Origin: Lewinellaceae bacterium SD302
GTDB taxonomy: Bacteria; Bacteroidota; Bacteroidia; Chitinophagales; Saprospiraceae
NCBI GenBank assembly: GCA_002591745.1
Contig: PDLQ01000008.1
Span: 1-64,000 of the forward strand
Length of the DNA stretch: 64,000 bases
Reading direction: 5' to 3'
In this document: positions 1 through 64,000 of the stretch, piece after piece
Numbering within the stretch: the first letter of the stretch is position 1
Layout: every line of letters starts with the position of its first letter
Notes under the pieces: generated by a model
Database searches by the model: none
Told to the model about the DNA's origin: nothing
The model's input: only the letters and a program-made list of their open reading frames with translations
Position numbers and translations under genes: made by a program

Positions 1-1
1 T

Positions 2-88
2 GCGGTGAACAACTTACGCAACAAGATGATTCATACCGTAATGGCGTGCTTAAGAAATGAGGTTATGTATGATGAAAATTATGCATAA
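2..88 (+). mobile_element. C-terminal tail of an IS110-family-like transposase (cut by window start)
   Basis: Frame 2 is open from the window edge to TAA at 86-88 and encodes 28 residues including AVNNLRNKMIHTVMACLRNE and a YDENYA end. The pattern (A/L)NxxRNKxIxxxxAxxR followed by a Tyr-rich end is familiar from the C-terminus of IS110/IS1111 transposases of Bacteroidota; this is recognition from memory, not a search. IS110 elements lack long terminal inverted repeats, so the element's right end cannot be set here, but it must lie shortly after 88. The neighbouring recombinase gene begins within about 100 bp and lacks a start codon, which suggests that the insertion affected its 5' end. Confidence 0.6.
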
Positions 89-107
89 ACACTTGCACAA
101 ACCATAG

Positions 108-180
108 CAATCCAAAAGGGCTCTGCCCGTCCAAAAGCGAAGCGTCCAAAAGCAAGGCAAAGCCGAGCGTCCAACCCCTC
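108..180. repeat. Imperfect modular repeat, units of about 15-25 bp
   Basis: A word close to RTCCAAAAGS recurs near 110, 129, 144 and 169, separated by short GC-rich pieces with small self-complementary parts (GGGC-tct-GCCC at 118-128). The tract fills the gap between the transposase tail and the conserved part of the recombinase gene. A similar design with the word CGTTCTAAAG is present at 46701-46800. Confidence 0.5.
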
Positions 181-185
181 CAACT

Positions 186-1103
186 ATCTCCCCTAACTGG
201 TCCATCCCCCTCCGTAGTTACCGCGCCTATCTCCGCCTTGAACGGGGGCGCAGCGAACACACCGTTGACGGTTACGTCCGAGACGTTGGCAAGCTGCCCG
301 AATACCTGGAATTACGTGGCTGGAACTTCGGCCCTGGCGGTATCGAACGGATGCACCTGGATGACTTCATCCGCTATCTGGCCGAACTTGGTCTGGCCCC
401 CCGCTCTCAGGCCAGGCTGATCTCCGCCCTGCGAAATTTTTACCAGTATCTCTTAGAGGAAAAGATCATTCAGAGCGACCCTACCGAACTGCTAAGAGCC
501 CCGAAGTTGGGTCGCAAAATCCCCGAAGTGCTCACCTACGCCGAGGTTAACGCCATCCTGGCCGCCATCGACCTGAGTACCGACCACGGCACCCGCGACC
601 GCGCCATGCTGGAAACCCTTTACGCCTGCGGGCTACGGGTAAGCGAACTGACCTCCTTGCAACTTAACCACGTCTACCCCGAAGCAGGGCTGGTCAGGGT
701 TATCGGCAAGGGCAACAAGGAAAGGTTGGTGCCCATCGGTGAAGAAGCCCTGAAGCAGATCGGTTTCTATCTGGACGGCGTCCGCCGCCTAATGGGGAAC
801 ATTAAGCCGGAAGGAGAAAGTATTCTTTTCCTTAATCGCCGGGGCGGCCCGTTAAGTCGGGTGTCCGTTTTCACTGCGGTCAAAAAATACGTGGCGGCGG
901 CGGGTATCGAGAAGAACGTCAGTCCACACTCCTTCCGCCACTCCTTCGCCACCCACCTTATTGAGGGTGGAGCCGATCTGCGGGCCGTACAGGATATGCT
1001 GGGTCACGAAAGCATTACAACCACCGAAATATACACCCACCTCGACACTGATTTCCTGAGGGAAACCATTCTTTCTTTTCATCCCGCAAATGCGAAACGG
1101 TAA
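186..1103 (+). CDS. xerD: Tyrosine recombinase, XerD type; no canonical start codon
   Basis: Site-specific recombinase that by family resolves chromosome dimers at dif. The reading frame is open from 108, just after an in-frame TAG at 105-107, to TAA at 1101-1103. Conserved N-terminal SAM-like domain residues begin at about 195 (NWSIPLRSYRAYL, then LERGRSEHTV), well upstream of the first ATG at 351. The catalytic domain is complete: Arg in ACGLRVSEL, Lys in GKGNKERLVP, HSFRH, LGHES and the Tyr nucleophile in TEIYTHL. From about 186 the protein is about 305 residues, the usual family length of about 300. Between the stop at 105 and M351 there is no ATG, GTG or TTG in frame; CTG (123) or ATC (186) are the only near-start codons. 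Starting at 351 would remove about 55 conserved residues. Either a rare start is used, or an IS110-type insertion displaced the native start. The XerD rather than XerC assignment is by resemblance. Confidence 0.8.
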   Translation: MSPNWSIPLRSYRAYLRLERGRSEHTVDGYVRDVGKLPEYLELRGWNFGPGGIERMHLDDFIRYLAELGLAPRSQARLISALRNFYQYLLEEKIIQSDPTELLRAPKLGRKIPEVLTYAEVNAILAAIDLSTDHGTRDRAMLETLYACGLRVSELTSLQLNHVYPEAGLVRVIGKGNKERLVPIGEEALKQIGFYLDGVRRLMGNIKPEGESILFLNRRGGPLSRVSVFTAVKKYVAAAGIEKNVSPHSFRHSFATHLIEGGADLRAVQDMLGHESITTTEIYTHLDTDFLRETILSFHPANAKR

Positions 1104-1128
1104 TCGACGCTGGGTCGATTACCGTTTC
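1094..1128 (+). terminator. Hairpin at the end of xerD
   Basis: Perfect 15-bp stem (1094-1108 with 1114-1128) and a 5-nt loop, overlapping the xerD stop codon. No long T-run follows directly, so termination strength is uncertain. Confidence 0.6.
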
Positions 1129-1166
1129 AAGACTGTGTAGTTTTGCAAATTTTTGCGTTTGCTGTT

Positions 1167-1256
1167 CTAGAGTTGTGGCATCATGAACAGGAAAGCAAGA
1201 AATGCAAAAACGGCCGCCAGGTAAAGGACGCGACCAATGTTTTTCTGCAATTCCAT
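1167..1256 (-). CDS. Candidate 29-residue single-pass membrane peptide
   Basis: An ATG at 1254-1256 opens a 29-codon frame ending at TAG (1167-1169). It starts MELQKNIGRVLYLAAV and ends in MMPQL, giving a short charged N-terminus followed by one hydrophobic stretch of about 17 residues (VLYLAAVFAFLAFLFMM). This is the charge and hydrophobicity layout of a small inner-membrane protein. It is too short for coding statistics to be decisive, and no family is recognised. It lies alone between the xerD terminator and the convergent end of the GIN-domain gene. A short GC hairpin (ccggg-aaaa-gcccgg, about 1277-1292) lies upstream of the start. Confidence 0.35.
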   Translation of the reverse strand: MELQKNIGRVLYLAAVFAFLAFLFMMPQL

Positions 1257-1424
1257 GGGAAACTTAATTTGGACTGCCGGGAAAAGCCCGGAATGGGGTT
1301 AATGTGATGAATCAGCCAGCAAAACGAATCAGATGATGATTAGTTACATCGTCACCCCATTTTTTTTGTGGCTTTTGTCTATAAAGCACTTCAAGGGCTG
1401 AAAAAGTTCGGTATTGATAAGAAA

Positions 1425-2150
1425 TCATCGGTTACCCGCCAGCCGCTTTACTTCTCCTCCCAGGATGGTACCGATCTGAATCTTGGGGTCCCCGGCATAG
1501 CGTACAATCCCACCGGTATTGGCTTTTGCACTCAACTCTTCCTCTACGGTCGCACTTACTTCTCCTCCCGTGCCGGCCCGTAAACGGCCATTTTGAGCAA
1601 CCAGCCGGTGACCATCCAAAATACCACCGGTATTGGCCCCGGCCCGTAGTTTACCCGCTGTTCCACGCACGGTAAGGTGCGCGCCTTCGGCCGCCTGCAG
1701 GTCCAGCTTGTCCGCATTGATTTCCAGATAAAGCTCACTACCCGATCCGGCACGCGCATAAAATTCTTCCGTGGCTACAGCCTCTCTGAGTTCCACATCT
1801 GCCCCACCAGCGGTAAACAGTGCCTCCAGGTCTCGGTAGTAGACCTTCACCATGATATCCAGGTCCTGGTCGATTACCAATGAGCGAATCGTGCTTATTT
1901 TCAGGGTCTTGTTTTGCTGCTTGATGCTCAGTTTATCAGCGTCATCACCGAAAGCACGTACTACAATCTTTTCCTCTTCACCTTTAATCAGTTCCACATC
2001 GATCAACCCCATGATCTTGACGGTGTTGAAAGGATCTAAATCCGTTGTGTCCTGGGCCAGCAACTGACTAGCCGAAGTATTAATAAATATTAGCATGATG
2101 GCTAACAAAGTAGCAGTGCTGAATTTTGAGATCAAATTTGATGTATTCAT
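1425..2150 (-). CDS. Exported GIN-domain (DUF2807) protein
   Basis: A 241-residue exported protein. ATG at 2148-2150 is chosen because a signal peptide follows directly (MNTSNLISKF, hydrophobic core ATLLAIMLIF, then a cleavage-like SASQLLAQ). The upstream extension of the frame to 2363 is low-complexity and unlike a protein. The mature part begins DPFNTVKIMGLIDVEL, typical of the head GIN domain, followed by repeated Gly-rich beta turns (AGSGSELYLEI, RAGANTGGI, RAGTGGEVSA, AKANTGGIV) of a right-handed beta-solenoid. GIN-domain proteins are common in Bacteroidota, with no established function; an adhesin-like or cell-surface role is a guess. The dispersed AAAGTAGCA word lies inside the signal peptide, encoding STATLLA. 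Confidence 0.8.
   Translation of the reverse strand: MNTSNLISKFSTATLLAIMLIFINTSASQLLAQDTTDLDPFNTVKIMGLIDVELIKGEEEKIVVRAFGDDADKLSIKQQNKTLKISTIRSLVIDQDLDIMVKVYYRDLEALFTAGGADVELREAVATEEFYARAGSGSELYLEINADKLDLQAAEGAHLTVRGTAGKLRAGANTGGILDGHRLVAQNGRLRAGTGGEVSATVEEELSAKANTGGIVRYAGDPKIQIGTILGGEVKRLAGNR
2107..2115 (+). repeat. AAAGTAGCA word, inside GIN-domain gene
   Basis: Exact core with consensus flanks (ggctaac before, gtgct after). It is read on the minus strand as S-T-A-T-L-L-A in the signal peptide. Confidence 0.9.
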
Positions 2151-2326
2151 TTTAAACGGTTGAGTAGGGTTACGCTCATTAGATGCGTAAAATTGTACTT
2201 GGCCCCTACGGAAATGGATAAAAAACCTGGGGCTATCCCGCGTCGAGACATGACTTCGTCTGAACGGTCGAGGATGCGCGACGATTTTGGGGTACGCCGG
2301 GAAAGTATGACCGGTAACTAGAACAC

Positions 2327-2335
2327 TGCTACTTT
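2327..2335 (-). repeat. AAAGTAGCA word, intergenic
   Basis: Exact TGCTACTTT preceded by cac and followed by gaagcc, in the spacer upstream of the GIN-domain gene and downstream of the ABC ATPase gene. Confidence 0.9.
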
Positions 2336-2376
2336 GAAGCCACCCCAAAGCCCCCCCGTTCAAACCGTTTTGGTAT

Positions 2377-3111
2377 TTAAAGGCCCGCCTGCTGCAACAG
2401 GGCCAGCTGCCCCCCGAATGCCGCTGCTAAATTTTCCTTCGTAAACGTTTCTTCCGTCGGCCCCGCCGCTACCAGTCTCTGGTTGAGCAGGACGACGTGA
2501 TCGAAGTAATCCGGCACCGCCTGGAGGTCATGGTGAACCACCAACAACGTCTTACCCGCCGCCGAGAGCTTACGCAACACCTCGATGATCTTTTCTTCGG
2601 TAGGAATGTCCACACCGACGAAGGGCTCGTCCAACAATAAGATTTCCGCTTCCTGGGCCAGGGCACGGGCCAGAAAGGCGCGTTGTTGCTGTCCGCCGCT
2701 CAATTCCCCGATCGGCCGATTCCGCAGATCCTCAATCGCCAACTCCCGCAGCGCCTCGGTAACAATCTTACGATCCTTATCATTCAACCGCTGAAAGACC
2801 CTCTTGTGGGGGTATCGCCCCATACTTACCACGTCTTCTACCGTGGCCGGAAAAGTAAAGTCTATCTCACTACGCTGAGGAACATAGACCACCTGCTTAC
2901 GCACGGCGCTGATGTCCTCTCCCCGGACTGTGACGCTGCCATTATAATCATCAATCAGTCCCAGGATGCTCTTCAGCAGCGTACTCTTACCCGAGCCGTT
3001 GGGGCCGAGGATACCGTAGCGCCGTCCTGCTTCGAACTCCAGAAAAATATTGGAAAGCACGCGTTTGCGATCGTAGGCGACGGAAAGGTCGGAAATTTTG
3101 ATGAGTGCCAT
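2377..3111 (-). CDS. Manganese/zinc/iron ABC transporter ATP-binding protein (ZnuC/MntB/TroB-like)
   Basis: A 244-residue ATPase of the metal-uptake ABC family. Start ATG 3109-3111 gives the normal N-terminus MALIKISDLSVAYDRKRVL; the frame continues upstream through a palindromic spacer that is not protein-like. Walker A GPNGSGKST (about 36-44), Q-loop YVPQRSEIDF, signature LSGGQQQRAFLARAL, Walker B EILLLDEPFVGVD and the switch His in VVHHDL are all present, so it should be active. It is the second gene of a minus-strand pair with the binding protein upstream (3191-4195), separated by about 80 bp of palindromic spacer. The membrane permease normally encoded next to this pair is not in the window. 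Confidence 0.9.
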   Translation of the reverse strand: MALIKISDLSVAYDRKRVLSNIFLEFEAGRRYGILGPNGSGKSTLLKSILGLIDDYNGSVTVRGEDISAVRKQVVYVPQRSEIDFTFPATVEDVVSMGRYPHKRVFQRLNDKDRKIVTEALRELAIEDLRNRPIGELSGGQQQRAFLARALAQEAEILLLDEPFVGVDIPTEEKIIEVLRKLSAAGKTLLVVHHDLQAVPDYFDHVVLLNQRLVAAGPTEETFTKENLAAAFGGQLALLQQAGL

Positions 3112-3143
3112 TTGTAGGTGTTTGGTAAGTGGTATTGGGTATG

Positions 3144-3191
3144 GGTACTTGGTATAAGGTACCTGGCACCCTGTACCTCGTACCAAGTACC
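3144..3191. repeat. Nested GGTAC palindromes between znuA-like and znuC-like genes
   Basis: GGTACTTGGTA (3144-3154) pairs with TACCAAGTACC (3181-3191), and AGGTAC (3157-3162) pairs with GTACCT (3173-3178), giving a nested hairpin that reaches the stop codon of the binding-protein gene. It may act as an intra-operon attenuator or mRNA-processing site, or may be a simple repeat. Confidence 0.6.
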
Positions 3192-4195
3192 TAATTCCCG
3201 TTCAGCTTGTAAACCATGAAGAAAAAAGCTCCCAGCATCACCGCCAGAATAAATCCGAGTAGTACGCTTTGCTCCAGGGTGCTTGGCCCGGCGCCTATCC
3301 CGATATCTTCGCTCTGACCCAGCAGGCCGGCGACTACTACATCAGTATTATAGCGCAGCATCTCAAGATAGGTCGGAGCCGGAGAAAGGCTGTCTCCCAG
3401 CGAATCGGCGTAGAGATAGCCACCGATGATCACGTTGTTGTCCGTGGCAATCTGGCGAATGAGTTTGGGGTTAATCGTACTTTCCACGAAGATGGCCTTT
3501 ACGCCACTTTCCCGAATGATGTTGGTGAGGCGGGCAACGTCATCGGTGCGTACCTCCGCATCAGTGCTGGTACCCAGGGCGGCTTCCACACGGATACCGT
3601 AGCGACGGCCGTAATAACGAAAGGCATCGTGGCTGGTAATGAGCACCCGGCTGCTTTCGGGCACTTCGGCGATCCGGCTTTGGATATAACTGTCCAAGTC
3701 ACGGACCTGCTGTTGATAAAGGCCGGCATTAAAGCGGTAGACCTCCGCGTTTTCCGGGTCGATTTGGATCAAAGCGTCCCGTACGTTGGCTGCATAGGTA
3801 ATTCCATTGCTGGCATCCATCCAGGCATGAGGGTCACTGGAATTTTCGTATTCCTCGCTTTCAATGGGCTGGATGCCCTGGGTGATGATAACCTTGCGAC
3901 CGCGGGTACCGCTGTTTTCGATCAGTTCATTCATCCAGCCCTCGAAAGTGAGGCCATTGACCAGGATCAGATCGGCGCCGGCTACCAGGCGTACATCGGC
4001 CGGGGTAGGTTCGTAGATGTGAGGATCGCCACCAATGGGAACGACCATGCTGACTTCGACCAATCCACCGGAAATCACCTCGGCCAGATCCGCAAAGATA
4101 CTGGCCGAGGCGACCACCAGGGGGCGATCAGCTTCCTGGCCGGAAGTAAACCCGAACAGGAAAATCGTTAGAAATAAAACGAGAATTAGCCGCAT
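3191..4195 (-). CDS. Metal ABC transporter substrate-binding protein (cluster A-I), with C-terminal membrane helix
   Basis: A 334-residue periplasmic Mn/Zn/Fe-binding protein. ATG at 4193-4195 gives the signal peptide MRLILVLFLTIFLFG ending near TSGQ; the TTG one codon upstream is less likely. Likely metal ligands are His in DPHIYEP, His in SDPHAWMD, Glu in IFVESTINPK and Asp in LYADSLG. This H-H-E-D pattern is more like Mn/Fe binders (PsaA/TroA type) than the His-rich-loop zinc binders, and no His-rich loop is present. Unusually, the C-terminus ends in a hydrophobic helix (VLLGFILAVMLGAFFFMVY) followed by KLNGN, which would anchor the protein to the inner membrane. Regulation is suggested by a perfect palindrome over the -7 box at 4207-4222. 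Confidence 0.88.
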   Translation of the reverse strand: MRLILVLFLTIFLFGFTSGQEADRPLVVASASIFADLAEVISGGLVEVSMVVPIGGDPHIYEPTPADVRLVAGADLILVNGLTFEGWMNELIENSGTRGRKVIITQGIQPIESEEYENSSDPHAWMDASNGITYAANVRDALIQIDPENAEVYRFNAGLYQQQVRDLDSYIQSRIAEVPESSRVLITSHDAFRYYGRRYGIRVEAALGTSTDAEVRTDDVARLTNIIRESGVKAIFVESTINPKLIRQIATDNNVIIGGYLYADSLGDSLSPAPTYLEMLRYNTDVVVAGLLGQSEDIGIGAGPSTLEQSVLLGFILAVMLGAFFFMVYKLNGN

Positions 4196-4206
4196 CAATT
4201 TAAATT

Positions 4207-4222
4207 GTTAGACAAATCTAAC
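4207..4222 (-). promoter_or_regulatory. Candidate DtxR/MntR-type operator overlapping the -7 box of the metal ABC genes
   Basis: GTTAGA-CAAA-TCTAAC is a perfect 6-4-6 palindrome 11 bp upstream of the ATG. On the minus strand it contains TAGATTTG (4213-4220), an exact match to the Bacteroidota -7 element TAnnTTTG, so a bound repressor would block the promoter. The shape resembles DtxR/MntR-family boxes; the regulator itself is inferred. Confidence 0.55.
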
Positions 4223-4257
4223 TAATCTATTTGAACCACGGAAATTGCCGGACAGTC

Positions 4258-5157
4258 TTACCGGAAAGACTCTGCCAGTAACTCTTGTAACATTACCCAA
4301 CTTTCGCGGTCAGCTTTCTCGCTATACTCCAGTGGCAATTCGAACTCTTGACCCTTTTCCGTCGCTCCGGGGTCTGTGAAAGCGTGCTTCACCCCTTCAA
4401 AAGCTTTATACTCATAGGCCACTTTGGCTTCATCCATGGCTTTGGACCATTGAGCTACGCTTTCCGGGCTGATAAAGGGGTCGGCCGCACCGTTGGCCAC
4501 CAGGATATTGGCGGTCACCTTGGTATCTGTACTGGGCATTACGGGTAATTGCACACCGGCGTGAAAAGCAGCTACGGCGTCCAGATCATAGCCGGCGTTG
4601 GCCATGGCCAGGGCGATGCTGCCACCAAAGCAGTAACCGACCGCGGCAATCTTATCACCATCCACCAATGGGTTGGCTTTCAGCGTCTTAATGGCTTGCT
4701 CGAAGCGGGCTTTGGCGGCGTCCATATTCTCTACCACGGCGCTACTGAATTTACCGGCGTCTGCGGGGTGGTTTGCCTGCTTGCCATCGCCGTACATGTC
4801 TACGGCCAGGGCTACGTACCCCAGTTCGGCCAGCATATCGGCACGGGCGCGGGCGTAATCGTTGTGGCCCCACCATTCGTGGATGACCAGTACGCCGGGC
4901 CGCTTACCTTTCACCTCTGGATCACTGGCCAGGTAGCCGATCATCTTGGTATCGTCGGTAGCGTACTCAATTTCCTGTCCGTCGACCGTCGGGGTGGCTT
5001 CGGCGAAAGCGGTGGCTTTGTAAGCTTTCTTTTCCACCGGGGCCTCTTCCATCTCCGTAGTCTCGGTGGCGTCGGTTTCAGTGGCTGGCACTTCAGATTC
5101 ACAGGCTGCGAAGGTGAATAAAAAGGCCGCAAACAATAGTAGTTTGAAGGTTTGCAT
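4258..5157 (-). CDS. Dienelactone hydrolase family lipoprotein
   Basis: A 299-residue alpha/beta hydrolase. The N-terminus has a lipoprotein signal (LFTFAAC, Cys19), then a Glu/Thr-rich linker of about 25 residues. The DLH fold follows: VIHEWWGH near residue 92, nucleophile Cys176 in GYCFGGS, Asp226 in GAADPF and His258 in GVKHAF, a full Cys-Asp-His triad as in dienelactone hydrolases. The natural substrate is unknown; many lipoprotein DLH members of Bacteroidota are not linked to chloroaromatic breakdown. No pathway genes are adjacent, and the gene stands alone on the minus strand between the metal-binding protein gene and the parC upstream region. Confidence 0.85.
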   Translation of the reverse strand: MQTFKLLLFAAFLFTFAACESEVPATETDATETTEMEEAPVEKKAYKATAFAEATPTVDGQEIEYATDDTKMIGYLASDPEVKGKRPGVLVIHEWWGHNDYARARADMLAELGYVALAVDMYGDGKQANHPADAGKFSSAVVENMDAAKARFEQAIKTLKANPLVDGDKIAAVGYCFGGSIALAMANAGYDLDAVAAFHAGVQLPVMPSTDTKVTANILVANGAADPFISPESVAQWSKAMDEAKVAYEYKAFEGVKHAFTDPGATEKGQEFELPLEYSEKADRESWVMLQELLAESFR

Positions 5158-5217
5158 AAAGTGTTGGTTTTCGATTTAACGGGTAGATTTTGAAAAGGTT
5201 TGGGTACTCATCAGCAC

Positions 5218-5426
5218 GGCTACTTTGTTATACTCCCCTGGGCCACACCAGGTGATTTTTGACGGCCGCTTTTCCCGCCTGGCTTCACCGCCGAGCTTTG
5301 CCGTAGCTATGGCTATGCCTACATCTCGCCGGTTCGCCAGCCGAAAAAAACCAGCTCGTCAAATTTTCACCTCTTGTGACCGAGGGGAGTATAGCCATAA
5401 TAATTGTTCGGACTAGCAAAGTAGCA
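5218..5426. repeat. About 210-bp imperfect inverted-repeat element ended by AAAGTAGCA words
   Basis: The left end has GCTACTTTGT followed by TATACTCCCCT (one mismatch to the core at its first base). The right end has AGGGGAGTATA at 5383-5393 and, after an extra 22 bp or so, an exact AAAGTAGCA at 5418-5426. Inside are further weak inverted pairs (TGATTTTTGACG against CGTCAAATTTTCA, and GCCTGGC against GCCAGCC). It occupies most of the 480-bp gap between the hydrolase gene and parC, and no coding sequence was seen in it. Confidence 0.6.
5418..5426 (+). repeat. AAAGTAGCA word, right end of the 5218-5426 inverted repeat
   Basis: Exact core with flanks ggactagc and atg. Confidence 0.9.
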
Positions 5427-5584
5427 ATGTTTCGTGTAGTGTGGAGCGGAAAATTGCCACCATCATGCTTTCAAAGCTGGTCGAAACAGTAATTGGGGCA
5501 GTTTTGCAAAAAAATTGGCAGATTTCAATTAGAATATTCCAACCACCTTCAATCAAACATCAATGTTGTTTTGTTTTCAAACAT

Positions 5585-5615
5585 TTTGTTATTGGTTTTG
5601 ATTGCGTTATATTTG
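5585..5615 (+). promoter_or_regulatory. parC promoter, Bacteroidota -33/-7 type
   Basis: TTTG (5585-5588), a 19-bp spacer and TATATTTG (5608-5615) match the TTTG-N19-TAnnTTTG consensus exactly. Transcription would begin near 5622, about 20 nt before the parC ATG. Confidence 0.8.
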
Positions 5616-5640
5616 TCCGTCTTAGATACAGCGAAGTAGG

Positions 5641-8328
5641 ATGAGTAACAACAACGGTCACCAAGCCCCCGAAGATCACGACGACGATCAGGTGTACACC
5701 CTGAAGGGAATGTACGAGGATTATTTCCTCGATTACGCCAGTTACGTGATACTGGAGCGGGCTATCCCGGCCATTTACGATGGTTTCAAACCGGTGCAGC
5801 GCCGTATTCTTCACGCAATGAAGGAAATGGACGATGGTCGTTTTCACAAAGTGGCTAACATCATCGGTCAGACGATGCAGTATCACCCTCACGGTGACGC
5901 CGCTATTGGTGATGCGCTGGTTAACCTGGGGCAGAAAAATCTGCTGATCGACACCCAGGGAAACTGGGGTAATATCTATACCGGCGACAGTGCCGCTGCT
6001 TCTCGTTACATAGAGGCTCGGTTGACCAAATTCGCGCTGGACGTTACTTTCAACCCCGCCACGACCGATTTTCAACTTAGCTACGACGGCCGTAAAAAAG
6101 AACCGGTTAACCTGCCCGCCAAATTCCCCTTACTCCTGGCTCAGGGAGCCGAGGGTATTGCCGTTGGCCTGAGCACCAAGATCATGCCCCATAACTTTGT
6201 GGAACTGATCCGGGCCAGTATTCAGTACCTGAAAGGTCGTCGGGTAAAGATTTACCCCGATTTCCCCACCGGAGGGTTGGTTGACGTATCCGATTACCAA
6301 TCCGGCAAGCGCGGCGGCAAGATCAAGGTCCGCGCCAAGTTGGAAAAGATTGATAACAGCACCGTGGCCGTTCGTGATCTACCCTACGGCGTGACGACCC
6401 AGTCGCTGATCGACAGCATCATCAAGGCCAACGATAAGGGGAAGATCAAGGTGAAGAAGGTGACTGACAATACGGCCGCGGAAGTAGAGATCCTGATCGA
6501 ACTGGGTAAGGACTACAGCGCCGATCTGGCCATCGACGCGCTCTACGCCTTCACCTATTGTGAGATGTCTATTTCTCCGAATGCTTGTATCATTCTGGAC
6601 GACAAGCCCCATTTCGTCACCGTGGAGGACATCCTGGCCAGCTGCACCGAGCAAACCCGTGAGTTGCTGCGGCTGGAGCTAGAGATCGAGAAAAAGAGCC
6701 TGGAAGAAAAGCTTCATTTTGCCAGCCTCGAAAAGATATTCATCCAGGAACGGATCTACCGCGATATTGAGGAAGCCGAAACCTGGGAGCAGGTACTCGA
6801 CATCATCCGCGTCGGTCTGGAGAAATTCGTTTTGGAGCCCAGTGCAACCCCCAAGCGCGGCGACAAGCGCCTGAAGCTACTGCGCGACATCACCGAAGAT
6901 GATATTACCCGCCTGACGGAAATCCGGATCAAAAGAATCTCCAAGTACAACAGTTTCAAAGCCGACGAGCGCATCGCCAAACTGGAAGAAGAACTGGAGG
7001 TAGTGAAGCACCACTTGGCCAACCTGACCGATTACACTATCGATTATTACGAGCGCCTTCTGCAGAAATACGGCAAAGGCCGCGAGCGCAAAACGGAAAT
7101 CACCACTTTCGACAAGGTAGAAGTGGCTGCCGTAGTGGCCAATAACGCTAAACTTTACGTGGACCGCAAAGCCGGTTTCGTGGGTAGTGGACTGAAGAAA
7201 GACGAGTTCGTTACTGACTGCTCAGATATTGACGACATCATTGTAATCCGCAGAGATGGAAAGCTGGTGGTGACCAGAATCTCCGACAAGACCTTCGTAG
7301 GTAAGGACATTCTCCATGTCGACATTTGGCGCAAGGGAGACGAGCGGACAACTTACAATATGATCTATCTGGATGGTAAGACCGGCCGGGCCATGGCCAA
7401 GCGTTTCAACGTAAAGGCCATTACCCGCGATAAGGAGTATGACCTGACCAAAAAGACGAAAGGTTCCAAAGTGCTTTACCTGACCGCTAATCCCAATGGT
7501 GAAGCTGAGTTGATTACCGTTACATTGAGTCCTTCCAGTAAATCGCGGCAAAAAGTTTTCGATTACGGCTTTTCCGACCTGGGTATCAAGGGCCGGGGGG
7601 CCGGCGGAAATATTATGACCCGCTACCCGGTTCGCAAGATTGTACTGAAGGAAGCCGGCGTCAGCACCATCGGTGCGATGAAGATCTGGATGGATGTAGT
7701 CAGTGGCCGCCTGAATACGGACGAGCGAGGCCTTTTCCTTGGCGGTTTCGACACGGGAGATCAGTTGCTGGCCGTTTACCGTGACGGTAGCTACGAGGTG
7801 TCCGATCTAGACCTGGCGAAGAAATTCGACCCCTCCAATCTTCACTACATCGGTAAGTATGACCCGGACTCCGTGATTAGCGCCGTTTATTACGAAGGGG
7901 AGCGGGACCAGACGATGGTTAAGCGCTTCAACATTGAAACCACTTCTACCGGCCAGGCCTTTAGTTACATTTCGGAACACGCTTCCTCCAAGCTCTATTA
8001 CGCCAGCCTGGACGAGAATGCCGAAGTGGAGTACACCATTCGCCGCAAACGGGAAAAGCTCAGTTTTACCATCAAGCTAAGCGATTTCATAGCGGTGAAG
8101 GGTTGGAAATCCCTTGGTAATAAACTGGAGGACGGGAAGCTTTCCGCGATAAAAGGCATTCACGAAAATGCCGTTGAGATCGAAAGCCCCAAAGTCCCCA
8201 TCGAAAAAGTCAGCACCGATGTAAATAGAAACACTGCTACTTTAAAGTCAAAACCCAACGGTGAAGCGGATAAAAATAACAGTGGTGGACTCAAACCTGG
8301 AGACAGTATTGAGTTTGACTTTGGGTAA
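5641..8328 (+). CDS. parC: DNA topoisomerase IV subunit A (ParC; gyrase A family)
   Basis: An 895-residue type IIA topoisomerase subunit that breaks and rejoins DNA to decatenate chromosomes. The N-terminal breakage-reunion domain carries the active-site Tyr123 in AAASRYIEARLTK, the QTMQYHPHGD motif and the PNFPTGG-like stretch PDFPTGGLV. A coiled-coil tower lies around residues 340-470, and a C-terminal beta-propeller-type region follows with a basic or charged tail. The short acidic leader MSNNNGHQAPEDHDDD and the overall length fit the Bacteroidota ParC form rather than GyrA. The parE partner is not in the window. A strong promoter precedes it. Near the C-terminus the dispersed DNA word encodes N-T-A-T-L-K-S in a poorly conserved tail. 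Confidence 0.92.
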   Translation: MSNNNGHQAPEDHDDDQVYTLKGMYEDYFLDYASYVILERAIPAIYDGFKPVQRRILHAMKEMDDGRFHKVANIIGQTMQYHPHGDAAIGDALVNLGQKNLLIDTQGNWGNIYTGDSAAASRYIEARLTKFALDVTFNPATTDFQLSYDGRKKEPVNLPAKFPLLLAQGAEGIAVGLSTKIMPHNFVELIRASIQYLKGRRVKIYPDFPTGGLVDVSDYQSGKRGGKIKVRAKLEKIDNSTVAVRDLPYGVTTQSLIDSIIKANDKGKIKVKKVTDNTAAEVEILIELGKDYSADLAIDALYAFTYCEMSISPNACIILDDKPHFVTVEDILASCTEQTRELLRLELEIEKKSLEEKLHFASLEKIFIQERIYRDIEEAETWEQVLDIIRVGLEKFVLEPSATPKRGDKRLKLLRDITEDDITRLTEIRIKRISKYNSFKADERIAKLEEELEVVKHHLANLTDYTIDYYERLLQKYGKGRERKTEITTFDKVEVAAVVANNAKLYVDRKAGFVGSGLKKDEFVTDCSDIDDIIVIRRDGKLVVTRISDKTFVGKDILHVDIWRKGDERTTYNMIYLDGKTGRAMAKRFNVKAITRDKEYDLTKKTKGSKVLYLTANPNGEAELITVTLSPSSKSRQKVFDYGFSDLGIKGRGAGGNIMTRYPVRKIVLKEAGVSTIGAMKIWMDVVSGRLNTDERGLFLGGFDTGDQLLAVYRDGSYEVSDLDLAKKFDPSNLHYIGKYDPDSVISAVYYEGERDQTMVKRFNIETTSTGQAFSYISEHASSKLYYASLDENAEVEYTIRRKREKLSFTIKLSDFIAVKGWKSLGNKLEDGKLSAIKGIHENAVEIESPKVPIEKVSTDVNRNTATLKSKPNGEADKNNSGGLKPGDSIEFDFG
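8235..8243 (-). repeat. AAAGTAGCA word inside parC
   Basis: Exact TGCTACTTT with flanks aacac and aaagtc, read in frame as T-A-T-L-K-S in the variable C-terminal tail of ParC. Confidence 0.9.
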
Positions 8329-8355
8329 GGCTGCCGAGAAGCTGCAAACAAATCC

Positions 8356-8363
8356 TATCTTTG
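8356..8363 (+). promoter_or_regulatory. Candidate -7 box upstream of efp
   Basis: TATCTTTG matches TAnnTTTG about 85 bp before the efp ATG. No good -33 TTTG lies at the expected spacing. Confidence 0.4.
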
Positions 8364-8448
8364 CGCCGCTCATAGTTTGTTAGGGCTTTCATACATCGTA
8401 CAGATTCAGTAATTTCTAACAAGCTTCGTAAATACAACCCTGACTTAA

Positions 8449-9015
8449 ATGGCCAGTACTTCTGATATTAAGAACGGATTTTGTCTCCGCCACAACAACG
8501 ACATTTTCTCCATCGTAGAATTCCAGCACGTGAAGCCCGGCAAAGGGGCCGCCTTCGTGCGGACCAAGCTCAAAAGCCTGACCACGGGCCGGGTGCTCGA
8601 CAACACCTTTCCCGCCGGTCATAAGATCGACGAGGTAAGAGTGGAGCGCCACAAGATGCAGTTTCTCTACAACGACGACATGGGTTATCACTTCATGGAC
8701 ATGGAGTCCTACGAACAAGTAGCTCTGAAGAAAGAACTGATTGACAATCCCGGTCTGTTGCTGGAGAACGCTGACGTGGACGTCCTCTACGATGCCAAGG
8801 AAAACGTTCCCCTGACGATGGAAATGCCCCAGTACGTGGAGGTGGAAATCACCTATACCGAACCTGGTGTGAAGGGAGATACGGCCACAAATACTCTGAA
8901 GCCGGCTAAAGTGGCTTCGGATTACGAGATTCGCGTTCCCCTGTTTATCAACATTGGCGATTGGGTCAAGGTGGAGACGTCTACCGGTAAGTACGTCGAA
9001 CGCGTCAAGAAATAA
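8449..9015 (+). CDS. efp: Elongation factor P
   Basis: A 188-residue translation factor that relieves ribosome stalling at polyproline stretches. All three beta-barrel domains are present. The acceptor loop of domain I reads HVKPGKGAAFVRTK, with Lys32 at the tip where other EF-Ps carry lysyl, rhamnosyl or related modifications; no modification enzyme is encoded nearby. It is followed at 86 bp by accB and then accC, the efp-accB-accC order familiar in many bacteria. The length is standard. Confidence 0.95.
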   Translation: MASTSDIKNGFCLRHNNDIFSIVEFQHVKPGKGAAFVRTKLKSLTTGRVLDNTFPAGHKIDEVRVERHKMQFLYNDDMGYHFMDMESYEQVALKKELIDNPGLLLENADVDVLYDAKENVPLTMEMPQYVEVEITYTEPGVKGDTATNTLKPAKVASDYEIRVPLFINIGDWVKVETSTGKYVERVKK

Positions 9016-9101
9016 GTTTAAACCTATGGAGGGCCGTGACCGTTTGATCGGCAGGCCCCTTTGGGTCTTTATTGTATAGCACTAACCAAGGACAGTTCAG
9101 T

Positions 9102-9635
9102 ATGAATTTTAAAGAACTCCAGGAACTCATTAAACTGGTTGCGAAAACGGAACTCTCAGAGTTTAAAATGCAGGATGGCGAGCTTAAGCTGCACATTCGT
9201 GGCAAGGATTACGTAGCTGGTGGTAAAAAAGGAGCCGCCGCTCCATCCATTATCAGTGTACCTTCGGCCCAGGCCCCAGCCTATGCGCCTGCACCGGCTC
9301 CTTCTGCACCAGCTCCGGCCGCAGCAGCAGCGGTTCCGGCCGCAGTACCGGCCCTGACGCCCACCACCGAAGAAACCACCGATAACGGCAACTACGTAGA
9401 AGTGAAATCTCCGATGATCGGTACGTTCTACCGTTCGGCTTCCCCGGACAAGCCTGCCTACGTGAAAGTAGGTGACACGGTCAAAAATGGTGATACCGTC
9501 TGTATCGTTGAGGCCATGAAACTATTCAATGAGATCGAGTCAGAAGTTTCCGGCAAAATCGTCAAAGTAATGGTAGAAGACGCCCAGCCGGTTGAGTATG
9601 ACCAGGTCCTTTTCCTCGTTGATCCCGCCGGATAA
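9102..9635 (+). CDS. accB: Biotin carboxyl carrier protein of acetyl-CoA carboxylase
   Basis: Carries biotin between the carboxylase and transferase halves of acetyl-CoA carboxylase in fatty acid synthesis. ATG 9102 (MNFKELQELIKL) is chosen over the upstream ATG at 9072 because it matches the family N-terminus. An N-terminal helical part is followed by an Ala/Pro linker (about residues 50-85) and a biotinyl domain with the acceptor Lys140 in VEAMKLFNE. Total length is 177 residues. It is followed by accC after 169 bp that contain a hairpin, so the two may be co-transcribed with partial termination. Confidence 0.93.
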   Translation: MNFKELQELIKLVAKTELSEFKMQDGELKLHIRGKDYVAGGKKGAAAPSIISVPSAQAPAYAPAPAPSAPAPAAAAAVPAAVPALTPTTEETTDNGNYVEVKSPMIGTFYRSASPDKPAYVKVGDTVKNGDTVCIVEAMKLFNEIESEVSGKIVKVMVEDAQPVEYDQVLFLVDPAG

Positions 9636-9671
9636 GAGTTTGTTCGGAACGTTACCTAACGTTCTAAACTC
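9636..9671 (+). terminator. Hairpin between accB and accC
   Basis: GAACGTTA-CC-TAACGTTC (9647-9664) is a perfect 8-bp stem, extended by GAGTTT (9636-9641) pairing with AAACTC (9666-9671). No T-run follows, so it may be an RNA-processing or stability hairpin rather than a terminator. The remaining spacer to accC shows no clear promoter. Confidence 0.45.
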
Positions 9672-9804
9672 GCTCTAACCAAATAGCTTTCTCCGGTAGT
9701 TTCCGTGGATTGGGTTTAATCTGCCATCACCAGTGTTCACTGTGAATAGTGGAGCCGCCCATTTTCGATACGCGACTATTTCCGGAGCAACCAAAAAATA
9801 GACC

Positions 9805-11175
9805 ATGGCTGAGAAATTTAAAAAAATCCTCATCGCCAACCGCGGTGAGATTGCCTTGCGCATTATCCGTACTTGCCGGGAAATGGGCATTAAAACGGTA
9901 GCCGTTTATTCTACGGCTGACCGTGAAAGTTTACACGTGCGTTTTGCCGATGAAGCAGTCTGTATCGGGCCACCTTCTTCGGCGGAGAGTTACCTGAGTA
10001 TTCCCAAGATCATGGCCGCCGTGGAAATCACGAACGCCGATGCAGTACACCCTGGCTACGGCTTTCTTTCCGAGAATGCCGATTTTGCCGAAGTTTGCTC
10101 CGAGTATGGCATCAAATTCATCGGCCCGACGCCGGAGATGATCCGTAGAATGGGTGACAAGGTGACGGCCAAGGAAACCATGATTAAGGCTAAAGTTCCG
10201 GTAGTACCCGGCAGCGACGGCCTGCTCAAAAGTATGGAAGAAGGGAAGAAACTGGCCAAGGAGGTCGTTGGCTACCCGGTTATGCTGAAAGCAACCGCCG
10301 GTGGCGGGGGTAAAGGCATGCGGATCGTAACCAAAGAGGAAGAATTCGAGGGAGCCTGGAACAGTGCCCGTACCGAAGCAAAAGCAGCTTTTGGCAACGA
10401 CGGCATGTACATGGAAAAATACGTGGAGGAGCCTCGCCACATCGAATTCCAGATCATTGGCGACCAATACGGTAAAGTTATTCACCTTTCCGAACGAGAC
10501 TGTTCCGTACAACGTCGCCATCAGAAGTTGTTGGAAGAATGCCCCAGCCCCTTCATGACCGAAGAGCTACGCAAGGAAATGGGCGATGCCGCTGTTCGTG
10601 CTGGTGAGTACATCAATTACGAAGGCGTGGGTACCGTGGAATTTCTGGTGGACAAACACCGGAAATTCTATTTTATGGAAATGAATACCCGTATCCAGGT
10701 AGAGCACCCCGTAACCGAGGAAGTAATTGACCACGATCTCATCAAAGAACAGATCAAGGTGGCCTACGGAGAGCCGGTGGAAGGTGACAGCTATTTCCCT
10801 ACCGGCCACGCCATGGAGTGCCGGATCAACGCCGAGGATCCACTCCATGATTTTCGCCCCAGCCCGGGCCGGATTCAGAGTTTCCACAGCAGTAAGGGCC
10901 ACGGTGTGCGAGTCGACACCCACGTTTACGCCGGCTACGGCATCCCGCCCTACTACGACAGCATGATCGCCAAGCTGATCTGCCGCGCCCCTACCCGTGA
11001 AGAGTGTATTACCAAAATGGAACGTGCCTTGGATGAGTTCATCATCGAAGGCGTAAAGACTACCGTACCGTTTCACCAATGGTTACTGAAACAGGAGGAT
11101 TTCCGGAACGGGCACTTCGATACCGGTTGGCTCGCCAAGCAGGATATTATGGACAAGGAAAAGAATAAAGGCTAA
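9805..11175 (+). CDS. accC: Biotin carboxylase subunit of acetyl-CoA carboxylase
   Basis: ATP-dependent carboxylation of biotin on AccB with bicarbonate. A 456-residue ATP-grasp enzyme: N-terminal [18 protein letters not shown], glycine-rich ATP loop [29 protein letters not shown], the catalytic and metal site [18 protein letters not shown], and the C-terminal AEDP and [11 protein letters not shown] motifs, all intact. The length is normal and the start is unambiguous. It lies directly downstream of accB; the carboxyltransferase genes accA and accD are elsewhere, as is usual. Confidence 0.96.
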
Positions 11176-11208
11176 CGAAAGTTCAGAGTAATCTCCTTCC
11201 AAGAATTT

Positions 11209-11238
11209 ACCAAAGGCGGCTGATTGGCCGCCTTTGGT
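11209..11238 (+). terminator. Terminator after accC
   Basis: ACCAAAGGCGGC (11209-11220) pairs perfectly with GCCGCCTTTGGT (11227-11238) around a 6-nt loop. The following bases are T/G-rich. Confidence 0.75.
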
Positions 11239-11360
11239 GTTTGTGGCATATAGTATTACTTCACTGTCGATGATCATTCTTTGTCCTCATAATATTAGCC
11301 ACAATAATCTATTTCGTGACCGTACGTTAATAGTTAGACTTTTCCCAAATAAAGAGTAGA

Positions 11361-13874
11361 ATGCCCCAATACCCCATCAAGGACTATTTACGCGCTGGCT
11401 GGGACCGAATTCGCTTCGGGGTCAGCGGTCGACTCAGAAGGTTGTGGAATTTTCTGAGCCGTCAACCGAAATGGAAGTTAGGGCTGGGAATGGTTTTCCT
11501 CCCATTAATAGCCGGAGGACTATTGTTCGGCTTCCTGCTTTTCGGGGTTCACCGGGGCTGGTACGGAGCCTTACCCACTCGAAGTCAGCTTGAGGAAATT
11601 CAAAACGATCAGGCTTCGGCAGTTTACGATGCCAATGGTATTTTACTGGGTAAATACTACATTGAGAACCGGGTGGATGCCACGCTGGACGAAGTTTCTG
11701 AATACGTCATTAATGGCTTGATCGCTACTGAGGATGCTCGTTTTTTTGAGCACCATGGAATCGATACGCGGGCACTGGTACGGGTAGCCATCCGTACCGT
11801 CTTGCTGCGCGACCGATCTTCCGGCGGCGGCAGTACGATCTCTCAGCAGCTGGCCAAGAACCTGTTTCCCCGTCGCCAGGGCGGCTTGCTCGGAATTTTG
11901 AAGAACAAGTTGCGGGAGATGGTCATTGCCGGCCGCTTGGAGGAGGTTTACACCAAGGAGCAGTTACTCTTGCTCTACCTGAATACGGTTCCTTTCGGTG
12001 ACAATGCTTTCGGGATCAAGGTGGCTGCCCAGCGATACTTTAACAAGCAACCGCAGGCGCTGAAAGCGGAAGAAGCCGCCGTGCTGGTCGGTTTGCTGAA
12101 GGGCAATACCAGTTACAACCCCCGCTTACACCCCGAGGCGGCTTTCGAGCGTCGAAATCTGGTGCTACGCAGGATGTCCGCCGCCGATCACTTGCCCACC
12201 GGTACGCTGGACAGCCTGCAAAATATTCCGCTGGAACTGGATTATCGCCCCGAAGCACACAACCGCGGACTGGCAACATATTTTCGCGAACACCTGCGCA
12301 ACGAGTTGAAACAAATACTGGCTGATTACCCCGCCCCCGATGGTAAAGCCTACGACCTTTACCGTGATGGACTACGCATCGTAACTACGATCGATAGCCG
12401 TATGCAAGCCCACGCCGAAGCAGCCATTCTGGAAGTATTGCCAGATTTACAGGCTAATCTCGCTGAGGACTGGAAAAAATACAAGACCTCTCCCTGGGAA
12501 AGTGCCTTTCAGGATCACCTGAAGAAAAGTGCCCGTTACCGCCAACTGGAGAAGCGTGGTCTGAATTACGATGCCATCGTGAATCGCCTGAGTGAAAAAC
12601 AGGAAATGAATGTACTGGACTGGAAAAGAGAAGGGGCCGTAGATACCCTGCTGAGTCCACTGGATAGCCTACGGCACTATTTTATCCAGCTTAATGCTGG
12701 TCTGCTGGCTGCCGAACCAGGTACCGGCATCGTCCGCGCCTGGGTGGGTGGAGCAGACCATCGATTTGTGCAATACGACCACGTGAAGTCGCGACGACAG
12801 GTAGGGTCTACGGTAAAACCGCTCGTCTACGCCGCCGCCTTACAAAATGGGATGCGCCCCTGTGAATACACCCCGGCCCAGCGTTTCACCTACGAAGATT
12901 TCAACAACTATAATCCCGGCAACCCCAGTGGAGAATACGAGGGGGTTTACAGCATGCGGGGTGGGCTGGCGAAGTCCGTCAATACCGTGGCGGTCAATAT
13001 TGCCGTACGCACCGGTCTGGAGAAGGTGGTTGGTTTCATTCAAAAAATGGGTCTGAGCCAGGAAGTAAAGCCAATTCCCAGCCTGGCCCTCGGTACGGCC
13101 GAAGCCAGCTTACTTGAAATGATCCCCGCTTACGCCACTTTTGCCAACCGAGGGCGCCGGCCAAACCGATTACACTATCTCCAACGTATAGAAACGGCCG
13201 AAGGCGACACCATTGTAGAATTTGCCCCGCCTGGTCGTGAGGAATTCACGACGGTAATGACCGACAGTGTGGCGAACCTGACCACTTTTTTACTTTCCGG
13301 CGTGGTGAACAACGGTACCGCCGCCCGGCTACGGAGTCGTCACGGGTTGCGTGGTGCCCTGGCCGGAAAAACCGGCACGACCCAAGATCAGAGTGATGGC
13401 TGGATGCTCGGCTACACCCCGAAACTGGTCGTGGGTACCTGGGTGGGTGCGGAGTACCCTTCCGTACACTTCCGTACGCTTTCACGGGGTTCTTCCACGG
13501 CTACGGCCTTGCCGGTTTGGGGGAATTTCATGCGGCGGGTTGTTCGTGATGATGAATTAAAAGACTTTCGTGGAGGCAGCTTTCCGAAGCTGGATGAACT
13601 CACAATGGCTTACCTCCAGTGTCCTGATTACCTGGAAGAAATGCCGATTCTACAAAGTGATTCCCTGGCCGGAGACATTCGCCTGCGCGAACTCGACCCC
13701 GCCGCTCTGGAAGCGCTTATGCAGGATAAGCCACGCCGCCGCCGAGAATCCGCCGTCGAATATTTGGAGCGAATGGAGCGGGAACTGGCAAAAGAACAAC
13801 GTAAGGAAGAGCGGCGAAAAAAACGGAAGGACTTTTGGGGCAATCTCTTTTTCAACAAAGACGATGATGGATAA
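11361..13874 (+). CDS. Class A penicillin-binding protein (PBP1a-like)
   Basis: An 837-residue bifunctional peptidoglycan synthase. A cytoplasmic basic N-terminus is followed by one membrane helix (about residues 42-65). The GT51 glycosyltransferase domain shows EDARFFEHHGID near residue 125 and GGSTISQQLAKNL. The transpeptidase domain has Ser483 in GSTVKPL, the SVN motif in AKSVNTVAV and Lys670 in AGKTGTT. The C-terminal tail of about 60 residues is highly charged (runs of Arg, Lys and Glu) and likely helical, an extension beyond the E. coli-type enzyme that is often seen in Bacteroidota. It stands alone on the plus strand between accC and the T9SS-tail protein. Confidence 0.93.
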   Translation: MPQYPIKDYLRAGWDRIRFGVSGRLRRLWNFLSRQPKWKLGLGMVFLPLIAGGLLFGFLLFGVHRGWYGALPTRSQLEEIQNDQASAVYDANGILLGKYYIENRVDATLDEVSEYVINGLIATEDARFFEHHGIDTRALVRVAIRTVLLRDRSSGGGSTISQQLAKNLFPRRQGGLLGILKNKLREMVIAGRLEEVYTKEQLLLLYLNTVPFGDNAFGIKVAAQRYFNKQPQALKAEEAAVLVGLLKGNTSYNPRLHPEAAFERRNLVLRRMSAADHLPTGTLDSLQNIPLELDYRPEAHNRGLATYFREHLRNELKQILADYPAPDGKAYDLYRDGLRIVTTIDSRMQAHAEAAILEVLPDLQANLAEDWKKYKTSPWESAFQDHLKKSARYRQLEKRGLNYDAIVNRLSEKQEMNVLDWKREGAVDTLLSPLDSLRHYFIQLNAGLLAAEPGTGIVRAWVGGADHRFVQYDHVKSRRQVGSTVKPLVYAAALQNGMRPCEYTPAQRFTYEDFNNYNPGNPSGEYEGVYSMRGGLAKSVNTVAVNIAVRTGLEKVVGFIQKMGLSQEVKPIPSLALGTAEASLLEMIPAYATFANRGRRPNRLHYLQRIETAEGDTIVEFAPPGREEFTTVMTDSVANLTTFLLSGVVNNGTAARLRSRHGLRGALAGKTGTTQDQSDGWMLGYTPKLVVGTWVGAEYPSVHFRTLSRGSSTATALPVWGNFMRRVVRDDELKDFRGGSFPKLDELTMAYLQCPDYLEEMPILQSDSLAGDIRLRELDPAALEALMQDKPRRRRESAVEYLERMERELAKEQRKEERRKKRKDFWGNLFFNKDDDG

Positions 13875-13952
13875 TTTTAAGATTATTGCCTAAATAATGT
13901 TAAAATTATACTTTGTAGTAAGGAATAAGCAACCCTTTCGGTGTTATATAGG

Positions 13953-13960
13953 TACTTTTG
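13953..13960 (+). promoter_or_regulatory. Candidate -7 box upstream of the T9SS-tail protein
   Basis: TACTTTTG matches TAnnTTTG 25 bp before the ATG. The -33 box is poor. Confidence 0.4.
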
Positions 13961-13985
13961 ATAGCTATAATCCCAACTAACACCA

Positions 13986-14300
13986 ATGAAGCACGCCTTA
14001 CTCCTTTTTGTTTTCCTGGTTTTCGCGGGCGGTTTGTCCGCTCAAAGTTCTGCTCGCTTCGGCCAGGCGGAAGATTTACGGGTGTTTCCAAATCCGGTAA
14101 CCGAGTCCTTCAAAGTGGGCCACACTGACCGGGTAAAGACGCTTAACTTGATGAATATGGCCGGCCGCGTCGTGAAGAAATTCACTTACGCCCCCGACGG
14201 CAAGTACAACGTTACTGATCTGCACAAAGGAATTTACCTTTTGCAACTGCGCGACGAGCGCAATTTGGTCGTAAAGACCCTACGTCTGAATAAGCGCTAG
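13986..14300 (+). CDS. Small exported protein consisting of little more than a T9SS type-A sorting domain
   Basis: A 104-residue protein: signal peptide MKHALLLFVFLVFAGGLSAQ, a linker of about 11 residues, then a complete C-terminal sorting domain (DLRVFPNPVTESFKV, LMNMAGRVVKKF, LHKGIYLLQLRD, ending KTLRLNKR). Such domains normally ride at the end of large cargo and direct export through the type IX system and attachment to the surface; here there is no cargo. Possible roles are a decoy or regulator of the sortase, a minimal surface peptide, or a relic of a larger gene, but the signal peptide and the own promoter-like sequence argue against simple decay. A terminator hairpin follows at 14328. 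Confidence 0.8.
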   Translation: MKHALLLFVFLVFAGGLSAQSSARFGQAEDLRVFPNPVTESFKVGHTDRVKTLNLMNMAGRVVKKFTYAPDGKYNVTDLHKGIYLLQLRDERNLVVKTLRLNKR

Positions 14301-14327
14301 TAGCATTCCAGAATGTTGTTGGGCAAG

Positions 14328-14371
14328 AAATTGAACAGCTGTGTATCACAAGATGCACAGCTGTTCAATTT
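14328..14371. terminator. Bidirectional terminator between convergent genes
   Basis: AAATTGAACAGCTGTG (14328-14343) pairs perfectly with CACAGCTGTTCAATTT (14356-14371). A- and T-runs flank the stem on each side, and it serves the 104-residue gene and kbl. Confidence 0.8.
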
Positions 14372-14379
14372 TAATCTCT

Positions 14380-15579
14380 TTAGTCAATCACCCCTAATTC
14401 CTTACCCACCTTCGTAAAGGCTGCGATCGCTGTGTCGATCTGCTCGAAGCTGTGGCCGGCCGAGATTTGTACCCGAATCCGTGCCTTCTCCCGTGGCACT
14501 ACCGGAAAAAAGAATCCAATCACGTAAATACCTTCGGCCAGTAGTTTTTTGGCGAACTCCTGAGCCAGTGGAGCGTCATAAAGCATCACCGGCGTAATGG
14601 GATGGGTGCCGGGGATGATGTCAAAACCAGCCTCATTCATCCCTTTACGAAAGCGCCGGGTATTATCTTCCAGCTTATCACGCAACTCCGTACTTCCGGA
14701 AAGGATATCGAGCACCTTGATGGATGCACCCACGATGCTGGGAGCCAGCGTATTGGAGAACAGGTAGGGGCGTGATTTCTGTCTCAGCAATTCCACCACC
14801 TCTTTTTTGGCGGCGGTGAAGCCACCAGAGGCACCTCCCAGAGCTTTTCCGAAAGTACCGGTTATGATGTCAACTTCACCGAAGACTCCACAATGTTCGG
14901 CACTACCCCGACCGGTCTTGCCGGTGAATCCCGTCGCGTGGCAATCGTCCACCATCGTCAGGGCTCCGAATTCCTTGGCTAAAGCAACGATCTTATCTAC
15001 CTGAGCGATAACCCCATCCATACTGAATACCCCATCGGTGGCGATCAGAATACGGCGGGCACCGGAAGCTTTAGCTTCTTCCAGTTTAGCCCGTAGGTCC
15101 TCCATGTCGTTGGAGATGAAGCGGTAGCGGGCCGCCTTACAGAGTCGGATACCATCAATAATGGAAGCGTGGTTTAGCGTATCACTGATGATGGCATCCT
15201 CTTTGCCAAGTAGTGGCTCGAAAAGACCTCCATTGGCATCAAAAGCCGCAGCGTAGAGAATGGCATCTTCGGTACCGACGAATTCGGCGATCTTCCGCTC
15301 CAGTTCCTTGTGAATATCCTGGGTGCCGCAAATGAAGCGAACGGAAGACATCCCGAATCCATAGTTGTCAATCGTCGCGCGGGCCGCATCGATCACGGCT
15401 GGATGAGAAGAAAGACCCAGGTAATTATTGGCGCAAAAATTCAGCACCCTGGGCATCTGCGTCGTTTCGATTTCGGCGGATTGCGGGGTCGTAATCACCC
15501 TTTCTTCCTTAAATAATCCTTCGGCGCGCAGTTGATCGAGTTCGCCCTGGATGGCTTGGTAGATATTGGTTGTGGACAT
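14380..15579 (-). CDS. kbl: Glycine C-acetyltransferase (2-amino-3-ketobutyrate CoA ligase)
   Basis: PLP enzyme that splits 2-amino-3-oxobutyrate with CoA into glycine and acetyl-CoA, the second step of threonine breakdown. A 399-residue alpha-oxoamine synthase: substrate-site NNYLGLSSHP, LNHASIIDGIR, the PLP-phosphate and ring contacts DDCHATGF, and the Schiff-base Lys245 in TGTFGKALGGASGG. It is complete. It lies 78 bp downstream of the SDR threonine dehydrogenase on the same strand, so the pair forms a threonine-to-glycine operon. Confidence 0.94.
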   Translation of the reverse strand: MSTTNIYQAIQGELDQLRAEGLFKEERVITTPQSAEIETTQMPRVLNFCANNYLGLSSHPAVIDAARATIDNYGFGMSSVRFICGTQDIHKELERKIAEFVGTEDAILYAAAFDANGGLFEPLLGKEDAIISDTLNHASIIDGIRLCKAARYRFISNDMEDLRAKLEEAKASGARRILIATDGVFSMDGVIAQVDKIVALAKEFGALTMVDDCHATGFTGKTGRGSAEHCGVFGEVDIITGTFGKALGGASGGFTAAKKEVVELLRQKSRPYLFSNTLAPSIVGASIKVLDILSGSTELRDKLEDNTRRFRKGMNEAGFDIIPGTHPITPVMLYDAPLAQEFAKKLLAEGIYVIGFFFPVVPREKARIRVQISAGHSFEQIDTAIAAFTKVGKELGVID

Positions 15580-15585
15580 GTAGTA

Positions 15586-15661
15586 ATGATTTAATGAATC
15601 AATGATCTAATGATACAATGATTTAAGGATACGTATTGCCATAATTTGATCATTAAATCAT
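15586..15661. repeat. AT-rich repeat and hairpin in the spacer between the threonine dehydrogenase gene and kbl
   Basis: ATGATTTAATGA (15586-15597) pairs perfectly with TCATTAAATCAT (15650-15661). Between them the words ATGATYTAAKGA and CAATGAT recur in tandem. Confidence 0.6.
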
Positions 15662-16602
15662 CCCCTCATTTGATCACTGATCTTCTCAATCATATCCCTT
15701 ACCATCTTCTCCAGATCATATTCCGGCTGCCAGTTCCAGTCTGTTCTCGCGGCACTGTCGTCGATACTCTCCGTCCAACTGGCAGCGATCTCCTGGCGAA
15801 AATCCGGTTCATACTCGATCTCGGCTGCGGGGATGATTTTCTTGATCTCGGCGTATATCTCGGCGGGCGAGAAACTCATAGCAGAGAGATTGTAAGATGT
15901 CCTGGTCTTGATTGATTCACTCGGAGCACTCATCAATTCCAGAGTCGCACGGATAGCGTCGGAGATATACATCATCGGCAAATAGGTATCCGGGGCCAAA
16001 AAGCACTTGTAGGCTTCTCCTGTCAAAACTGAATGGAAAATTTCTACGGCGTAATCCGTCGTACCACCGTGGGGCACCGACTGGTAGCCGATGATGCCCG
16101 GATAGCGCACCGAACGCACATCTACCCCGTACTTTTGGTGGTAGTAGTGGCAGAGTAATTCCCCGCTCACCTTACTTACGCCGTAAATGGTCTCGGGCAC
16201 CAATGGCACGTCCTGAGGCGTATTCACCCGTGGCGTCGTTTTACCGAATACGGCGATCGTGCTGGGGAAAAAGACGCGATTGATCTTACCGTCTTTGGCC
16301 AGGTTCAGGATAGTGAGTAGTCCATTCAGGTTGATGTTCCAGGTCTTCAACGGATTCCACTCGCCACTGGCCGAAAGAATGGCCGCCAAATGATAAACCT
16401 GGGTGATTTGATAGTCCTCCACGATTTCGTACAGCCGCGTTTCATTCAGGATGTCGAGAAAGAGATAAGGTTCATTATCGTCGGCTACCTGTACGATATC
16501 CGAGGCGATCACGTTTTGCTGGCCGTGTTGTTCTCTCAGGGCATGGGTCAACACGCGACCGATCTGACCGTTGGCACCGGTCACAAGTATTTTTTCTGGC
16601 AT
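15658..16602 (-). CDS. SDR-type L-threonine 3-dehydrogenase (NAD-dependent epimerase family)
   Basis: A 314-residue extended short-chain dehydrogenase: Rossmann motif VTGANGQIGR at residues 7-16 and catalytic Tyr140/Lys144 in IYGVSKVSGELL. The close match to UDP-sugar epimerase-like folds, together with kbl directly downstream, identifies it as the SDR-class threonine dehydrogenase (oxidation of L-threonine to 2-amino-3-oxobutyrate), as in Flavobacterium and Cytophaga-group bacteria. The assignment over a sugar epimerase rests mainly on the neighbour. First gene of the operon. Confidence 0.88.
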   Translation of the reverse strand: MPEKILVTGANGQIGRVLTHALREQHGQQNVIASDIVQVADDNEPYLFLDILNETRLYEIVEDYQITQVYHLAAILSASGEWNPLKTWNINLNGLLTILNLAKDGKINRVFFPSTIAVFGKTTPRVNTPQDVPLVPETIYGVSKVSGELLCHYYHQKYGVDVRSVRYPGIIGYQSVPHGGTTDYAVEIFHSVLTGEAYKCFLAPDTYLPMMYISDAIRATLELMSAPSESIKTRTSYNLSAMSFSPAEIYAEIKKIIPAAEIEYEPDFRQEIAASWTESIDDSAARTDWNWQPEYDLEKMVRDMIEKISDQMRG

Positions 16603-16711
16603 GGTTTAAGCTTGGTTAAGGCTATTTGTAGTCGGTTAAGGCATGGCAATAGTAAGGCTTATTTTGGCTTCAATTTCGTGGAGTAACTTAATATTTGTTT
16701 TTTTTGACTAA

Positions 16712-16732
16712 CAAAGTAGCACTGCTACTTTG
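16712..16732. repeat. Perfect palindrome made of two AAAGTAGCA words
   Basis: CAAAGTAGCA (16712-16721) and TGCTACTTTG (16723-16732) are exact inverse copies around a single C. The left flank is TTTGACTAA and the right flank is AAGCCATAAC, the usual flanks of the dispersed word. It lies between divergently transcribed genes, where a terminator would not be expected. Confidence 0.95.
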
Positions 16733-16762
16733 AAGCCATAACCTTTTAGACTTTCACTCCAA

Positions 16763-17296
16763 ATGTTCCCCTCCTCCCCCCGTCTAATTTTCCGCAACTG
16801 GACCCCAGCAGATGTATCCGCCTTCCAGGAGGTTAACGGCGACCCGGAAGTGATGGCCCACTTTCCATCCGTGCTTAATGAGACGGAAACTGCCGCGCTC
16901 ATCGACCGATTGACTAAGCACTACTCAGATCATGGCTTTACTTACTTTGCCGTAGAGTTAAAAGAATCCGGTGAATTCATCGGCTTCATTGGCATGGCAC
17001 GACAGACCTACGAGGCCTCTTTTACGCCCTGTGTAGACATCGGCTGGCGACTAAAACGTTCGGCCTGGGGTCATGGCTACGCAACCGAAGGAGCCGTAGC
17101 CTGCCTGGATTTCGCCTGGCGGGTACTGGGACTTGATAGCGTTTATGCGGTTGCCGTTGCCGGTAATTTACCATCCATCAAGGTGATGCGTCGGGTAGGA
17201 ATGCAGTACGATCATCATTTCTTTCACCTGGCACTTGATGATCATCCGGATTTGCAGAAATGCGCGGTTTATCGAATTGATGCTCCGAATACCTAA
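16763..17296 (+). CDS. GNAT family N-acetyltransferase (RimJ/RimL type)
   Basis: A 177-residue acetyltransferase. It starts SPRLIFRNWTPADVSAF, has the hallmark IGWRLKRSAWGHGYATEGAVA (acetyl-CoA pyrophosphate loop, about residues 92-112) and the strand-turn AVAGNLPSIKVMRRVGM. This subfamily acetylates ribosomal-protein N-termini, antibiotics or small amines; the substrate cannot be told from sequence. It is followed after 9 bp by the Nramp-like gene and is probably co-transcribed with it. The AAAGTAGCA palindrome lies 31 bp upstream of the ATG. Confidence 0.85.
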   Translation: MFPSSPRLIFRNWTPADVSAFQEVNGDPEVMAHFPSVLNETETAALIDRLTKHYSDHGFTYFAVELKESGEFIGFIGMARQTYEASFTPCVDIGWRLKRSAWGHGYATEGAVACLDFAWRVLGLDSVYAVAVAGNLPSIKVMRRVGMQYDHHFFHLALDDHPDLQKCAVYRIDAPNT

Positions 17297-17305
17297 CTTG
17301 GCTCG

Positions 17306-18544
17306 ATGAATACTAAATCAGCGATTCTTTGGTCCGTCATTGCCGCCGCCTTCGTAGGTCCTGGCACCGTTGCCACGGCCGCCTTTGCCGGTAGCGAAGG
17401 GGGAATAACTTACTTGATCCCTTTATTGATTGCTCTGCTTGCTGGCTACCTTTTGATGGAGATGGCTGCGCGAATCACGCTCATCACGGGCCAACCGCTG
17501 GGGGTTAGCGTGCGTAGTGCCATTGGCAATTGGGTGGCCTATCCCTTGTTTGGTGGTATTTTCCTTGGTTGCGCTGCCTACGAAGCCGGCAATTTAATGG
17601 GCGGGCTCGCCGGCTTACGACTCTTTGGTGAAATTCCTCGTTACTGGGTGTTGCCCATTTCGCTGGTGGCCGCAGCGATCTTGCTGGCCGGCTCCACCAA
17701 ACGGATCGGTCGCATTCTAGCCCTGGTAGTAGTTTTCATGGGAGCTATGTTTTTGTTTGCCGGCCTCGGTGTAGTAAGTTCTGGTACGGAGGTCGCCGGT
17801 GATTCGGTTTACGGACTCCGGACCTCGACCATTTTATCTCTTTTTGGAACGACTATCGTTCCCTATAATTTTATGCTGGCCGCCGGACTCGGGCCGGGGC
17901 AATCACTAAGTGCAATGCGTAACGGACTGGGCATATCCTTTCTGGTGGGCGGGTTGATCACCCTGGGTATTCTCCTTACCGGTACAGCCATTGAAAACTT
18001 TAGCGATTTTGCCAGCCTGGCTACTGCTTTGGAAACCAGATTGGGAAGTTTCGGCAAAATAATGCTTGGGCTGGGCTTATTTACCGCCGGTTTCAGCTCG
18101 GCAATCACTGCTCCTCTGGCGGCGGCTATTGCGGGGCAAACCTTGTTCACAACGGGTGAGGAAAATAAAAGCAAATGGACCGTCAACAGTCTGAATTTCA
18201 GGCTGGTTTGGGGTACAATCCTCGGCCTGGGTACGCTGGTCGCCTTGCTGGAATTGAAGATCATTCCGGTCATCCTGGCGACTCAATTGGTCAATGCGTT
18301 ATTGCTGCCATTTTTGGTGGTGTTGGTGCTGTATTTAGGCAATCAATCTAAACTTCTTGCCACACACACCAACCGGATTTGGCAGAATTTAGGTGGATTA
18401 CTCATCTTTTTTTACCTCACTTATAAAAGTACACAGGTAATTCTAAGCTTCCTTGGCGTTACCGACGGTTTCTGGATAGGAGAACTGATGATCGCTGCGG
18501 CATTGACAGCATTTGTCGGCAGAGAAGTGTTTGGGGATAACTAA
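17306..18544 (+). CDS. Nramp-superfamily transporter lacking the canonical metal motifs
   Basis: A 412-residue protein with about 11 membrane helices. The first helix reads FVGPGTVATAAFAGSEGG, aligning with the DPGN-x-AT region of Nramp/MntH proteins, but Asp and Asn of DPGN are replaced (GPGT). The sixth-helix MPHN motif reads VPYN, so both the Met and the His are missing. In canonical Nramps these residues bind Mn or Fe and couple protons. The protein therefore belongs to a divergent branch with altered substrate (the Mg-type NrMT group is one possibility from the literature) or altered mechanism. It sits 9 bp after the acetyltransferase gene. Confidence 0.8.
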   Translation: MNTKSAILWSVIAAAFVGPGTVATAAFAGSEGGITYLIPLLIALLAGYLLMEMAARITLITGQPLGVSVRSAIGNWVAYPLFGGIFLGCAAYEAGNLMGGLAGLRLFGEIPRYWVLPISLVAAAILLAGSTKRIGRILALVVVFMGAMFLFAGLGVVSSGTEVAGDSVYGLRTSTILSLFGTTIVPYNFMLAAGLGPGQSLSAMRNGLGISFLVGGLITLGILLTGTAIENFSDFASLATALETRLGSFGKIMLGLGLFTAGFSSAITAPLAAAIAGQTLFTTGEENKSKWTVNSLNFRLVWGTILGLGTLVALLELKIIPVILATQLVNALLLPFLVVLVLYLGNQSKLLATHTNRIWQNLGGLLIFFYLTYKSTQVILSFLGVTDGFWIGELMIAAALTAFVGREVFGDN

Positions 18545-18615
18545 ATCCTTTCGTAGGACTACCCACCCGTTCAAGGATTTTTCTTTAGCTTAATGGCACA
18601 TTAACCAATACCGTC

Positions 18616-19605
18616 ATGCAAAGAAGAAAATTCATCACCCGCTCCGCCCAGTTCGGTCTGAGCCTGGGGCTCATTGGGCTATCTGCCTGCAACTCAGGGA
18701 CTGATTCCGCCGCCGCCGGAGAAGAAATGGCCGAAGGCAAAATGGACGATAAGCCGGTCGCCGGCGGTTCAGAAGAACTGTGGTTCAAGATCAGCCTGGC
18801 CCAGTGGTCGTTAAACAAAGCTATCTTCGCCGGAGACCTGGACAACCTCGATTTTGCCGCCAAAGCCCGCAACGACTTTGGTATCGGTGGTATCGAGTAC
18901 GTCAACCAGTTTTTCAAGGACAAAGCCGAAGATATGGCCTACCTCGGCCAGATGAAGCAACGGGCGATGGACCACGATGTCCAATCCCTCCTCATCATGA
19001 TCGACCGGGAAGGACAACTCGGCGACATGGACGAAGCCAAGCGCATCGCAGCAGTGGAGAACCACTATAAATGGGTCGACGCTGCCAAATTCCTGGGTTG
19101 TCACAGTATCCGCGTTAATGCCGCCACCGGCGGTGACCGCGAGGAAGGGGCCAAAGCTGCCACCGATGGCCTACGTCGCCTCGCTGAATATGGCGCCAAG
19201 GAAAACATCAACGTGATCGTGGAAAATCACGGAGGCTGGAGCAGCGATGGTAAGTGGCTCTCACAGGTCATCGCCAATACCGAAATGGACAACTGTGGTA
19301 CCCTCCCGGATTTCGGCAACTTCTGTATCGAAGGCCATCCCGCGAACGGATGCGCGAATGAGTATGATCGCTACCAGGGCATGCAAGATCTGATGCCCTA
19401 CGCAAAGGCCGTCAGCGCTAAATCAAATGTCTTCAACGAAGAAGGAGACGAGCGTGTCATGGATTATCAGCGCATCCTCAAAACCGTAAAAGATCACGGC
19501 TATCGCGGCTGGATCGGGATTGAATACGAAGGCAGCGAGCTTTCGGCCGACGAAGGAATCCGTGCCACCCAAGCATTATTGATTAAGGCAGGTAAAATGG
19601 TCTAG
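18616..19605 (+). CDS. Sugar phosphate isomerase/epimerase family TIM-barrel lipoprotein
   Basis: A 329-residue member of the xylose-isomerase-like TIM-barrel family (AP_endonuc_2). The N-terminus [18 protein letters not shown] has a twin-arginine motif followed by a lipobox LSAC, so export in folded form and lipid anchoring are likely. The barrel includes the [23 protein letters not shown] and IGIEYEGS strands that usually hold the divalent metal (Glu, Asp, His, Glu). It is typical of the large exported isomerase-like set of Bacteroidota and Planctomycetes; the substrate is unknown. A second, different member is encoded at 23775-24638. Confidence 0.82.
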
Positions 19606-19608
19606 GGT

Positions 19609-19681
19609 TAATGGTTTTACAGTCTTGCAGCCTAACAGTCTGTCCGTCAGGCTGTAAGACTGCAAGACTGTTAAACCATTA
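19609..19681. terminator. Long hairpin between convergent genes
   Basis: Arms 19609-19630 and 19660-19681 pair over 22 bp with one mismatch. The loop contains further copies of CAGTCTTGCAG/CTGTAAGACTG-like words, so alternative stems are possible. Likely a bidirectional terminator. Confidence 0.65.
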
Positions 19682-20545
19682 CCCAATCTCCTCTTCTTCC
19701 AGTAACAGGTATTCAGTAATCAGTTCTACTACTTCCATGCCCACCAGACTGTGGCCTAGGCCTTCGGTGAGGATGAGGCTTGATTTTTTCCAATTGGCAA
19801 AGATGGCCTCGGCTCCTTCCACGGGAGCGAGATCATCTTCTACGTCATGGATGATCAGGCCGGGAACGTCGATATCCCGGGCGTAACTGGCAGGGCTAAT
19901 GTCCTTAAAAGTCAGTTGCATCCGGCGGATGAACTCACGTTCCATACCCTCCACAACTTTGTTGCGTAAACCCAGTACATCTTGAAATTTATTCATGACA
20001 TCGGTGAGCTCTGCGGGTACGCTCATCGTAACGATTCGCTTGGGTTGTATTCCTTCATTCAGCTGGCTGAGGTAGTATAGAATGGCCATTCCCCCTCCGC
20101 TATGTCCTATCCAATGAGCGGGTGGGTCTTCCAACGTTTTTAAGTACTCGGCGATCACAGCCGAGTATTCCACTACCGTAAAATTATCCCCTCCTGAGCG
20201 GCCGTGGGCCGGAGCGTCTATGGCATAAATGGCAAAACCAGCCTCCTTTAAGAAGTCGTAGAACTCGTACCAGCGGCCGGTACAGCTTTCCCAACCGTGC
20301 AACAGCAATACACCGGGTCCTTTACCTGGCCAGTAATAAGTCTGGGTAGGAATACCGGCTAAAGTGATATTTTTCTGCTCGGCCTGCTTAATGAATTCGA
20401 AGGAAAGCGTATCCAGGGCGGCGCGGCGCGGGCGGCTCAGCAGCCGGTAACCCAAACGCCCGGCCTGCCGAGGAAATACCCGGGAGGTGCCATTCAGAAA
20501 GCGTCGGACGCCACCAATCAATAAATCTTCTTTACTAATAGCCAT
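19679..20545 (-). CDS. Alpha/beta hydrolase
   Basis: A 288-residue serine hydrolase. Oxyanion loop LLLHGWESCTGRW, DAPAHGRSGG, nucleophile elbow IGHSGGGMA, an acid in HDVEDDLAPV and the His in GLGHSLVG form a standard triad. There is no signal peptide, so it should be cytoplasmic. The cap region lacks features that identify a substrate; esterase or thioesterase activity on lipids is a guess. It is transcribed alone, convergent with the isomerase-like gene and divergent from the MFS gene. Confidence 0.82.
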   Translation of the reverse strand: MAISKEDLLIGGVRRFLNGTSRVFPRQAGRLGYRLLSRPRRAALDTLSFEFIKQAEQKNITLAGIPTQTYYWPGKGPGVLLLHGWESCTGRWYEFYDFLKEAGFAIYAIDAPAHGRSGGDNFTVVEYSAVIAEYLKTLEDPPAHWIGHSGGGMAILYYLSQLNEGIQPKRIVTMSVPAELTDVMNKFQDVLGLRNKVVEGMEREFIRRMQLTFKDISPASYARDIDVPGLIIHDVEDDLAPVEGAEAIFANWKKSSLILTEGLGHSLVGMEVVELITEYLLLEEEEIG

Positions 20546-20645
20546 AGTTGCTCACAAAAGTAAAAAATTCGGCACTAGTAGGAGCAACTTTAGCCAGATG
20601 AGGCGGGTTGACTCCGTGATTGACCACCCGTAAAGTTAACCCACG

Positions 20646-21914
20646 ATGCTAGACCGTTTGCTTCGCCTTTATCGCAACGCTTATTCCGGTTTGCCCCGCC
20701 GCGTCTGGTACCTGAGCATTATTCTGCTCATTAACCGTAGTGGTGCCATGGTGATTCCATTCCTGACTGTTTACCTCACCGCCAGCCGTGGTTATAGCGC
20801 CGCCAAAGCAAGTTGGGTGATGGTTGCTTTCGGCTTGGGTGGGGTCGTGGGTAATTACGTCGGTGGTTTACTCAATGATCGCTTTGGGTCCTGGCATATT
20901 CAGCTGTTCAGCCTGATCAGTTCCGGGCTCATTTTTTTGCTACTGGGCTATACGAATGACTATCTGCTATTCTGTGTAGTCATTTTTTCACTCTCGGTGG
21001 CCGCCGATAGTTTCCGGCCGGCAAACCGGGCTGCCGTGGCAATATACAGTCCACCGGAAGTTCTTACCAAAGCCTATGGCTTACAAAGAATGGCCGTCAA
21101 CCTGGGCTTCAGTCTGGGGCCAATGCTGGGCGGGCTCATCGTTACGGCCATCAGCTACCGGGCTTTGTTCTGGGCCGATGGCATTACCTGTCTGCTTTCG
21201 GGGCTGGCCTTTATACTGCTGCTGCCCAAAGATGAAACGGCTCGACCGCTGGTACCCAAATCCGCCGAAATTTCCGTTTCAACCACTTTGAATCCGGGCC
21301 ACAAATCAAGTGTTGCCGGTCACCGACAATTTTGGCTCGTGCTCGTCTGCCTCGCAAATTTACTAGTGGCTACCTGCTTCTTCCAACTCTTCAATACTGT
21401 ACCGGTCTACCTCGAAAAGACTGGCTACAGCCTCTTACAGATCGGTTATATTTTCACCCTCAGCGGCACCTTGATTGTAGCCTTTGAGATGCCATTACTT
21501 TACCTGACCGAAATGCGTTACCGCCCCCTCCAGGTATTGGTCATTGGTAGTTTCCTGATCGCCGCCAGTTACTTTTTCTTGCCTATTGCCGTTTTCACCG
21601 GCGTTGCGGGCATTGCTCTTTTCACTATACTGCTCACCGTAGGTGAAATGCTTTACATGCCCTTCGGAAACACCTTCGTAGCCACCCATGCTCCGGAAGC
21701 CCGTCGGGGAGAGTACCTGGGTTTACTTTCCGCCAGCTATTCTCTGGCCTTTGTTCTTTCGCCGCTCCTGGGCCTCAACGCCGCAGAATGGCTGGGTTTC
21801 GACGTAGCCACTTATCTGCTGGCGGTAGGCGGCATGGTTGGCTTTTTGGCTTTGGCCTGGCTATACCGGATCGGTTTCAGACGGGAGGTAAAGCGGGGTA
21901 ACTTAGTGAGCTAA
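20646..21914 (+). CDS. MFS transporter
   Basis: A 422-residue protein with 12 predicted helices split by a cytoplasmic loop near residues 190-225. The A-motif-like GGVVGNYVGGLLNDRFG follows helix 2, and FRPANRAAVA after helix 4 is the pattern of drug or sugar efflux members (DHA1/YajR-like). The substrate cannot be assigned, and no adjacent regulator suggests one. It is divergent from the alpha/beta hydrolase gene; the intervening 100 bp has no clear promoter match. Confidence 0.82.
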   Translation: MLDRLLRLYRNAYSGLPRRVWYLSIILLINRSGAMVIPFLTVYLTASRGYSAAKASWVMVAFGLGGVVGNYVGGLLNDRFGSWHIQLFSLISSGLIFLLLGYTNDYLLFCVVIFSLSVAADSFRPANRAAVAIYSPPEVLTKAYGLQRMAVNLGFSLGPMLGGLIVTAISYRALFWADGITCLLSGLAFILLLPKDETARPLVPKSAEISVSTTLNPGHKSSVAGHRQFWLVLVCLANLLVATCFFQLFNTVPVYLEKTGYSLLQIGYIFTLSGTLIVAFEMPLLYLTEMRYRPLQVLVIGSFLIAASYFFLPIAVFTGVAGIALFTILLTVGEMLYMPFGNTFVATHAPEARRGEYLGLLSASYSLAFVLSPLLGLNAAEWLGFDVATYLLAVGGMVGFLALAWLYRIGFRREVKRGNLVS

Positions 21915-21954
21915 CAAAGAACGTCTTCGGCTTGAGAGGGTGAATTGGACTTCA

Positions 21955-21963
21955 AAGTAGCCA
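21955..21963 (+). repeat. Near copy of the AAAGTAGCA word (last base differs)
   Basis: AAAGTAGCC preceded by the consensus flank ggacttc, in the spacer between the convergent MFS and flippase genes. Confidence 0.6.
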
Positions 21964-21991
21964 TATTGATAAGAACCCGATTTTGACCTCA

Positions 21992-23551
21992 TCAGCGATC
22001 TTTCCGTAATAAGCTTACTATCCACTTCGTCTCCGTAAGTGCAAACAACAGGTAAAGTCCCGTCAGTAGACCAGCCCTGAGCAGCATACTATCAGATGAC
22101 CAGCCAAGGTAAACGACTCCGGCCGTCACCAAGCCATAAATTGCTATGCGCCCGAGTTGGTAAGGAACCGGAAAATATTTCCTGCTGACGGCATAAGCCA
22201 GTACCGACATTACAAAAAAACAGGCCAAGCCGGCCCAGGCGGGAGCATAAATACTAAGACTTTTAATGAATAATACATTGCCAAGAATCACGATCGCCGA
22301 TCCAATGAGGGCAATGATCCCACCCAGGTGAGTCCGGTCGGTCAACTTATACGCCAGCGCAAAATTGTAATAAAGGGCCAGGAAAAAATTGGCGGCCAGC
22401 AGAATGGGCAATACACCAAGTCCTTCCTGTAATTGCTCACCGATAAAATTTTCCAGAATGGGCAGCAGCAACAAAATGGTAGCGATGGCCACGCAACAAA
22501 CCAGCGCGAAAGCCCGAGTAGCATTCGCATAAATGGCAAGGTCCTGGTTTTTCAGATTCTTTCCCCGCTCACGAAAAAAGAAAGGTTCTGCGGCGAAGTT
22601 ATAAGCGGTAGTGAATAATGTCAGGAAAACGGCCATCTTCATCGCCGCACCGTACTGCCCGGACCAATACAGATTCTCCGCCTTGGTGCCTCCGTGATAA
22701 AAGCTGAGCATTGCCGGACCAACGAGGGTATTAATGATGCCACAGAGGGCTACCACGACCAGCGGATAAGCGTATTCCAGCATGGTCTTCAGGCCAGGAG
22801 CATTAGTAGTGTTTTTTTGCTGATCACCGGAGTCTAAAATCGCTCTTTGCTCGTTACCAGTCTTGCTACCACGTCTGGCAGAGCCAAGGCGGGCGGACCT
22901 TTGAAGCCACCTATCAACCACCAACATCAAATAACGCAAAACCCCAGCCGCCAAAACCGCCCCGAAATAGTAGGCGATCCGCCAGCGGTCTTCGTACCAA
23001 CTGAAGCTTTCCGACCCTTGCTCGTTCCAAAGCGGGATATAACGTAAAAGCAGGAAGACCAATACCAGGTTCAAGACGATATTGGCCATATTAACGACTA
23101 CGAAAAACCAGGGGCGGCTTTCCAATCGCAAACGGGCCAATGGGACGGCCGCCAACGCATCAAAGGCCACAATGAGCACGAAGAGTTGCACATAGATCGG
23201 CCGGGACGAATATTGCATGGCGTCGGCTACGGTGTTGGAAAAACCAAGCCCCAACAGTAGCCAAATGGCTACCGCTGCCCAGATAAATCGTTGGGCCTTA
23301 CGGCAAACCGCCGTAGCCGAATACTCCGGCCGTGAAGCATAGCGAAAGACAACGGTATCCATCCGGAAGACCATGAGGGCAATGAAGAAAGCGGTATAGA
23401 AAAACAACTCGCTCACTATTCCGTACTGGGCCTCGGTCAATGTATTCTCATTGGTGAGAAATGGAGTAAGAATCACAAAATTGAGCAGCCGCCCCAGGAT
23501 GCTACTGAGACCGTAAACGGCGGTTTCTCCGGCTAATTTTTTGAGGGACAT
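21992..23551 (-). CDS. Polysaccharide/lipid-linked oligosaccharide flippase (Wzx/MATE-like)
   Basis: A 519-residue membrane protein with about 13-14 helices; start ATG 23549-23551 (MSLKKLAGETAVYGLSS), with a TTG three codons upstream as the alternative. The opening KKLAGETAVYGLSSILGR and the RMDTVVFRYA segment after helix 2 fit the polysaccharide-export branch of the MOP superfamily, which moves lipid-linked sugars across the inner membrane. An internal hydrophilic loop (about residues 215-250) is Lys/Gly/Asn-rich and poorly conserved in appearance. No glycosyltransferase genes are adjacent, so it is an orphan flippase. A second polysaccharide gene, the O-antigen ligase homolog, is 18 kb away. 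Confidence 0.83.
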   Translation of the reverse strand: MSLKKLAGETAVYGLSSILGRLLNFVILTPFLTNENTLTEAQYGIVSELFFYTAFFIALMVFRMDTVVFRYASRPEYSATAVCRKAQRFIWAAVAIWLLLGLGFSNTVADAMQYSSRPIYVQLFVLIVAFDALAAVPLARLRLESRPWFFVVVNMANIVLNLVLVFLLLRYIPLWNEQGSESFSWYEDRWRIAYYFGAVLAAGVLRYLMLVVDRWLQRSARLGSARRGSKTGNEQRAILDSGDQQKNTTNAPGLKTMLEYAYPLVVVALCGIINTLVGPAMLSFYHGGTKAENLYWSGQYGAAMKMAVFLTLFTTAYNFAAEPFFFRERGKNLKNQDLAIYANATRAFALVCCVAIATILLLLPILENFIGEQLQEGLGVLPILLAANFFLALYYNFALAYKLTDRTHLGGIIALIGSAIVILGNVLFIKSLSIYAPAWAGLACFFVMSVLAYAVSRKYFPVPYQLGRIAIYGLVTAGVVYLGWSSDSMLLRAGLLTGLYLLFALTETKWIVSLLRKDR

Positions 23552-23774
23552 ACGGGGCAAGATACGGGCTTGGGAACGTGGAACAAAACTAGTAGCAAGT
23601 GAGACTTAATGATTTTTTCTAATCTAGAAATCCGAAGAGACGCAATAGAATTTTTTGCAACTCTATAGTCCTCTCAATGTCTGTTAACATCAAGCGATCC
23701 GGTCCCAAGCCGATACGATGGGATGATTTATTCTAACCTCATATTTCAACTAAAGTGCTACCGAATAAACAAAG
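23552..23774. other. Intergenic stretch without recognised features
   Basis: About 220 bp between the flippase gene and the TIM-barrel gene. No reading frame, strong hairpin or promoter match was seen. Confidence 0.5.
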
Positions 23775-24638
23775 TCATACCGAGCAAATATTCAAGCCTT
23801 CTTCCAGCGCCTTCAGCTTATCCTCATAAGTGGGGATAAATTCCTGAGCCACGTAACCCTCAAAGCCCGTTTCGTGGATGGCCCGGATGATGGCGGGGTA
23901 GTTGAGTTCCTGGCTATCGTTGATCTCATTACGGCCAGGTACGCCGCCGGTATGGTAGTGACCGATGTAGTCGGCGTATTTACGGATAGTGGCGATTACG
24001 TCCCCCTCCATGATCTGCATATGGTAGATGTCGTAAAGCAATTTGAAGCGGTCGGAGCCAATCATCTCGGCCAGGGCTACTCCCCATTCGGTACGGTCAC
24101 ACATGTAATCCGCGTGGTCTACCTTACTGTTCAGTAATTCCATTTGGAGGGTGACGCCCATCTCTTCGGCCAGTTTTACCATTGGCCGTAGACCATTGGC
24201 GCAATTGATCATGCCTTCAAGATCAGTCAGCCGACGGCGGTTACCGCTCATAACGATCATGTTCGGAATGCCGTGATCGGCCGCGTCACGAATGGCCCTA
24301 CGGTAGGCAGTTTGTAGCTTTTCGTGGTTGGTCGGGTCGTTCCAGCCATCTTCAATGCTGAATTCTTTCAGGGTTCCCATCGCGCAAGTCAGTCCGCGTT
24401 TTTGAAGGATAGGCCACTGATCTACGGTAGTGAGCTCAATCGACTTAAGGCCGAGGTCTTTGCCACGGTCCGCCAATTCTTCTAAGGGGATGCCGTTGTA
24501 GCACCAGACGCAGGCGCTATGGTTCGTCTGCCCCAGACCGCTCAACTGATCGGCGTTCTGGGTCGCCGCCAGGCTACGACTCATGGAGATTGCCCCGAGA
24601 CCAAGGGCGGCATTTTTGATGGCTTTACGTCGATTCAT
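23775..24638 (-). CDS. Hydroxypyruvate isomerase-like TIM-barrel protein
   Basis: A 287-residue exported protein: MNRRKAIKNAALGLGAISM looks like a twin-arginine signal. The body matches the Hyi/OtnI branch of TIM-barrel isomerases: VMSGNRR, LQMELLNSKVDH, LYDIYHMQIMEGDVIATI, IGHYHTGGVPGR, NYPAIIRAIHETGFEGYVAQEF. The metal and catalytic Glu, Asp, His and Glu positions in those strands are present. The cytosolic enzyme interconverts hydroxypyruvate and tartronate semialdehyde; for exported forms the substrate is unknown. It stands alone on the minus strand. Confidence 0.85.
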   Translation of the reverse strand: MNRRKAIKNAALGLGAISMSRSLAATQNADQLSGLGQTNHSACVWCYNGIPLEELADRGKDLGLKSIELTTVDQWPILQKRGLTCAMGTLKEFSIEDGWNDPTNHEKLQTAYRRAIRDAADHGIPNMIVMSGNRRRLTDLEGMINCANGLRPMVKLAEEMGVTLQMELLNSKVDHADYMCDRTEWGVALAEMIGSDRFKLLYDIYHMQIMEGDVIATIRKYADYIGHYHTGGVPGRNEINDSQELNYPAIIRAIHETGFEGYVAQEFIPTYEDKLKALEEGLNICSV

Positions 24639-24673
24639 GCGCTGGTAATTTTGACTCTCAATGTAGCGCTTTG

Positions 24674-24770
24674 GATTGGAAATAGGAACTAGGATCGCCG
24701 TTGATCGCTCTGCTCCCCCCGGCTTCGGGAAATAGGAACTAAGAGCTTGTTTGGATTTCTATTTCCAATC
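24674..24770. repeat. Inverted repeat with internal direct repeat
   Basis: GATTGGAAATAG (24674-24685) pairs perfectly with CTATTTCCAATC (24759-24770). GGAAATAGGAACTA occurs twice, near 24679 and 24728. It fills the spacer between the TIM-barrel and DUF4230 genes. Confidence 0.65.
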
Positions 24771-24791
24771 GTGTGCCCCTACCTCCTATTT

Positions 24792-25436
24792 CTACTGTTC
24801 AAAGATGACCTCCGGCTCTCCTACCTCTTCAGGTACGTTCGGAACAACGACCACCTCCAGCCCAGCCGCTTCGGCCAGTTGCCTCACACTCTCGATCATA
24901 CCCAATCCTTGCTCGCGGGCGCGGATCATCAGTTCGCTATCGGCGGCTTTTTCGCGGAGTAGCCGTTTTGCGCTCTGGTTGAGGGCCGTGTAATCGGCCG
25001 CACTAAAGGTGTTGAACCAGCTTTCTTCCAGATTCCGGTAGGCCAGTTCATGGTCGATCGCCAGTATCTCCGGTTCGGGGAGGTTACTGATGGTTAAGGT
25101 CTTTTCCGTATCGTCGATCTCCAGGACGAGTTCTTCCAAATTATAGCCAACCAATACTTTACCAGATACCTGTACGGTTGCTTTTTTATCAAACGCGAAG
25201 TTGGTAGGTAATGGCAAGTAAAGGGTCACTTCCCGCCTCATCGTTTCATTGTAGATTTCGCTGACGCTGCCCTCGATAGTTACCAGTTTCATTACTTCCT
25301 TAATCCGTTCCAGCAAAATGGTCGCCTCTACCCGGCTGGTTTCCGGGGCCCGGGAAGACTGCCAGCTTACGTAGGAAAGAATACCCAGCCCAAAGGCCAG
25401 CAGTAAGGAAACGATCAGAAGAATGTACTTGCTCAT
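24792..25436 (-). CDS. DUF4230 family membrane-anchored protein
   Basis: A 214-residue protein with one N-terminal membrane helix (ILLIVSLLLAFGLGILSYV) and a soluble domain. The domain opens with ERIKEVMKLVTIEGSVSEIYNE and then alternates beta strands (VTLYLPLPTNFAFDKKATVQVSGKV shown here only in part: LPLPTNFAFDK, VQVSGKVLVGY). This pattern is the DUF4230 family of Bacteroidota and Firmicutes, of unknown function. It is followed on the same strand by the TIM-barrel gene after about 150 bp of repeat. An AAAGTAGCA word lies about 50 bp upstream of the start. Confidence 0.8.
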   Translation of the reverse strand: MSKYILLIVSLLLAFGLGILSYVSWQSSRAPETSRVEATILLERIKEVMKLVTIEGSVSEIYNETMRREVTLYLPLPTNFAFDKKATVQVSGKVLVGYNLEELVLEIDDTEKTLTISNLPEPEILAIDHELAYRNLEESWFNTFSAADYTALNQSAKRLLREKAADSELMIRAREQGLGMIESVRQLAEAAGLEVVVVPNVPEEVGEPEVIFEQ

Positions 25437-25484
25437 GGAATTGAAACGTCACGGAGCATTTAATGTGCATGCGGCCATCGGCAT

Positions 25485-25493
25485 TGCTACTTT
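25485..25493 (-). repeat. AAAGTAGCA word, intergenic
   Basis: Exact TGCTACTTT with flanks gcat and gaagtcaaaac, in the spacer between the DUF3108 and DUF4230 genes. Confidence 0.9.
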
Positions 25494-25599
25494 GAAGTCA
25501 AAACAATATGAATGGCTAATGTAGAATGTGAGATTTTTGATGTTGCTCAATACGCGTACTCGCCGAAGTGGCACGTCAAATATTCTACACCTCACATCA

Positions 25600-26460
25600 C
25601 TACCGCTTCGCCGTCATCGGATACCGTAACCCGCTATAAGATTTCAGCACTGCCTTCACGCTACCGACACTCACGGGAGACTCAATCATCACGGGCAGTT
25701 TGTTATCGTCGTCGGTGACGTAGATGGTCATTTCGTCTCCTTCGTTGAAGACATCGCCGGCAATGAGTTGGGGGCTGAACTTACGGGTGGCGAATTTGCC
25801 GACGCCCTTGACCTTCGTTTCATCCTCGGTACCCAGGTACTTGATGCGCAAGGGGTAGATCTCCTGGTCCATAAGGATTTTGATGGGTATCTCCTGATTG
25901 AGGCGCATCTCATCGTAGTCCAGGTTGCGGGCGTAGTAGACAATGGAAATGAGGTCGTGCATACATTCCTCCAGTGGAATATCCTTGCGTTTCAGTTCGT
26001 CGCGGGTTTTACCGCGCATACTTACAGCCATTCCATTTTTCTGATCGAAGGTGGTACGATCATAGCGGGTATAACCGCCCTCGTGTACGTCTTTGAGGTG
26101 CATTTTTGGCAGCAATGTTTCCTTGTCGAGGAAGCTCTCGTAATTATCTCTCACCTTATAGAACCACTCGTAGCTCGGATAGGTCTTACCCCTTACGGCT
26201 ACGTGCCAGGCAGTACCGGTATCGTGGACGTTGAAGGTCACTTCGCCAGCGGAAAGCCAGACGAAATTCCAATTGTAAAATAGCTTATAAACTACTTTCT
26301 CTCCATCCTGGAAAGCGACGTTATCCGTATGGCAGGGGTCGGAGGCCACGTATTCGGGCTTCAGGCCTTCACTGCCGGTGGGCGTGCTGCCGATGAGGCA
26401 AACGAGTGGCAATAGAAGGCCTAATAAAAAGGGGCGGCGGAGGGATGAGAGAAAGTACAT
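25600..26460 (-). CDS. Exported DUF3108 protein
   Basis: A 286-residue protein with an N-terminal signal sequence (RRPFLLGLLLPLVCLIG). The mature part opens with FQDGEKVVYKLFYNWNFVWLSAGEVTF (shown here in parts: GEKVVYKLFYNW, LSAGEVTF), the hallmark of DUF3108, which folds as a lipocalin-like beta barrel of unknown function in the envelope. Later motifs EGGYTRYDRTTFDQKNG and DLISIVYYARNLDY are also usual. It starts 9 bp after the stop of the UPF0104 gene, suggesting a two-gene operon. Confidence 0.83.
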   Translation of the reverse strand: MYFLSSLRRPFLLGLLLPLVCLIGSTPTGSEGLKPEYVASDPCHTDNVAFQDGEKVVYKLFYNWNFVWLSAGEVTFNVHDTGTAWHVAVRGKTYPSYEWFYKVRDNYESFLDKETLLPKMHLKDVHEGGYTRYDRTTFDQKNGMAVSMRGKTRDELKRKDIPLEECMHDLISIVYYARNLDYDEMRLNQEIPIKILMDQEIYPLRIKYLGTEDETKVKGVGKFATRKFSPQLIAGDVFNEGDEMTIYVTDDDNKLPVMIESPVSVGSVKAVLKSYSGLRYPMTAKR

Positions 26461-26469
26461 AACTATAAT

Positions 26470-27435
26470 TTACGCCTTTTTGACGATGAGCCAGTAAGCA
26501 GGTAACGCCGGTAACAAAACATTAACCAGGAACAGCGTCGTGAAAGCAGCCAGACTGGCGGCCACGGTTTCTGGAGTATTACCCCAGAGGAGCACGCCGA
26601 GTTCGGCTCTGGTCAATAAGTTGATGCCCGGCGGCAGGGGAATGCCCGCCTGTACGAGATAAATAGCTGCTATTCCGGCCAGGCCACGCACCAGGGGCAG
26701 ACCTATTCCAAAAACGCCTAAAAGCAAATACAATTGTACCAGATAGGTCACAAATCGCAGGGCGGCGATGAGGGTACTGGCTAGCAAAGTAGCAAAGCTA
26801 ACGTTAGCCAGGGCTGTGAGCAGCTCGGCGACTGACCACCCGAAGCGCTCCGCCAACCAGCTAATGATCTTCGACAAAATGCTAGTCCCCCCCAGCAGAA
26901 CGGCGATCACCAGCAATAAGGCCGGCAAAATTCCAATCCAGCGCCAGGGACGGTAGATTTCTGGCAGGAAAGGTCCGCTTACCCAGATCAGTGCCGGCAA
27001 GGCCACCAATAAAAAGACCAACCATTGGCAAATACTACCCAGCAAAGAACTGGCCAGGACTTTACTGTATTCGCCTTTGCCTGCTTGCAGGAGTCGCCCA
27101 CCAATCTCACCGATCCGGTTGGGCGTCACGGCACTGACGCTCACCCCGGCCAGGACCGCCTTCAGGCAGCGGCGGAAAGACCAGTCTAAAAAGGGCCGCA
27201 GGAGCAGTTGCCACTTTCGGGTTTCCAACAGCCAGTTCACGGGCATGAGTAATAGTACCAGCGAAATCCGCCAGCCATTTTCCGGTTTTACCACGCTTTG
27301 CCAGAAAGCAGCGGTATCCAACTCGCTACTAATGGTATATAGCTGATAACTTACCAAGGCGAGAACAGCAATGGCAAGTAAGTAACGAAGGCGTTTTTTG
27401 AGCTTAGAACTTAGCAATAGGCAATTACAGAACAC
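26470..27435 (-). CDS. Lysylphosphatidylglycerol synthase TM region/UPF0104 family membrane protein
   Basis: A 321-residue protein with about 8 helices, and signature pieces PVNWLLETRKWQLLL, GVSVSAVTPNRIGEIGGR and GIPLPPGINLLTRAELG. Homologs with a soluble synthase domain aminoacylate lipids; this one is the membrane part only and probably acts as a flippase or transporter. There is no in-frame ATG near the N-terminus: the start is GTG at 27435 or TTG at 27417. The AAAGTAGCA word lies inside a membrane segment, encoding F-A-T-L-L-A. The DUF3108 gene follows closely. Confidence 0.8.
   Translation of the reverse strand: MFCNCLLLSSKLKKRLRYLLAIAVLALVSYQLYTISSELDTAAFWQSVVKPENGWRISLVLLLMPVNWLLETRKWQLLLRPFLDWSFRRCLKAVLAGVSVSAVTPNRIGEIGGRLLQAGKGEYSKVLASSLLGSICQWLVFLLVALPALIWVSGPFLPEIYRPWRWIGILPALLLVIAVLLGGTSILSKIISWLAERFGWSVAELLTALANVSFATLLASTLIAALRFVTYLVQLYLLLGVFGIGLPLVRGLAGIAAIYLVQAGIPLPPGINLLTRAELGVLLWGNTPETVAASLAAFTTLFLVNVLLPALPAYWLIVKKA
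26786..26794 (+). repeat. AAAGTAGCA word inside the UPF0104 gene
   Basis: Exact core with flanks ggctagc and aagct, read on the minus strand as F-A-T-L-L-A within a helix. Confidence 0.9.
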
Positions 27436-27663
27436 GCGCTCTGCGAGCGCCCGTTGATTAACTTAGTATTCGCTCGGAGAGGGCTTGCTCCGGAATCTTT
27501 ACAGGTCAAATGTAGCTGTTTTACCCACCACATATTTTTTCTCGATCATTAATACCCCGTAGAAATACCAATATCAATAGGTATAAATACCTGTTTGCGG
27601 CCATCGATCACTCTACTCGCCTTCTCTCTTCTTTTCTTTAAGGTAGTATTATGGAGGAATTAC

Positions 27664-27704
27664 GAGGGCCAACCCACCATTTGCGGGCTGGTTGGCTCTC
27701 TTTT
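27664..27704 (+). promoter_or_regulatory. Terminator-like hairpin in the 5' leader of the 27718 gene
   Basis: GAGGGCCAACC (27664-27674) pairs with GGTTGGCTCTC (27690-27700) with a single wobble or mismatch, followed directly by TTTT and the start codon 14 bp later. This is the layout of an attenuator or intrinsic terminator just upstream of a gene. Alternatively it ends a short upstream RNA. Confidence 0.5.
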
Positions 27705-27717
27705 AAAGTTATTCACT

Positions 27718-28464
27718 ATGCCGGAAGCAACCCTGACCAATCCCGCGTCCCCCATTCAAAGTAAATCCAACAGTACTCCTCTCGAAAAGACACCTGTAAC
27801 CTTAGAAGCCGGCATTACTGAGATGACCGGCTTTGCCGTTCGCAGGGGGATCTCATTGCCCGTTCAGCCCACTGCCACCCAGGGTGACAATGCTCAAATC
27901 AACTATTACAATACCCTGCTGGAAACCATTAAGCCGGCTACCGTACAGTCTATCCGCTACATCAATTCAAAGGTGGTGGATTATGAGCGAGGGAAGGCGA
28001 TCTGGTACCGGGTCCCTATTTTTAATAAGTGTATCGCCATCGCGCTCATCGCATTAATCGTACTCATCGGGGTAAGTTTGTCGCCTACGGTGAATGAACA
28101 AAACATGTCGAAAGGATTACTGAACTCCAGCGGCGTAATATTACTAGCCAATTTAATCTTTGTTTGCTCGGCCGCCCTGTTGGGGGTCATGTTCTATCTG
28201 CTCAAGCAAATTAGCGATAAAATCAAGAATTATTCTCTCTTGCCCATCGACGCCATCGAGATCAACACCACCATCCTTATCGGGGTTATTTCCGGCTTTA
28301 TCATCGCGGAGCTTTTCACCTTTGATACCTCTACGCTAAGTAGTTCAGTAGAATTACACAAAATGACTCTGGCGCTGCTGGGCGGTTTTTCCTCGGATGC
28401 CATCTTCACCGTTCTCCAGAGCATTGTCAATAAAGCCAAGACTTTTTTTGCCGGGTCAGCTTAA
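27718..28464 (+). CDS. Membrane protein of unknown function
   Basis: ATG 27718 is chosen (248 residues); the frame extends upstream to a TTG at 27595, but through the hairpin leader. The first 120 residues are hydrophilic and include NYYNTLLETIKPATVQSIRY. Three membrane helices follow (CIAIALIALIVLIGVSL, ILLANLIFVCSAALLGVMF, TILIGVISGFIIAELF), then an amphipathic end with LLGGFSSDAIFTVLQSIVNK. The ending GGFSSDxxxTVLxxxV is familiar from uncharacterised Bacteroidota membrane proteins, but no function is known. Its last 9 bp overlap the end of the convergent nucleotidyltransferase gene. Confidence 0.65.
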   Translation: MPEATLTNPASPIQSKSNSTPLEKTPVTLEAGITEMTGFAVRRGISLPVQPTATQGDNAQINYYNTLLETIKPATVQSIRYINSKVVDYERGKAIWYRVPIFNKCIAIALIALIVLIGVSLSPTVNEQNMSKGLLNSSGVILLANLIFVCSAALLGVMFYLLKQISDKIKNYSLLPIDAIEINTTILIGVISGFIIAELFTFDTSTLSSSVELHKMTLALLGGFSSDAIFTVLQSIVNKAKTFFAGSA

Positions 28465-29043
28465 ATCTTCCCGATAGTCAACGTCTCTGGTATGGGGTCC
28501 GGAAGGGATAGTTCTCAATGTGGGGAATTCCGCAATCGTCTCCCTCAGTTTTTTATTAGGACTGGCAAAGTAGCAATGTTCGATAAAAGCTCGGGACAGG
28601 AGCGCTGGAACACCGGGGCCCTCCGGATAAATCGTTGCGACAGCTTGCTCCGATTGTCCTGCCAGCTCTGCTACTTTGTTAGCCATCCTTTTTATCCATT
28701 CTTCGGTGAACCAGGGCATGTCACAGGGAAGAATGAGTACTTGTTTACAATCGGAAAAGTTCATCAATTGACGCAGCCCGAAATCTAGCGAACTGGCCAT
28801 CCCGTCCGCCCATTTTTCGTGGTAGTAGACCGATGCTCCGATTAGCCTTGCTTCCTCAGCAACCTTTGAGTGGTTATCCCCGCTTACAACGCAGACCTGA
28901 TCACAACCTCCCGCCCGGCAATTGCTCACAACGTGGGCAAGTAAGGTCTTGCCATCCAGTTCGGCCAACTGTTTTTCCCCGCCGAAACGGGTGGCGGCCC
29001 CCGCTGCGGGTATCAGGGCGATGATGGAATTCGAGGGAAGCAA
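28456..29043 (-). CDS. NTP transferase family protein (MobA/MocA-like nucleotidyltransferase)
   Basis: A 195-residue GT-A-fold nucleotidyltransferase: IPAAGAATRFGGEKQLAELDGKTLL (here in part: PAAGAATRFGGEKQ) is the nucleotide-binding loop, and ILPCDMPWFTEE holds the metal-binding Asp. GPGVPALLSRAFI and DVDYREDL are the usual later motifs of the molybdopterin cytidylyl/guanylyltransferase group. No molybdoenzyme genes are nearby, so molybdenum cofactor modification is only the family inference. Two oppositely oriented copies of the AAAGTAGCA word lie inside the gene. Confidence 0.82.
   Translation of the reverse strand: MLPSNSIIALIPAAGAATRFGGEKQLAELDGKTLLAHVVSNCRAGGCDQVCVVSGDNHSKVAEEARLIGASVYYHEKWADGMASSLDFGLRQLMNFSDCKQVLILPCDMPWFTEEWIKRMANKVAELAGQSEQAVATIYPEGPGVPALLSRAFIEHCYFASPNKKLRETIAEFPTLRTIPSGPHTRDVDYREDLS
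28567..28575 (+). repeat. AAAGTAGCA word inside the nucleotidyltransferase gene (copy 1)
   Basis: Exact core with flanks ggactggc and atg, read on the minus strand as H-C-Y-F-A. Confidence 0.9.
28669..28677 (-). repeat. AAAGTAGCA word inside the nucleotidyltransferase gene (copy 2, inverted)
   Basis: Exact TGCTACTTT with flanks ctc and gttagcc, read on the minus strand as M-A-N-K-V-A-E. It forms an inverted pair with copy 1, 93 bp apart. Confidence 0.9.
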
Positions 29044-29270
29044 TGAGATGGTTATATATTGGGGTGCATATATACGTAAACGTGGTAATTACCAACGGCG
29101 ATGATTGACGCAATATGCGTTATCTATTGACTTGGCGTAAGGTGTAAGAGCGTTCAAGGGATCGGACAAAATAATCACCCCCTTTCTGATATCCGTGAAA
29201 AATGACGGAAAAACCAGATACGGAGATGCTTCCATACAACAATACAGCTGTTCTGCAAGCGAAAATTCGC

Positions 29271-29278
29271 TAATTTTG
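29271..29278 (+). promoter_or_regulatory. Candidate -7 box for the acyl-CoA dehydrogenase gene
   Basis: TAATTTTG matches TAnnTTTG 20 bp before the ATG, giving a leader of about 14 nt. No clear -33 TTTG is present. The rest of the 255-bp spacer upstream holds only short weak hairpins. Confidence 0.5.
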
Positions 29279-29298
29279 CATCACCAAATAAAGCCATT

Positions 29299-30465
29299 AT
29301 GAATTTCACCCTCACCGAAGAACAACTGGCCGTACGTGATGCTGCCCGCGAATTCGCCCAGAAAGAATTGAAGCCAGGCGTCATCGAACGCGACCGGACC
29401 ATGACCTACCCCACCGAACAGATCAAGAAGATGGGGGAGATGGGTTTTTTAGGTATGATGGTAAGTCCGGAATACGGCGGCGGCGGAATGGACTCCGTGT
29501 CCTACGTGCTGGCCCTGGAAGAGATCAGTAAGATCGATAACAGCTGTTCCGTAATTATGAGCGTGAACAATAGTTTGGTTTGCTGGGGGCTGGAAACCTT
29601 CGCCAGCGAAGCTCAAAAGCAAAAGTACCTGCCTAAACTGGCCAGCGGCGAACATATCGGAGCCTTCTGCCTCAGTGAACCGGAGGCCGGTAGTGACGCC
29701 ACCAGCCAACGCACTACCGCCGTGGATATGGGTGATCATTATCTACTGAATGGTACTAAGAACTGGATCACCAACGGTGGTACCAGTAGTATCCACCTGG
29801 TCATTGCCCAGACCGACCCTGAGAAGGGACACCGGGGAATCAACGCCTTCATCGTCGAGGCCGATTGGGATGGCATAAAAGTGGGAGCCAAGGAAGATAA
29901 ACTCGGCATCCGCAGCAGTGACACACACACCATTATGTATACTGACGTAAAGGTCCCCAAGGAGAACCGAATCGGTGAAGACGGGTTCGGCTTCAAATTC
30001 GCGATGAAGAGTCTGAGCGGTGGCCGCATCGGGATCGCTGCCCAGGCCCTCGGAATCGCCGGCGGTGCCTACGAATTGTCCGTAGATTACAGTCAGCAAC
30101 GTGAGGCTTTCGGTAAGCCCATCGCCAAGCACCAAGCCATTGCTTTCAAATTGGCGGATATGGCCGTTGATATCGAAGCCGCCAAGATGCTGGTCTACCG
30201 TGCCGCCTGGCTTAAAGACAATGGCATGGACTATAACCAGGCCGGGGCCATGGCCAAGCTCTACGCCAGTAGCGTAGCCATGCGCCATACCGTGGAAGCC
30301 GTTCAGGTGCACGGCGGCTACGGTTTCGTTAAAGAATACCACGTTGAACGCCTGATGCGCGATGCCAAGATCACCCAGATCTACGAAGGTACCAGTGAGG
30401 TCCAAAAAATCGTGATCAGCCGGGGTATCCTGAAAGGGCAACACTACGTACCCGTGGAAGAATAG
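29299..30465 (+). CDS. Acyl-CoA dehydrogenase (short/medium-chain type)
   Basis: A 388-residue FAD flavoprotein of beta-oxidation or branched-chain amino acid breakdown. The N-terminal helical domain opens with MNFTLTEEQLAVRDAAREFA; the FAD site FCLSEPEAGSDA is followed by KNWITNGG; and the C-terminal signature VHGGYGFVKEYHVERLMRD leads to the catalytic Glu363 in IYEGTSE. The Glu position fits short-chain acyl-CoA dehydrogenases. It is monocistronic, and a strong bidirectional terminator separates it from dnaB. Confidence 0.93.
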   Translation: MNFTLTEEQLAVRDAAREFAQKELKPGVIERDRTMTYPTEQIKKMGEMGFLGMMVSPEYGGGGMDSVSYVLALEEISKIDNSCSVIMSVNNSLVCWGLETFASEAQKQKYLPKLASGEHIGAFCLSEPEAGSDATSQRTTAVDMGDHYLLNGTKNWITNGGTSSIHLVIAQTDPEKGHRGINAFIVEADWDGIKVGAKEDKLGIRSSDTHTIMYTDVKVPKENRIGEDGFGFKFAMKSLSGGRIGIAAQALGIAGGAYELSVDYSQQREAFGKPIAKHQAIAFKLADMAVDIEAAKMLVYRAAWLKDNGMDYNQAGAMAKLYASSVAMRHTVEAVQVHGGYGFVKEYHVERLMRDAKITQIYEGTSEVQKIVISRGILKGQHYVPVEE

Positions 30466-30488
30466 CTTAGACGACCACTATGCTAAAA

Positions 30489-30528
30489 CTAAAATCGCGG
30501 CTGCTCCGGGGAGCAGCCGCGATTTTAG
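30489..30528. terminator. Strong bidirectional terminator
   Basis: A 19-bp perfect stem (30489-30507 with 30510-30528), GC-rich at the tip with TTTTAG and CTAAAA at the base. It ends the convergent acyl-CoA dehydrogenase and dnaB genes and overlaps the dnaB stop codon. Confidence 0.85.
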
Positions 30529-32081
30529 AAAGGAATGTCCTCGTCCTCGTTCATTTTCGAGCCGATGATCGTCCCCGTATATGGTTGGTCATTGGCTCCA
30601 CTCTCGAAAGTCCCGGAAGGCAGCAAGTCGAAATCTGGATCGTCCAAGTCACTAAACTTAGCGTAATCACTTTCGAAGCGTAGTTTAATGTCTTTGGCCT
30701 CTCCGTGTCGGTTCTTACCGACTATGATCTCGGTAATGCCCTTCAGAGAATTGCCCTGCTCATCCTCCATGATCTTGTAGTACTCGGGGCGATAAAGGAA
30801 CATCACCATATCGGCGTCCTGCTCGATGGAACCGGATTCCCTCAAATCTGAAAGCTGCGGTCGCTTATCTCCGCCCCGCGTCTCTACCGCCCGGCTGAGT
30901 TGGGACAGGGCGATCACGGGTACTTCCAATTCTTTGGCCAGACCTTTTAGGGCACGGGAGATGCCGGACACTTCCTGCTCCCGGTTCATGCCTTTACTGG
31001 ATTCGCCGGTGCCAGACATTAGTTGCAGGTAGTCGATGATGACCATGTCGATACCTTTTTCCATTTTCAGGCGGCGGCACTTGGCGCGGAGCTCGAATAC
31101 GTTAATGCCGGCCGTATCGTCAATATAAATTGGAGCTTCGCCGACCCGATTCATGGCAGCTACGAGGCGCGTCCATTCGTCATCATCGAATTTTCCGGAA
31201 CGCATTTTCTGGCCGTTTACCTCGGCGTCTTGGGCGAAGATTCTTCCGGCCAACTGACCGGCGCTCATCTCCAGGCTAAAAATAGCGACGCCCCGTCCGT
31301 AATCCACGGCGGCATTACGGGCAATGCTGAGCACGAAACTGGTCTTACCCATTGCCGGGCGGGCAGCCAGGATGATGAGGTCGCTGGACTGAAGCCCCGA
31401 AGTAAGGCGATCCAGTTCAGTGAATCCAGAAGGGATGCCGGTCAGCCCGTCCTCTTTACCTCGGAGTTCGGTGAGTTGTTCCAGCATCTGGTTAGCGAGG
31501 GTACCCATATCGGCAATCTGCTTGCCCATGTTCTTTTCCGTGATCTCGAAGACGTAGTTGCCGGCTTTATCCAGCAAGTCCAGCACGTCGGTGCTGTCTT
31601 CGTAGGCTTCGGTAATGATCTCGGTACTGGTACGGATGAGTTCCCGCTGGATGAATTTTTGGGTAACGATCCTGGCGTGGTACTCCACATTAGCCGAGGT
31701 AGTGACTTTGCTACTCAATTCGGCCAGGTAGGCCGGGCCACCCACCATTTCAAGTTCTTCGGCTTTCTTGAGGTCGTCCATTACCAGGAACAGATCGATC
31801 GGTTGGCTGCGTTCAAACAAGCGGCGCATACTGCGGTAGATCGCCTTGTGGGAATCTTTATAGAATGAGTCAGCGGTCAGGGTATCCAGGACCTTGGTCA
31901 TGGCATCGCGGTCAATAAGAATAGCACTAAGGATTGCCTCTTCCAACGGCACTGCCTGGGGCGGCAGCTTACTGAAGCCGGGTAAATTCGCGTCTTCTAG
32001 TTGCCGCCGGGTAGACCAATTAGGCATGCCTTTGACGTCACCACTTCTTTCCCTCCTTTTATCCCCGGATCGCTTCGCCAT
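30525..32081 (-). CDS. dnaB: Replicative DNA helicase
   Basis: A 518-residue hexameric helicase that unwinds the replication fork. ATG 32079-32081 (MAKRSGDKRR) is preferred over the adjacent TTG. The N-terminal domain PPQAVPLEEAILSAIL is followed by the RecA-like motor with Walker A ARPAMGKTSFVLSIA, ALFSLEMS-type motif IFSLEMSAGQLAGR, Walker B VIDYLQLMSG, ALSQLSRAVE and the Arg-finger region SDLRESGSIEQDADMV (in part). No intein or insertion was seen. The C-terminus is acidic and short. Confidence 0.95.
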   Translation of the reverse strand: MAKRSGDKRRERSGDVKGMPNWSTRRQLEDANLPGFSKLPPQAVPLEEAILSAILIDRDAMTKVLDTLTADSFYKDSHKAIYRSMRRLFERSQPIDLFLVMDDLKKAEELEMVGGPAYLAELSSKVTTSANVEYHARIVTQKFIQRELIRTSTEIITEAYEDSTDVLDLLDKAGNYVFEITEKNMGKQIADMGTLANQMLEQLTELRGKEDGLTGIPSGFTELDRLTSGLQSSDLIILAARPAMGKTSFVLSIARNAAVDYGRGVAIFSLEMSAGQLAGRIFAQDAEVNGQKMRSGKFDDDEWTRLVAAMNRVGEAPIYIDDTAGINVFELRAKCRRLKMEKGIDMVIIDYLQLMSGTGESSKGMNREQEVSGISRALKGLAKELEVPVIALSQLSRAVETRGGDKRPQLSDLRESGSIEQDADMVMFLYRPEYYKIMEDEQGNSLKGITEIIVGKNRHGEAKDIKLRFESDYAKFSDLDDPDFDLLPSGTFESGANDQPYTGTIIGSKMNEDEDIPF

Positions 32082-32317
32082 CAAATAAATTTAAGTTTTT
32101 CAACTTCCGATAAAAGATCGGGCGGTGAAAAAACGACAGTTGGCGAAGATACTAATTTTGCAGTGCCAATCCATTGATTACCGCTCTGGAAACCATTCAA
32201 GATACTTGCAATAAGCAAACTTTTGTTAATTTTATGATTACGGTGTGACTTTGTTAAAAATCGACCGTCTTTCTTAACATAAGCGCTCAATTCCCCCGGC
32301 GCCCATCACCTGAATAC

Positions 32318-32911
32318 ATGAGCTCCCCAGCGGCAGCAAATTCTTGTAATGATCCGAAAATGGATGACCTGACCGTCATCAATACTTACCTGAAATATCA
32401 GGCGGGTACTTGTTTCAGGATTTTATACGATCGTTATGCCGCCAAAATTTTCAGCAAGGCCTACACGATGCTGGGCGATGAGAAGAGAGCCGAAGATGCC
32501 ACCCAGGAAATATTCACCAAAATATTCCTGAACCTGCGCAAGTTCAACGGTAAATCGAAATTCTCTACCTGGGTCTACTCCGTCACCTATAACTTCTGTA
32601 TCGACCTGATCCGGAAGAACAAAAAGAAAAAAAATCTTTTTGCCGACGAACTGGAGAATCCGCCTGACCTGAAAAACGAAGAAGTCCCCGATGAGGATCT
32701 GCTCCGGATGGAGGTCAGAAAACTCAAGGAAGTACTAAGACGCCTTAATGACCGCGACCGATCTATTCTACTGATGAAATATCAGGACGAAATGTCGATC
32801 CGGGACATTGCCGGCATCATCGGCAAGAAAGAGTCAGCGGTGAAGATGCAGCTGAAGCGTGCTAAGGAAAAAGCCAAAAGAATCCATGATGAACTGCCAA
32901 ATGTAGACTAA
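32318..32911 (+). CDS. ECF-type RNA polymerase sigma factor
   Basis: A 197-residue sigma-70 family factor. Region 2 includes CFRILYDRYAAKIFSKAY, then EDATQEIFTKIFLNL and the -10 recognition stretch FSTWVYSVTYNFCIDLIRK. A lysine-rich and acidic linker leads to region 4, RLNDRDRSILLMKYQDEMS and SAVKMQLKRAKEKAK. Its stop codon is followed immediately by the ATG of the next gene, and then by an MscS channel gene, so the three are one operon. No anti-sigma factor with a membrane helix is adjacent. A role in envelope or osmotic stress is suggested by the channel but not shown. Confidence 0.88.
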   Translation: MSSPAAANSCNDPKMDDLTVINTYLKYQAGTCFRILYDRYAAKIFSKAYTMLGDEKRAEDATQEIFTKIFLNLRKFNGKSKFSTWVYSVTYNFCIDLIRKNKKKKNLFADELENPPDLKNEEVPDEDLLRMEVRKLKEVLRRLNDRDRSILLMKYQDEMSIRDIAGIIGKKESAVKMQLKRAKEKAKRIHDELPNVD

Positions 32912-33211
32912 ATGAACAGTTTTAAGGAATTAGAGAACGACCAGATCAGGCTGTTTGCCGAAGCTCGCCACAAACGGGTTTACGACCGTGTGTACGGTAG
33001 TTTGGGGTCCTTGCGCTTCATCAGTAGCATCATCGAAATGTACGTACCGGTGATGGCGGATACGGTCGTTTCTTTGACTGGCGGGTCATCATTGTTCCCG
33101 CAAGAAAATGTTGAAGAAGAATCGACTGATTCCAACGGCGATATTCAAAGGCCGCCCAGCGGTCCAGCCCTACCCGATGACGATGAAACTGATATTCCGC
33201 GCATCAACTAA
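32912..33211 (+). CDS. Unknown 99-residue protein in the sigma-MscS operon
   Basis: The ATG directly abuts the sigma-factor stop codon, which implies translational coupling. The N-terminal half is helical and basic (NSFKELENDQIRLFAEARHKR, in part), the middle is amphipathic to hydrophobic (FISSIIEMYVPVMADTVVSLTGG), and the C-terminal third is acidic and disordered (PDDDETDIPRIN end). It has no Cys or His zinc motif as in ZAS anti-sigma factors and no clear transmembrane helix. By position it could be a soluble anti-sigma factor or co-regulator, or a partner of the channel. No family is recognised. Confidence 0.7.
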   Translation: MNSFKELENDQIRLFAEARHKRVYDRVYGSLGSLRFISSIIEMYVPVMADTVVSLTGGSSLFPQENVEEESTDSNGDIQRPPSGPALPDDDETDIPRIN

Positions 33212-33257
33212 AGACCAGAACGCACCCATCTCCACCTTCCCATAACTAGCCATCTAC

Positions 33258-34130
33258 ATGCAAATTTCATCATCCGGAACACTTGGCAGTATTGCCGATA
33301 TCCTCCAAGCTCAATTGATGGGGCTACTGACTCTGCTTCCATCCCTGCTCAAAGCGGTGGTAGTACTCATCATCGGAATTCTTATCGCCAAGCTATTGCG
33401 TAAGCTGGTGAGAAAAGGGGTTGAGTTGATCGGGTTGGACAAACTGGCCGCAAAACTCAATGAAGTCGATATGTTGCAGCAAGCCAACATCGAGATCAAA
33501 GTGAGCAAGCTGCTCGGTAATATTGTCTACTACTTCGTGCTGCTGGTATTCGTCATGACGGCCATCGAAGCCCTGGGTATGCAGATGATCTCCCAGCTAC
33601 TGGTCGACTTTATCAACTATATTCCCCAGGCACTTACTGCTTTGCTCGTACTCCTGCTTGGCTTGTTTTTAGCCGACTTCATTAAAAAGATCGTACGAAC
33701 AACCTGTCTTTCCCTGGGCATTAATGCGGGTAACATGATCGGAACGGTAATTTTCTACTTTATTTTCCTCAACATCATCCTGATCGCCCTTCGCCAGGCA
33801 GAGTTACAAACCGAATTTATGGAGAATAACATCTCCGTAATACTGGCTGGCGTAGCCGGGGCCTTCGCTATCGGTTATGGCCTGGCCTCTAAAAACGTGA
33901 TGGCTAATATTCTGGCCTCCTTCTATAATGGGGGTCGCCTTATGGTGGGCGACGAGGTAACCATAGAAGGCCGCCGTGGCGAAGTAATCGCCTTGAGCAC
34001 CAACGCGATTACCTTGCGCTCCGAAGAATCTGAATTGGTCATTCCATTCAGTAAACTCAGCGAAGTCGGGGTGGAAATTCATAGCCGCAGGGGAGAAGAA
34101 AATGCCCTCCCTCCCCACGAAAAGGGATAA
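33258..34130 (+). CDS. Mechanosensitive ion channel (MscS family)
   Basis: A 290-residue membrane protein. It has about four helices, including VVVLIIGILIAKLLRKLV and ALLVLLLGLFLADFI, and the pore-lining helix is likely the Gly/Ala-rich AGVAGAFAIGYGLASKNV. The MscS beta domain follows with GGRLMVGDEVTIEGRRGEV and TLRSEESELVIPFSKL. It opens under membrane tension to release solutes on osmotic downshock. It lies 46 bp after the 99-residue gene in the sigma-factor operon. The C-terminal end is short. Confidence 0.88.
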   Translation: MQISSSGTLGSIADILQAQLMGLLTLLPSLLKAVVVLIIGILIAKLLRKLVRKGVELIGLDKLAAKLNEVDMLQQANIEIKVSKLLGNIVYYFVLLVFVMTAIEALGMQMISQLLVDFINYIPQALTALLVLLLGLFLADFIKKIVRTTCLSLGINAGNMIGTVIFYFIFLNIILIALRQAELQTEFMENNISVILAGVAGAFAIGYGLASKNVMANILASFYNGGRLMVGDEVTIEGRRGEVIALSTNAITLRSEESELVIPFSKLSEVGVEIHSRRGEENALPPHEKG

Positions 34131-34152
34131 TAAATTAAAGTGTTCTTTACTC

Positions 34153-34366
34153 GTTACTTTTTGTAAAAACAGCGTCTCATTGCTAAATCAATAATCAAAA
34201 TCCTGTCGCGCTCGATGGGGTCGGGCGCGTAGCCATGAGCAATCTCAAATATACCAGCCATACATTATTGATTTATCAAGCTCATTCGTTAATGGCGAAT
34301 AGGCTCCACTTCTGTTAAAAGTAACCGGTGGATTTAATAACCTTATTACTATGGCTCGCCATTAAC
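34153..34366. repeat. Nested inverted repeats in a gene-free stretch
   Basis: The 353-bp gap 34131-34483 holds three perfect inverted pairs: GTTACTTTT (34153) with AAAAGTAAC (34317), TAAATCAATAAT (34184) with ATTATTGATTTA (34264) nested inside it, and GTTAATGGCGA (34288) with TCGCCATTAAC (34356). The last arm touches an AAAGTAGCA word. No coding potential was seen. Confidence 0.65.
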
Positions 34367-34368
34367 CC

Positions 34369-34377
34369 TGCTACTTT
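34369..34377 (-). repeat. AAAGTAGCA word, intergenic, followed by a GC hairpin
   Basis: Exact TGCTACTTT followed by gcagtcaaaatg. Then GAGCGC (34397-34402) pairs with GCGCTC (34408-34413) and runs into CTCGGAGTT (34411-34419), a 9-mer shared with the composite elements at 51570 and 60112. Confidence 0.9.
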
Positions 34378-34483
34378 GCAGTCAAAATGATGGGTTGAGC
34401 GCCGCAAGCGCTCGGAGTTACTAGTCCAAAACCACCTTGGCAATCAAAAATTATTTTCAAAAATTACTTCAAAAAAAATTCCA

Positions 34484-35461
34484 ATGAAAAGAAGTTTATC
34501 TATCGTTCTGGCTTTATGCTTTTCTGTATTGTCTTTCGGTCTGCAAGCGCAAAGCCTGGAGGAGCTGAAAGCTCAAAAGGAACAACTCAAAAGTGAGCAA
34601 GCTGCTGAACAGGCGGAGGCTGATGCCTATGATGCCAGACTGAGTGAACTGGCCGCCCAAATCGAAAAGCTGTCTGGCTGGCAAACAGGGCTGAACGGAT
34701 TGCTGGGACTGAGTTTCAACACGTCCAATAACTGGCAAGCCAATGCCAACCGCAACAGTGCCTCCTCCATTCTGAACGTAGGCGTGAGTGCATTTGCCAA
34801 CAACATTAAGGAGAAGAGCTTCTGGCGCAATACCCTTAACGTTAATGTTAGCTGGCAGGGACTGGACAACGACACCAAAGACGATGTCGATGGCGGTGAT
34901 TTCCTTGAAAGCCGTAACGGTGACGTATTGATTTTAACTTCACTTTACGGCTACCGCCTGAACTCCGAGATTGCGCTTTCCGGTTTAGGTGATTTGAATA
35001 CCTCTGTATTCAATTTCCTCGACCCCGGTACAGCCAGCCTTGGTTTAGGAGCGACCTGGACGCCCTCCGCCGTTCCAAATCTGGTAGTGGTCGTTCATCC
35101 ACTTACGTACCAATTTGCCTTCAGCGGACTGGATGGGGTTGATTCTCAGGGAGCCGTCGGTGCCAAGTTGAGAGCTACATACAGCACGGATATCGTAAAG
35201 GGTTTGAACTGGACCTCTAATTTGGGAGCCTTTTTGCCTTACAGCAACGAAGAATTCCCCATCACCTACCTCAACGAAGATAACGCAGAAGTGATGGACG
35301 AGGCTGGTCTGGTAGAATGGACCTGGATCAACACCTTCAATGTTGCCGATATTTGGAAAGGTATCGGAGTAGGCTTTACAGTTGGCTTACGTCAAGCAGA
35401 TTTCGAATACCCCGAAGGACTCCAGTCTTACACTGCCCTGGGCTTCACTTATGGCTTTTAA
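34484..35461 (+). CDS. DUF3078 outer-membrane protein with N-terminal coiled coil
   Basis: A 325-residue exported protein. Signal peptide MKRSLSIVLALCFSVLSFG ends near LQAQS. A coiled coil of about 35 residues follows (LEELKAQKEQLKSEQAAEQ), then a beta-barrel-type domain opening SGWQTGLNGLLGLSFN with alternating strands to the final LGFTYGF aromatic end. DUF3078 is common in Bacteroidota and of unknown function. The coiled coil suggests trimer formation or contact with peptidoglycan, as in porins with N-terminal coiled coils. It is convergent with the SulP gene. Confidence 0.82.
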   Translation: MKRSLSIVLALCFSVLSFGLQAQSLEELKAQKEQLKSEQAAEQAEADAYDARLSELAAQIEKLSGWQTGLNGLLGLSFNTSNNWQANANRNSASSILNVGVSAFANNIKEKSFWRNTLNVNVSWQGLDNDTKDDVDGGDFLESRNGDVLILTSLYGYRLNSEIALSGLGDLNTSVFNFLDPGTASLGLGATWTPSAVPNLVVVVHPLTYQFAFSGLDGVDSQGAVGAKLRATYSTDIVKGLNWTSNLGAFLPYSNEEFPITYLNEDNAEVMDEAGLVEWTWINTFNVADIWKGIGVGFTVGLRQADFEYPEGLQSYTALGFTYGF

Positions 35462-35475
35462 GAAGAGCTAGTTAG

Positions 35476-35535
35476 TATTGGTTGTTGAGTTGTACGAGCG
35501 GCGTGTACGCCACAAGAGCATCTCAGCAACCAATA
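35476..35535. terminator. Hairpin between convergent genes, built on a dispersed 14-mer
   Basis: TATTGGTTGTTGAG (35476-35489) pairs with CTCAGCAACCAATA (35522-35535) with one wobble, and GGCG-TGTA-CGCC sits in the loop. The 14-mer CTCAGCAACCAATA recurs at 44784-44797. Confidence 0.6.
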
Positions 35536-35553
35536 GCCCAGAGACTTATCAAG

Positions 35554-37272
35554 TTACTCGTGTTGCACCGCCGGACGTTCCCAGTCGTCTTCGGCGGTGC
35601 TTACTTTTTGGTAGTGGTCCAAGGCGCTTTGAATGCTCAGAAACTGATTATTACTACCAATGCGATCCATAATTCCGAAGCGGTAAAGTTGATCGCGGAC
35701 CGGGCCGATGGCGCCGGCCAGGTAAAGCTCCCCACCCCGTTTTTCCAGAAAATCGATGACGCCGTTCAGGGCGAAGGCCCCGCTGGTATCCAGATTATGG
35801 ATGGTGTGGGCATCGATGATCAGCAGGGCTAAGTCGTCTCCCTTGGCCCGGATAAGTTGGGTGAGTCGTTCTCGGAAAAAATCAGCGTTGCCGAAGAAAA
35901 GCTCCGCATCAAACCGAATGATGAGCACGTCCGCTTCGACTTCGGCCTGTGGAAAGCGGTCTATATTTCTGAAAGCATTGGAATCCGGTAAGCGGCCCAG
36001 TTCCGCCAGGTGGGGTTTGGTGGATTTCAGCAACATAAAGGTCAGCGAAAGTAGTACCCCGGCGATGATCCCGAATTGTAGTCCTCCGAATAAGGTAACG
36101 AGGAAGGTAACTAGCAAAGTAGCAAAGTCCTTCTTTTCCAGCTTCCAGAGTCGACGCATCTCGGCGTAGTCAAAAAGTTTGCGAACCGAAAGTATGATAA
36201 TGGCCGCTAAAACCGTGAGGGGCAGGAAGTAAAAGAATTCCATCAGGAATAATGCACAGAGCGCCAGGAGGAGGACGGTAGTCAGGCTACTCACCACGGT
36301 GTGGGTACCGGATTGCTCGCTGACGGCCGAGCGGCTAAAACTGGCCGAGGTAGGGATGGCCTGAAACAGGCTACCCAATAGTTTGCTGCTGCCCAGGGCA
36401 ATCAACTCCCGGTTGGGCTGGGCTCGGTAGTATTCATACCGCTCCTGAAAGGTCTTGCCAATCGACAGTGTCTCAATAAAACTGACCAGGCCGAGCACCA
36501 ACGCAGAAGGCAGCAACAGTAATAATTCCTTTCCCGAGAATTCGGGTAGGCCGAAGGCCGGCAAGCCGTTAGGTACTTCGCCCAGTACTTCCAGCCCCTG
36601 TTCGGGCAGTTTAAACAACCAGCTTAACAGCGTAGCACCAGTGATAAAGAGTAGTAAAATCGGCCAACCCTTCAACCATTTTTTAAGGATTGGAATGGTA
36701 AACAGGGTCACCAGACCGAAAAGTGCGGTCAGCCAATCGGGCCGCCAAACAGCCTTAAACAGGCGGAGTAAACTTTCGTGGAAATATTCACTCTTGACCA
36801 CCGTAAGCCCCAGCAGCGCCTTGATTTGCGAAGTCAGGATCAACACCGCCGCGGCAGAAATAAATCCACTGATCACCGGCCGGCTTAAAAAGTTGATGAT
36901 GGACCCCAGTCGTAATACGCCCAGGCTCAATTGCACCAGCCCGGTGAGCCCGGCCAACAGAAAACAATAATTCAGGTAAGCCGGGTCATTCGTTGCAACG
37001 ACACCGCTCAGAGCTGCCGCCGTCAGAATACTGGCCAGGGCCGTGGGACCAACGCTTACGTGGGGCGTGGAACTCAGCAAGCCGTAGATCAGTAAAGGAA
37101 CGATACTAGCGTAAATACCGTAAACCGCCGGCACACCGGCCAGGATGGCGTAGGCCATTGCCTGAGGGACCAGCAAGATAGCTACGGTAATCCCGGCCAT
37201 AATGTCGCTGCGACAGCTACGGATGTTGTAATCCGGAGGGAGGGGGAACCAGGATGTGAGTTTAGATTTCAA
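35554..37272 (-). CDS. SulP family anion transporter with STAS domain
   Basis: A 572-residue protein with about 12-14 helices and a cytoplasmic C-terminal STAS domain (about residues 450-555, including LALLIIDAHTIHNLDTSGAF in part). The opening YNIRSCRSDIMAGITVAIL and VPQAMAYAILAGVP are family signatures. Members move sulfate, bicarbonate or other anions; in marine bacteria many are Na-bicarbonate transporters (BicA), so the substrate is open. The persulfide-dioxygenase-like gene upstream on the same strand points to sulfur, weakly. An AAAGTAGCA word is inside a membrane helix, encoding F-A-T-L-L-V. Confidence 0.88.
   Translation of the reverse strand: MKSKLTSWFPLPPDYNIRSCRSDIMAGITVAILLVPQAMAYAILAGVPAVYGIYASIVPLLIYGLLSSTPHVSVGPTALASILTAAALSGVVATNDPAYLNYCFLLAGLTGLVQLSLGVLRLGSIINFLSRPVISGFISAAAVLILTSQIKALLGLTVVKSEYFHESLLRLFKAVWRPDWLTALFGLVTLFTIPILKKWLKGWPILLLFITGATLLSWLFKLPEQGLEVLGEVPNGLPAFGLPEFSGKELLLLLPSALVLGLVSFIETLSIGKTFQERYEYYRAQPNRELIALGSSKLLGSLFQAIPTSASFSRSAVSEQSGTHTVVSSLTTVLLLALCALFLMEFFYFLPLTVLAAIIILSVRKLFDYAEMRRLWKLEKKDFATLLVTFLVTLFGGLQFGIIAGVLLSLTFMLLKSTKPHLAELGRLPDSNAFRNIDRFPQAEVEADVLIIRFDAELFFGNADFFRERLTQLIRAKGDDLALLIIDAHTIHNLDTSGAFALNGVIDFLEKRGGELYLAGAIGPVRDQLYRFGIMDRIGSNNQFLSIQSALDHYQKVSTAEDDWERPAVQHE
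36116..36124 (+). repeat. AAAGTAGCA word inside the SulP gene
   Basis: Exact core with flanks aactagc and aagtc, read on the minus strand as D-F-A-T-L-L-V in a membrane helix. Confidence 0.9.
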
Positions 37273-37497
37273 ATTTTGTTCCTTTCGGTACGTCGTTTGG
37301 CGATTTAAGATTCGTGGCTTTTCTGATCTTTGGTTTTCTCATTGATTTGCCGCTCAACCCTGCCTCCGGCGAGCGTGAGAACCGCTTAAAGCGACATACC
37401 TAAAACGACGAAACAAACGAAGATATTCGTCCCGGTGCGCTTGTCACGTCGCTTTGAGCAGTTCTGTCATTTGATAAGACATTAGTTCAGAGAAGGT

Positions 37498-37578
37498 GTT
37501 CTGAATCCTGTTTGAGCAAAGCGAATTTATTCAGAACTAGATTTTTTTGCTACTTTTTTCATCAATGGAAAAAAGTAG
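37498..37578. repeat. Two hairpins in the spacer between the SulP and MBL-rhodanese genes
   Basis: GTTCTGAAT (37498-37506) pairs with ATTCAGAAC (37529-37537). CTACTTTTTTC (37550-37560) pairs perfectly with GAAAAAAGTAG (37568-37578) around a 7-nt loop. The second includes an exact TGCTACTTT (37548-37556) but lacks the flanks of the dispersed word. The rest of the 325-bp spacer from 37273 has no gene. Confidence 0.65.
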
Positions 37579-37597
37579 GGTCAAAGCGGCACGCTGC

Positions 37598-38989
37598 TTA
37601 AGCAGCCCCGCTCATATCCTTCGCTACAATCTCCCCCACCTTATCCTGCACATTCACAATCTGCTCAAAGCCACGCGATTTCAGCATACTGGCTGCAATG
37701 GTAGAGCGGTAGCCGCTGCCGCAGTGGAGGTAGTACTTTTCGTCTTCCTGAAAGGCGTGGAAATAGCGATTGATGTCGCTCAGGGGCAGGTTACTGGCCA
37801 TGCTCAGGTGTGCGCCAGCAAATTCGGTGGGTTTACGCACGTCCAGGACTTTGCCGTCCAGTCCGACTTCCAGTCGTTGGCCGAATTCATCGGCCTTGAT
37901 GGTTTCAATCCGGTCTACTTCACGTCCTGCTGCTTCCCAGCTGGCGAAGCCGCCGTCCAGGTAGCCTAGGGTATTGTCATATCCGACCCTGGCCAGCCGC
38001 ATAATGGTCTCTTCTTCCCGTCCGACTGGAGCCACGACCAGAATCGCCTGATCGACCCCAGGAATCATCTCTCCGACCCAGGGGGCGAAGCTGCCATCTA
38101 AGCCAATGAAGATGCTGTTGGGAATAAAGCCCTGGACGAACTCAGCCTTGTCGCGCACGTCCAGGATTAGCACCTGCTCGCGGTTCGCCACGGCCTCGAA
38201 TTCGGCGGGTTTCAGGGCAACGGCACCGGTGCGCATGACTTCATCAATGCTGGTGTAGCCCCGCTTATTCAATTGTACATTTTCAGCGAAGTAGGCCGGC
38301 GGTGGCAACAGTCCGTCCAGTACTTCCTCGATGAATTCTTCCTTGCTCATGTTGGCCCGCAGTGCGTAGTTGGTCATTTTCTGGCGGCCAAGCGTATCCT
38401 GGGTTTCCTTGCTCATTTTTTTGCCGCAGGCCGAGCCGGCACCGTGAGCGGGGTAGATGATCACGTCATCCGGCAGGGGCATAATTTTGTTTCGCAGGCT
38501 GTCGTAGAGCATACCGGCCAGATCACGTTCAGTCAGTTCACCCATCTTTTGAGCAAGATCGGGCCGGCCCACGTCACCAATGAAAAGCGTGTCGCCGCTG
38601 AAGATAGCGTGTGGTTTCCCCTCCTCATCACGCAACAGGTAAGTGGCACTTTCCAGCGTATGACCGGGTGTGTGCAGCACCTCGATGGTAACTTTTCCCA
38701 GTTCAAAGCGTTCGCCGTCCTTACTTTCGTAGATGTCGTAATCGGGTTGAGCTCCGGGGCCGTAGACGATCTTTGCCCCACTTTTTTTAGCCAAATCCAG
38801 ATGGCCGCTCACGAAATCAGCGTGGAAGTGAGTCTCAAAGATATATTTGACCCTGGCACCGGTGGCTTCCGCCCGTTCCAAATAGGGCTCGGGCGCACGC
38901 AGTGGATCAATCACGGCCGCTACACCGTCGCTCTCAATGTAATAGGCTCCCTGGGCGAGGCAACCGGTGTAGATCTGCTCAATTTTCAT
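37598..38989 (-). CDS. MBL-fold persulfide-dioxygenase-like protein fused to two rhodanese domains
   Basis: 463 residues from ATG 38987-38989 (MKIEQIYTGCLAQGAYY). The metallo-beta-lactamase domain has THFHADFVSGH, with His54, His56 and Asp58, and HTPGHTLES and FSGDTLFIGDVGRPDL, the ETHE1-like iron persulfide dioxygenase pattern. Two rhodanese domains follow. The first reads ILVVAPVGREEE where the active Cys is expected and has none, so it is likely structural. The second has Cys423 in HCGSGYRS and should be active. Such fusions (CstB-like) oxidise persulfides and generate sulfite or thiosulfate. The SulP gene lies downstream on the same strand. Confidence 0.88.
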   Translation of the reverse strand: MKIEQIYTGCLAQGAYYIESDGVAAVIDPLRAPEPYLERAEATGARVKYIFETHFHADFVSGHLDLAKKSGAKIVYGPGAQPDYDIYESKDGERFELGKVTIEVLHTPGHTLESATYLLRDEEGKPHAIFSGDTLFIGDVGRPDLAQKMGELTERDLAGMLYDSLRNKIMPLPDDVIIYPAHGAGSACGKKMSKETQDTLGRQKMTNYALRANMSKEEFIEEVLDGLLPPPAYFAENVQLNKRGYTSIDEVMRTGAVALKPAEFEAVANREQVLILDVRDKAEFVQGFIPNSIFIGLDGSFAPWVGEMIPGVDQAILVVAPVGREEETIMRLARVGYDNTLGYLDGGFASWEAAGREVDRIETIKADEFGQRLEVGLDGKVLDVRKPTEFAGAHLSMASNLPLSDINRYFHAFQEDEKYYLHCGSGYRSTIAASMLKSRGFEQIVNVQDKVGEIVAKDMSGAA

Positions 38990-39187
38990 AACCACAAATA
39001 TATGATGAGTCACTCATGTTTCAGGAAGTAGACAATCTGGCTTGTGCAGGGGTTGAACGAGCCTCGTCAAATTAAACCGAAAATGACGTTTAGGGGCGGC
39101 ACTTCAATCAGCTCTCTTAGAGAATCTACCTTCCTCAAGGTATCAATTTTGAAAGACAGTACGTTCACTGATCGGGTTTTGACTAAC

Positions 39188-39196
39188 AAAGTAGCA
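39188..39196 (+). repeat. AAAGTAGCA word, intergenic
   Basis: Exact core with flanks tttgactaac and aggtc, between the divergent MBL-rhodanese and methyltransferase genes. Confidence 0.9.
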
Positions 39197-39248
39197 AGGT
39201 CAATGGTTAAGTAGAAAATCAGCTACGATACTAGCACAACCACTTAAC

Positions 39249-39824
39249 ATGAATTACTGGCAAAATCGCTACGAAAATCAGCAGACCGGCTGGGACATTG
39301 GCTACCCCAGCACTCCGCTCAAGGAATACATCGACCAGTTAACGGACCGCTCGATCTCCATCCTCATCCCCGGGGCCGGGAACGCCTATGAAGCGGAGTA
39401 TCTCTGGCGGCAGGGTTTCCAAAACGTAACGGTTGTAGACATCGCCAAAGCTCCGCTGGAAAATCTGGCCGAGCGCCTTCCCGACTTCCCCCCTGCCAAT
39501 TTAATTCACACCGACTTCTACGAGCACCAAGGACAGTACGACTTGATCCTGGAGCAAACTTTCTTTTGCGCTCTCCCGCCCGGGCCGGAAAATCGCCAGC
39601 GCTACGCCAAGAAAATGCATGAACTGCTCAAGCCCGGCGGAAAATTGGTCGGTCTGTTATTTGACTTTGCATTTGAAGACGGAAAAGGCCCTCCCCACGG
39701 CGGCAGTAAAACAGAGTATCTCGGTTATCTGGAGCCCTCGTTTAACGTAAAGACACTGGACCGGGCGTATAATTCCATCAAGCCAAGAGCCGGAAAGGAA
39801 TTATTTTTGATTGGGGTAAAGTAA
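39249..39824 (+). CDS. SAM-dependent methyltransferase, TPMT-like
   Basis: A 191-residue class I methyltransferase of the thiopurine-methyltransferase-like group: NYWQNRYENQQTGWDIGYPS at the N-terminus, SAM motif LIPGAGNAYEAEYLW, NVTVVDIAKAPLE, then DLILEQTFFCALPP and a substrate loop GPPHGGSKTEY. Relatives methylate thiols, halides, selenium or tellurite. The substrate is unknown. The gene is short but complete. It is followed by a 250-bp gap containing two same-direction copies of the dispersed word. Confidence 0.85.
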   Translation: MNYWQNRYENQQTGWDIGYPSTPLKEYIDQLTDRSISILIPGAGNAYEAEYLWRQGFQNVTVVDIAKAPLENLAERLPDFPPANLIHTDFYEHQGQYDLILEQTFFCALPPGPENRQRYAKKMHELLKPGGKLVGLLFDFAFEDGKGPPHGGSKTEYLGYLEPSFNVKTLDRAYNSIKPRAGKELFLIGVK

Positions 39825-39943
39825 TGCGGTATCAGTGATCGCCTGATGGTGATGACAGAGCCTACTCTGCTGATCTATAGCAAACCTACTATCGACCAAA
39901 CCGCTCCTCTCGTAGAAAAAAGCCCTGACTTCACCACTGGCAC

Positions 39944-39968
39944 CGCTACTTTAGCTTTGCTGATCGTC
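39944..39968 (-). repeat. Composite repeat: variant core word joined to GCTGATCGTC
   Basis: CGCTACTTT (one mismatch to TGCTACTTT) followed by AGCTTT and GCTGATCGTC (39959-39968). The same arrangement is found at 51570 and 60112. Confidence 0.7.
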
Positions 39969-40000
39969 GCAAGGGAGACTCTTTCCAGAATGAACGACCT

Positions 40001-40009
40001 TGCTACTTT
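40001..40009 (-). repeat. AAAGTAGCA word, intergenic
   Basis: Exact TGCTACTTT with flanks acct and gttagcc, in the same orientation as the copy at 39944. Confidence 0.9.
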
Positions 40010-40028
40010 GTTAGCCTAAATATCCATA

Positions 40029-40054
40029 AACTCCAGGTTTTACTCCCTGGAGTT
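40029..40054 (+). promoter_or_regulatory. Hairpin in the leader of the ABC permease gene
   Basis: AACTCCAGG (40029-40037) pairs perfectly with CCTGGAGTT (40046-40054), ending 19 bp before the chosen ATG. Confidence 0.45.
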
Positions 40055-40073
40055 GAAGGCCAAACTACCCCTC

Positions 40074-41312
40074 ATGCTCAACTCGGTCATCAAAGCCTTT
40101 GGCGAAGCCCTGCATAACCTCCGGACCAATTTCTTTCAAACTTTGCTTTCGGTGCTCGGCATCATTATTGGGGTAGGGGCACTGGTGGCCATGCTGTCCT
40201 TGATCGACGGACTGGAAGCTTTTGCCAGGGATAAATTAGCCGGAAATACTTCTATGGAAACCGTGGCGATTAGCAGCAACACCCACCGAAGCGTGGACGA
40301 TGTGCTAGTGAAACGTGATTCCGTAGCCAGCCTGGATATGGAAACCGGCAGGGCGCTCCTGGCAGACCTGCCCTACGATGCAGAGGCTCAGTTAATGACC
40401 GGCGGCTCCAAATTGCTGCGCCACCCGAAAACGGATTCGGCGATGGGGGTCGTCTTCATCGGAACCACCCTGCCCTTTCTGGATGCGGATGACCTGAATC
40501 TCCGTTTCGGCCGCATGCTGACCGAGGATGATGAAACCGAAGGTCGGCAAGTAGCAGTGGTGAACGGCGCAATGTCATTACGTTTGCAAGGTTACGGGGC
40601 CAAAGATACCAGCGCAGTCATCGGCCAAACCTTCACCTTCGATGACCGGGAACTGCAAGTCGTTGGCGTGGTGGAACGAGCGGAAGTACCGGGATTGATG
40701 ACTGTGTTGCCCCTGGGCTTGGTGGGCACTCAGAAGACCGCTGTTCAGCCGAATATGATGATCAATTTTGCCTCGGTTGAGGATGTTCAGGAAGGCAAGA
40801 AATTTATTGAGGGATGGCTGGACGAGCGTTACCCCGGCCTGGAAGAACCTTTCAACGTCAGTAGTCAGGAATTTTGGCTGGAAGAAATGCGCAAAGGTTT
40901 TCTGCTGTTTCGGATAGTGATGGGGTTAATCGTTGGTATTGCGGTAGTAGTGGGCGGCGTGGGCGTGATGAACGTTCTGCTGATGTCGATCACCGAACGG
41001 ACCGCCGAGATCGGTATTCGCAAAGCGGTTGGCGCTAACCGGGGGACCATCCTATCCCAGTTCCTGGCCGAGAGTGTCGCTATCTCGGTGATCGGTAGCA
41101 TCTTTGGTATTATCCTGGGTATCAGTATTGCACTGTTGGTGGCACCGATTTTCTCCATGATTCAGCCGGAACTGGCTTTTAATGCCCGGCTGAGTTTCAG
41201 TACAATTTTGACCGTAGGTGTAATTGCAGTCGTCACCGGGATCATCTTTGGGACCTACCCGGCGCGGAAAGCTGCGGGAATGGATCCGGTGGCAGCGATC
41301 CAACGGAGTTAG
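40074..41312 (+). CDS. MacB-like ABC transporter permease
   Basis: A 412-residue protein from ATG 40074 (MLNSVIKAFGEALHNL); a TTG at 40053 is the alternative. One N-terminal helix (LLSVLGIIIGVGALVAMLSL) is followed by a large periplasmic domain (MacB_PCD, about residues 45-260) and three C-terminal helices of the FtsX domain, with VGGVGVMNVLLMSITERTAE, IGIRKAVGANRG and the end TYPARKAAGMDPVAAIQ. This is the mechanotransmission type of permease. No ATPase or membrane-fusion gene is adjacent, so it must pair with a distant ATPase. Confidence 0.88.
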   Translation: MLNSVIKAFGEALHNLRTNFFQTLLSVLGIIIGVGALVAMLSLIDGLEAFARDKLAGNTSMETVAISSNTHRSVDDVLVKRDSVASLDMETGRALLADLPYDAEAQLMTGGSKLLRHPKTDSAMGVVFIGTTLPFLDADDLNLRFGRMLTEDDETEGRQVAVVNGAMSLRLQGYGAKDTSAVIGQTFTFDDRELQVVGVVERAEVPGLMTVLPLGLVGTQKTAVQPNMMINFASVEDVQEGKKFIEGWLDERYPGLEEPFNVSSQEFWLEEMRKGFLLFRIVMGLIVGIAVVVGGVGVMNVLLMSITERTAEIGIRKAVGANRGTILSQFLAESVAISVIGSIFGIILGISIALLVAPIFSMIQPELAFNARLSFSTILTVGVIAVVTGIIFGTYPARKAAGMDPVAAIQRS

Positions 41313-41382
41313 TGTTTTTGCTTCAGGCAGTTTGTATGGCTTATTAGGTCTGGTATGGGCGATTTTGTTTGACTTGCCGCTC

Positions 41383-42645
41383 TTAATTGCCTCCGGCAAC
41401 GCAGTGCTTATCAGCTATCTCATCCGGCCGAAAGAAGAACAGAAAAAAACAGAAAATCCCCAGTCCCGCACTATTTTCCAAGGTATTTTCCACCAGACAG
41501 CTACTGATCATAATGACCCAGACCGCCGCGAAGGCCGGGTCTCTCCAGCGGCATTTACCAAAGAGTAACCACAGTAGGGCCAGTACGAAGGGTACAAAGG
41601 AAAGAAGGCCGCCCCCGGCCAGCACACTCACAAACTGATTGTGGGGTCGCTTGGCTTCGGCGGCGGGCAATTGCTCTGCATAGAGTGCATCCATCCGCAT
41701 CCGCAGGTTGCCGGCCCCGACACCCATAATCGGATTTTCGCGGAAGAGTTTCATCCCGAAACGAATACTGGTGAGCCGACCTGCGTCAGAATACTCCAGG
41801 CTTTCCAGCTTATTTTCTTGTCGCCAGAGTTCATAGCGGGCGTAGGCGACCTTGGCTCTCAGACTGGGTACGGTGAGGTAGGCAACCATCGGAACAGCCA
41901 ACAACAGCAAGAGGGCCGCAACGCCGACCCGCCAATTTTTGCTTTTTAGCACGTATACCAGTAGCATGGTGCCTACCCCCAGGTAGGCGCAAACCAAACC
42001 ACTACGCACAGCCAGTAGGTGTTGAAACAGAAAAAGGCAGGCAGCAATGATCAACCACGGTACAATGCGCCCAAAAGCATTGACCCGCGCCAACTCCAAA
42101 CCCGAAATGGTTGCCAGGGAAACCAGCAGACTGAAACGAATGTGGTTGCGCGGCACCGGCACAGCCCGCCCTTCCCGGATAGCCTGGTTTATGGCTTCAT
42201 AATCCAGCAGGTAATTGAGCGTAACCCCGATTCCCACGATCAACATCATTACACAGAAAAAGAGTATGACCCCCTGCCGCTCCACCGCACGCAATTTCGG
42301 AATGCCCCACCATCCGATGGGTACCCAGAGCAAAGCGGCTTTGATACGCAGTCGCTCCACGTAGTACCCCCAGTCCTCAGTTTGCCAGACCCCTAAAAGT
42401 AATATCAGGTAAAGGGCCAGTACCGCCCAACTGAAAGGATCTTGCAAGCCGGCTCGAACGCGCCGTCGCCAACGCGGGTTGATCCCTTTTGGAATATCCA
42501 GAATACCTACCACGCAAATGCCGATAATCCCGATGGACAACAGCGGCGGACTGAAAACCAGGCCCACGAGTAGCAAAGCAAAATCCAGCAGCGTCAGGTG
42601 AACGCGCCAGCTGCGGTCTTTCATGATCGTGGGGGGAAGTCGCAT
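41383..42645 (-). CDS. O-antigen ligase/polymerase family membrane protein (Wzy_C)
   Basis: About 420 residues from ATG 42643-42645 (MRLPPTIM); ATG at 42622-42624 is also possible and the TTG further upstream is unlikely. It has about 11 helices and the Wzy_C features: RNHIRFSLLVSL, VRSGLVCAYLG, and a large periplasmic loop with GRLTSIRFGMKLFRENPIMGVGAGN (in part) and RPHNQFVSVLAGGG, where the conserved Arg and His residues act in glycan transfer. No other lipopolysaccharide genes flank it. It overlaps nothing and is convergent with the ABC permease gene. Confidence 0.85.
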   Translation of the reverse strand: MRLPPTIMKDRSWRVHLTLLDFALLLVGLVFSPPLLSIGIIGICVVGILDIPKGINPRWRRRVRAGLQDPFSWAVLALYLILLLGVWQTEDWGYYVERLRIKAALLWVPIGWWGIPKLRAVERQGVILFFCVMMLIVGIGVTLNYLLDYEAINQAIREGRAVPVPRNHIRFSLLVSLATISGLELARVNAFGRIVPWLIIAACLFLFQHLLAVRSGLVCAYLGVGTMLLVYVLKSKNWRVGVAALLLLLAVPMVAYLTVPSLRAKVAYARYELWRQENKLESLEYSDAGRLTSIRFGMKLFRENPIMGVGAGNLRMRMDALYAEQLPAAEAKRPHNQFVSVLAGGGLLSFVPFVLALLWLLFGKCRWRDPAFAAVWVIMISSCLVENTLENSAGLGIFCFFLFFFRPDEIADKHCVAGGN

Positions 42646-42818
42646 GCTATTAAGATAATGTGACAGCAAGATACGTGGCTTAGCCCTGAGGAAGCACGGG
42701 GGATGGATCGGAAATTTCTATCGCTCACCCTTTCAGGTGATGCGAAGGAAGCAGGAGCAGCGCAAATTTGCTAAGTATTCCGGGTACTTCACCCGATTTC
42801 ACCTAAACCATTCTGTAG

Positions 42819-43235
42819 ATGTTACTTTCATCCCGCACCGCATTAATCCTCTTCTTATTCACGGCACTCCAGCTTAAGGCACAAACCGGGGAACCGCTGG
42901 CCCTGGCCACGGAGTCGATTCCCTCCGTACGATCCATAGCGGAAGACCGGTTGATGCCTTCCTTGCCTTCGGAGGACCTGCTTCCCTATATTCACCGTCA
43001 GCTCACCTATCCGGAAATTGCCGTGGAAAACGGTGTGGAAGGCACGGTGGTCGTGGAAATCTCCGTGTCTGCGGCTGGCAAAGTCACTCGTAGCTCCGTT
43101 CGCCAGTCCGTTCTCCTCCTGGATGACGCAGCTCTGGAGGCCGTGTCTAATTTACCCGCACTTTTACCCGCCGTGGAAAATGGCGGGCCGGTGGCCCGTC
43201 GACTGTTGATTCCCATTCGGTTTCGCTTGCGTTGA
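42819..43235 (+). CDS. Exported protein with TonB C-terminal domain
   Basis: 138 residues: signal peptide (TALILFLFTALQLKAQ), a linker of about 40 residues, then a TonB-C fold opening LLPYIHRQLTYPEIAVENG, EGTVVVEISVSAAGKV and ending RLLIPIRFRLR. True TonB keeps an uncleaved helix and a Pro-rich span; here the Pro-rich span is missing and the helix looks cleavable, so the protein probably does not transduce energy and may bind outer-membrane proteins or cell wall. 59 bp separate it from the membrane protein gene downstream. Confidence 0.8.
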   Translation: MLLSSRTALILFLFTALQLKAQTGEPLALATESIPSVRSIAEDRLMPSLPSEDLLPYIHRQLTYPEIAVENGVEGTVVVEISVSAAGKVTRSSVRQSVLLLDDAALEAVSNLPALLPAVENGGPVARRLLIPIRFRLR

Positions 43236-43294
43236 TCCTTCCATCATCGGTTCTCTTTTGGTAGTCTCAATGTTCACCACTATTTTGGGGTAGC

Positions 43295-44644
43295 ATGACG
43301 GAGCCCGATAAGAACGACAACGTACTATCTCAGTGGTTGGACAAGATCCAGCAAGACAGCTGGCAGCTCGAACTGGTCATCAGCGGATTCGCGATCTTTT
43401 TGCTGATCGGGGCCTGGCAACCGGTTATGGATTTTGAGTATCGGGTCAATTTATTGATCGACGTGGATTTATCCTATGCGGTTATATCCATATTTTACTA
43501 CACCCTGAGGATCGGTTACCAGGCATTGCTCTTTTGCCTGCTGGTGCACCTAGTCCTGCGTGGGCTCTGGATCGCCGCCATCGGCCTGAGATCGGTATCG
43601 GGTGATATCGATTACGATCAACTGCGTTATCAGCCTCGTTTCAAGCAGTGGCTCAATAAACGTATCGGTACTTTCGATCAATACGTAGAGCGGCTTGAGC
43701 GCTACTGTAGCGTGATTTTTTCCCTGGCGTTCCTGATCCTCTTCTGTTTTTTAAGCCTGGCTACGTACACGGTGGTCATGGCCGCTACCCAGTTTGTCTA
43801 CCAGGCTATTTTCAGGGAGGGAGGTCATTACCATACCGGCACGGGCATTAGTCTGGGCGGCGGCTGGTTCGGGACGATCTACTTCGTATTCGGCCTTATT
43901 TATCTGATCGATTTTTTCAGTTTTGGCTTCTTTAAGCGCCATCGATTTACCGCCCGGCCGTACTATTACGTTTACCGGCTTATGGGATGGGTGACCCTGG
44001 CTCGCTTTTACCGCCCGCTTTACTACAACCTGATTGATGATGGTTTTGGCCGTAAGCTGGCCCGGTTCCTGCCGCTTTTTATGCTGGCCATAATCCTGAC
44101 TGCTTCCCTGGTATTCATCAAATACGCCCATTTCCCTTATTATACCTCCGACGGCAAGGTGTGGATCGATCATTATAATTACGACGATAGCAGGGAAGAA
44201 TCTTTGCTGGGGCAGACCTGGCGGGTTACCCTGAACTCCAAATACGCGACAAATAATTTTGTAGAGGTCTTTTCTCCCTATCGCCCCCGTGCCGATGACC
44301 CCGTCATCAGAAAAATATTCCCCAACTTAGAACCGGCTCGCTACGTGGGGGTAAAACTCCATGGCATCATCTCCGCGGGGGAGAAATACAATGAGGCCGT
44401 CAATGTCGACAGTCTGCTCCTGGCGTTCACGGAAATAAGAAGTCTTTACGTTAACGACAGTTTATACGATCAGGTGAAGCCCCGCTTTCATTACCACGAA
44501 ACCCGTCAGCAACCCGGCCTGCTCTACATGTTGCCCACCCACAATTTACCGGTCGGTGAACACAAGGTTCGGTTAGAGCGGCAAATCCTGCAATCCGATA
44601 CTTTAAGCTGGAAAAAAGAGGCAAACATCTATTTTTATAAATAA
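43295..44644 (+). CDS. Membrane protein of unknown function
   Basis: A 449-residue protein. It begins with a hydrophilic 25 residues (SQWLDKIQQDSWQLELVIS), then about six helices spread over residues 28-275, including a short acidic motif SGDIDYDQLRYQPRF between helices. A periplasmic C-terminal domain of about 170 residues follows, with TSDGKVWIDHYNYDD and mixed beta strands. It resembles uncharacterised Bacteroidota membrane proteins; no catalytic motif is evident. It follows the TonB-C-domain gene closely on the same strand and may be co-transcribed with it. Confidence 0.65.
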   Translation: MTEPDKNDNVLSQWLDKIQQDSWQLELVISGFAIFLLIGAWQPVMDFEYRVNLLIDVDLSYAVISIFYYTLRIGYQALLFCLLVHLVLRGLWIAAIGLRSVSGDIDYDQLRYQPRFKQWLNKRIGTFDQYVERLERYCSVIFSLAFLILFCFLSLATYTVVMAATQFVYQAIFREGGHYHTGTGISLGGGWFGTIYFVFGLIYLIDFFSFGFFKRHRFTARPYYYVYRLMGWVTLARFYRPLYYNLIDDGFGRKLARFLPLFMLAIILTASLVFIKYAHFPYYTSDGKVWIDHYNYDDSREESLLGQTWRVTLNSKYATNNFVEVFSPYRPRADDPVIRKIFPNLEPARYVGVKLHGIISAGEKYNEAVNVDSLLLAFTEIRSLYVNDSLYDQVKPRFHYHETRQQPGLLYMLPTHNLPVGEHKVRLERQILQSDTLSWKKEANIYFYK

Positions 44645-44681
44645 GCGTCCATTGGCCTGAACTTTCGCCTTATTGATCACC

Positions 44682-44821
44682 TTGCTACTTTGAAGGCAAA
44701 AAGGATTGATGGTTATTGGGCTGATAAGTTATTCGTTGCAGTTTTAGCCTACACCTCGTTTTGGTAACTTAACAACTGAAAAACTCAGCAACCAATATCT
44801 CTTATGACTTCAAAGTAGCAA
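44682..44821. repeat. 140-bp element bounded by inverted AAAGTAGCA words
   Basis: TTGCTACTTTGAAG (44682-44695) and CTTCAAAGTAGCAA (44808-44821) are perfect 14-bp inverted copies. Each contains an exact core (44683-44691 reverse, 44812-44820 forward). The interior holds CTCAGCAACCAATA (44784-44797), shared with 35522-35535. It lies between the membrane protein gene and gnd. Confidence 0.85.
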
Positions 44822-44888
44822 TGCCATTAAAAACCCCGGGCTCAGGGCTATCGGGCCATCTCAATAACCTCCTCTACATTTATCAACT

Positions 44889-46307
44889 ATGGACCAGCAA
44901 CAATATGATTTCGGTATGATCGGCCTCGGCGTAATGGGTCGCAATTTTCTGCTCAACGTAGCCGACGACGGTTACGCCGCTCTGGGTACCGATGTGAACG
45001 CCGAAGCCGTAGACGCCCTGAACAAAGAAGGGGAGGGCATGAATGTGCTGGGCGTGAATACCCAACAAGAATTCGTCGCCAAGTTGGCCAAACCGCGCAA
45101 GATCATGTTGCTGGTTCCCGCCGGTAAAATCGTGGATAAGGTGATCGAAGGACTACTTCCATTGCTGGACGACGAAGACATCATCATCGACGGTGGCAAC
45201 AGCCACTACGACGATACCAACCGCCGCTACGAATACCTGAAAGAGAAAAATATTCGCTTTCTGGGCACGGGTGTTTCCGGTGGTGCCAAGGGTGCCCGTC
45301 TGGGACCCAGCATTATGCCCGGTGGTGATGAAAGCGCCTGGAAAGAAGTGCAGCCTATCCTGGAAACGGTGGCCGCCAAAGTAAACGGAGATCCCTGCGT
45401 TACTTACATTGGCGAAAGTAGTTCCGGCCACTACGTCAAGATGGTCCACAATGGCATTGAGTACGGTCTGATGCAGTTGATCGCTGAGGCTTATGACATC
45501 ATGAAAAGGGTTGGCGGACTAAGTAACAACCGCATGAGCGAGATCTTCGCCGACTGGAACAGGGGCCGGCTGGGCAGCTACCTCGTAGAGATCAGCGGTA
45601 AGATTCTGGCTCAGAAGCTGGAACAAGGCCGTGACGAACACCTCCTGGATTATATCCTCGACAAAGCCAAGCAAAAAGGTACCGGCAAGTGGACCAGCCA
45701 AACGGCTATGGACCTGGGCATCCCCATCCCTACCATTGACGCGGCCGTTACCATGCGCGCTATCTCCGCTTTTAAGGAATATCGCCAGGATACCAGTAAG
45801 ATGTTTACCGTCATTAATTCCGACGAGGTGAAACTGGACGGCGAGGCCCTGGCCGTGGAAATTGAAAAAGTACTTTACTTCTGCTTCGTTATTACCTACG
45901 CCCAGGGCATGCACTTGCTCAGCGAGGCCAGCGAAGAATTGAACTATAATCTCGATCTGGAAGGTGTGGCCCGGATCTGGCGTGGTGGCTGTATCATCCG
46001 CGCCGAACTACTTGAAAAAATCAGAAAGGCCTACGGTTCCCGCGAAGGACTCAAAAACATGACCGCTACCGCCGAATTCCGCAATGACCTGAATGACTGC
46101 CGCTCCGCCGTGGTTGAAGTCCTTCACCTGGCTAATGAACGCGGCATACCGGCTCTGTGTATGGCTACGGCCCTGCACTATTTCGAAGCCTTCCGTAGTG
46201 AGCGTTTACCCCTGAATATGGTACAGGCTCAACGTGATTTCTTTGGCTCTCACACTTACGAACGGATTGATCAGAAAGGAACCTTCCATACGGAATGGGA
46301 TAGCTAA
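44889..46307 (+). CDS. gnd: 6-phosphogluconate dehydrogenase, decarboxylating
   Basis: Oxidative pentose phosphate enzyme (6-phosphogluconate to ribulose 5-phosphate, CO2 and NADPH). 472 residues, the standard long form: dinucleotide motif IGLGVMGRNFLLN, signature FLGTGVSGGAKGARLGPSIM (part), catalytic KMVHNGIEYGLMQLI with Lys and the nearby His/Asn, and the C-terminal FGSHTYERIDQKG tail. In the usual form the signature has GGEEGAR; here it is GGAKGAR, a small variation. It is followed by the Rof-like gene after 80 bp with a short hairpin-forming spacer. Confidence 0.94.
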   Translation: MDQQQYDFGMIGLGVMGRNFLLNVADDGYAALGTDVNAEAVDALNKEGEGMNVLGVNTQQEFVAKLAKPRKIMLLVPAGKIVDKVIEGLLPLLDDEDIIIDGGNSHYDDTNRRYEYLKEKNIRFLGTGVSGGAKGARLGPSIMPGGDESAWKEVQPILETVAAKVNGDPCVTYIGESSSGHYVKMVHNGIEYGLMQLIAEAYDIMKRVGGLSNNRMSEIFADWNRGRLGSYLVEISGKILAQKLEQGRDEHLLDYILDKAKQKGTGKWTSQTAMDLGIPIPTIDAAVTMRAISAFKEYRQDTSKMFTVINSDEVKLDGEALAVEIEKVLYFCFVITYAQGMHLLSEASEELNYNLDLEGVARIWRGGCIIRAELLEKIRKAYGSREGLKNMTATAEFRNDLNDCRSAVVEVLHLANERGIPALCMATALHYFEAFRSERLPLNMVQAQRDFFGSHTYERIDQKGTFHTEWDS

Positions 46308-46387
46308 CCGGGGGTAGAACTTTGCGCAGTCGGGAGTCCAAACTATCCCGGATCGGGCTCTGGACCCCCAGCTAAAAAAACTCTACC

Positions 46388-46627
46388 ATGTACACTCCCA
46401 TTGACTGCAATTACTACGACCGCCTGGAAGCACATGCTACCCTGCGCCAGCGTATCCGTATTGATTACCGAAATGAGCAAGGGGAAGCTACCGCCCTGGA
46501 AGATGCCTTGATCGTAGACTTACAAACTCGCAACAGCGAAGAATTCATGATCCTGGAAAGCGGCCATGAGATCCGCCTGGATAAACTGATTGCCGTGGAC
46601 GGTAAAGTGCCGCCGGGAAGTTGTTAG
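46388..46627 (+). CDS. Rof-like (Rho-binding antiterminator family) small protein
   Basis: 79 residues. The opening YTPIDCNYYDRLEAHATL, the middle ALIVDLQTRNSEEFMIL and the end EIRLDKLIAVDG match the layout of E. coli Rof/YaeO, which starts YxPINCDDYDNLELAC and ends with LRLDKI. Rof binds the Rho termination factor and inhibits it. The match is to the family pattern recalled from memory, so moderate confidence. The fold is a small Sm-like barrel. It lies between gnd and the NagB-LmbE gene, and no functional tie to either is evident. Confidence 0.65.
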   Translation: MYTPIDCNYYDRLEAHATLRQRIRIDYRNEQGEATALEDALIVDLQTRNSEEFMILESGHEIRLDKLIAVDGKVPPGSC

Positions 46628-46700
46628 GAAAGACAATGTGGAAAAAAAGTCCTACTTTTCAGTTTCACGTTAACAAGTCCGTTACAGCTGCGCCAAAAAA

Positions 46701-46800
46701 GCGGAGCATCCTGAAGCGAGGAGCGAGCGTTCTACCGCTGCAGGCGTCCTGAAGGGGTAAAGCCCGTTCTAAAGACGCGTGCGTCGTTCTAAAGCGAGGG
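46701..46800. repeat. Five-unit modular repeat running into the nagB start
   Basis: A word near CGTTCTAAAG starts at about 46707, 46728, 46745, 46765 and 46785 (spacing 17-21 bp), separated by GCG/GAG-rich pieces. It ends directly at the ATG 46801. It resembles the tract at 108-180 in design. Confidence 0.55.
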
Positions 46801-46824
46801 ATGAGCGGACCAACCCGCCTATAC

Positions 46825-48795
46825 ATGACTACCAACCTGCCCAAGCCCCCTAAGCGCGACCTTCGCTATCAATTTCGTGACCTGGAAAAGATCCCGGTTA
46901 AAGTCTGGGAAGAAAGTGCAGAGGCCTCCGCTTACGTCGCCCAGTCGATCGCGCTGGCCATTAAGCAAAAACGACAGGAGAACGAAAATATCATCCTCGG
47001 ACTGGCCACCGGTTCATCACCGATTCAGGTGTACAATGAGCTGGTAAGAATGCACCGGGAGGAAGGCCTGAGTTTCCAGAATGTGATCACCTTCAACCTC
47101 GACGAGTATTACCCCATGGAACCGACCGCCGTGCAGAGCTACGTCCGTTTCATGAACGAGTATCTTTTCGACAAAGTAGATATCCGGCCGGAAAACATCC
47201 ATATCCCCGACGGTACTCTGCCGCTGGAGGAAGTTGAGGATTATTGCCGGGAATACGATAAAAAAATCGAGGATTACGGCGGTATCGACATCCAGATCCT
47301 GGGTATCGGCCGCACGGGACATATCGGCTTCAATGAACCCGGAAGCTGGTTGGAAAGTCCAACCCGCCTGGTCCGCCTGGATGCGCTCACCCGCCTGGAT
47401 GCCACCAAGGATTTCGCTAACGAAGAGGACGTGCCTTACCGAGCCATTACGATGGGTATCAAGCCGATCATGCAAGCTAAGGTCATCTATCTCCTGGCCT
47501 GGGGGCAACACAAAGCACCCATTCTGGCCCGCGCCCTGGAAGGAGAAATTAGTGATCAGGTACCTGCTACCTTTCTGCAGGAACACCCCCGTACGCGGGC
47601 GATCGTAGACCGTGCCGCCGTAGAGGAACTGACCAGGTTCCGAGTCCCCTGGAAAGTAGGTCTCTGTAACTGGGACGATGATTTGAGCTACCGGGCCGTA
47701 CTCTGGTTAAGCCAGCAAACCGGTGTGCCAATTCTCAAACTGACCAACGAGCATTACTCCGAAAATGGTCTTCAGGAGCTTATTCTGGAAAAACAGAATA
47801 GCTACGACCTGAACATCGAGGTATTCAACCGGCTACAACGTACCATTACCGGGTGGCCGGGCGGCAAGGCCAATGCCGACGACGAGCACCGCCCCGAAAG
47901 AGCCCTGCCGGCCAAAAAACGAGTGATTATTTTCAGCCCCCACCCGGATGATGATGTAATCAGTATGGGTGCTACTTTTCATCGATTGGTCGAGCAGGGG
48001 CACGAGGTCCACGTTGCCTACCAGACCTCCGGCAACATTGCCGTGCACGACCACGATGCGCTCCGCTTCGTGGAGTTTCTGGACGAATTTTCCGCCAGTA
48101 AGGGTCAGTTTTCCGACCCACTCATTGCGGAGGTAGCCAAGAAAACAAAGAAGATTCGCAAGTTCCTGGAAAAGAAAAATAAGGAGAAAAACGACCTGAT
48201 CGACATTCCTGAACTCAGACTGGTCAAAGGGATGATTCGCCGGGGAGAAGCCCGTGCCGGTGCCCGTGCAGTTGGGCTAACGGACGAAAAACGGTTTCAT
48301 TTCCTCGACCTGCCCTTTTACGAGAGTGGCCGCAGCCGTAAGAAGCCCCTGGGGCCGGCCGACGTGAAGATCGTACGCGAACTGATTGAAAAGGTAAAGC
48401 CTCACCAGATTTTCGCCGCTGGTGACTTGGCGGACCCCCACGGTACTCACCGTATCTGCCTGAACGCCATTTTACTGGCCCGCCAGGAACTGAAAGACCA
48501 GCAGTGGATGAAGAAGGACTGCTACCTCTGGCTCTACCGTGGCGCCTGGATGGAATGGCCGATCCACGAAATTGAAATGGCGGTTCCCTTCAGCCCGGAT
48601 CAGCTTAGGACCAAGCGACGGGCCATCTTCATGCACCAGAGCCAGAAGGATCGTCCGCCATTCCCCGGACAGGACGAGAGAGAATTCTGGGTGCGGGCCG
48701 AAGAGAGAAACCGGGAAACGGCGGATATTTATCGGGGCCTGGGCCTGGCGGAGTACGAGGCGATGGAAGCGTTTCGGCGAATGCGGGATTTATAG
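46825..48795 (+). CDS. nagB: Glucosamine-6-phosphate deaminase fused to a LmbE/PIG-L deacetylase domain
   Basis: 656 residues from ATG 46825, chosen because the ATG at 46801 lies in repeat sequence. The N-terminal deaminase (about residues 25-285) has LGLATGSSPIQVYNELV, Asp93 in FNLDEYYP, and LGIGRTGHIGFNEPGS with His166 and Glu171. The E. coli catalytic-triad Asp141 (NDGH) is Thr164 here (RTGH). The C-terminal LmbE-like domain (from about 370) has FSPHPDDDVISMG and DPHGTHR, the Zn-binding deacetylase motifs. The product should link amino-sugar deacetylation and deamination to fructose 6-phosphate. This fusion is common in Bacteroidota. Confidence 0.9.
   Translation: MTTNLPKPPKRDLRYQFRDLEKIPVKVWEESAEASAYVAQSIALAIKQKRQENENIILGLATGSSPIQVYNELVRMHREEGLSFQNVITFNLDEYYPMEPTAVQSYVRFMNEYLFDKVDIRPENIHIPDGTLPLEEVEDYCREYDKKIEDYGGIDIQILGIGRTGHIGFNEPGSWLESPTRLVRLDALTRLDATKDFANEEDVPYRAITMGIKPIMQAKVIYLLAWGQHKAPILARALEGEISDQVPATFLQEHPRTRAIVDRAAVEELTRFRVPWKVGLCNWDDDLSYRAVLWLSQQTGVPILKLTNEHYSENGLQELILEKQNSYDLNIEVFNRLQRTITGWPGGKANADDEHRPERALPAKKRVIIFSPHPDDDVISMGATFHRLVEQGHEVHVAYQTSGNIAVHDHDALRFVEFLDEFSASKGQFSDPLIAEVAKKTKKIRKFLEKKNKEKNDLIDIPELRLVKGMIRRGEARAGARAVGLTDEKRFHFLDLPFYESGRSRKKPLGPADVKIVRELIEKVKPHQIFAAGDLADPHGTHRICLNAILLARQELKDQQWMKKDCYLWLYRGAWMEWPIHEIEMAVPFSPDQLRTKRRAIFMHQSQKDRPPFPGQDEREFWVRAEERNRETADIYRGLGLAEYEAMEAFRRMRDL
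47970..47978 (-). repeat. Exact TGCTACTTT inside nagB without the flanking consensus
   Basis: Encodes G-A-T-F directly after the PHPDDD motif, where family conservation explains the residues. Probably chance. Confidence 0.4.
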
Positions 48796-49443
48796 TCACA
48801 ATTCATAAAAAACCGTCACCTTCCCCCCAACACCCCGTCGGCGGCTGGTCGTTACCCCGAAACTTCCGCTCCGCACCAAGTCACTGACGCCCAGAAAACC
48901 CCGGCCTTCCAGTTGAATACCGATCGGCCCGACTTGCAGGTAGAAGCCGCCACTAATGGCCAAGCCGTAGTTGGGCCGAAAGGGAAGTTCCTCTCCGTAG
49001 TAGTTTTCTTCATCCAGCATTGCGAAAGTATCGGGCACAATTTCACTCTGACTAAGCGGCAATGAAAAATATGGCCCCGCCTGTACCATGGGACGAATCA
49101 GTTTACGTCCGATGGCTACTTGCGTGAGGATTTGCAGATCGATAAAGTCAATGTCGCGGCGATAGACCGGCAGGTCTTCCGAAATTTGCTCTTGCCAGCC
49201 CGCCTGGGTATAATTGAGTTCACCAATAAACCCGACGGCGCGGTTGTTAAAGTAACGGACGCTGGCCCCGAGGTGAATGCCTTCCACCGGCTGTATGGTA
49301 TATTCGGGTCGCAGGGTATTCGTCAGTTCGATCTGGCTACCAAAAAAGCCGCCGCCGACCCCAAAAGCCAGGGTAGTCAGGGAGTCTTGCTGGGCCGCCA
49401 GCTGCCCGCAGCAAAGAATACTGAGAAGAAGAAATATTCGCAC
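48796..49443 (-). CDS. Outer-membrane beta-barrel protein (PorT-like)
   Basis: About 215 residues from GTG 49441-49443 (VRIFLLLSILCCGQLAAQ signal peptide); no ATG is available. After the signal, FGVGGGFFGSQIEL, EGIHLGASVRYF, GFIGELNYTQAGWQ and FIDLQILTQVAIG alternate strands of an 8-stranded barrel (beta-barrel domain type 2), closing with GKVTVFYEL. Such proteins are abundant in Bacteroidota; PorT itself belongs to T9SS, but nothing here proves that role. It abuts the nagB stop with no gap, convergently, and is divergent from odhB. Confidence 0.78.
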   Translation of the reverse strand: MRIFLLLSILCCGQLAAQQDSLTTLAFGVGGGFFGSQIELTNTLRPEYTIQPVEGIHLGASVRYFNNRAVGFIGELNYTQAGWQEQISEDLPVYRRDIDFIDLQILTQVAIGRKLIRPMVQAGPYFSLPLSQSEIVPDTFAMLDEENYYGEELPFRPNYGLAISGGFYLQVGPIGIQLEGRGFLGVSDLVRSGSFGVTTSRRRGVGGKVTVFYEL

Positions 49444-49466
49444 GAAACAAAGGTAATGCTCCCCTT

Positions 49467-49496
49467 GTTGGAATAGCACGTAAAAGCATACTTTTG
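49467..49496 (+). promoter_or_regulatory. Candidate odhB promoter
   Basis: TACTTTTG (49489-49496) matches TAnnTTTG exactly, with GTTG (49467-49470) 18 bp upstream as a weak -33. The start would give a leader of about 15 nt to the ATG 49518. Confidence 0.6.
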
Positions 49497-49517
49497 CAAT
49501 ACTAATCCACTACCTAA

Positions 49518-50798
49518 ATGGCAATCGTAGAATTAAAAGTTCCCGTGATCGGCGAATCGGTCACTGAAGTAACCCTGAGTCAATGGCTAAAAGAAAACGG
49601 GGATATGATCGCGCTGGACGAGCCGATCTGTGAATTTGAATCCGACAAGGCTACTCTGGAGTTCCCCTCCGAAGCCGCCGGAAAACTGATCTACGTCGCT
49701 GAAGAAGGAGACGATCTGGAAATCGGTGCCCTCGTTGCCAAGATCGACACGGAGGCCGCCGGCGAGGCCGCGCCAGCCGAGTCTGCCGCCGCCAAAGAAG
49801 AAAAGCCGGACAATAACGCAAAGACCGAAGCAGGTACGGAAGGTGAAGTAAACGCAACCGAAGGCTACAACGCCAGCAAGGAAAACTACGCCACCGGCAC
49901 CCCCTCACCGGCCGCCGCCAAAATCCTGCGGGAAAAAGGTGTCGATGCCGCTAACGTGAACGGGACCGGCCGTGACGGGCGCATCACCAAAGCCGATGCA
50001 CAGGATGCCAAAGCTGCTCCCGCGCCGAGCAAGAAAGCTGAGTCTCCCACCGCTGACACTGCTACGTTGAAGTCCGCCCCGGCAGCCTTCTCCCGTGAAC
50101 AACGGACGGAGAAAATGAGCCGGATGCGCCGCACCATCGCCAGCCGACTGGTAAAAGCCAAGAACGAAACGGCCATGCTCACCACTTTTAACGAGGTGGA
50201 CCTGAGTGCCGTCATGGCCTTGCGTAAAAAAGTGCAGGAGCGCTTCGTGGAGAAAAATGGTGTTAAGCTCGGTTTTATGTCTCTCTTCGCCAAGGCTTGC
50301 GCCAAAGTGCTAATGGACATGCCCAACGTGAACGCCCAACTCGGAGAGAATGGCAAGGAATTGATCTACCACGATTATGTAGACATCAGTTTCGCCATCT
50401 CTACCCCCACCGGACTGGTGGTGCCACCCGTAAAAAATGTGGAATCCATCAGCTTTGCCGACGTGGAAATCAAGCTTAAAGAACTGGCCAAGAAGGCCCG
50501 TAACAATGAGCTGACCATCGAAGAAATGCAGGGCGGCACCTTCACCATCACCAATGGTGGCGTATTCGGCAGCATGATGAGCACGCCGATCATCAATGAG
50601 CCACAGAGTGCCATTCTCGGAATGCACAACATTATCCAGCGGCCGGTTGCCGTTAACGGTGAAGTGGTGATCCGCCCCATGATGTACATCGCCCTGAGTT
50701 ACGATCACCGCGTCATTGACGGTAGTTCCTCCGTTACCTTCCTGGTAAAAGTGAAAGAATTGCTGGAAGATCCCGAGTTCTTACTACTGAGCCTGTAA
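49518..50798 (+). CDS. odhB: Dihydrolipoamide succinyltransferase, E2 of 2-oxoglutarate dehydrogenase
   Basis: 426 residues. One lipoyl domain with Lys44 in [10 protein letters not shown], a long Ala/Glu/Asn linker, a peripheral subunit-binding domain ([20 protein letters not shown], part), a second Ala/Pro linker, and the catalytic CoA-acyltransferase core with [27 protein letters not shown] and His397-Asp401 in [11 protein letters not shown]. The final SYDHRx[11 protein letters not shown] pattern indicates the succinyl form. The E1 gene (odhA/sucA) is not adjacent. In the second linker the near-core word TGCTACGTT encodes T-A-T-L-K-S (50060-50068). Confidence 0.93.
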
Positions 50799-50809
50799 GA
50801 ATCCCGACT

Positions 50810-50854
50810 AATAAAAAAGCCGAATTGACCACTTGTCAATTCGGCTTTTTTATT
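50810..50854. terminator. Strong bidirectional terminator
   Basis: A 20-bp perfect stem (50810-50829 with 50835-50854) flanked by A6 and T7 runs, between convergent odhB and the exported protein gene. Confidence 0.92.
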
Positions 50855-50866
50855 GGTTTTCCGGCT

Positions 50867-51493
50867 TTATTCCAAGCCCCGTATCGCCACCACTTTCCGT
50901 CGCGTTACGTACTCCCCCGTTTTAGGTGAATAAAGGTCAACGTTCACGTACTCGACCTCAACGGGTGTTGGCGGGCGTTGGCCATCGGCCAGCATTTCCG
51001 AACCGGAAAAATATTCCAGCCAGTGTAACTTAACGGGTTTACCGTCCAATTGTCGCAGCGAAATGATGGCTATCTCTTCACCTGTCACTCCCGTGATCTG
51101 GCCCGAAAGGAAGTAGTGCTTTTCCCTGGTTTCTTCTTTGCTAGACTCCACTTTCTGCTGGCCAAGTTCCATCATCGCATCGGGGCAAAAGTTCATCATT
51201 TTGATGCCTATTTTTTCGCCCAGCCGGGTCATCATCTCTACGTTGTTGTAATCCAACGGCCCGAATAGTGCTTCGTACTCTTCGCGGCGTTCCTCCACGT
51301 AACCTATCATACAGGTGCCCAGCGCGGCTTCAGCAGAGAGTTCAGGCGATTTCTTTTCCTGGAAGCACTGGCAAGTAGCATCGGCAATCTCCCCGAGCAG
51401 TTTTTCTCCATCAGGTTCAGTCTGTGCCGTCAGGGAGGTAATCATCAGGACTAACAAAGTAGCAGTGCTGGTAAAGCGAATCAAAATATTCAT
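50867..51493 (-). CDS. Exported protein of unknown function
   Basis: 208 residues from ATG 51491-51493: signal peptide MNILIRFTSTATLLVLMITSLTAQ. The mature part has five Cys or near-Cys positions (TCQCF, GTCMIGY, NFCPDA), suggesting disulfides, and a C-terminal half of beta strands including ISLRQLDGKPVKLHWLEYF and YSPKTGEYVTRR. No family is recognised. It is transcribed convergent to odhB. The AAAGTAGCA word lies in the signal peptide, encoding S-T-A-T-L-L-V, the same place and frame as in the GIN-domain protein. Confidence 0.7.
   Translation of the reverse strand: MNILIRFTSTATLLVLMITSLTAQTEPDGEKLLGEIADATCQCFQEKKSPELSAEAALGTCMIGYVEERREEYEALFGPLDYNNVEMMTRLGEKIGIKMMNFCPDAMMELGQQKVESSKEETREKHYFLSGQITGVTGEEIAIISLRQLDGKPVKLHWLEYFSGSEMLADGQRPPTPVEVEYVNVDLYSPKTGEYVTRRKVVAIRGLE
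51456..51464 (+). repeat. AAAGTAGCA word inside the exported protein gene
   Basis: Exact core with flanks ggactaac and gtgct, read on the minus strand as S-T-A-T-L-L-V in the signal peptide. Confidence 0.9.
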
Positions 51494-51534
51494 ATTCAAA
51501 ACGTACATTTAAAGTATAGCGATTTTCCAGGATC

Positions 51535-51612
51535 AAAGCAGCAGTGCACTATTGGTCATCAAGTTGCACTGCTACTTTAGCTTCGCTGATCGTCCCTTCG
51601 GTCCTCGGAGTT
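51535..51612 (-). repeat. Composite repeat element with core word, GCTGATCGTC and CTCGGAGTT
   Basis: A near core AAAGCAGCA at 51535 is followed by exact TGCTACTTT at 51570-51578, then AGCTTC, GCTGATCGTC (51585-51594), CCTTCGGTC and CTCGGAGTT (51604-51612), then GAAGTCTAAC, which matches the flank of the core word. Confidence 0.75.
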
Positions 51613-51627
51613 GAAGTCTAACAAATT

Positions 51628-54600
51628 TTAATTCAGTAAGGTCACGTCTCCGGAAACGATCACGCTTTCACCCGTCACTAACTCCAGTTCGATGGTATAG
51701 ACGTATACACCGGTAGCCGCTGGCTTGTCCCTCGTCGTACCGTCCCAGAATGAACGTGAGCCGATGGTAAAGTCATTGTTGAAGAACACCTCATCTCCCC
51801 AACGATCAAAGATGCTCATGCTTTTGATCTCGCGAACAAAATCACTGGCAAAGATTTCGAAGCGGTCGTTTACTCCGTCGAAATTCGGCGTAAATGCGTT
51901 AGGTACGTATATGTATTGGGGCTCAGCCACGAAGATCGGAATACGGAAGTTTTCCAGACAGCCCGTTTCATCTACGTAGGTCACGGAGACTACTTCTGAT
52001 TCGGTTGGCGTCAGTTCGATAGCGGTACAGTTGTCTGCCAGTCCTTCCACACAAGCAAAAGTATCCTGGGTCACCCAACTGATCACACCCGTCTGGCTGA
52101 GCAGGCCCGTTACCGTACTCATTATTTCCAGCTGGACCGATTCGCCGTAGGTGATCTCACGTGCAGTTTCGTCGACAAACAGTTCGTAGGGGCGTTGGCC
52201 GTCGAAAATGAAGCTCTCTTGCTCCACTACACAACCCGAACTTTCCCGGTAGGCCAGTTCATAGTTGCCCGGCGGTATACCGCCAATCGTTCCAATGGGA
52301 TTAATCGGTCTCAGCTGGCCGTTGAGCAGCCATTGTACACGGTCAGTTCCCTGGCCGAGCACACTGATTTCGTACTCGTCGAAATCACAACTGACCACCC
52401 GGTCATCGAAGGTGAATTCGTAGGGTACATAATCCGGAACGGTGAAACTGCGGGTTATCGGGCAACCGTTGGCGTCGGTAATTGTCAGATCGTAATCACC
52501 TGCGGAGAGTGCTTCGTAGGTCGGATCTTCTCCGCCACCGGACCAGTTGAAACTATAAGGACCAACTCCGCCTGTAGCTTGTACGGAAATGCTGCCGTCA
52601 CCTTCCTCCGGGCAGCTAACGGCCTCGATGGAAGACTCGGTTGCAATTGCTTCCGGAGAACTGATGGATACCATGGAAGAATTGATCGTATTGCCATTCA
52701 CATCCATGATCGTAGCTTGGTACTGGCCGTCACAGAGCCCGGTAGCCGTGAATCCGGTCTGCCCGTCAGACCACAGCACGGTGTAGGGCATGGAGCCGCC
52801 TGCTGCCGTCACCGTAGCGCTGCCGGCACAAACACCATCACAAAGGTTATTACTACTGGCTACCGTGAAACTCAATGGAGTAGGCTCATTCAGGGTGGCG
52901 CCCAAGATGATCTCGCAGCCGTTGGCGTCGGTTACGGTCACATCGTAATCACCTGCGGTTAGACCGTCAATATTTTGTCCACTCTGGCCACCGGACCAGT
53001 CGAAGGTAAACGGAGAGGTTCCGCCGCCAACCTGCGTTGAAATTTCACCGTTGGCTACGCCGAGTTCAGGGTCTACGGTGCTCAAAATACTTCCCGTCAA
53101 TAGTTCGGGTTGCTCAATGACGAGGGTTTCGTTGAACGTACACCCGTTGGCATCGGTGACCACGTAATCGTAAGTACCGGCGGGAGGGTTGGTCACAAAG
53201 GCCGTCCCTAGGTCACCGTCGATAGTGTAGGGCCCTACGCCACCACTAGCGGAAATATTTACCTGGGCGAGGTCTCCAAAACAGAGTGGTGCCTGCGTGG
53301 TCTCGCTCACGACCAGGGCAGTCGGTTCTGAAATTACGAAACTCTCCACGAGTTCACATCCCTCAGCATCGGTGACCGTGGCGGTGTAAGTTCCCGCCAA
53401 TAGCTCATCAACTTGAGGGTCCATGGCAGTATTTGACCAGGCAAAAGTATAGGGCATTGTACCACCGTCGGGATTCAGCGCGATTGAGCCGGTATTATCA
53501 CCGGCGCAAAGTGGTTCTTCCTGTTCGGGGGCGATCACTAGTTCGGGATATGGCGCCAGTACAGTGTCTATTTGTGAAGTACAGCCATTGTCGTCAGTAA
53601 CGGTCAGAATATAAGTTCCATCCGGAATGTTCGTCAGGTTCTGAGTGAACTGACCGCTGTTCCATTCAAAATCGTAGGGTGCGTTGCCACCCGCGATAGT
53701 CGTACTGATGCTTCCGTTGGCAAAGCCACAGGTGGGGTCTTCCGCGTTGATCCCCAACTGAAGCGCCGGGAATTCGTCAGTCACCGTAAAATCGTATTCC
53801 TGTTCACAGCCCAGATCGCTGGTTACCGTCACGTCGTAATCACCCGAAGGTATACCCGCGAGCGTGAGGCCCGCATCACCGGTACTCCACTCGGCAGTAT
53901 AGGTTCCCGGATCTAGTGGAATCACCTGAATTGAAGCCGTGTTGTCACCAAAACAGGCACTACCTGTAATGAGGCTGTCAATTTCAAATAGAGCAGGTTC
54001 ATCAATTACAAAGAAGGTATCGTAGGGGCAATTGGCTGCATCGGTAATCGTCAGGCCATAGGTTCCCGCCGACAGGTCTACCAGATCAGCCATTGAGCTA
54101 CTATTACTCCAGGTATAATTCAGGGGTGGCAAGCTGGCCATCACCGTGGTTGAAATACTACCGTCTTCTCCTTCGAAACAGATAGCGTCAGTAAGCAGTG
54201 CTTCAATGGAAAGCTCGGAGGTTGGTGTAAGGGTAAACATTCTTTCAACCGTACAACCATTGGCATCGGTCACTGTCGCAGAATAATCTCCACCGCCCAG
54301 GTTATCGAGCAGTGCGCCGGTAGCACTATTGGACCAATCCACCGTAATCGGCATTGTTCCTCCACTGATCGATAGGCTGATGCTACCGTTTTGTGCGTCC
54401 TGGCAAGTTGGCTCAACAACGGTAGATGAGACGGCGAGCGGCAGGGCAGCGCCCAGCATCGTTTCTCCTTCCAGGGTACATCCTACTGCATCGGTAATCG
54501 TATAGGTGTAGACACCCGCAATCAGACCAGTGATCAGGGAGTCCGTCTGTCCTCCACCCCAGTCATACGTGTAGGGACCGACACCACCGTCGGGAATCAG

Positions 54601-57600
54601 GGCCAGACTGCCGTTGGCCGATCCACAGGTTGGTTCAGCATCTACCAGTGCTGTACCCAGGGCCGGATTATCATCGGTCAGTTCGAAAGAGTAGGCTTGC
54701 TCACAACCGGCGGCATTCGTAACGCTAACGGTGTAGCTACCCTGGGGCAGTTCGTCGACTTGTAGCCCGACATCACTGTTGCTCCAAACGCCATCGTAAA
54801 CTCCTGGTGTAATCGGCACGATCTCAATAGAGGCCATACTGTCACCAAAGCAAAAATTAGGTAAGATGATACTGTCAATGATAAATTCCTGGGGCTCGTC
54901 AACGATGAAACTGGTATCGTAGGGACAGCCCGCATCATCAGTGATGGTCAAACCGTAAGTTCCAGCCATCAGGTTATCGAGATCGGTCATCGCGCTGCTG
55001 TTACTCCAGGCAAAGTTCAGGGGAGGGAGACTTGCATTAACGGTCGTTGAAATACTACCGTCGTCTCCTTCAAAACAGCTTACATCGGTGATGACCGCTT
55101 CGATGGACAGCGTGGAAGTAGGCACGAGCGTAAACATTCTTTCAACCGTACAGCCATTGGCGTCGGTCACTGTCGTAGAATAATCTCCGCCACCCACGTT
55201 GTCGAGCAACGCTCCGGTAGTACTATTGGACCAATCCACCGTAATCGGCATTGTTCCCCCGGAGATCGATAAGCTGATACTACCGTTCTGTGCATCCTGG
55301 CAGGTTGGCTCAACGACAGTAGATGAAACGGATAGTGGCAGCGCAGCACCCAGCATCGTTTCTCCTTCCAGCGTACATCCTACCGCATCGGTAACCGTAT
55401 AGGTATAAATACCCGCAATCAAATTGGTAATAAGGGAATCAGTTTGTCCACCGCCCCAATCATATGTGTAGGGACCGACACCACCGTTGGGAACCAGGGC
55501 CAGGCTACCGTTGGCCGATCCGCAGGTCGGTTCAGCACCTACCAGTGCTGTGCCCAGAGCTGGGTTTTCATCGGTAATTTCAAAAGTATAGGTTTGTTCA
55601 CAGCCGGTCAGGTTAGTTACACTAACGGTGTAGCTACCCGCTTCAAGTGCATCGATTTGCAGGCCCGAGGCACCTGTACTCCAGGATCCGTCGTAGCTGC
55701 CTGGTGTAATCGGAATAATTTCGATGGAAGCCGAACTGTCGCCAAAGCAAAAATTCGGTGTGATAAGGCTATCTACTTCAAATAATGCGGGTTCCGTGAT
55801 TTCGAAAGTAGTATCGTAGGGACAGCCACCACCGTCGGTAACGGTCACTTCGTAGATGCCGGCCGTCAAGTTGTTAATATCTGCATCCATCTGCCCCGAC
55901 AACCAATTGTAGGTCAGGGGTGTCAAAGCAGAAGTGACGGTCAGATCAATAGAGCCATCGTCACCTTCCGAGCAGCTTACGTCTACGATCACGGCGGAAA
56001 TACTTAGGTCGGATAGGGGCGCGATCTGGTAAGTCTCGATAAAAGTACAGCCATTGTCATCGGTGACCGATACTTCGTAATCTCCGGCGGGCAGGTTGTC
56101 GATGTCCTCCGTGATCGCTCCATTCGACCAGACAAAGGTAAATGGTGCCATTCCGCTATTGAGTTGAAGATCGATAGAACCAACGCTGTCATTATCACAA
56201 TTGATCTGAACTACGGTCGCGCTGGCCGTAATTCCGGCAGCTTCCACTATCGTATAGGTCGCTTCCGTTTCGCAGCCATTGTCCTGGGTAACGGTAACGG
56301 TGTAATCTCCGGCGGCAAGATCAGTAAGCGGGTTGCCCGTCTGCCCACCGTCCCAGTCAAACTGAAATGGCCCCTGCCCGCCGGTGGTAGTGATGAGAAT
56401 GCTACCGGTGGGCGTTTGACAACTTGTTTCGGTAAGCGTAGGCGTTAACTCCAGCTCGTCTATTGCCATTATCTCGTAATCGGCTATGACTTCACATCCC
56501 TGGTCGTCAACGACGGTGACTTCGTAAAGACCGGTCCCAACACCGATCAGGTCCTCCGTCATCGGCCCCGTAGACCAATTGACCGTCAGTGGATCAAGCG
56601 CGTTGCTCACCGTCAGGTCCAGATCAGTAAGGTCGGTCTCAAGGCAGCGGATGCTGGATTCTGCAATCGATGCTGTGAGTTGTACGCCTTCCAGTACTTC
56701 GGCCGAATCCACGAATTCAATCCCGTCGTTATCGGTAACGGTAAAAATATATGTGCCGGCGCAAAGATCGGTTTGCGTATCGGTGTTCCCGGGAATGCTC
56801 CAGGCAAATGAATAGGGAGACTGGCCGTCTTGCACACTCAGGGTGATCGTGCCTTCGCACTGCTCGAAACAAGTTTCGTTGACGACCGCCGCAACGGCCG
56901 AAACCTGGGCCTCGATAACAATGGTCAGTTCCTCGGTACACCCGTTATCGTCGGTGACCGTCACGATATAGGTTCCCGGTGCAAGATCGTTCTGATCCGG
57001 GCCGGAAAGTCCGTTATCCCAGTCGTACTGATAGGGCGGGTCGCCGCCCGTTGTGCTGATACTTACGATTCCTCCGACCATACCGCTCGGCTGAGTGACA
57101 TCAACGGTGGAAATGACCGAGTCGGGCGCCTCCAGGGTTACGGTCACTTCGTCGTAACAGCCCACTGCGTCAGTAACCGTAACTGTATAAGTGCCCGCCC
57201 CAATGTTCTCGAGAGGTGTTCCGGTTGCTCCGTTATCCCATTCCACGGTAAAGGGCGGATTCGGGCTATTGAATATGAGGATAATTCGTCCGTCTTCCGA
57301 GTCCGCGCAGGTCGGGTCAAATTCAATGGTGTTGACGTTAAGCGTATTTAGATCGGGGAAGAAGTTGATGGGGTCTGAAATGTCGCAGGCACCAGCGACC
57401 GAAGTAGCCATTACCTGATAGTCTCCTCCTTCCAGCGGGTTAATGATCCAGGGATTGGTGGTGGCGCCGGGTATAGCTACCCCGTTGAGGTACCATTGAA
57501 ATTGATCCGCTCCCGGAGCATTGGCGGTCATCGTAAAGCCGGTGTTACAATTTCCGCTGACCTGTGCGGTCGCTTCTAGTGGAGGTACGCAGTTTGGGCC

Positions 57601-58371
57601 GGTAAAAGGGCCTTCCACCGTCAGTGCGTCCATAAAATGATAAGTCCGCTGGGGTGGAGCAATGTTATCACGAAAGTTGCAACTGTACGTAAAGCCGATC
57701 GCGGCTACGTTAAAGGGAGCCGTAAAAGTGCCGCTTACCGGTACCCAGCTATTGGTGACTTCATTTACCTGGAACGTAACCAGGGTCGTCCAGCCATTGT
57801 CTTCCGGGCAACGTGCATTGCTAGCGGGGAAGCCGGCACAGTTCGGTCTGCCGTAGATGGAGAACTCGGCATCCGACGAAAAAGGGGGATTTGTCGCCGC
57901 CCCGAACCCGATGAACATACTCCAGTCGTAGGTTTCGCCAGCCACTAGCTGGCAATCCAGACAATCGGCGAGACCTTCAAGGTACTCACCTCCTGGAAAA
58001 ACGTCACTGGTCGCCAGACCGATGGCGCCTTCTCCCGAAGGAATTGGGGTAGGCGCAGCGATGAAATTACCACCACCGCCACCCATGTAACCACAGGTAT
58101 TGACCAGGTCAGTGGTTCCGCTGGTCAATTGTTGCCAACCATCATTAAGACAACTAAAATGTTGCCCCGGACCGCTTGTAAATGTCTGAGGGCAGCAGGT
58201 AATTTCCTCGAAGTCGGCGAGAATACCACCGGAGGGAGGCGGGCAATTACAGTCGTCGTCCTGAATGTCAATAAGGCCGTCGCCATCGTCGTCGATGCCG
58301 TTATTACAGATTTCCTGGCCGTGTAAACTGATGCCTAATAAAAAAAAGAAGAAAAAGAACTGGAGCCGCAT
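51628..58371 (-). CDS. Giant SprB-repeat surface protein with T9SS type-B (gliding-associated) C-terminal domain
   Basis: 2247 residues from ATG 58369-58371: signal MRLQFFFFFFLLGISLHGQ. An N-terminal acidic repeat CNNGIDDDGDGLIDIQDDDC is probably a Ca-binding loop, followed by a Cys-rich module of about 230 residues. Residues about 390-2030 hold about 22 SprB-type repeats, each ending in a pattern like AGTYTVTVTDANGC. The C-terminal domain YVPNAFTPNFDGVNDRFEIF and FDRWGDEVFF is the type-B T9SS sorting tail (CHU_C/gliding-associated). The protein is secreted and anchored to the surface as an adhesin, in the manner of SprB of gliding Flavobacterium. Two 299-residue blocks are near-identical tandem copies. 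Confidence 0.9.
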   Translation of the reverse strand: MRLQFFFFFFLLGISLHGQEICNNGIDDDGDGLIDIQDDDCNCPPPSGGILADFEEITCCPQTFTSGPGQHFSCLNDGWQQLTSGTTDLVNTCGYMGGGGGNFIAAPTPIPSGEGAIGLATSDVFPGGEYLEGLADCLDCQLVAGETYDWSMFIGFGAATNPPFSSDAEFSIYGRPNCAGFPASNARCPEDNGWTTLVTFQVNEVTNSWVPVSGTFTAPFNVAAIGFTYSCNFRDNIAPPQRTYHFMDALTVEGPFTGPNCVPPLEATAQVSGNCNTGFTMTANAPGADQFQWYLNGVAIPGATTNPWIINPLEGGDYQVMATSVAGACDISDPINFFPDLNTLNVNTIEFDPTCADSEDGRIILIFNSPNPPFTVEWDNGATGTPLENIGAGTYTVTVTDAVGCYDEVTVTLEAPDSVISTVDVTQPSGMVGGIVSISTTGGDPPYQYDWDNGLSGPDQNDLAPGTYIVTVTDDNGCTEELTIVIEAQVSAVAAVVNETCFEQCEGTITLSVQDGQSPYSFAWSIPGNTDTQTDLCAGTYIFTVTDNDGIEFVDSAEVLEGVQLTASIAESSIRCLETDLTDLDLTVSNALDPLTVNWSTGPMTEDLIGVGTGLYEVTVVDDQGCEVIADYEIMAIDELELTPTLTETSCQTPTGSILITTTGGQGPFQFDWDGGQTGNPLTDLAAGDYTVTVTQDNGCETEATYTIVEAAGITASATVVQINCDNDSVGSIDLQLNSGMAPFTFVWSNGAITEDIDNLPAGDYEVSVTDDNGCTFIETYQIAPLSDLSISAVIVDVSCSEGDDGSIDLTVTSALTPLTYNWLSGQMDADINNLTAGIYEVTVTDGGGCPYDTTFEITEPALFEVDSLITPNFCFGDSSASIEIIPITPGSYDGSWSTGASGLQIDALEAGSYTVSVTNLTGCEQTYTFEITDENPALGTALVGAEPTCGSANGSLALVPNGGVGPYTYDWGGGQTDSLITNLIAGIYTYTVTDAVGCTLEGETMLGAALPLSVSSTVVEPTCQDAQNGSISLSISGGTMPITVDWSNSTTGALLDNVGGGDYSTTVTDANGCTVERMFTLVPTSTLSIEAVITDVSCFEGDDGSISTTVNASLPPLNFAWSNSSAMTDLDNLMAGTYGLTITDDAGCPYDTSFIVDEPQEFIIDSIILPNFCFGDSMASIEIVPITPGVYDGVWSNSDVGLQVDELPQGSYTVSVTNAAGCEQAYSFELTDDNPALGTALVDAEPTCGSANGSLALIPDGGVGPYTYDWGGGQTDSLITGLIAGVYTYTITDAVGCTLEGETMLGAALPLAVSSTVVEPTCQDAQNGSISLSISGGTMPITVDWSNSATGALLDNLGGGDYSATVTDANGCTVERMFTLTPTSELSIEALLTDAICFEGEDGSISTTVMASLPPLNYTWSNSSSMADLVDLSAGTYGLTITDAANCPYDTFFVIDEPALFEIDSLITGSACFGDNTASIQVIPLDPGTYTAEWSTGDAGLTLAGIPSGDYDVTVTSDLGCEQEYDFTVTDEFPALQLGINAEDPTCGFANGSISTTIAGGNAPYDFEWNSGQFTQNLTNIPDGTYILTVTDDNGCTSQIDTVLAPYPELVIAPEQEEPLCAGDNTGSIALNPDGGTMPYTFAWSNTAMDPQVDELLAGTYTATVTDAEGCELVESFVISEPTALVVSETTQAPLCFGDLAQVNISASGGVGPYTIDGDLGTAFVTNPPAGTYDYVVTDANGCTFNETLVIEQPELLTGSILSTVDPELGVANGEISTQVGGGTSPFTFDWSGGQSGQNIDGLTAGDYDVTVTDANGCEIILGATLNEPTPLSFTVASSNNLCDGVCAGSATVTAAGGSMPYTVLWSDGQTGFTATGLCDGQYQATIMDVNGNTINSSMVSISSPEAIATESSIEAVSCPEEGDGSISVQATGGVGPYSFNWSGGGEDPTYEALSAGDYDLTITDANGCPITRSFTVPDYVPYEFTFDDRVVSCDFDEYEISVLGQGTDRVQWLLNGQLRPINPIGTIGGIPPGNYELAYRESSGCVVEQESFIFDGQRPYELFVDETAREITYGESVQLEIMSTVTGLLSQTGVISWVTQDTFACVEGLADNCTAIELTPTESEVVSVTYVDETGCLENFRIPIFVAEPQYIYVPNAFTPNFDGVNDRFEIFASDFVREIKSMSIFDRWGDEVFFNNDFTIGSRSFWDGTTRDKPAATGVYVYTIELELVTGESVIVSGDVTLLN
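53963..55757 (-). repeat. Tandem duplication, 897-bp period, within the SprB-like gene
   Basis: Two copies of an 897-bp (299-codon) block, each with four SprB repeats. The period was measured twice: TAAACATTCTTTCAACCGTA at 54234 and 55131, and TACCAGTGCTGT at 54643 and 55540. Single-base differences between copies are frequent, so the duplication is not brand new. Partial third copies flank the pair. The outer limits are approximate. Confidence 0.8.
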
Positions 58372-58487
58372 AAGAGTAGTGATTTGGGCCAACAAGATAC
58401 ATCGAAGTGATAAATTCCAACTTCCTTTCTCAACTACCAACACTTAACTGGTGATCTGCCGTGTGCTAGAATATTATTCTGACTAAC

Positions 58488-58496
58488 AAAGTAGCA
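58488..58496 (+). repeat. AAAGTAGCA word, intergenic
   Basis: Exact core with flanks tctgactaac and gtgct, between the divergent SprB-like gene and the next gene (271-bp gap, no other features seen). Confidence 0.9.
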
Positions 58497-58642
58497 GTGC
58501 TTTTTTATACACGATCTGTGATACTTTGCGGTAATCAAGAGATTGACCAGACTTTGGTAGTTGTTAAAATAATTTGGGGGTTGTTTCTTTTCTGCTGTTC
58601 GTGCATCCATAATGTGAAAGTAGACCAAAACATCCCCCAATC

Positions 58643-60103
58643 ATGCGTAAGCTATTTTTCTTCCTGCTACTGCTCACCAACTACACACTTTCCGGCCAGT
58701 CTGAATTTACGATATACGAAAATGGCTACATCTACCCGGACACTACGATGCAACAATTAGGGCGGATCGTCGACTCGCTGAATCTCCAGTATCGCGAATG
58801 TCCGGTGGACCGGAAGTATCGGTCAGTACCCCAGACCATTGGTTATTGCTATTCCTTACCCGGGGTTCGACTCCAGGCTTTCAGCAAGAGAATTGAAAAC
58901 AGTGGAGCCGAGATCAGCAAAGCTTATCTGGAAGAAGCTTACCCGGAAATCGAGATAGAAAGAATTGGCCTGGTTACCAAAGAGACTGGAGAAGACGAGG
59001 TCAGGCTCTCACTTTTGCCCCTCAACTATGGTTACTCTTATGGCCTTTCGCTTGATGAAAAACACTTCGTTGATAGAACTGAGCAAGTATACGCCGTTGC
59101 ACGTGAAGGCTACCTCAACGTTTGGTTACTCAAAACACCTCCAGTATCCGTGCCTATACCCGAACACTACGCCAAAATGATTCAGTACGTAGACTGTATG
59201 ATCGACACCAGTGTAAATATCCTTTTAGAAAATGAAATTGGAGCACGCAAGAAACGAGTAGACGATCAATGGCTGCTTACTACTGAAAATAAGCTTGACG
59301 ACCTTCTGAAAAAGTACCCCGTAGCCGAAATTGATTACCCGGATGATTATTCCGATTCTTCGCATCTCGCCTATGTGGAAAGGGTGAGTGCATGGCGGGT
59401 AAACCGTAATAAGTGGATAACGGAAAACCTCCTGCCGACCCAGGAATTTCAATCCTTACTAAGGCAGGCCATAGACAGGGTAGAAGCTGGAAAGACTACT
59501 GGCGAAAAATGGGAGGAATACCTCGAACTTTATCATTCCGCCGCTCTAGCCTTACGATCCAAGCGCCTGCGTAAGGTGTATGGTTTTTGCAGTCAGGATC
59601 AAGGACCACGGCTACACGAAATGTCCATTGCTCGTTTATCCGCCTCGGCGGTAGATTGGTCAGTATTCGTACGTGCTCACCTTAACATTATGAATGATCG
59701 TTTTGCCAGGATGTCCGATGGAAGCTACGCTTACGGGCGGAGAGGTACTTATCTCGCGGAACTGGAAGCTTTGGGTATCGACGCACCTCGCTTACTGATC
59801 GGGTCGACTCTATCCGTCAAAAATCCTGCCAATAATCACTATTTCAGTCGTTGGGGTCGAATCGGCCGGGCATTATCCGAAGCCGCTGACCGGACCGAGG
59901 TTTATCAACAACTTATCTGGATGATCGAGGACGAAAATCTCGATCTGTATAACCGCCTGACCGCCGTTTATCTGGCCCGCTACCTGATCGAAAACAGTAC
60001 AGGTGGTTCCGTATTCGTTCCGGACGAAACGAGTCAACTGACTTCAGCTTTACTGACCTTGCCAGACGAGATCAGCGAAGTGATTATCGCAATGCCGGAC
60101 TAA
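58643..60103 (+). CDS. Exported protein of unknown function
   Basis: 486 residues: signal peptide MRKLFFFLLLLTNYTLSGQ. The mature region is mostly mixed alpha/beta with no recognised domain; recurring features are acidic helices (KAYLEEAYPEIEIERIG) and a YSDSSHLAYVERVSAWR stretch. Towards the C-terminus several helix pairs (ALGIDAPRLLIGS, YQQLIWMIEDENLDLYN, RLTAVYLARYLIEN) suggest HEAT/TPR-like repeats. Sequence gives no catalytic motif. The gene is isolated, with the composite repeat at 60112 after its stop. Confidence 0.6.
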   Translation: MRKLFFFLLLLTNYTLSGQSEFTIYENGYIYPDTTMQQLGRIVDSLNLQYRECPVDRKYRSVPQTIGYCYSLPGVRLQAFSKRIENSGAEISKAYLEEAYPEIEIERIGLVTKETGEDEVRLSLLPLNYGYSYGLSLDEKHFVDRTEQVYAVAREGYLNVWLLKTPPVSVPIPEHYAKMIQYVDCMIDTSVNILLENEIGARKKRVDDQWLLTTENKLDDLLKKYPVAEIDYPDDYSDSSHLAYVERVSAWRVNRNKWITENLLPTQEFQSLLRQAIDRVEAGKTTGEKWEEYLELYHSAALALRSKRLRKVYGFCSQDQGPRLHEMSIARLSASAVDWSVFVRAHLNIMNDRFARMSDGSYAYGRRGTYLAELEALGIDAPRLLIGSTLSVKNPANNHYFSRWGRIGRALSEAADRTEVYQQLIWMIEDENLDLYNRLTAVYLARYLIENSTGGSVFVPDETSQLTSALLTLPDEISEVIIAMPD

Positions 60104-60111
60104 CCCGGCAC

Positions 60112-60200
60112 TGCTACTTTAGCTGGCGCTGATCGTCGTTCCTCCTCGGAGTTACCTTCGGTGATCGTCCCTTCGGTCCTCAGAGTTGCTAGCCACAAAA
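60112..60200 (-). repeat. Composite repeat element with tandem second unit
   Basis: TGCTACTTT (60112-60120), GCTGATCGTC (60128-60137) and CTCGGAGTT (60145-60153), then a second GTGATCGTCCCTTCGGTCCTC unit (20 of 21 bases: tGATCGTCCCTTCGGTCCTC) and CAGAGTTGCTAGCC. Same modules as 51570. It lies between the convergent unknown gene and the protease-barrel gene. Confidence 0.75.
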
Positions 60201-60238
60201 ATTAATCCAGTGCTCTTAAATGCTAAAACCAAAGCCAC

Positions 60239-63067
60239 TTAAAATGAGCCCTCAACCAGCACCCTCAACCTTAGATCGCTTTCACCTAATGGGGCGAAAA
60301 AATCCGTTGTCAAGCGGTAGGCAGCCTGTAAGCCTACGGTGATGTCCTGGGTATTGAGCCATACATTGTCGAAAAAGACCTCACCACCGGCACTACGCAT
60401 CTCAAAGTCACGGTCAAAAACATCGAGCCCGAAGCTCCCTGTATCAAAAAATGCGTTGAGGCGGATCCGCTTAAAGTAAGTGATGCCGGCGATCCCAAAA
60501 TCGGGGTAAAGCAGTGGCAATTGGTAGTTCACACCCAGCCGAACGGCCCGGTCGTTGAGTGGCGCATAAAAGCCCCGAACGTATTGCATCCGGTCGCTAT
60601 ACTGATAGGGGTTCAGTAATTGTTCATGCTGAACATCCACGTCCAGCCGGAGGCCGTGGTTGCGGTGAAGGCCAGGTAGAAAAATGCTGGAACGTACCAA
60701 CAAGCGGCCGCCCTGATCTGCACCTCCCAGGATACCGTTGGCGGTTAATTGCAAAGACAGTCCCAGCCGGGGCTGTACTTGTTGCAAAGCTCTCCTTTCC
60801 AGCAAACGAAAAAGGAGACTTCCTTCCAAACTAAAGTTATCGTCCGGCAACCGCTCATCCAGTTGGCTGCGGTTCCGGAGCCGGAGATTCGAGAGGGCCA
60901 GGCCCGGCTGCAGTTCAATCACGAAGTTACCGTCTAACCAGCGTAGCGGTACTTCAAGTCCGGCAGAAAGCTCCAGTTCATTAAAGTCACTGCGGTTTAC
61001 GGCCAGACTGTCCAGAAAATCCGGGTTACCCACCAGAACGCTGCGTTCCCTATAACGCCCGGCCAGTTCCATCACCGGGTAAAATCCGCCGTAGCGTAAG
61101 TTGAATCCGCCTCCGGTACGTGCCTCGTTGTAGTTGTAGCTGACGTCAGCGGCCATGCTGATGGTATTCAAGGCATTGGTAGCTTCCACCGCTACGCCCG
61201 GCTCGACGTAACTCCCGTTATAGGACCAGCTGTGCAGGCGGATTCCACCGAAGTGATCGCTGATTTCTTTGGTGGGGAAGTCGGCCCGATCAATCGGCTG
61301 ATCCAGGATATTGCTTCCCTCATTATCGTAAGTGGTAAAGGTCGACTTACTCGACCGAAGCCCGGCTTCTATTTCCAAAGGTGCATTGCGTCGACTGAGT
61401 TCCAATCCGCTGGGCGTCGGACTACTAAAAACCAACTCACCGGCCGGGCCCACGCCAGGAAAGTAGGCCCCGAGCGGATGATCCGTAATCCGGCTCATCG
61501 CTCCGCTGGCTGGATCGAGGCGATAGATTTGGTCGTTACCGTTTCTGGGAGAGGTAAAATAGAGCTGGCCCCGCGGGCCGATGGTTAGATTATCCTTTAG
61601 TTCGTAGCTGAAATCCACCAGTAATTTTGGGGCTTCATCGGCGGCTTTACCGATTTCCTTTTGCAAAATGGCCAACTTGCTGTCCTGGCGGTATAAGCTG
61701 TAAACGGTTTGCCCGTCGGGCGATAAGACCGGCCAGGCAAAAAGCGTCCTTCCTCCGGCCCGCAGCAACGTATCGATGGTCGGGTTTTCCCGGGCATCCA
61801 TGGTCACCAGGGCCGTACCGTCGATGGGGTGGTAGGCTACGGCGACAATCCGTTTACGGTCCGCGCTCAGACTAGGGCTCAGGAATCTTCCTCTTCTGGT
61901 GATGCGCTGCTTGGTCCGGCTGTTGAGATCGAAAAGGATCAGATCGGAGAAGCTTTCGTTCTGGTAGCGTGGATTTTGGCGGGTCTCATTCCAAATGGCC
62001 AGTCCGTTATTTACGCTCAGGTAAGGTTCCCTTTGAAAGCCGATGCGGGTCAACACTTTCACCTTTTGGTCAGGGTCGATTCTCACCAGTTCAGCAGTCC
62101 GGCGGTAAGTCGTGCGCAGAGCAATGATACTGCCATCCTCCTGAGGGTGAGGAAAACGATAGTTCGCCGGCTCATGATGGGGCGGAGACAGGACTGTAAA
62201 ATCATCAGTCGCGCCTTTCTTTTGACTCTGTAGTTGACTGCGGTAATCATCCAACGCGGTGGTGTACAGTGTTTTGGTCGTATGTCCCGTAGCCCGTTTG
62301 AGAGCCCGGCTAAACGGGTAGAGCAGAGATCGATAAGCGGCTCCTTCGGCCAATACGTTTTTCCAAACATCATTTCCGAATTCCCGACGGGCGTAAGTAC
62401 TGTAGAGGTAGCCATAGCGGTAGTGATCCGGCACGAAATCCTTGAAACTACCGTTGCGGGTTTTGGCATAAGTGTAGCGGATTCCAGCAGACTCCATGGC
62501 CCGTAGTTCCCGGAAAAAGGCGGGTAGCCGCCCCCTTCCGCTTCGGGTAAGGCTGGTTTCCATGACTACGGCGTCGCCTTCACTAAACCAGTTTGGAGTC
62601 GCGATACCGGACAAAACCGCCCAGCCATATTGCCCCTGTAAAAAGCTGAAAAGTTTCGTGATGCCCCGACGTTCATTGGCATTTTGCTGTACGTGGCGAA
62701 ATTCGTGGATGGTCAGCAGATCATTCCAGTTGGTCAGGCCTAATTGGTTAAAACTCTGAGGGGGCGTAGTGAAAAATTCTGAGCGGAATGGAGCTAATCC
62801 TACGTAAGCGTTTGGGGTGATGTTCTCCGTTTGTAGTACCAGGTCAAACTTGTAATACTGATCTCCGATACTACGGTTATGCTCCGCCTGTAGCAAGTGC
62901 GCCAGTTTCGCTACCCGCTGAGCCTCGGGCTCGTAGCCGGCCGGAAAAATGACCTTTACGCTATCCGTATCAATCTGCCGCCAATTTACTTTGGGGGGGT
63001 GGAGGCCGATGGCCTGGGCGGTAAGTAAAGCTGGAAATAAAAGTAAAAAGAGGAAGCGGAGTTTCAT
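60239..63067 (-). CDS. Predicted metallopeptidase-beta propeller-outer membrane barrel protein
   Basis: 942 residues from ATG 63065-63067 (MKLRFLFLLLFPALL signal). The N-terminal part has a gluzincin HExxH, HEFRHVQQ at residues 121-128, and a downstream Glu163 in WFSEGDAVV that fits the third zinc ligand of peptidase MA-like proteins. The middle (about 270-560) has WD40/TolB-like blades (SADRKRIVAVAYHPIDG, PVLSPDGQTVYSLY). The C-terminal third is a beta barrel with alternating strands, ending in a phenylalanine (VEGSF), like bacterial surface antigen (Omp85-type) domains. Such a protease-propeller-barrel fusion may cleave substrates at the outer membrane. The function is inferred, not known. 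Confidence 0.75.
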   Translation of the reverse strand: MKLRFLFLLLFPALLTAQAIGLHPPKVNWRQIDTDSVKVIFPAGYEPEAQRVAKLAHLLQAEHNRSIGDQYYKFDLVLQTENITPNAYVGLAPFRSEFFTTPPQSFNQLGLTNWNDLLTIHEFRHVQQNANERRGITKLFSFLQGQYGWAVLSGIATPNWFSEGDAVVMETSLTRSGRGRLPAFFRELRAMESAGIRYTYAKTRNGSFKDFVPDHYRYGYLYSTYARREFGNDVWKNVLAEGAAYRSLLYPFSRALKRATGHTTKTLYTTALDDYRSQLQSQKKGATDDFTVLSPPHHEPANYRFPHPQEDGSIIALRTTYRRTAELVRIDPDQKVKVLTRIGFQREPYLSVNNGLAIWNETRQNPRYQNESFSDLILFDLNSRTKQRITRRGRFLSPSLSADRKRIVAVAYHPIDGTALVTMDARENPTIDTLLRAGGRTLFAWPVLSPDGQTVYSLYRQDSKLAILQKEIGKAADEAPKLLVDFSYELKDNLTIGPRGQLYFTSPRNGNDQIYRLDPASGAMSRITDHPLGAYFPGVGPAGELVFSSPTPSGLELSRRNAPLEIEAGLRSSKSTFTTYDNEGSNILDQPIDRADFPTKEISDHFGGIRLHSWSYNGSYVEPGVAVEATNALNTISMAADVSYNYNEARTGGGFNLRYGGFYPVMELAGRYRERSVLVGNPDFLDSLAVNRSDFNELELSAGLEVPLRWLDGNFVIELQPGLALSNLRLRNRSQLDERLPDDNFSLEGSLLFRLLERRALQQVQPRLGLSLQLTANGILGGADQGGRLLVRSSIFLPGLHRNHGLRLDVDVQHEQLLNPYQYSDRMQYVRGFYAPLNDRAVRLGVNYQLPLLYPDFGIAGITYFKRIRLNAFFDTGSFGLDVFDRDFEMRSAGGEVFFDNVWLNTQDITVGLQAAYRLTTDFFAPLGESDLRLRVLVEGSF

Positions 63068-63125
63068 GTGGTCAAGATACAAGCCCTGCCACAAATGCTA
63101 CATGCTACATAATTTTATTCGATGT

Positions 63126-63506
63126 CTAGGCATTACACGCTCGGCAATAGCCCGATACTACCCCATTGAAATTAGTGGTACGGTAACCAGTGGGTAAATT
63201 GACGGACACTTCCTGGTCCAGACATTCGACTTTATCGCAGTTCAGGCAGCGGAAGTGGAAATGATCGTGGCGATGGTCGTTAGCTTCACATTCGGAACAG
63301 ATGGCAAAATACTGCTTACCGTCATCTGCCACGATCCGGTGAACCAGTCCGTCGTCGCAAAAGCGATTGAGGATACGATAGATGGTGGTACGGTCAGCCT
63401 TGGCAGTGATCTTTTCCTGGATCATCTCATGGCTCAGGGCGGATTCAGCCTCCTGTAATGAGGCCAGAACGGCGGTTTGGGTGGCGGTATTTCGACGTTT
63501 CTTCAA
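63126..63506 (-). CDS. Fur family metalloregulator (Zur/PerR-like)
   Basis: 126 residues, the typical Fur size. The N-terminal winged helix includes ALSHEMIQEK and the recognition helix KADRTTIYRILNRFCDDGLV. The metal-rich segment has HRHDHFHFRCLNCDKVECLD (two Cys of the structural zinc), and the C-terminus SGYCRACNA provides two more Cys. Both metal-sensor His clusters appear intact. A Zur function is suggested by a Zur-like operator upstream of the divergent lipoprotein gene. No other Fur gene is nearby. Confidence 0.85.
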   Translation of the reverse strand: MKKRRNTATQTAVLASLQEAESALSHEMIQEKITAKADRTTIYRILNRFCDDGLVHRIVADDGKQYFAICSECEANDHRHDHFHFRCLNCDKVECLDQEVSVNLPTGYRTTNFNGVVSGYCRACNA

Positions 63507-63562
63507 GCTGCTACAGGTTAGTTCTTTCGGTAGCCTTCAACAATCGGTCATCCGATTAGCAC

Positions 63563-63571
63563 TGCTACTTT
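63563..63571 (-). repeat. AAAGTAGCA word, intergenic
   Basis: Exact TGCTACTTT with flanks gcac and gatagtcc, upstream of the Fur-family gene. Confidence 0.9.
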
Positions 63572-63646
63572 GATAGTCCAAAAAATAAAAACTCCGGGCT
63601 TACCCGAGTTCCATTCCAGGTAATAATTAAAAAATAAATCAACATT

Positions 63647-63679
63647 AATTGCAACATTGTCGCAATTAGAATAGTTTTG
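63647..63679 (+). promoter_or_regulatory. Zur/Fur-like operator and -7 box upstream of the lipoprotein gene
   Basis: AATTGCAAC-ATT-GTCGCAATT (63647-63667) is a near-perfect dyad. TAGTTTTG (63672-63679) matches TAnnTTTG, and the operator covers the -33 region (ATTG at 63648-63651). A bound regulator would block transcription. The TTGC(A/G)AC-n3-GTYGCAA pattern resembles Zur-type boxes in general form. Confidence 0.55.
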
Positions 63680-63704
63680 TACTCGAATTCAAAATACCAT
63701 TCTA

Positions 63705-64000
63705 ATGAAAACAACGAAATACTCACTCTTAAGTTTGCTTTTTCTGGGCTTAGTCTTTTTCTCCGGCTGTGATGATGATGACGACGGAGGCGGCCCAACT
63801 GAAGAAGAAGTAATTACTGATGTAACTCTCTCCCTGACCCCGATCAGCGGTGGAGACGTAGTAAGCCTGACCTTCGTAGACCGTGACGGCGACGGCGGTG
63901 ATGACCCTGTCATTACCGGTGGTACGTTACAAGCCGGTACTACTTACGATGGTTCTATCCAATTCTTCAACCGCTCCGGCGATGAAGACGAGAACGTGAC
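63705..64000 (+). CDS. Lipoprotein, 3' truncated by the window end
   Basis: ATG 63705 opens a signal ending in a lipobox-like FFSGC, then a run of Asp and Gly. The mature part reads EEEVITDVTLSLTPISGGD, then a Ca-binding-like FVDRDGDGGDDP and VITGGTLQAGTTYDGSI. This matches a Bacteroidota lipoprotein pattern often annotated 'type 1 periplasmic binding fold superfamily' and encoded next to TonB-dependent metal receptors. The next gene lies outside the window. The Zur-like operator upstream and the divergent Fur-family gene suggest control by zinc or iron. At least 98 codons are present. Confidence 0.65.
   Translation, partial: MKTTKYSLLSLLFLGLVFFSGCDDDDDGGGPTEEEVITDVTLSLTPISGGDVVSLTFVDRDGDGGDDPVITGGTLQAGTTYDGSIQFFNRSGDEDENV

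Follow-up and report, generated by a model that had tools for sequence, protein, structure and literature searches.

What is a 9-bp word, AAAGTAGCA, doing in 23 exact copies within 64 kb of bacterial DNA? The stretch analysed here in its full 64-kb length (hereafter, the window) comes from the genome of Lewinellaceae bacterium SD302 (G000), a marine member of the Saprospiraceae that, in a one-gene tree, branches deepest among the sampled Lewinella and Neolewinella. A sequence-only reading of the window had likened the word to DNA uptake sequences and had remarked that none is described for this group, with which our literature searches agree among the matches listed. As far as these searches show, uptake words so dense and with dialects are on record for Neisseriaceae and Pasteurellaceae, and dialects in a genus of the Bacteroidota, a group where natural transformation is poorly understood, would add an independent case.

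A word in excess over the whole genome

All 23 exact copies lie where the sequence-only reading had placed them, against an expectation of 0.4 (100 shuffles: mean 0.40, maximum 2), which rules out chance as the cause of the excess in the window. The genome-wide count that this reading called for confirmed that the observation is real and extends to the whole genome: AAAGTAGCA occurs 1,448 times in 5.48 Mb (717 + 731), against 87 (45 + 42) for the reversed control, and its copies are neither confined to the region of the window nor all part of one transposon family. AAAGTAGCA and its overlaps are the commonest 9- and 10-mers in 464 kb, and CAAAGTAGCA is found in 669 + 675 copies, against 7 + 9 for the control; as with DUS and USS, there is a strong genome-wide excess, on both strands, of a word of about 9-12 bp.

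The full motif spans about 25 bp (TTTTGRCTWNC-AAAGTAGCA-RTGYT), with about 11 positions above 1 bit, plus flanks (about 15 for the other word in the congener G013), and sequence conservation stops about 30 bp from the core. A weight matrix run on 664 kb of G000 returned 268 sites, compared with 11 when the sequence was simulated. With gene positions taken from a simple in-house ORF caller, 92 of 211 sites (44%) are genic, with no favoured orientation, and the remaining 119 fall in the 13% of the DNA that is intergenic, so that sites are about 9-fold denser between genes than within them. No strand bias was observed in three large blocks of G000 (69/144, 33/62, and 27/55 sites on the + strand) or in two of G013 (76/151 and 66/130); the sampling also included five 20-kb blocks with 5-8 sites each, and the replication origin was not located. 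Structured-RNA families were rejected on the basis of an Rfam search of the window, which gave 0 matches.

Sites within the window

The matrix finds 31 sites in the window (Table 1), namely all but two of the 23 exact copies, the five near copies that had been claimed, all of them present, and five weak sites with scores of 9.3-13.8 (24660, 44101, 49649, 49794, and 55925). The flanks said to be shared are indeed found around most copies; those at 39944, 51570, and 60112 have a different left flank (...ACGATCAGCG..AGCT) and are members of a longer ACGATCAGC compound repeat. The copies at 37548 and 47970 have no flanks, as their omission from the earlier list of flanked copies implied, and the former is part of a different dispersed repeat, about 150 bp long.

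Table 1. Copies of the word in the window, with matrix scores.
Feature	Span	Strand	Core	Score	Remarks
Word, full flanks	2097..2120	+	2107-2115	34.5	Exact 9-mer
Word	2322..2345	-	2327-2335	24.3	Exact 9-mer
Near copy	5213..5236	-	5218-5226	22.1	
Word	5408..5431	+	5418-5426	32.7	Exact 9-mer; divergent intergenic
Word	8230..8253	-	8235-8243	27.4	Exact 9-mer; 3' part of gyrase/topoisomerase A-like gene (gene-family match)
Word	16703..16726	+	16713-16721	35.0	Exact 9-mer; overlapping inverted pair with 16718..16741
Word	16718..16741	-	16723-16731	25.1	Exact 9-mer; overlapping inverted pair with 16703..16726
Near copy	21944..21967	+	21954-21962	26.2	
Word	25480..25503	-	25485-25493	35.0	Exact 9-mer
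Word	26776..26799	+	26786-26794	30.7	Exact 9-mer; genic
Word	28557..28580	+	28567-28575	34.8	Exact 9-mer
Word	28664..28687	-	28669-28677	30.3	Exact 9-mer
Word	34364..34387	-	34369-34377	30.0	Exact 9-mer
Word	36106..36129	+	36116-36124	22.5	Exact 9-mer; genic, membrane protein; encodes FATL peptide shared with G013 homologue (ungapped)
Bare 9-mer, no flanks	37548..37556	-			Exact 9-mer; in another dispersed repeat
Word	39178..39201	+	39188-39196	35.2	Exact 9-mer
Near copy	39939..39962	-	39944-39952	11.4	In ACGATCAGC compound repeat
Word	39996..40019	-	40001-40009	33.6	Exact 9-mer
Word	44678..44701	-	44683-44691	28.8	Exact 9-mer; upstream of gnd (gene-family match)
Word	44802..44825	+	44812-44820	27.8	Exact 9-mer; upstream of gnd
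Bare 9-mer, no flanks	47970..47978	-			Exact 9-mer; genic
Near copy	50055..50078	-	50060-50068	17.8	In sucB-like gene (gene-family match)
Word	51446..51469	+	51456-51464	32.5	Exact 9-mer
Weak near copy	51535..51543	+		9.4	
Word	51565..51588	-	51570-51578	12.9	Exact 9-mer; in ACGATCAGC compound repeat
Word	58478..58501	+	58488-58496	37.1	Exact 9-mer; divergent intergenic
Word	60107..60130	-	60112-60120	10.1	Exact 9-mer; in ACGATCAGC compound repeat
Word	63558..63581	-	63563-63571	37.3	Exact 9-mer

Relatives carry another word

The excess of AAAGTAGCA is absent from all 20 congeners and from the other genomes of the family and phylum that were searched. Instead, 18 of the 20 congeners carry GCACCYGCGNNNNCGCC in 195-1,425 copies (control at most 11), a word that occurs only 6 times in G000; the two exceptions, G001 (5 copies) and G007 (35, control 2), carry variants. 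GCACCYGCGNNNNCGCC is also carried by named Neolewinella and Lewinella genomes, whose counts equal those of G004, G005, G014, G018, and G019, so that these are evidently the same genomes. It was found in 0-1 copies in four other genomes searched, and the outgroup G822 displayed no clear dispersed word in 53 kb. Related species thus carry dialects, as in DUS and USS systems, and AAAGTAGCA, GCACCYGCGNNNNCGCC, and the variants have the appearance of DNA uptake sequences in species-specific dialects, although the word of G000 has no visible kinship to GCACCYGCGNNNNCGCC. By eye, the right halves of the two motifs may be alignable (GCARYGCY).

Conservation at orthologous positions, another check that the sequence-only reading had proposed, proved weak. 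Among the 44 of 78 reciprocal pairs kept (coverage of at least 0.7 and identity of at least 35%), 7 of 45 sites were matched in the same orientation against 3.0 at random (P ~0.03), and 14 against 6.2 when any orientation was allowed (P 0.001). Single congener sites upstream of gnd resemble the placement in G000, a resemblance for which the broad orthologue comparison gave no general support. When genic sites were aligned to G013, 6 of 11, a weak one among them, were ungapped, and the site in a peptide-transporter ATPase lay in an alignment gap.

Copies on the same strand keep apart

Strong sites lying 150-2,000 bp apart on the same strand are nearly missing from G000 (6 pairs vs. 62.2 expected), whereas opposite-strand pairs (57) match chance; the same is true in G013 for the GCACCYGCGNNNNCGCC word (4 vs. 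59.3 expected, with 65 opposite-strand pairs, also at chance). Control words gave 57-60% same-strand pairs, none of 80 dropping to 26%. We have here a strand-specific exclusion that holds as a genome-scale statistical rule in two genomes with unrelated words, and the strand-pair test can be applied wherever a genome contains Chi sites or uptake words. The rule was not seen in 100 kb each of G016 (5 same-strand and 3 opposite-strand pairs) and G019 (11 and 14). At 1-2 kb, the order +- is denser than -+ in G000 (31 vs. 14) and not in G013 (22 vs. 27).

Since only same-strand pairs are depleted, reading of the sites seems to have one polarity and to treat each strand separately, which suggests that the word is read in one direction; the exclusion constrains the mechanism without any experiment, as a reader would have to know direction. 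In a toy simulation that ran each rule once, the pattern was reproduced only when copies on the same strand were redundant: orientation-blind redundancy failed, and one-sided import also depleted one opposite-strand class, contrary to the data. It is unlikely that direct repeats are avoided because they lead to deletions: below 150 bp the full set of G000 sites has no depletion, which is strongest at 0.5-1.5 kb, even though few strong sites lie closer than 150 bp when counted on their own (2 vs. 5.1 and 0 vs. 4.8).

Comparison with known uptake sequences

USS combine a 9-bp core with an AT-rich flank; the flank of our word is on the opposite side of the core from that of USS. The likeness to uptake sequences proposed from the window holds for copy number, density, length, presence in both orientations and in genic as well as intergenic DNA, the one-sided T-rich flank, and dialects; the differences from the known systems are the spacing, which is strand-specific here, and the pilus ATPase family, to which G000 has two marginal matches. 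Spacing indifferent to orientation is what we ourselves would expect of a duplex bound either way, and it is not what we found.

Copy numbers are very close to those of H. influenzae (1,471 USS, PMC1939737, against 1,448 here), and both words have no chromosome orientation bias and some inverted pairs. In the available part of that source, uptake is reported to be independent of USS orientation. Neisseriaceae DUS, as described in the accessible portion of PMC3630211, share with our word a core of about 10 bp, a very high copy number, both orientations, genic and intergenic locations, and dialects following phylogeny. The differences are that our word occurs in another phylum, that the type IV pilus ATPase family gave no more than marginal matches, and that the sequence jump between dialects is larger; furthermore, the 2-kb strand-specific exclusion is not described in the available parts of PMC2397512 and PMC3630211 or of the Haemophilus literature consulted.

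Interpretation and alternative explanations

The explanation towards which we lean, if only by a little, is that the word serves genome-wide self-recognition in the manner of an uptake sequence and is read directionally. A DNA-import machine would prefer fragments carrying the word, and recombination of the imported fragments would spread and maintain copies across the genome. The machine may read the word in one polarity while DNA is threaded through, so that same-strand copies would substitute for each other over about 2 kb and copies on the other strand would count separately. Lineages of the genus would each use their own dialect, the G000 species having adopted a radically different one.

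The main rival, which we regard as possible but hardly probable, is a Chi-like recombination signal. Chi sites are dispersed words, differing between species, that a moving enzyme reads on one of the two strands, and the strand rule described above fits such a reading: an AddAB/RecBCD-type helicase-nuclease entering at a break would recognise the word on one strand and switch to repair. Further copies that it could reach on that strand would be redundant, and those on the opposite strand would go unseen, so that the two strands would be independent and copies on either one would exclude each other, as observed. However, known Chi sites are 5-8 nt long, much shorter than the motifs of G000 and G013, and E. 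coli Chi is biased towards the origin and to one replication strand, whereas our large blocks are unbiased; the higher site density between genes also speaks against this explanation.

Sites for a chromosome-organising or segregation protein, or for a global regulator, requiring even spacing on each strand, appear improbable. The gaps between copies on one strand are regular (CV 0.46 and 0.54) and words are concentrated in intergenic DNA, as such sites might be, but the large blocks have no strand bias, the many genic words have no preferred orientation, and a reader bound to the duplex gives no reason for the independence of the strands. Strand-specific nick or export sites, at which a relaxase-like enzyme would start or end the donation of single-stranded DNA, would also predict the strand rule, since a second same-strand copy would shorten the transferred strand; nothing else points to them, and we give this explanation very little weight. 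Least credible of all is that the word is a short mobile repeat of a REP/MITE-like kind or the footprint of a transposon: longer word-bearing elements such as the ACGATCAGC compound repeat do exist and some genic copies lie at alignment gaps, but there is no conserved body beyond the 30 bp around the core, almost half of the sites are genic, the copies in the membrane protein (36116), RecQ, and PheT align with homologues without a gap in the word, and G013 obeys the strand rule with a word unrelated to that of G000. As with DUS and USS, the genic and intergenic copies are not those of a single mobile element.

Uptake genes and candidate receptor

Uptake in Neisseria and Haemophilus relies on type IV pili. 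The search for competence genes advised by the sequence-only reading found in G000 the inner-membrane channel ComEC (PF03772, 189.6 bits, at G000:C59), as in DUS/USS systems. No convincing type IV pilus ATPase of the T2SSE type was found there, the one pilus family covered: the PilB/PilT/GspE ATPase family gave two partial, marginal matches, at 24.9 bits (exactly the cut-off) and 22.5 bits. G000 also encodes a TonB-receptor/DUF5689 pair similar to a pair from Riemerella. According to the available text of PMC8459023, a DUF5689 protein of Riemerella anatipestifer adjoins an outer-membrane protein that contains a carboxypeptidase-regulatory-like domain, and both are essential for transformation; the available part of PMC7965970 reports self-preference in Riemerella columbina and a word survey listing A/T-rich words. 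The lipoprotein of the Saprospiraceae pair scores 119.5 bits with the NCBI model of the M949_1556 lipoprotein, for which the cut-off is 475.

Several other searches gave little or nothing. No clear word was seen in 37-42 kb of Aureibacter and Flammeovirga replicons with the TonB-receptor locus, word searches on Bacteroides and Persicobacter replicons and a PHROGs search led nowhere, the TonB receptor was not found at E 1e-3 in about 4 Mb of sequence, and the search for a solved structure of the DUF5689 protein gave 0 matches.

DUF5689 was found in G000 and in none of the 20 congeners, its coincidence with the AAAGTAGCA word being limited to this one lineage. The TonB-dependent outer-membrane protein and the DUF5689 lipoprotein are, speculatively, a candidate receptor. 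A bolder proposal, to which we attach rather low confidence, is that Bacteroidota evolved a DNA self-recognition of their own, independent of type IV pili, in which a TonB-powered outer-membrane channel and a DUF5689-type surface lipoprotein would thread DNA and read the species word in one polarity; each strand would therefore have its own tiling, with an exclusion zone of 2 kb, and the complete change of word in one lineage would have gone along with a new receptor. N. persica, N. aurantiaca, and N. antarctica are named species with genomes, which makes the prediction of a direction-sensing reader testable at the bench.

A dispersed word in the window and in the genome

The sequence-only reading had counted 23 exact copies of AAAGTAGCA in the window, and all of them are where it placed them (mean of 0.40 and maximum of 2 in 100 dinucleotide shuffles). 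Its proposal that the word be counted genome-wide gave the same picture, with 717 + 731 copies in G000, the genome of the window species (5,478,864 bases in 147 contigs), against 45 + 42 for the reversed word; the longer CAAAGTAGCA gave 669 + 675 against 7 + 9 for its control. The commonest 9- and 10-mers in 464 kb of this genome are AAAGTAGCA and its overlaps, which also have the top ratios of count to second-order Markov expectation, and a weight matrix derived from 664 kb found 268 sites versus 11 in simulated sequence of equal length. The matrix consensus, TTTTGRCTWNC-AAAGTAGCA-RTGYT with a T-rich left flank, bears out the flanks first proposed, except that the left flank is different at 39944, 51570 and 60112; these three copies are parts of a longer compound repeat (see table), present about nine times in the 664 kb, with the word decayed in some. 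Two window copies, at 37548 and 47970, are 9-mers without flanks; the former sits within a dispersed repeat of about 150 bp (37445-37595), full or partial copies of which (83-87% identity) are found on three other contigs of G000.

Coordinates of the compound repeat in the window and of the candidate gene pair in G000
Feature	Location	Strand	Remarks
Compound repeat (CCGAAGGTAACTCCGAGGAGGAACGACGATCAGCG..AGCT, then the word)	window 39944-39990, 51570-51600, 60112-60145	-	about 50 bp, mostly intergenic
TonB-receptor-like gene and triple-DUF5689 lipoprotein gene	L237:5673-10601 (stretch of G000 contig C115)

Different words in close relatives

The gyrase/topoisomerase A-like protein encoded in the window has its best named relatives in Lewinella sp. 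JB7 (71%) and Neolewinella species; the organism is, thus, a Saprospiraceae bacterium. In the tree of this protein (16 rows), G000 falls outside the JB7 and Neolewinella rows, whose grouping is supported at 100/99; in a midpoint-rooted gnd tree (19 rows, 18 of the 20 congeners), its placement is unsure.

The G000 word is private to the window species among the genomes searched: CAAAGTAGCA is at background in all 20 congeners (at most 12 copies) and shows no comparable enrichment in 397 other genomes of the family or 394 of the phylum (overlapping sets), the top other count noted being 63 (control 25), from a genome of 10.2 Mb. Counts of the 9-mer AAAGTAGCA across 79 relatives range from 6 to 196. 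Another word emerged when frequent words were counted de novo in four congeners (100 kb per genome), most clearly in G013 and G019. Of the 20 congeners, 18 hold 195 to 1,425 copies of GCACCYGCGNNNNCGCC (reversed control at most 11), and counts are low in G001 (5), G007 (35, control 2) and G000 (6); G001 and G007, which cluster together in the gnd tree, use the variants ACCTGCGCTCCGCCGCC and CACCCGCGCCCCGGCGCCC. Counts obtained under species names, for Lewinella sp. JB7 (94 + 101), N. persica DSM 23188 (720 + 705), N. aurantiaca (633 + 652), N. antarctica (400 + 382) and the MAG Co_bin.246 (411 + 414), are identical to those of G004, G005, G014, G019 and G018, congeners already counted, and therefore bring no extra evidence. 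Four further genomes (L026, L033, L049, L080) hold 0-1 copies, and in 140 family genomes an excess was seen only in the congeners G002 and G017, every other count being at most 6. A matrix for G013 found 307 sites in 900 kb versus 12 in simulated sequence, with a pyrimidine-rich left flank on one side only.

Two other repeated words were noted: GAGCGAAGCGAG/CCTCGCTTCGCTCGGG, with six copies, in few bins, within 100 kb of the congener G016 (stretches L152-L156), and GCTATACCTG, which may be another dispersed word and is present in four Pontibacter loci (L063, L075, L079, L084) at 5-7 copies per 22 kb each.

Strong sites exclude each other on the same strand

Adjacent copies in G000 switch orientation far more often than by chance (151 alternating, 57 same), which is caused mainly by exclusion. 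We counted every pair lying 150-2,000 bp apart among the strong sites, defined by a matrix score of at least 20 (212 of 268 in G000, 241 of 307 in G013). Same-strand pairs numbered 6 against 62.2 expected in G000 (Poisson P 9e-20), with 57 opposite-strand pairs, and 4 against 59.3 expected in G013 (P 1e-20), with 65 opposite, even though the two genomes use different words. Below 150 bp, opposite-strand pairs are in excess (21 against 5.1 expected in G000, 9 against 4.8 in G013), and same-strand pairs return to the expected rate from roughly 3-5 kb. Including weak sites diluted the effect (32 same and 92 opposite in G000; 32 and 102 in G013), as expected if redundant copies decay. Frequent 8-mers taken as controls had same-strand shares of 60% (20 words in G000) and 57% (60 in G013), the lowest being 36%. 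Smaller samples point the same way in G001 (4 same, 14 opposite), G007 (4, 16) and G017 (0, 4); the rule is not seen in those of G016 (5, 3) and G019 (11, 14). No strand bias was found in large blocks.

When three redundancy rules were each simulated once in a toy model, only redundancy within one strand gave the observed pattern; orientation-blind redundancy depleted all pair classes, and one-sided import also depleted one opposite-strand class.

Position relative to genes

Of 212 word matches in 664 kb of G000, 211 could be classified with our own ORF caller: 92 are genic and 119 intergenic, intergenic sequence being about 13% of the DNA. Genic copies run with the gene (47) or against it (45), and 71 of the 92 use one reading frame, mostly giving xKVA or xATL peptides. 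When 11 genic matrix sites were compared with their G013 homologues, six fell in alignment free of gaps over the word and four residues to each side; one of these is the site at window position 36116, whose FATL peptide is common to both species, and another is a weak one in SucB at 49649 (score 9.3). The other five fall in or close to gaps, frequently in linkers. Alignment to solved structures shows no gap within the RecQ and PheT words, although in PheT there is a one-residue gap four residues before the word; in a peptide-transporter ATPase, the word sits at a gap. Often, therefore, the word is not an insertion, although some copies could stem from recombination or from small insertions.

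What might read the word

The word resembles the DNA uptake sequences of Neisseria (DUS) and Haemophilus (USS) in its density and size, its dialects, its spread over genes and intergenic DNA, and its flank on one side. In Neisseria, mean DUS spacing matches the length of conversion fragments, according to excerpts of PMC2397512, and the redundancy range of about 2 kb seen here would fit conversion tracts of that kind. A portion of PMC1939737 describes Haemophilus uptake as the same for either orientation of the word, but here the two strands act as two independent channels. A reader moving along DNA with a polarity is needed, which might be an import machine that threads DNA in, starting at an end. 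A nuclease recognising the word as a Chi-like recombination signal would also be a polar reader, but we consider it the less likely of the two; because of the motif length, the lack of strand bias, the intergenic preference and the dialect pattern, we lean somewhat towards import. The word seems to work like a DUS; we do not class it as one because uptake is only putative, no convincing pilus ATPase was found and its spacing is not orientation-blind.

Among the literature matches listed, a coverage mostly outside subscription journals, we saw no account of such words for the Bacteroidota; the authors of PMC7965970 sought uptake words in Riemerella, and the part consulted of their table lists A/T-rich words of unknown function. 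Strand-specific exclusion is not described in the portions consulted of PMC1939737, PMC2397512, PMC7811141 and PMC3630211.

Candidate uptake genes

G000 has ComEC; its only matches to the PilB/PilT/GspE family are two partial ones, at 24.9 bits (exactly the cut-off) and 22.5. According to excerpts of PMC8459023, transformation of Riemerella anatipestifer, also of the Bacteroidota, requires ComEC, DprA, ComF and RecA, as well as four proteins with no known counterparts, one of them a DUF5689 protein whose gene adjoins that of an outer-membrane protein with a carboxypeptidase-regulatory-like domain; TonB mutations reduce transformation there, for one of two genes together with loss of iron uptake (PMC8383284, in part). 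We therefore searched for DUF5689. A single open frame of G000 carries three such domains, and none of the 20 congeners matches at E 0.001. Directly upstream, a 933-aa protein has carboxypeptidase-regulatory-like and plug matches below the Pfam cut-offs, an arrangement similar to that of Riemerella. Homologous pairs on Aureibacter and Bacteroides replicons adjoin endonuclease/exonuclease/phosphatase genes; the Flammeovirga locus has a DUF6359 protein as neighbour instead, again beside such genes. The pair may thus have a role in scavenging DNA. The replicons carrying related pairs showed no clear dispersed word, and the association of pair and word, one coincidence in one lineage, is a lead and not a proof. 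In G000, a copy of the word (L237:8538) is found where the two genes meet, within the opening codons of the longest frame.
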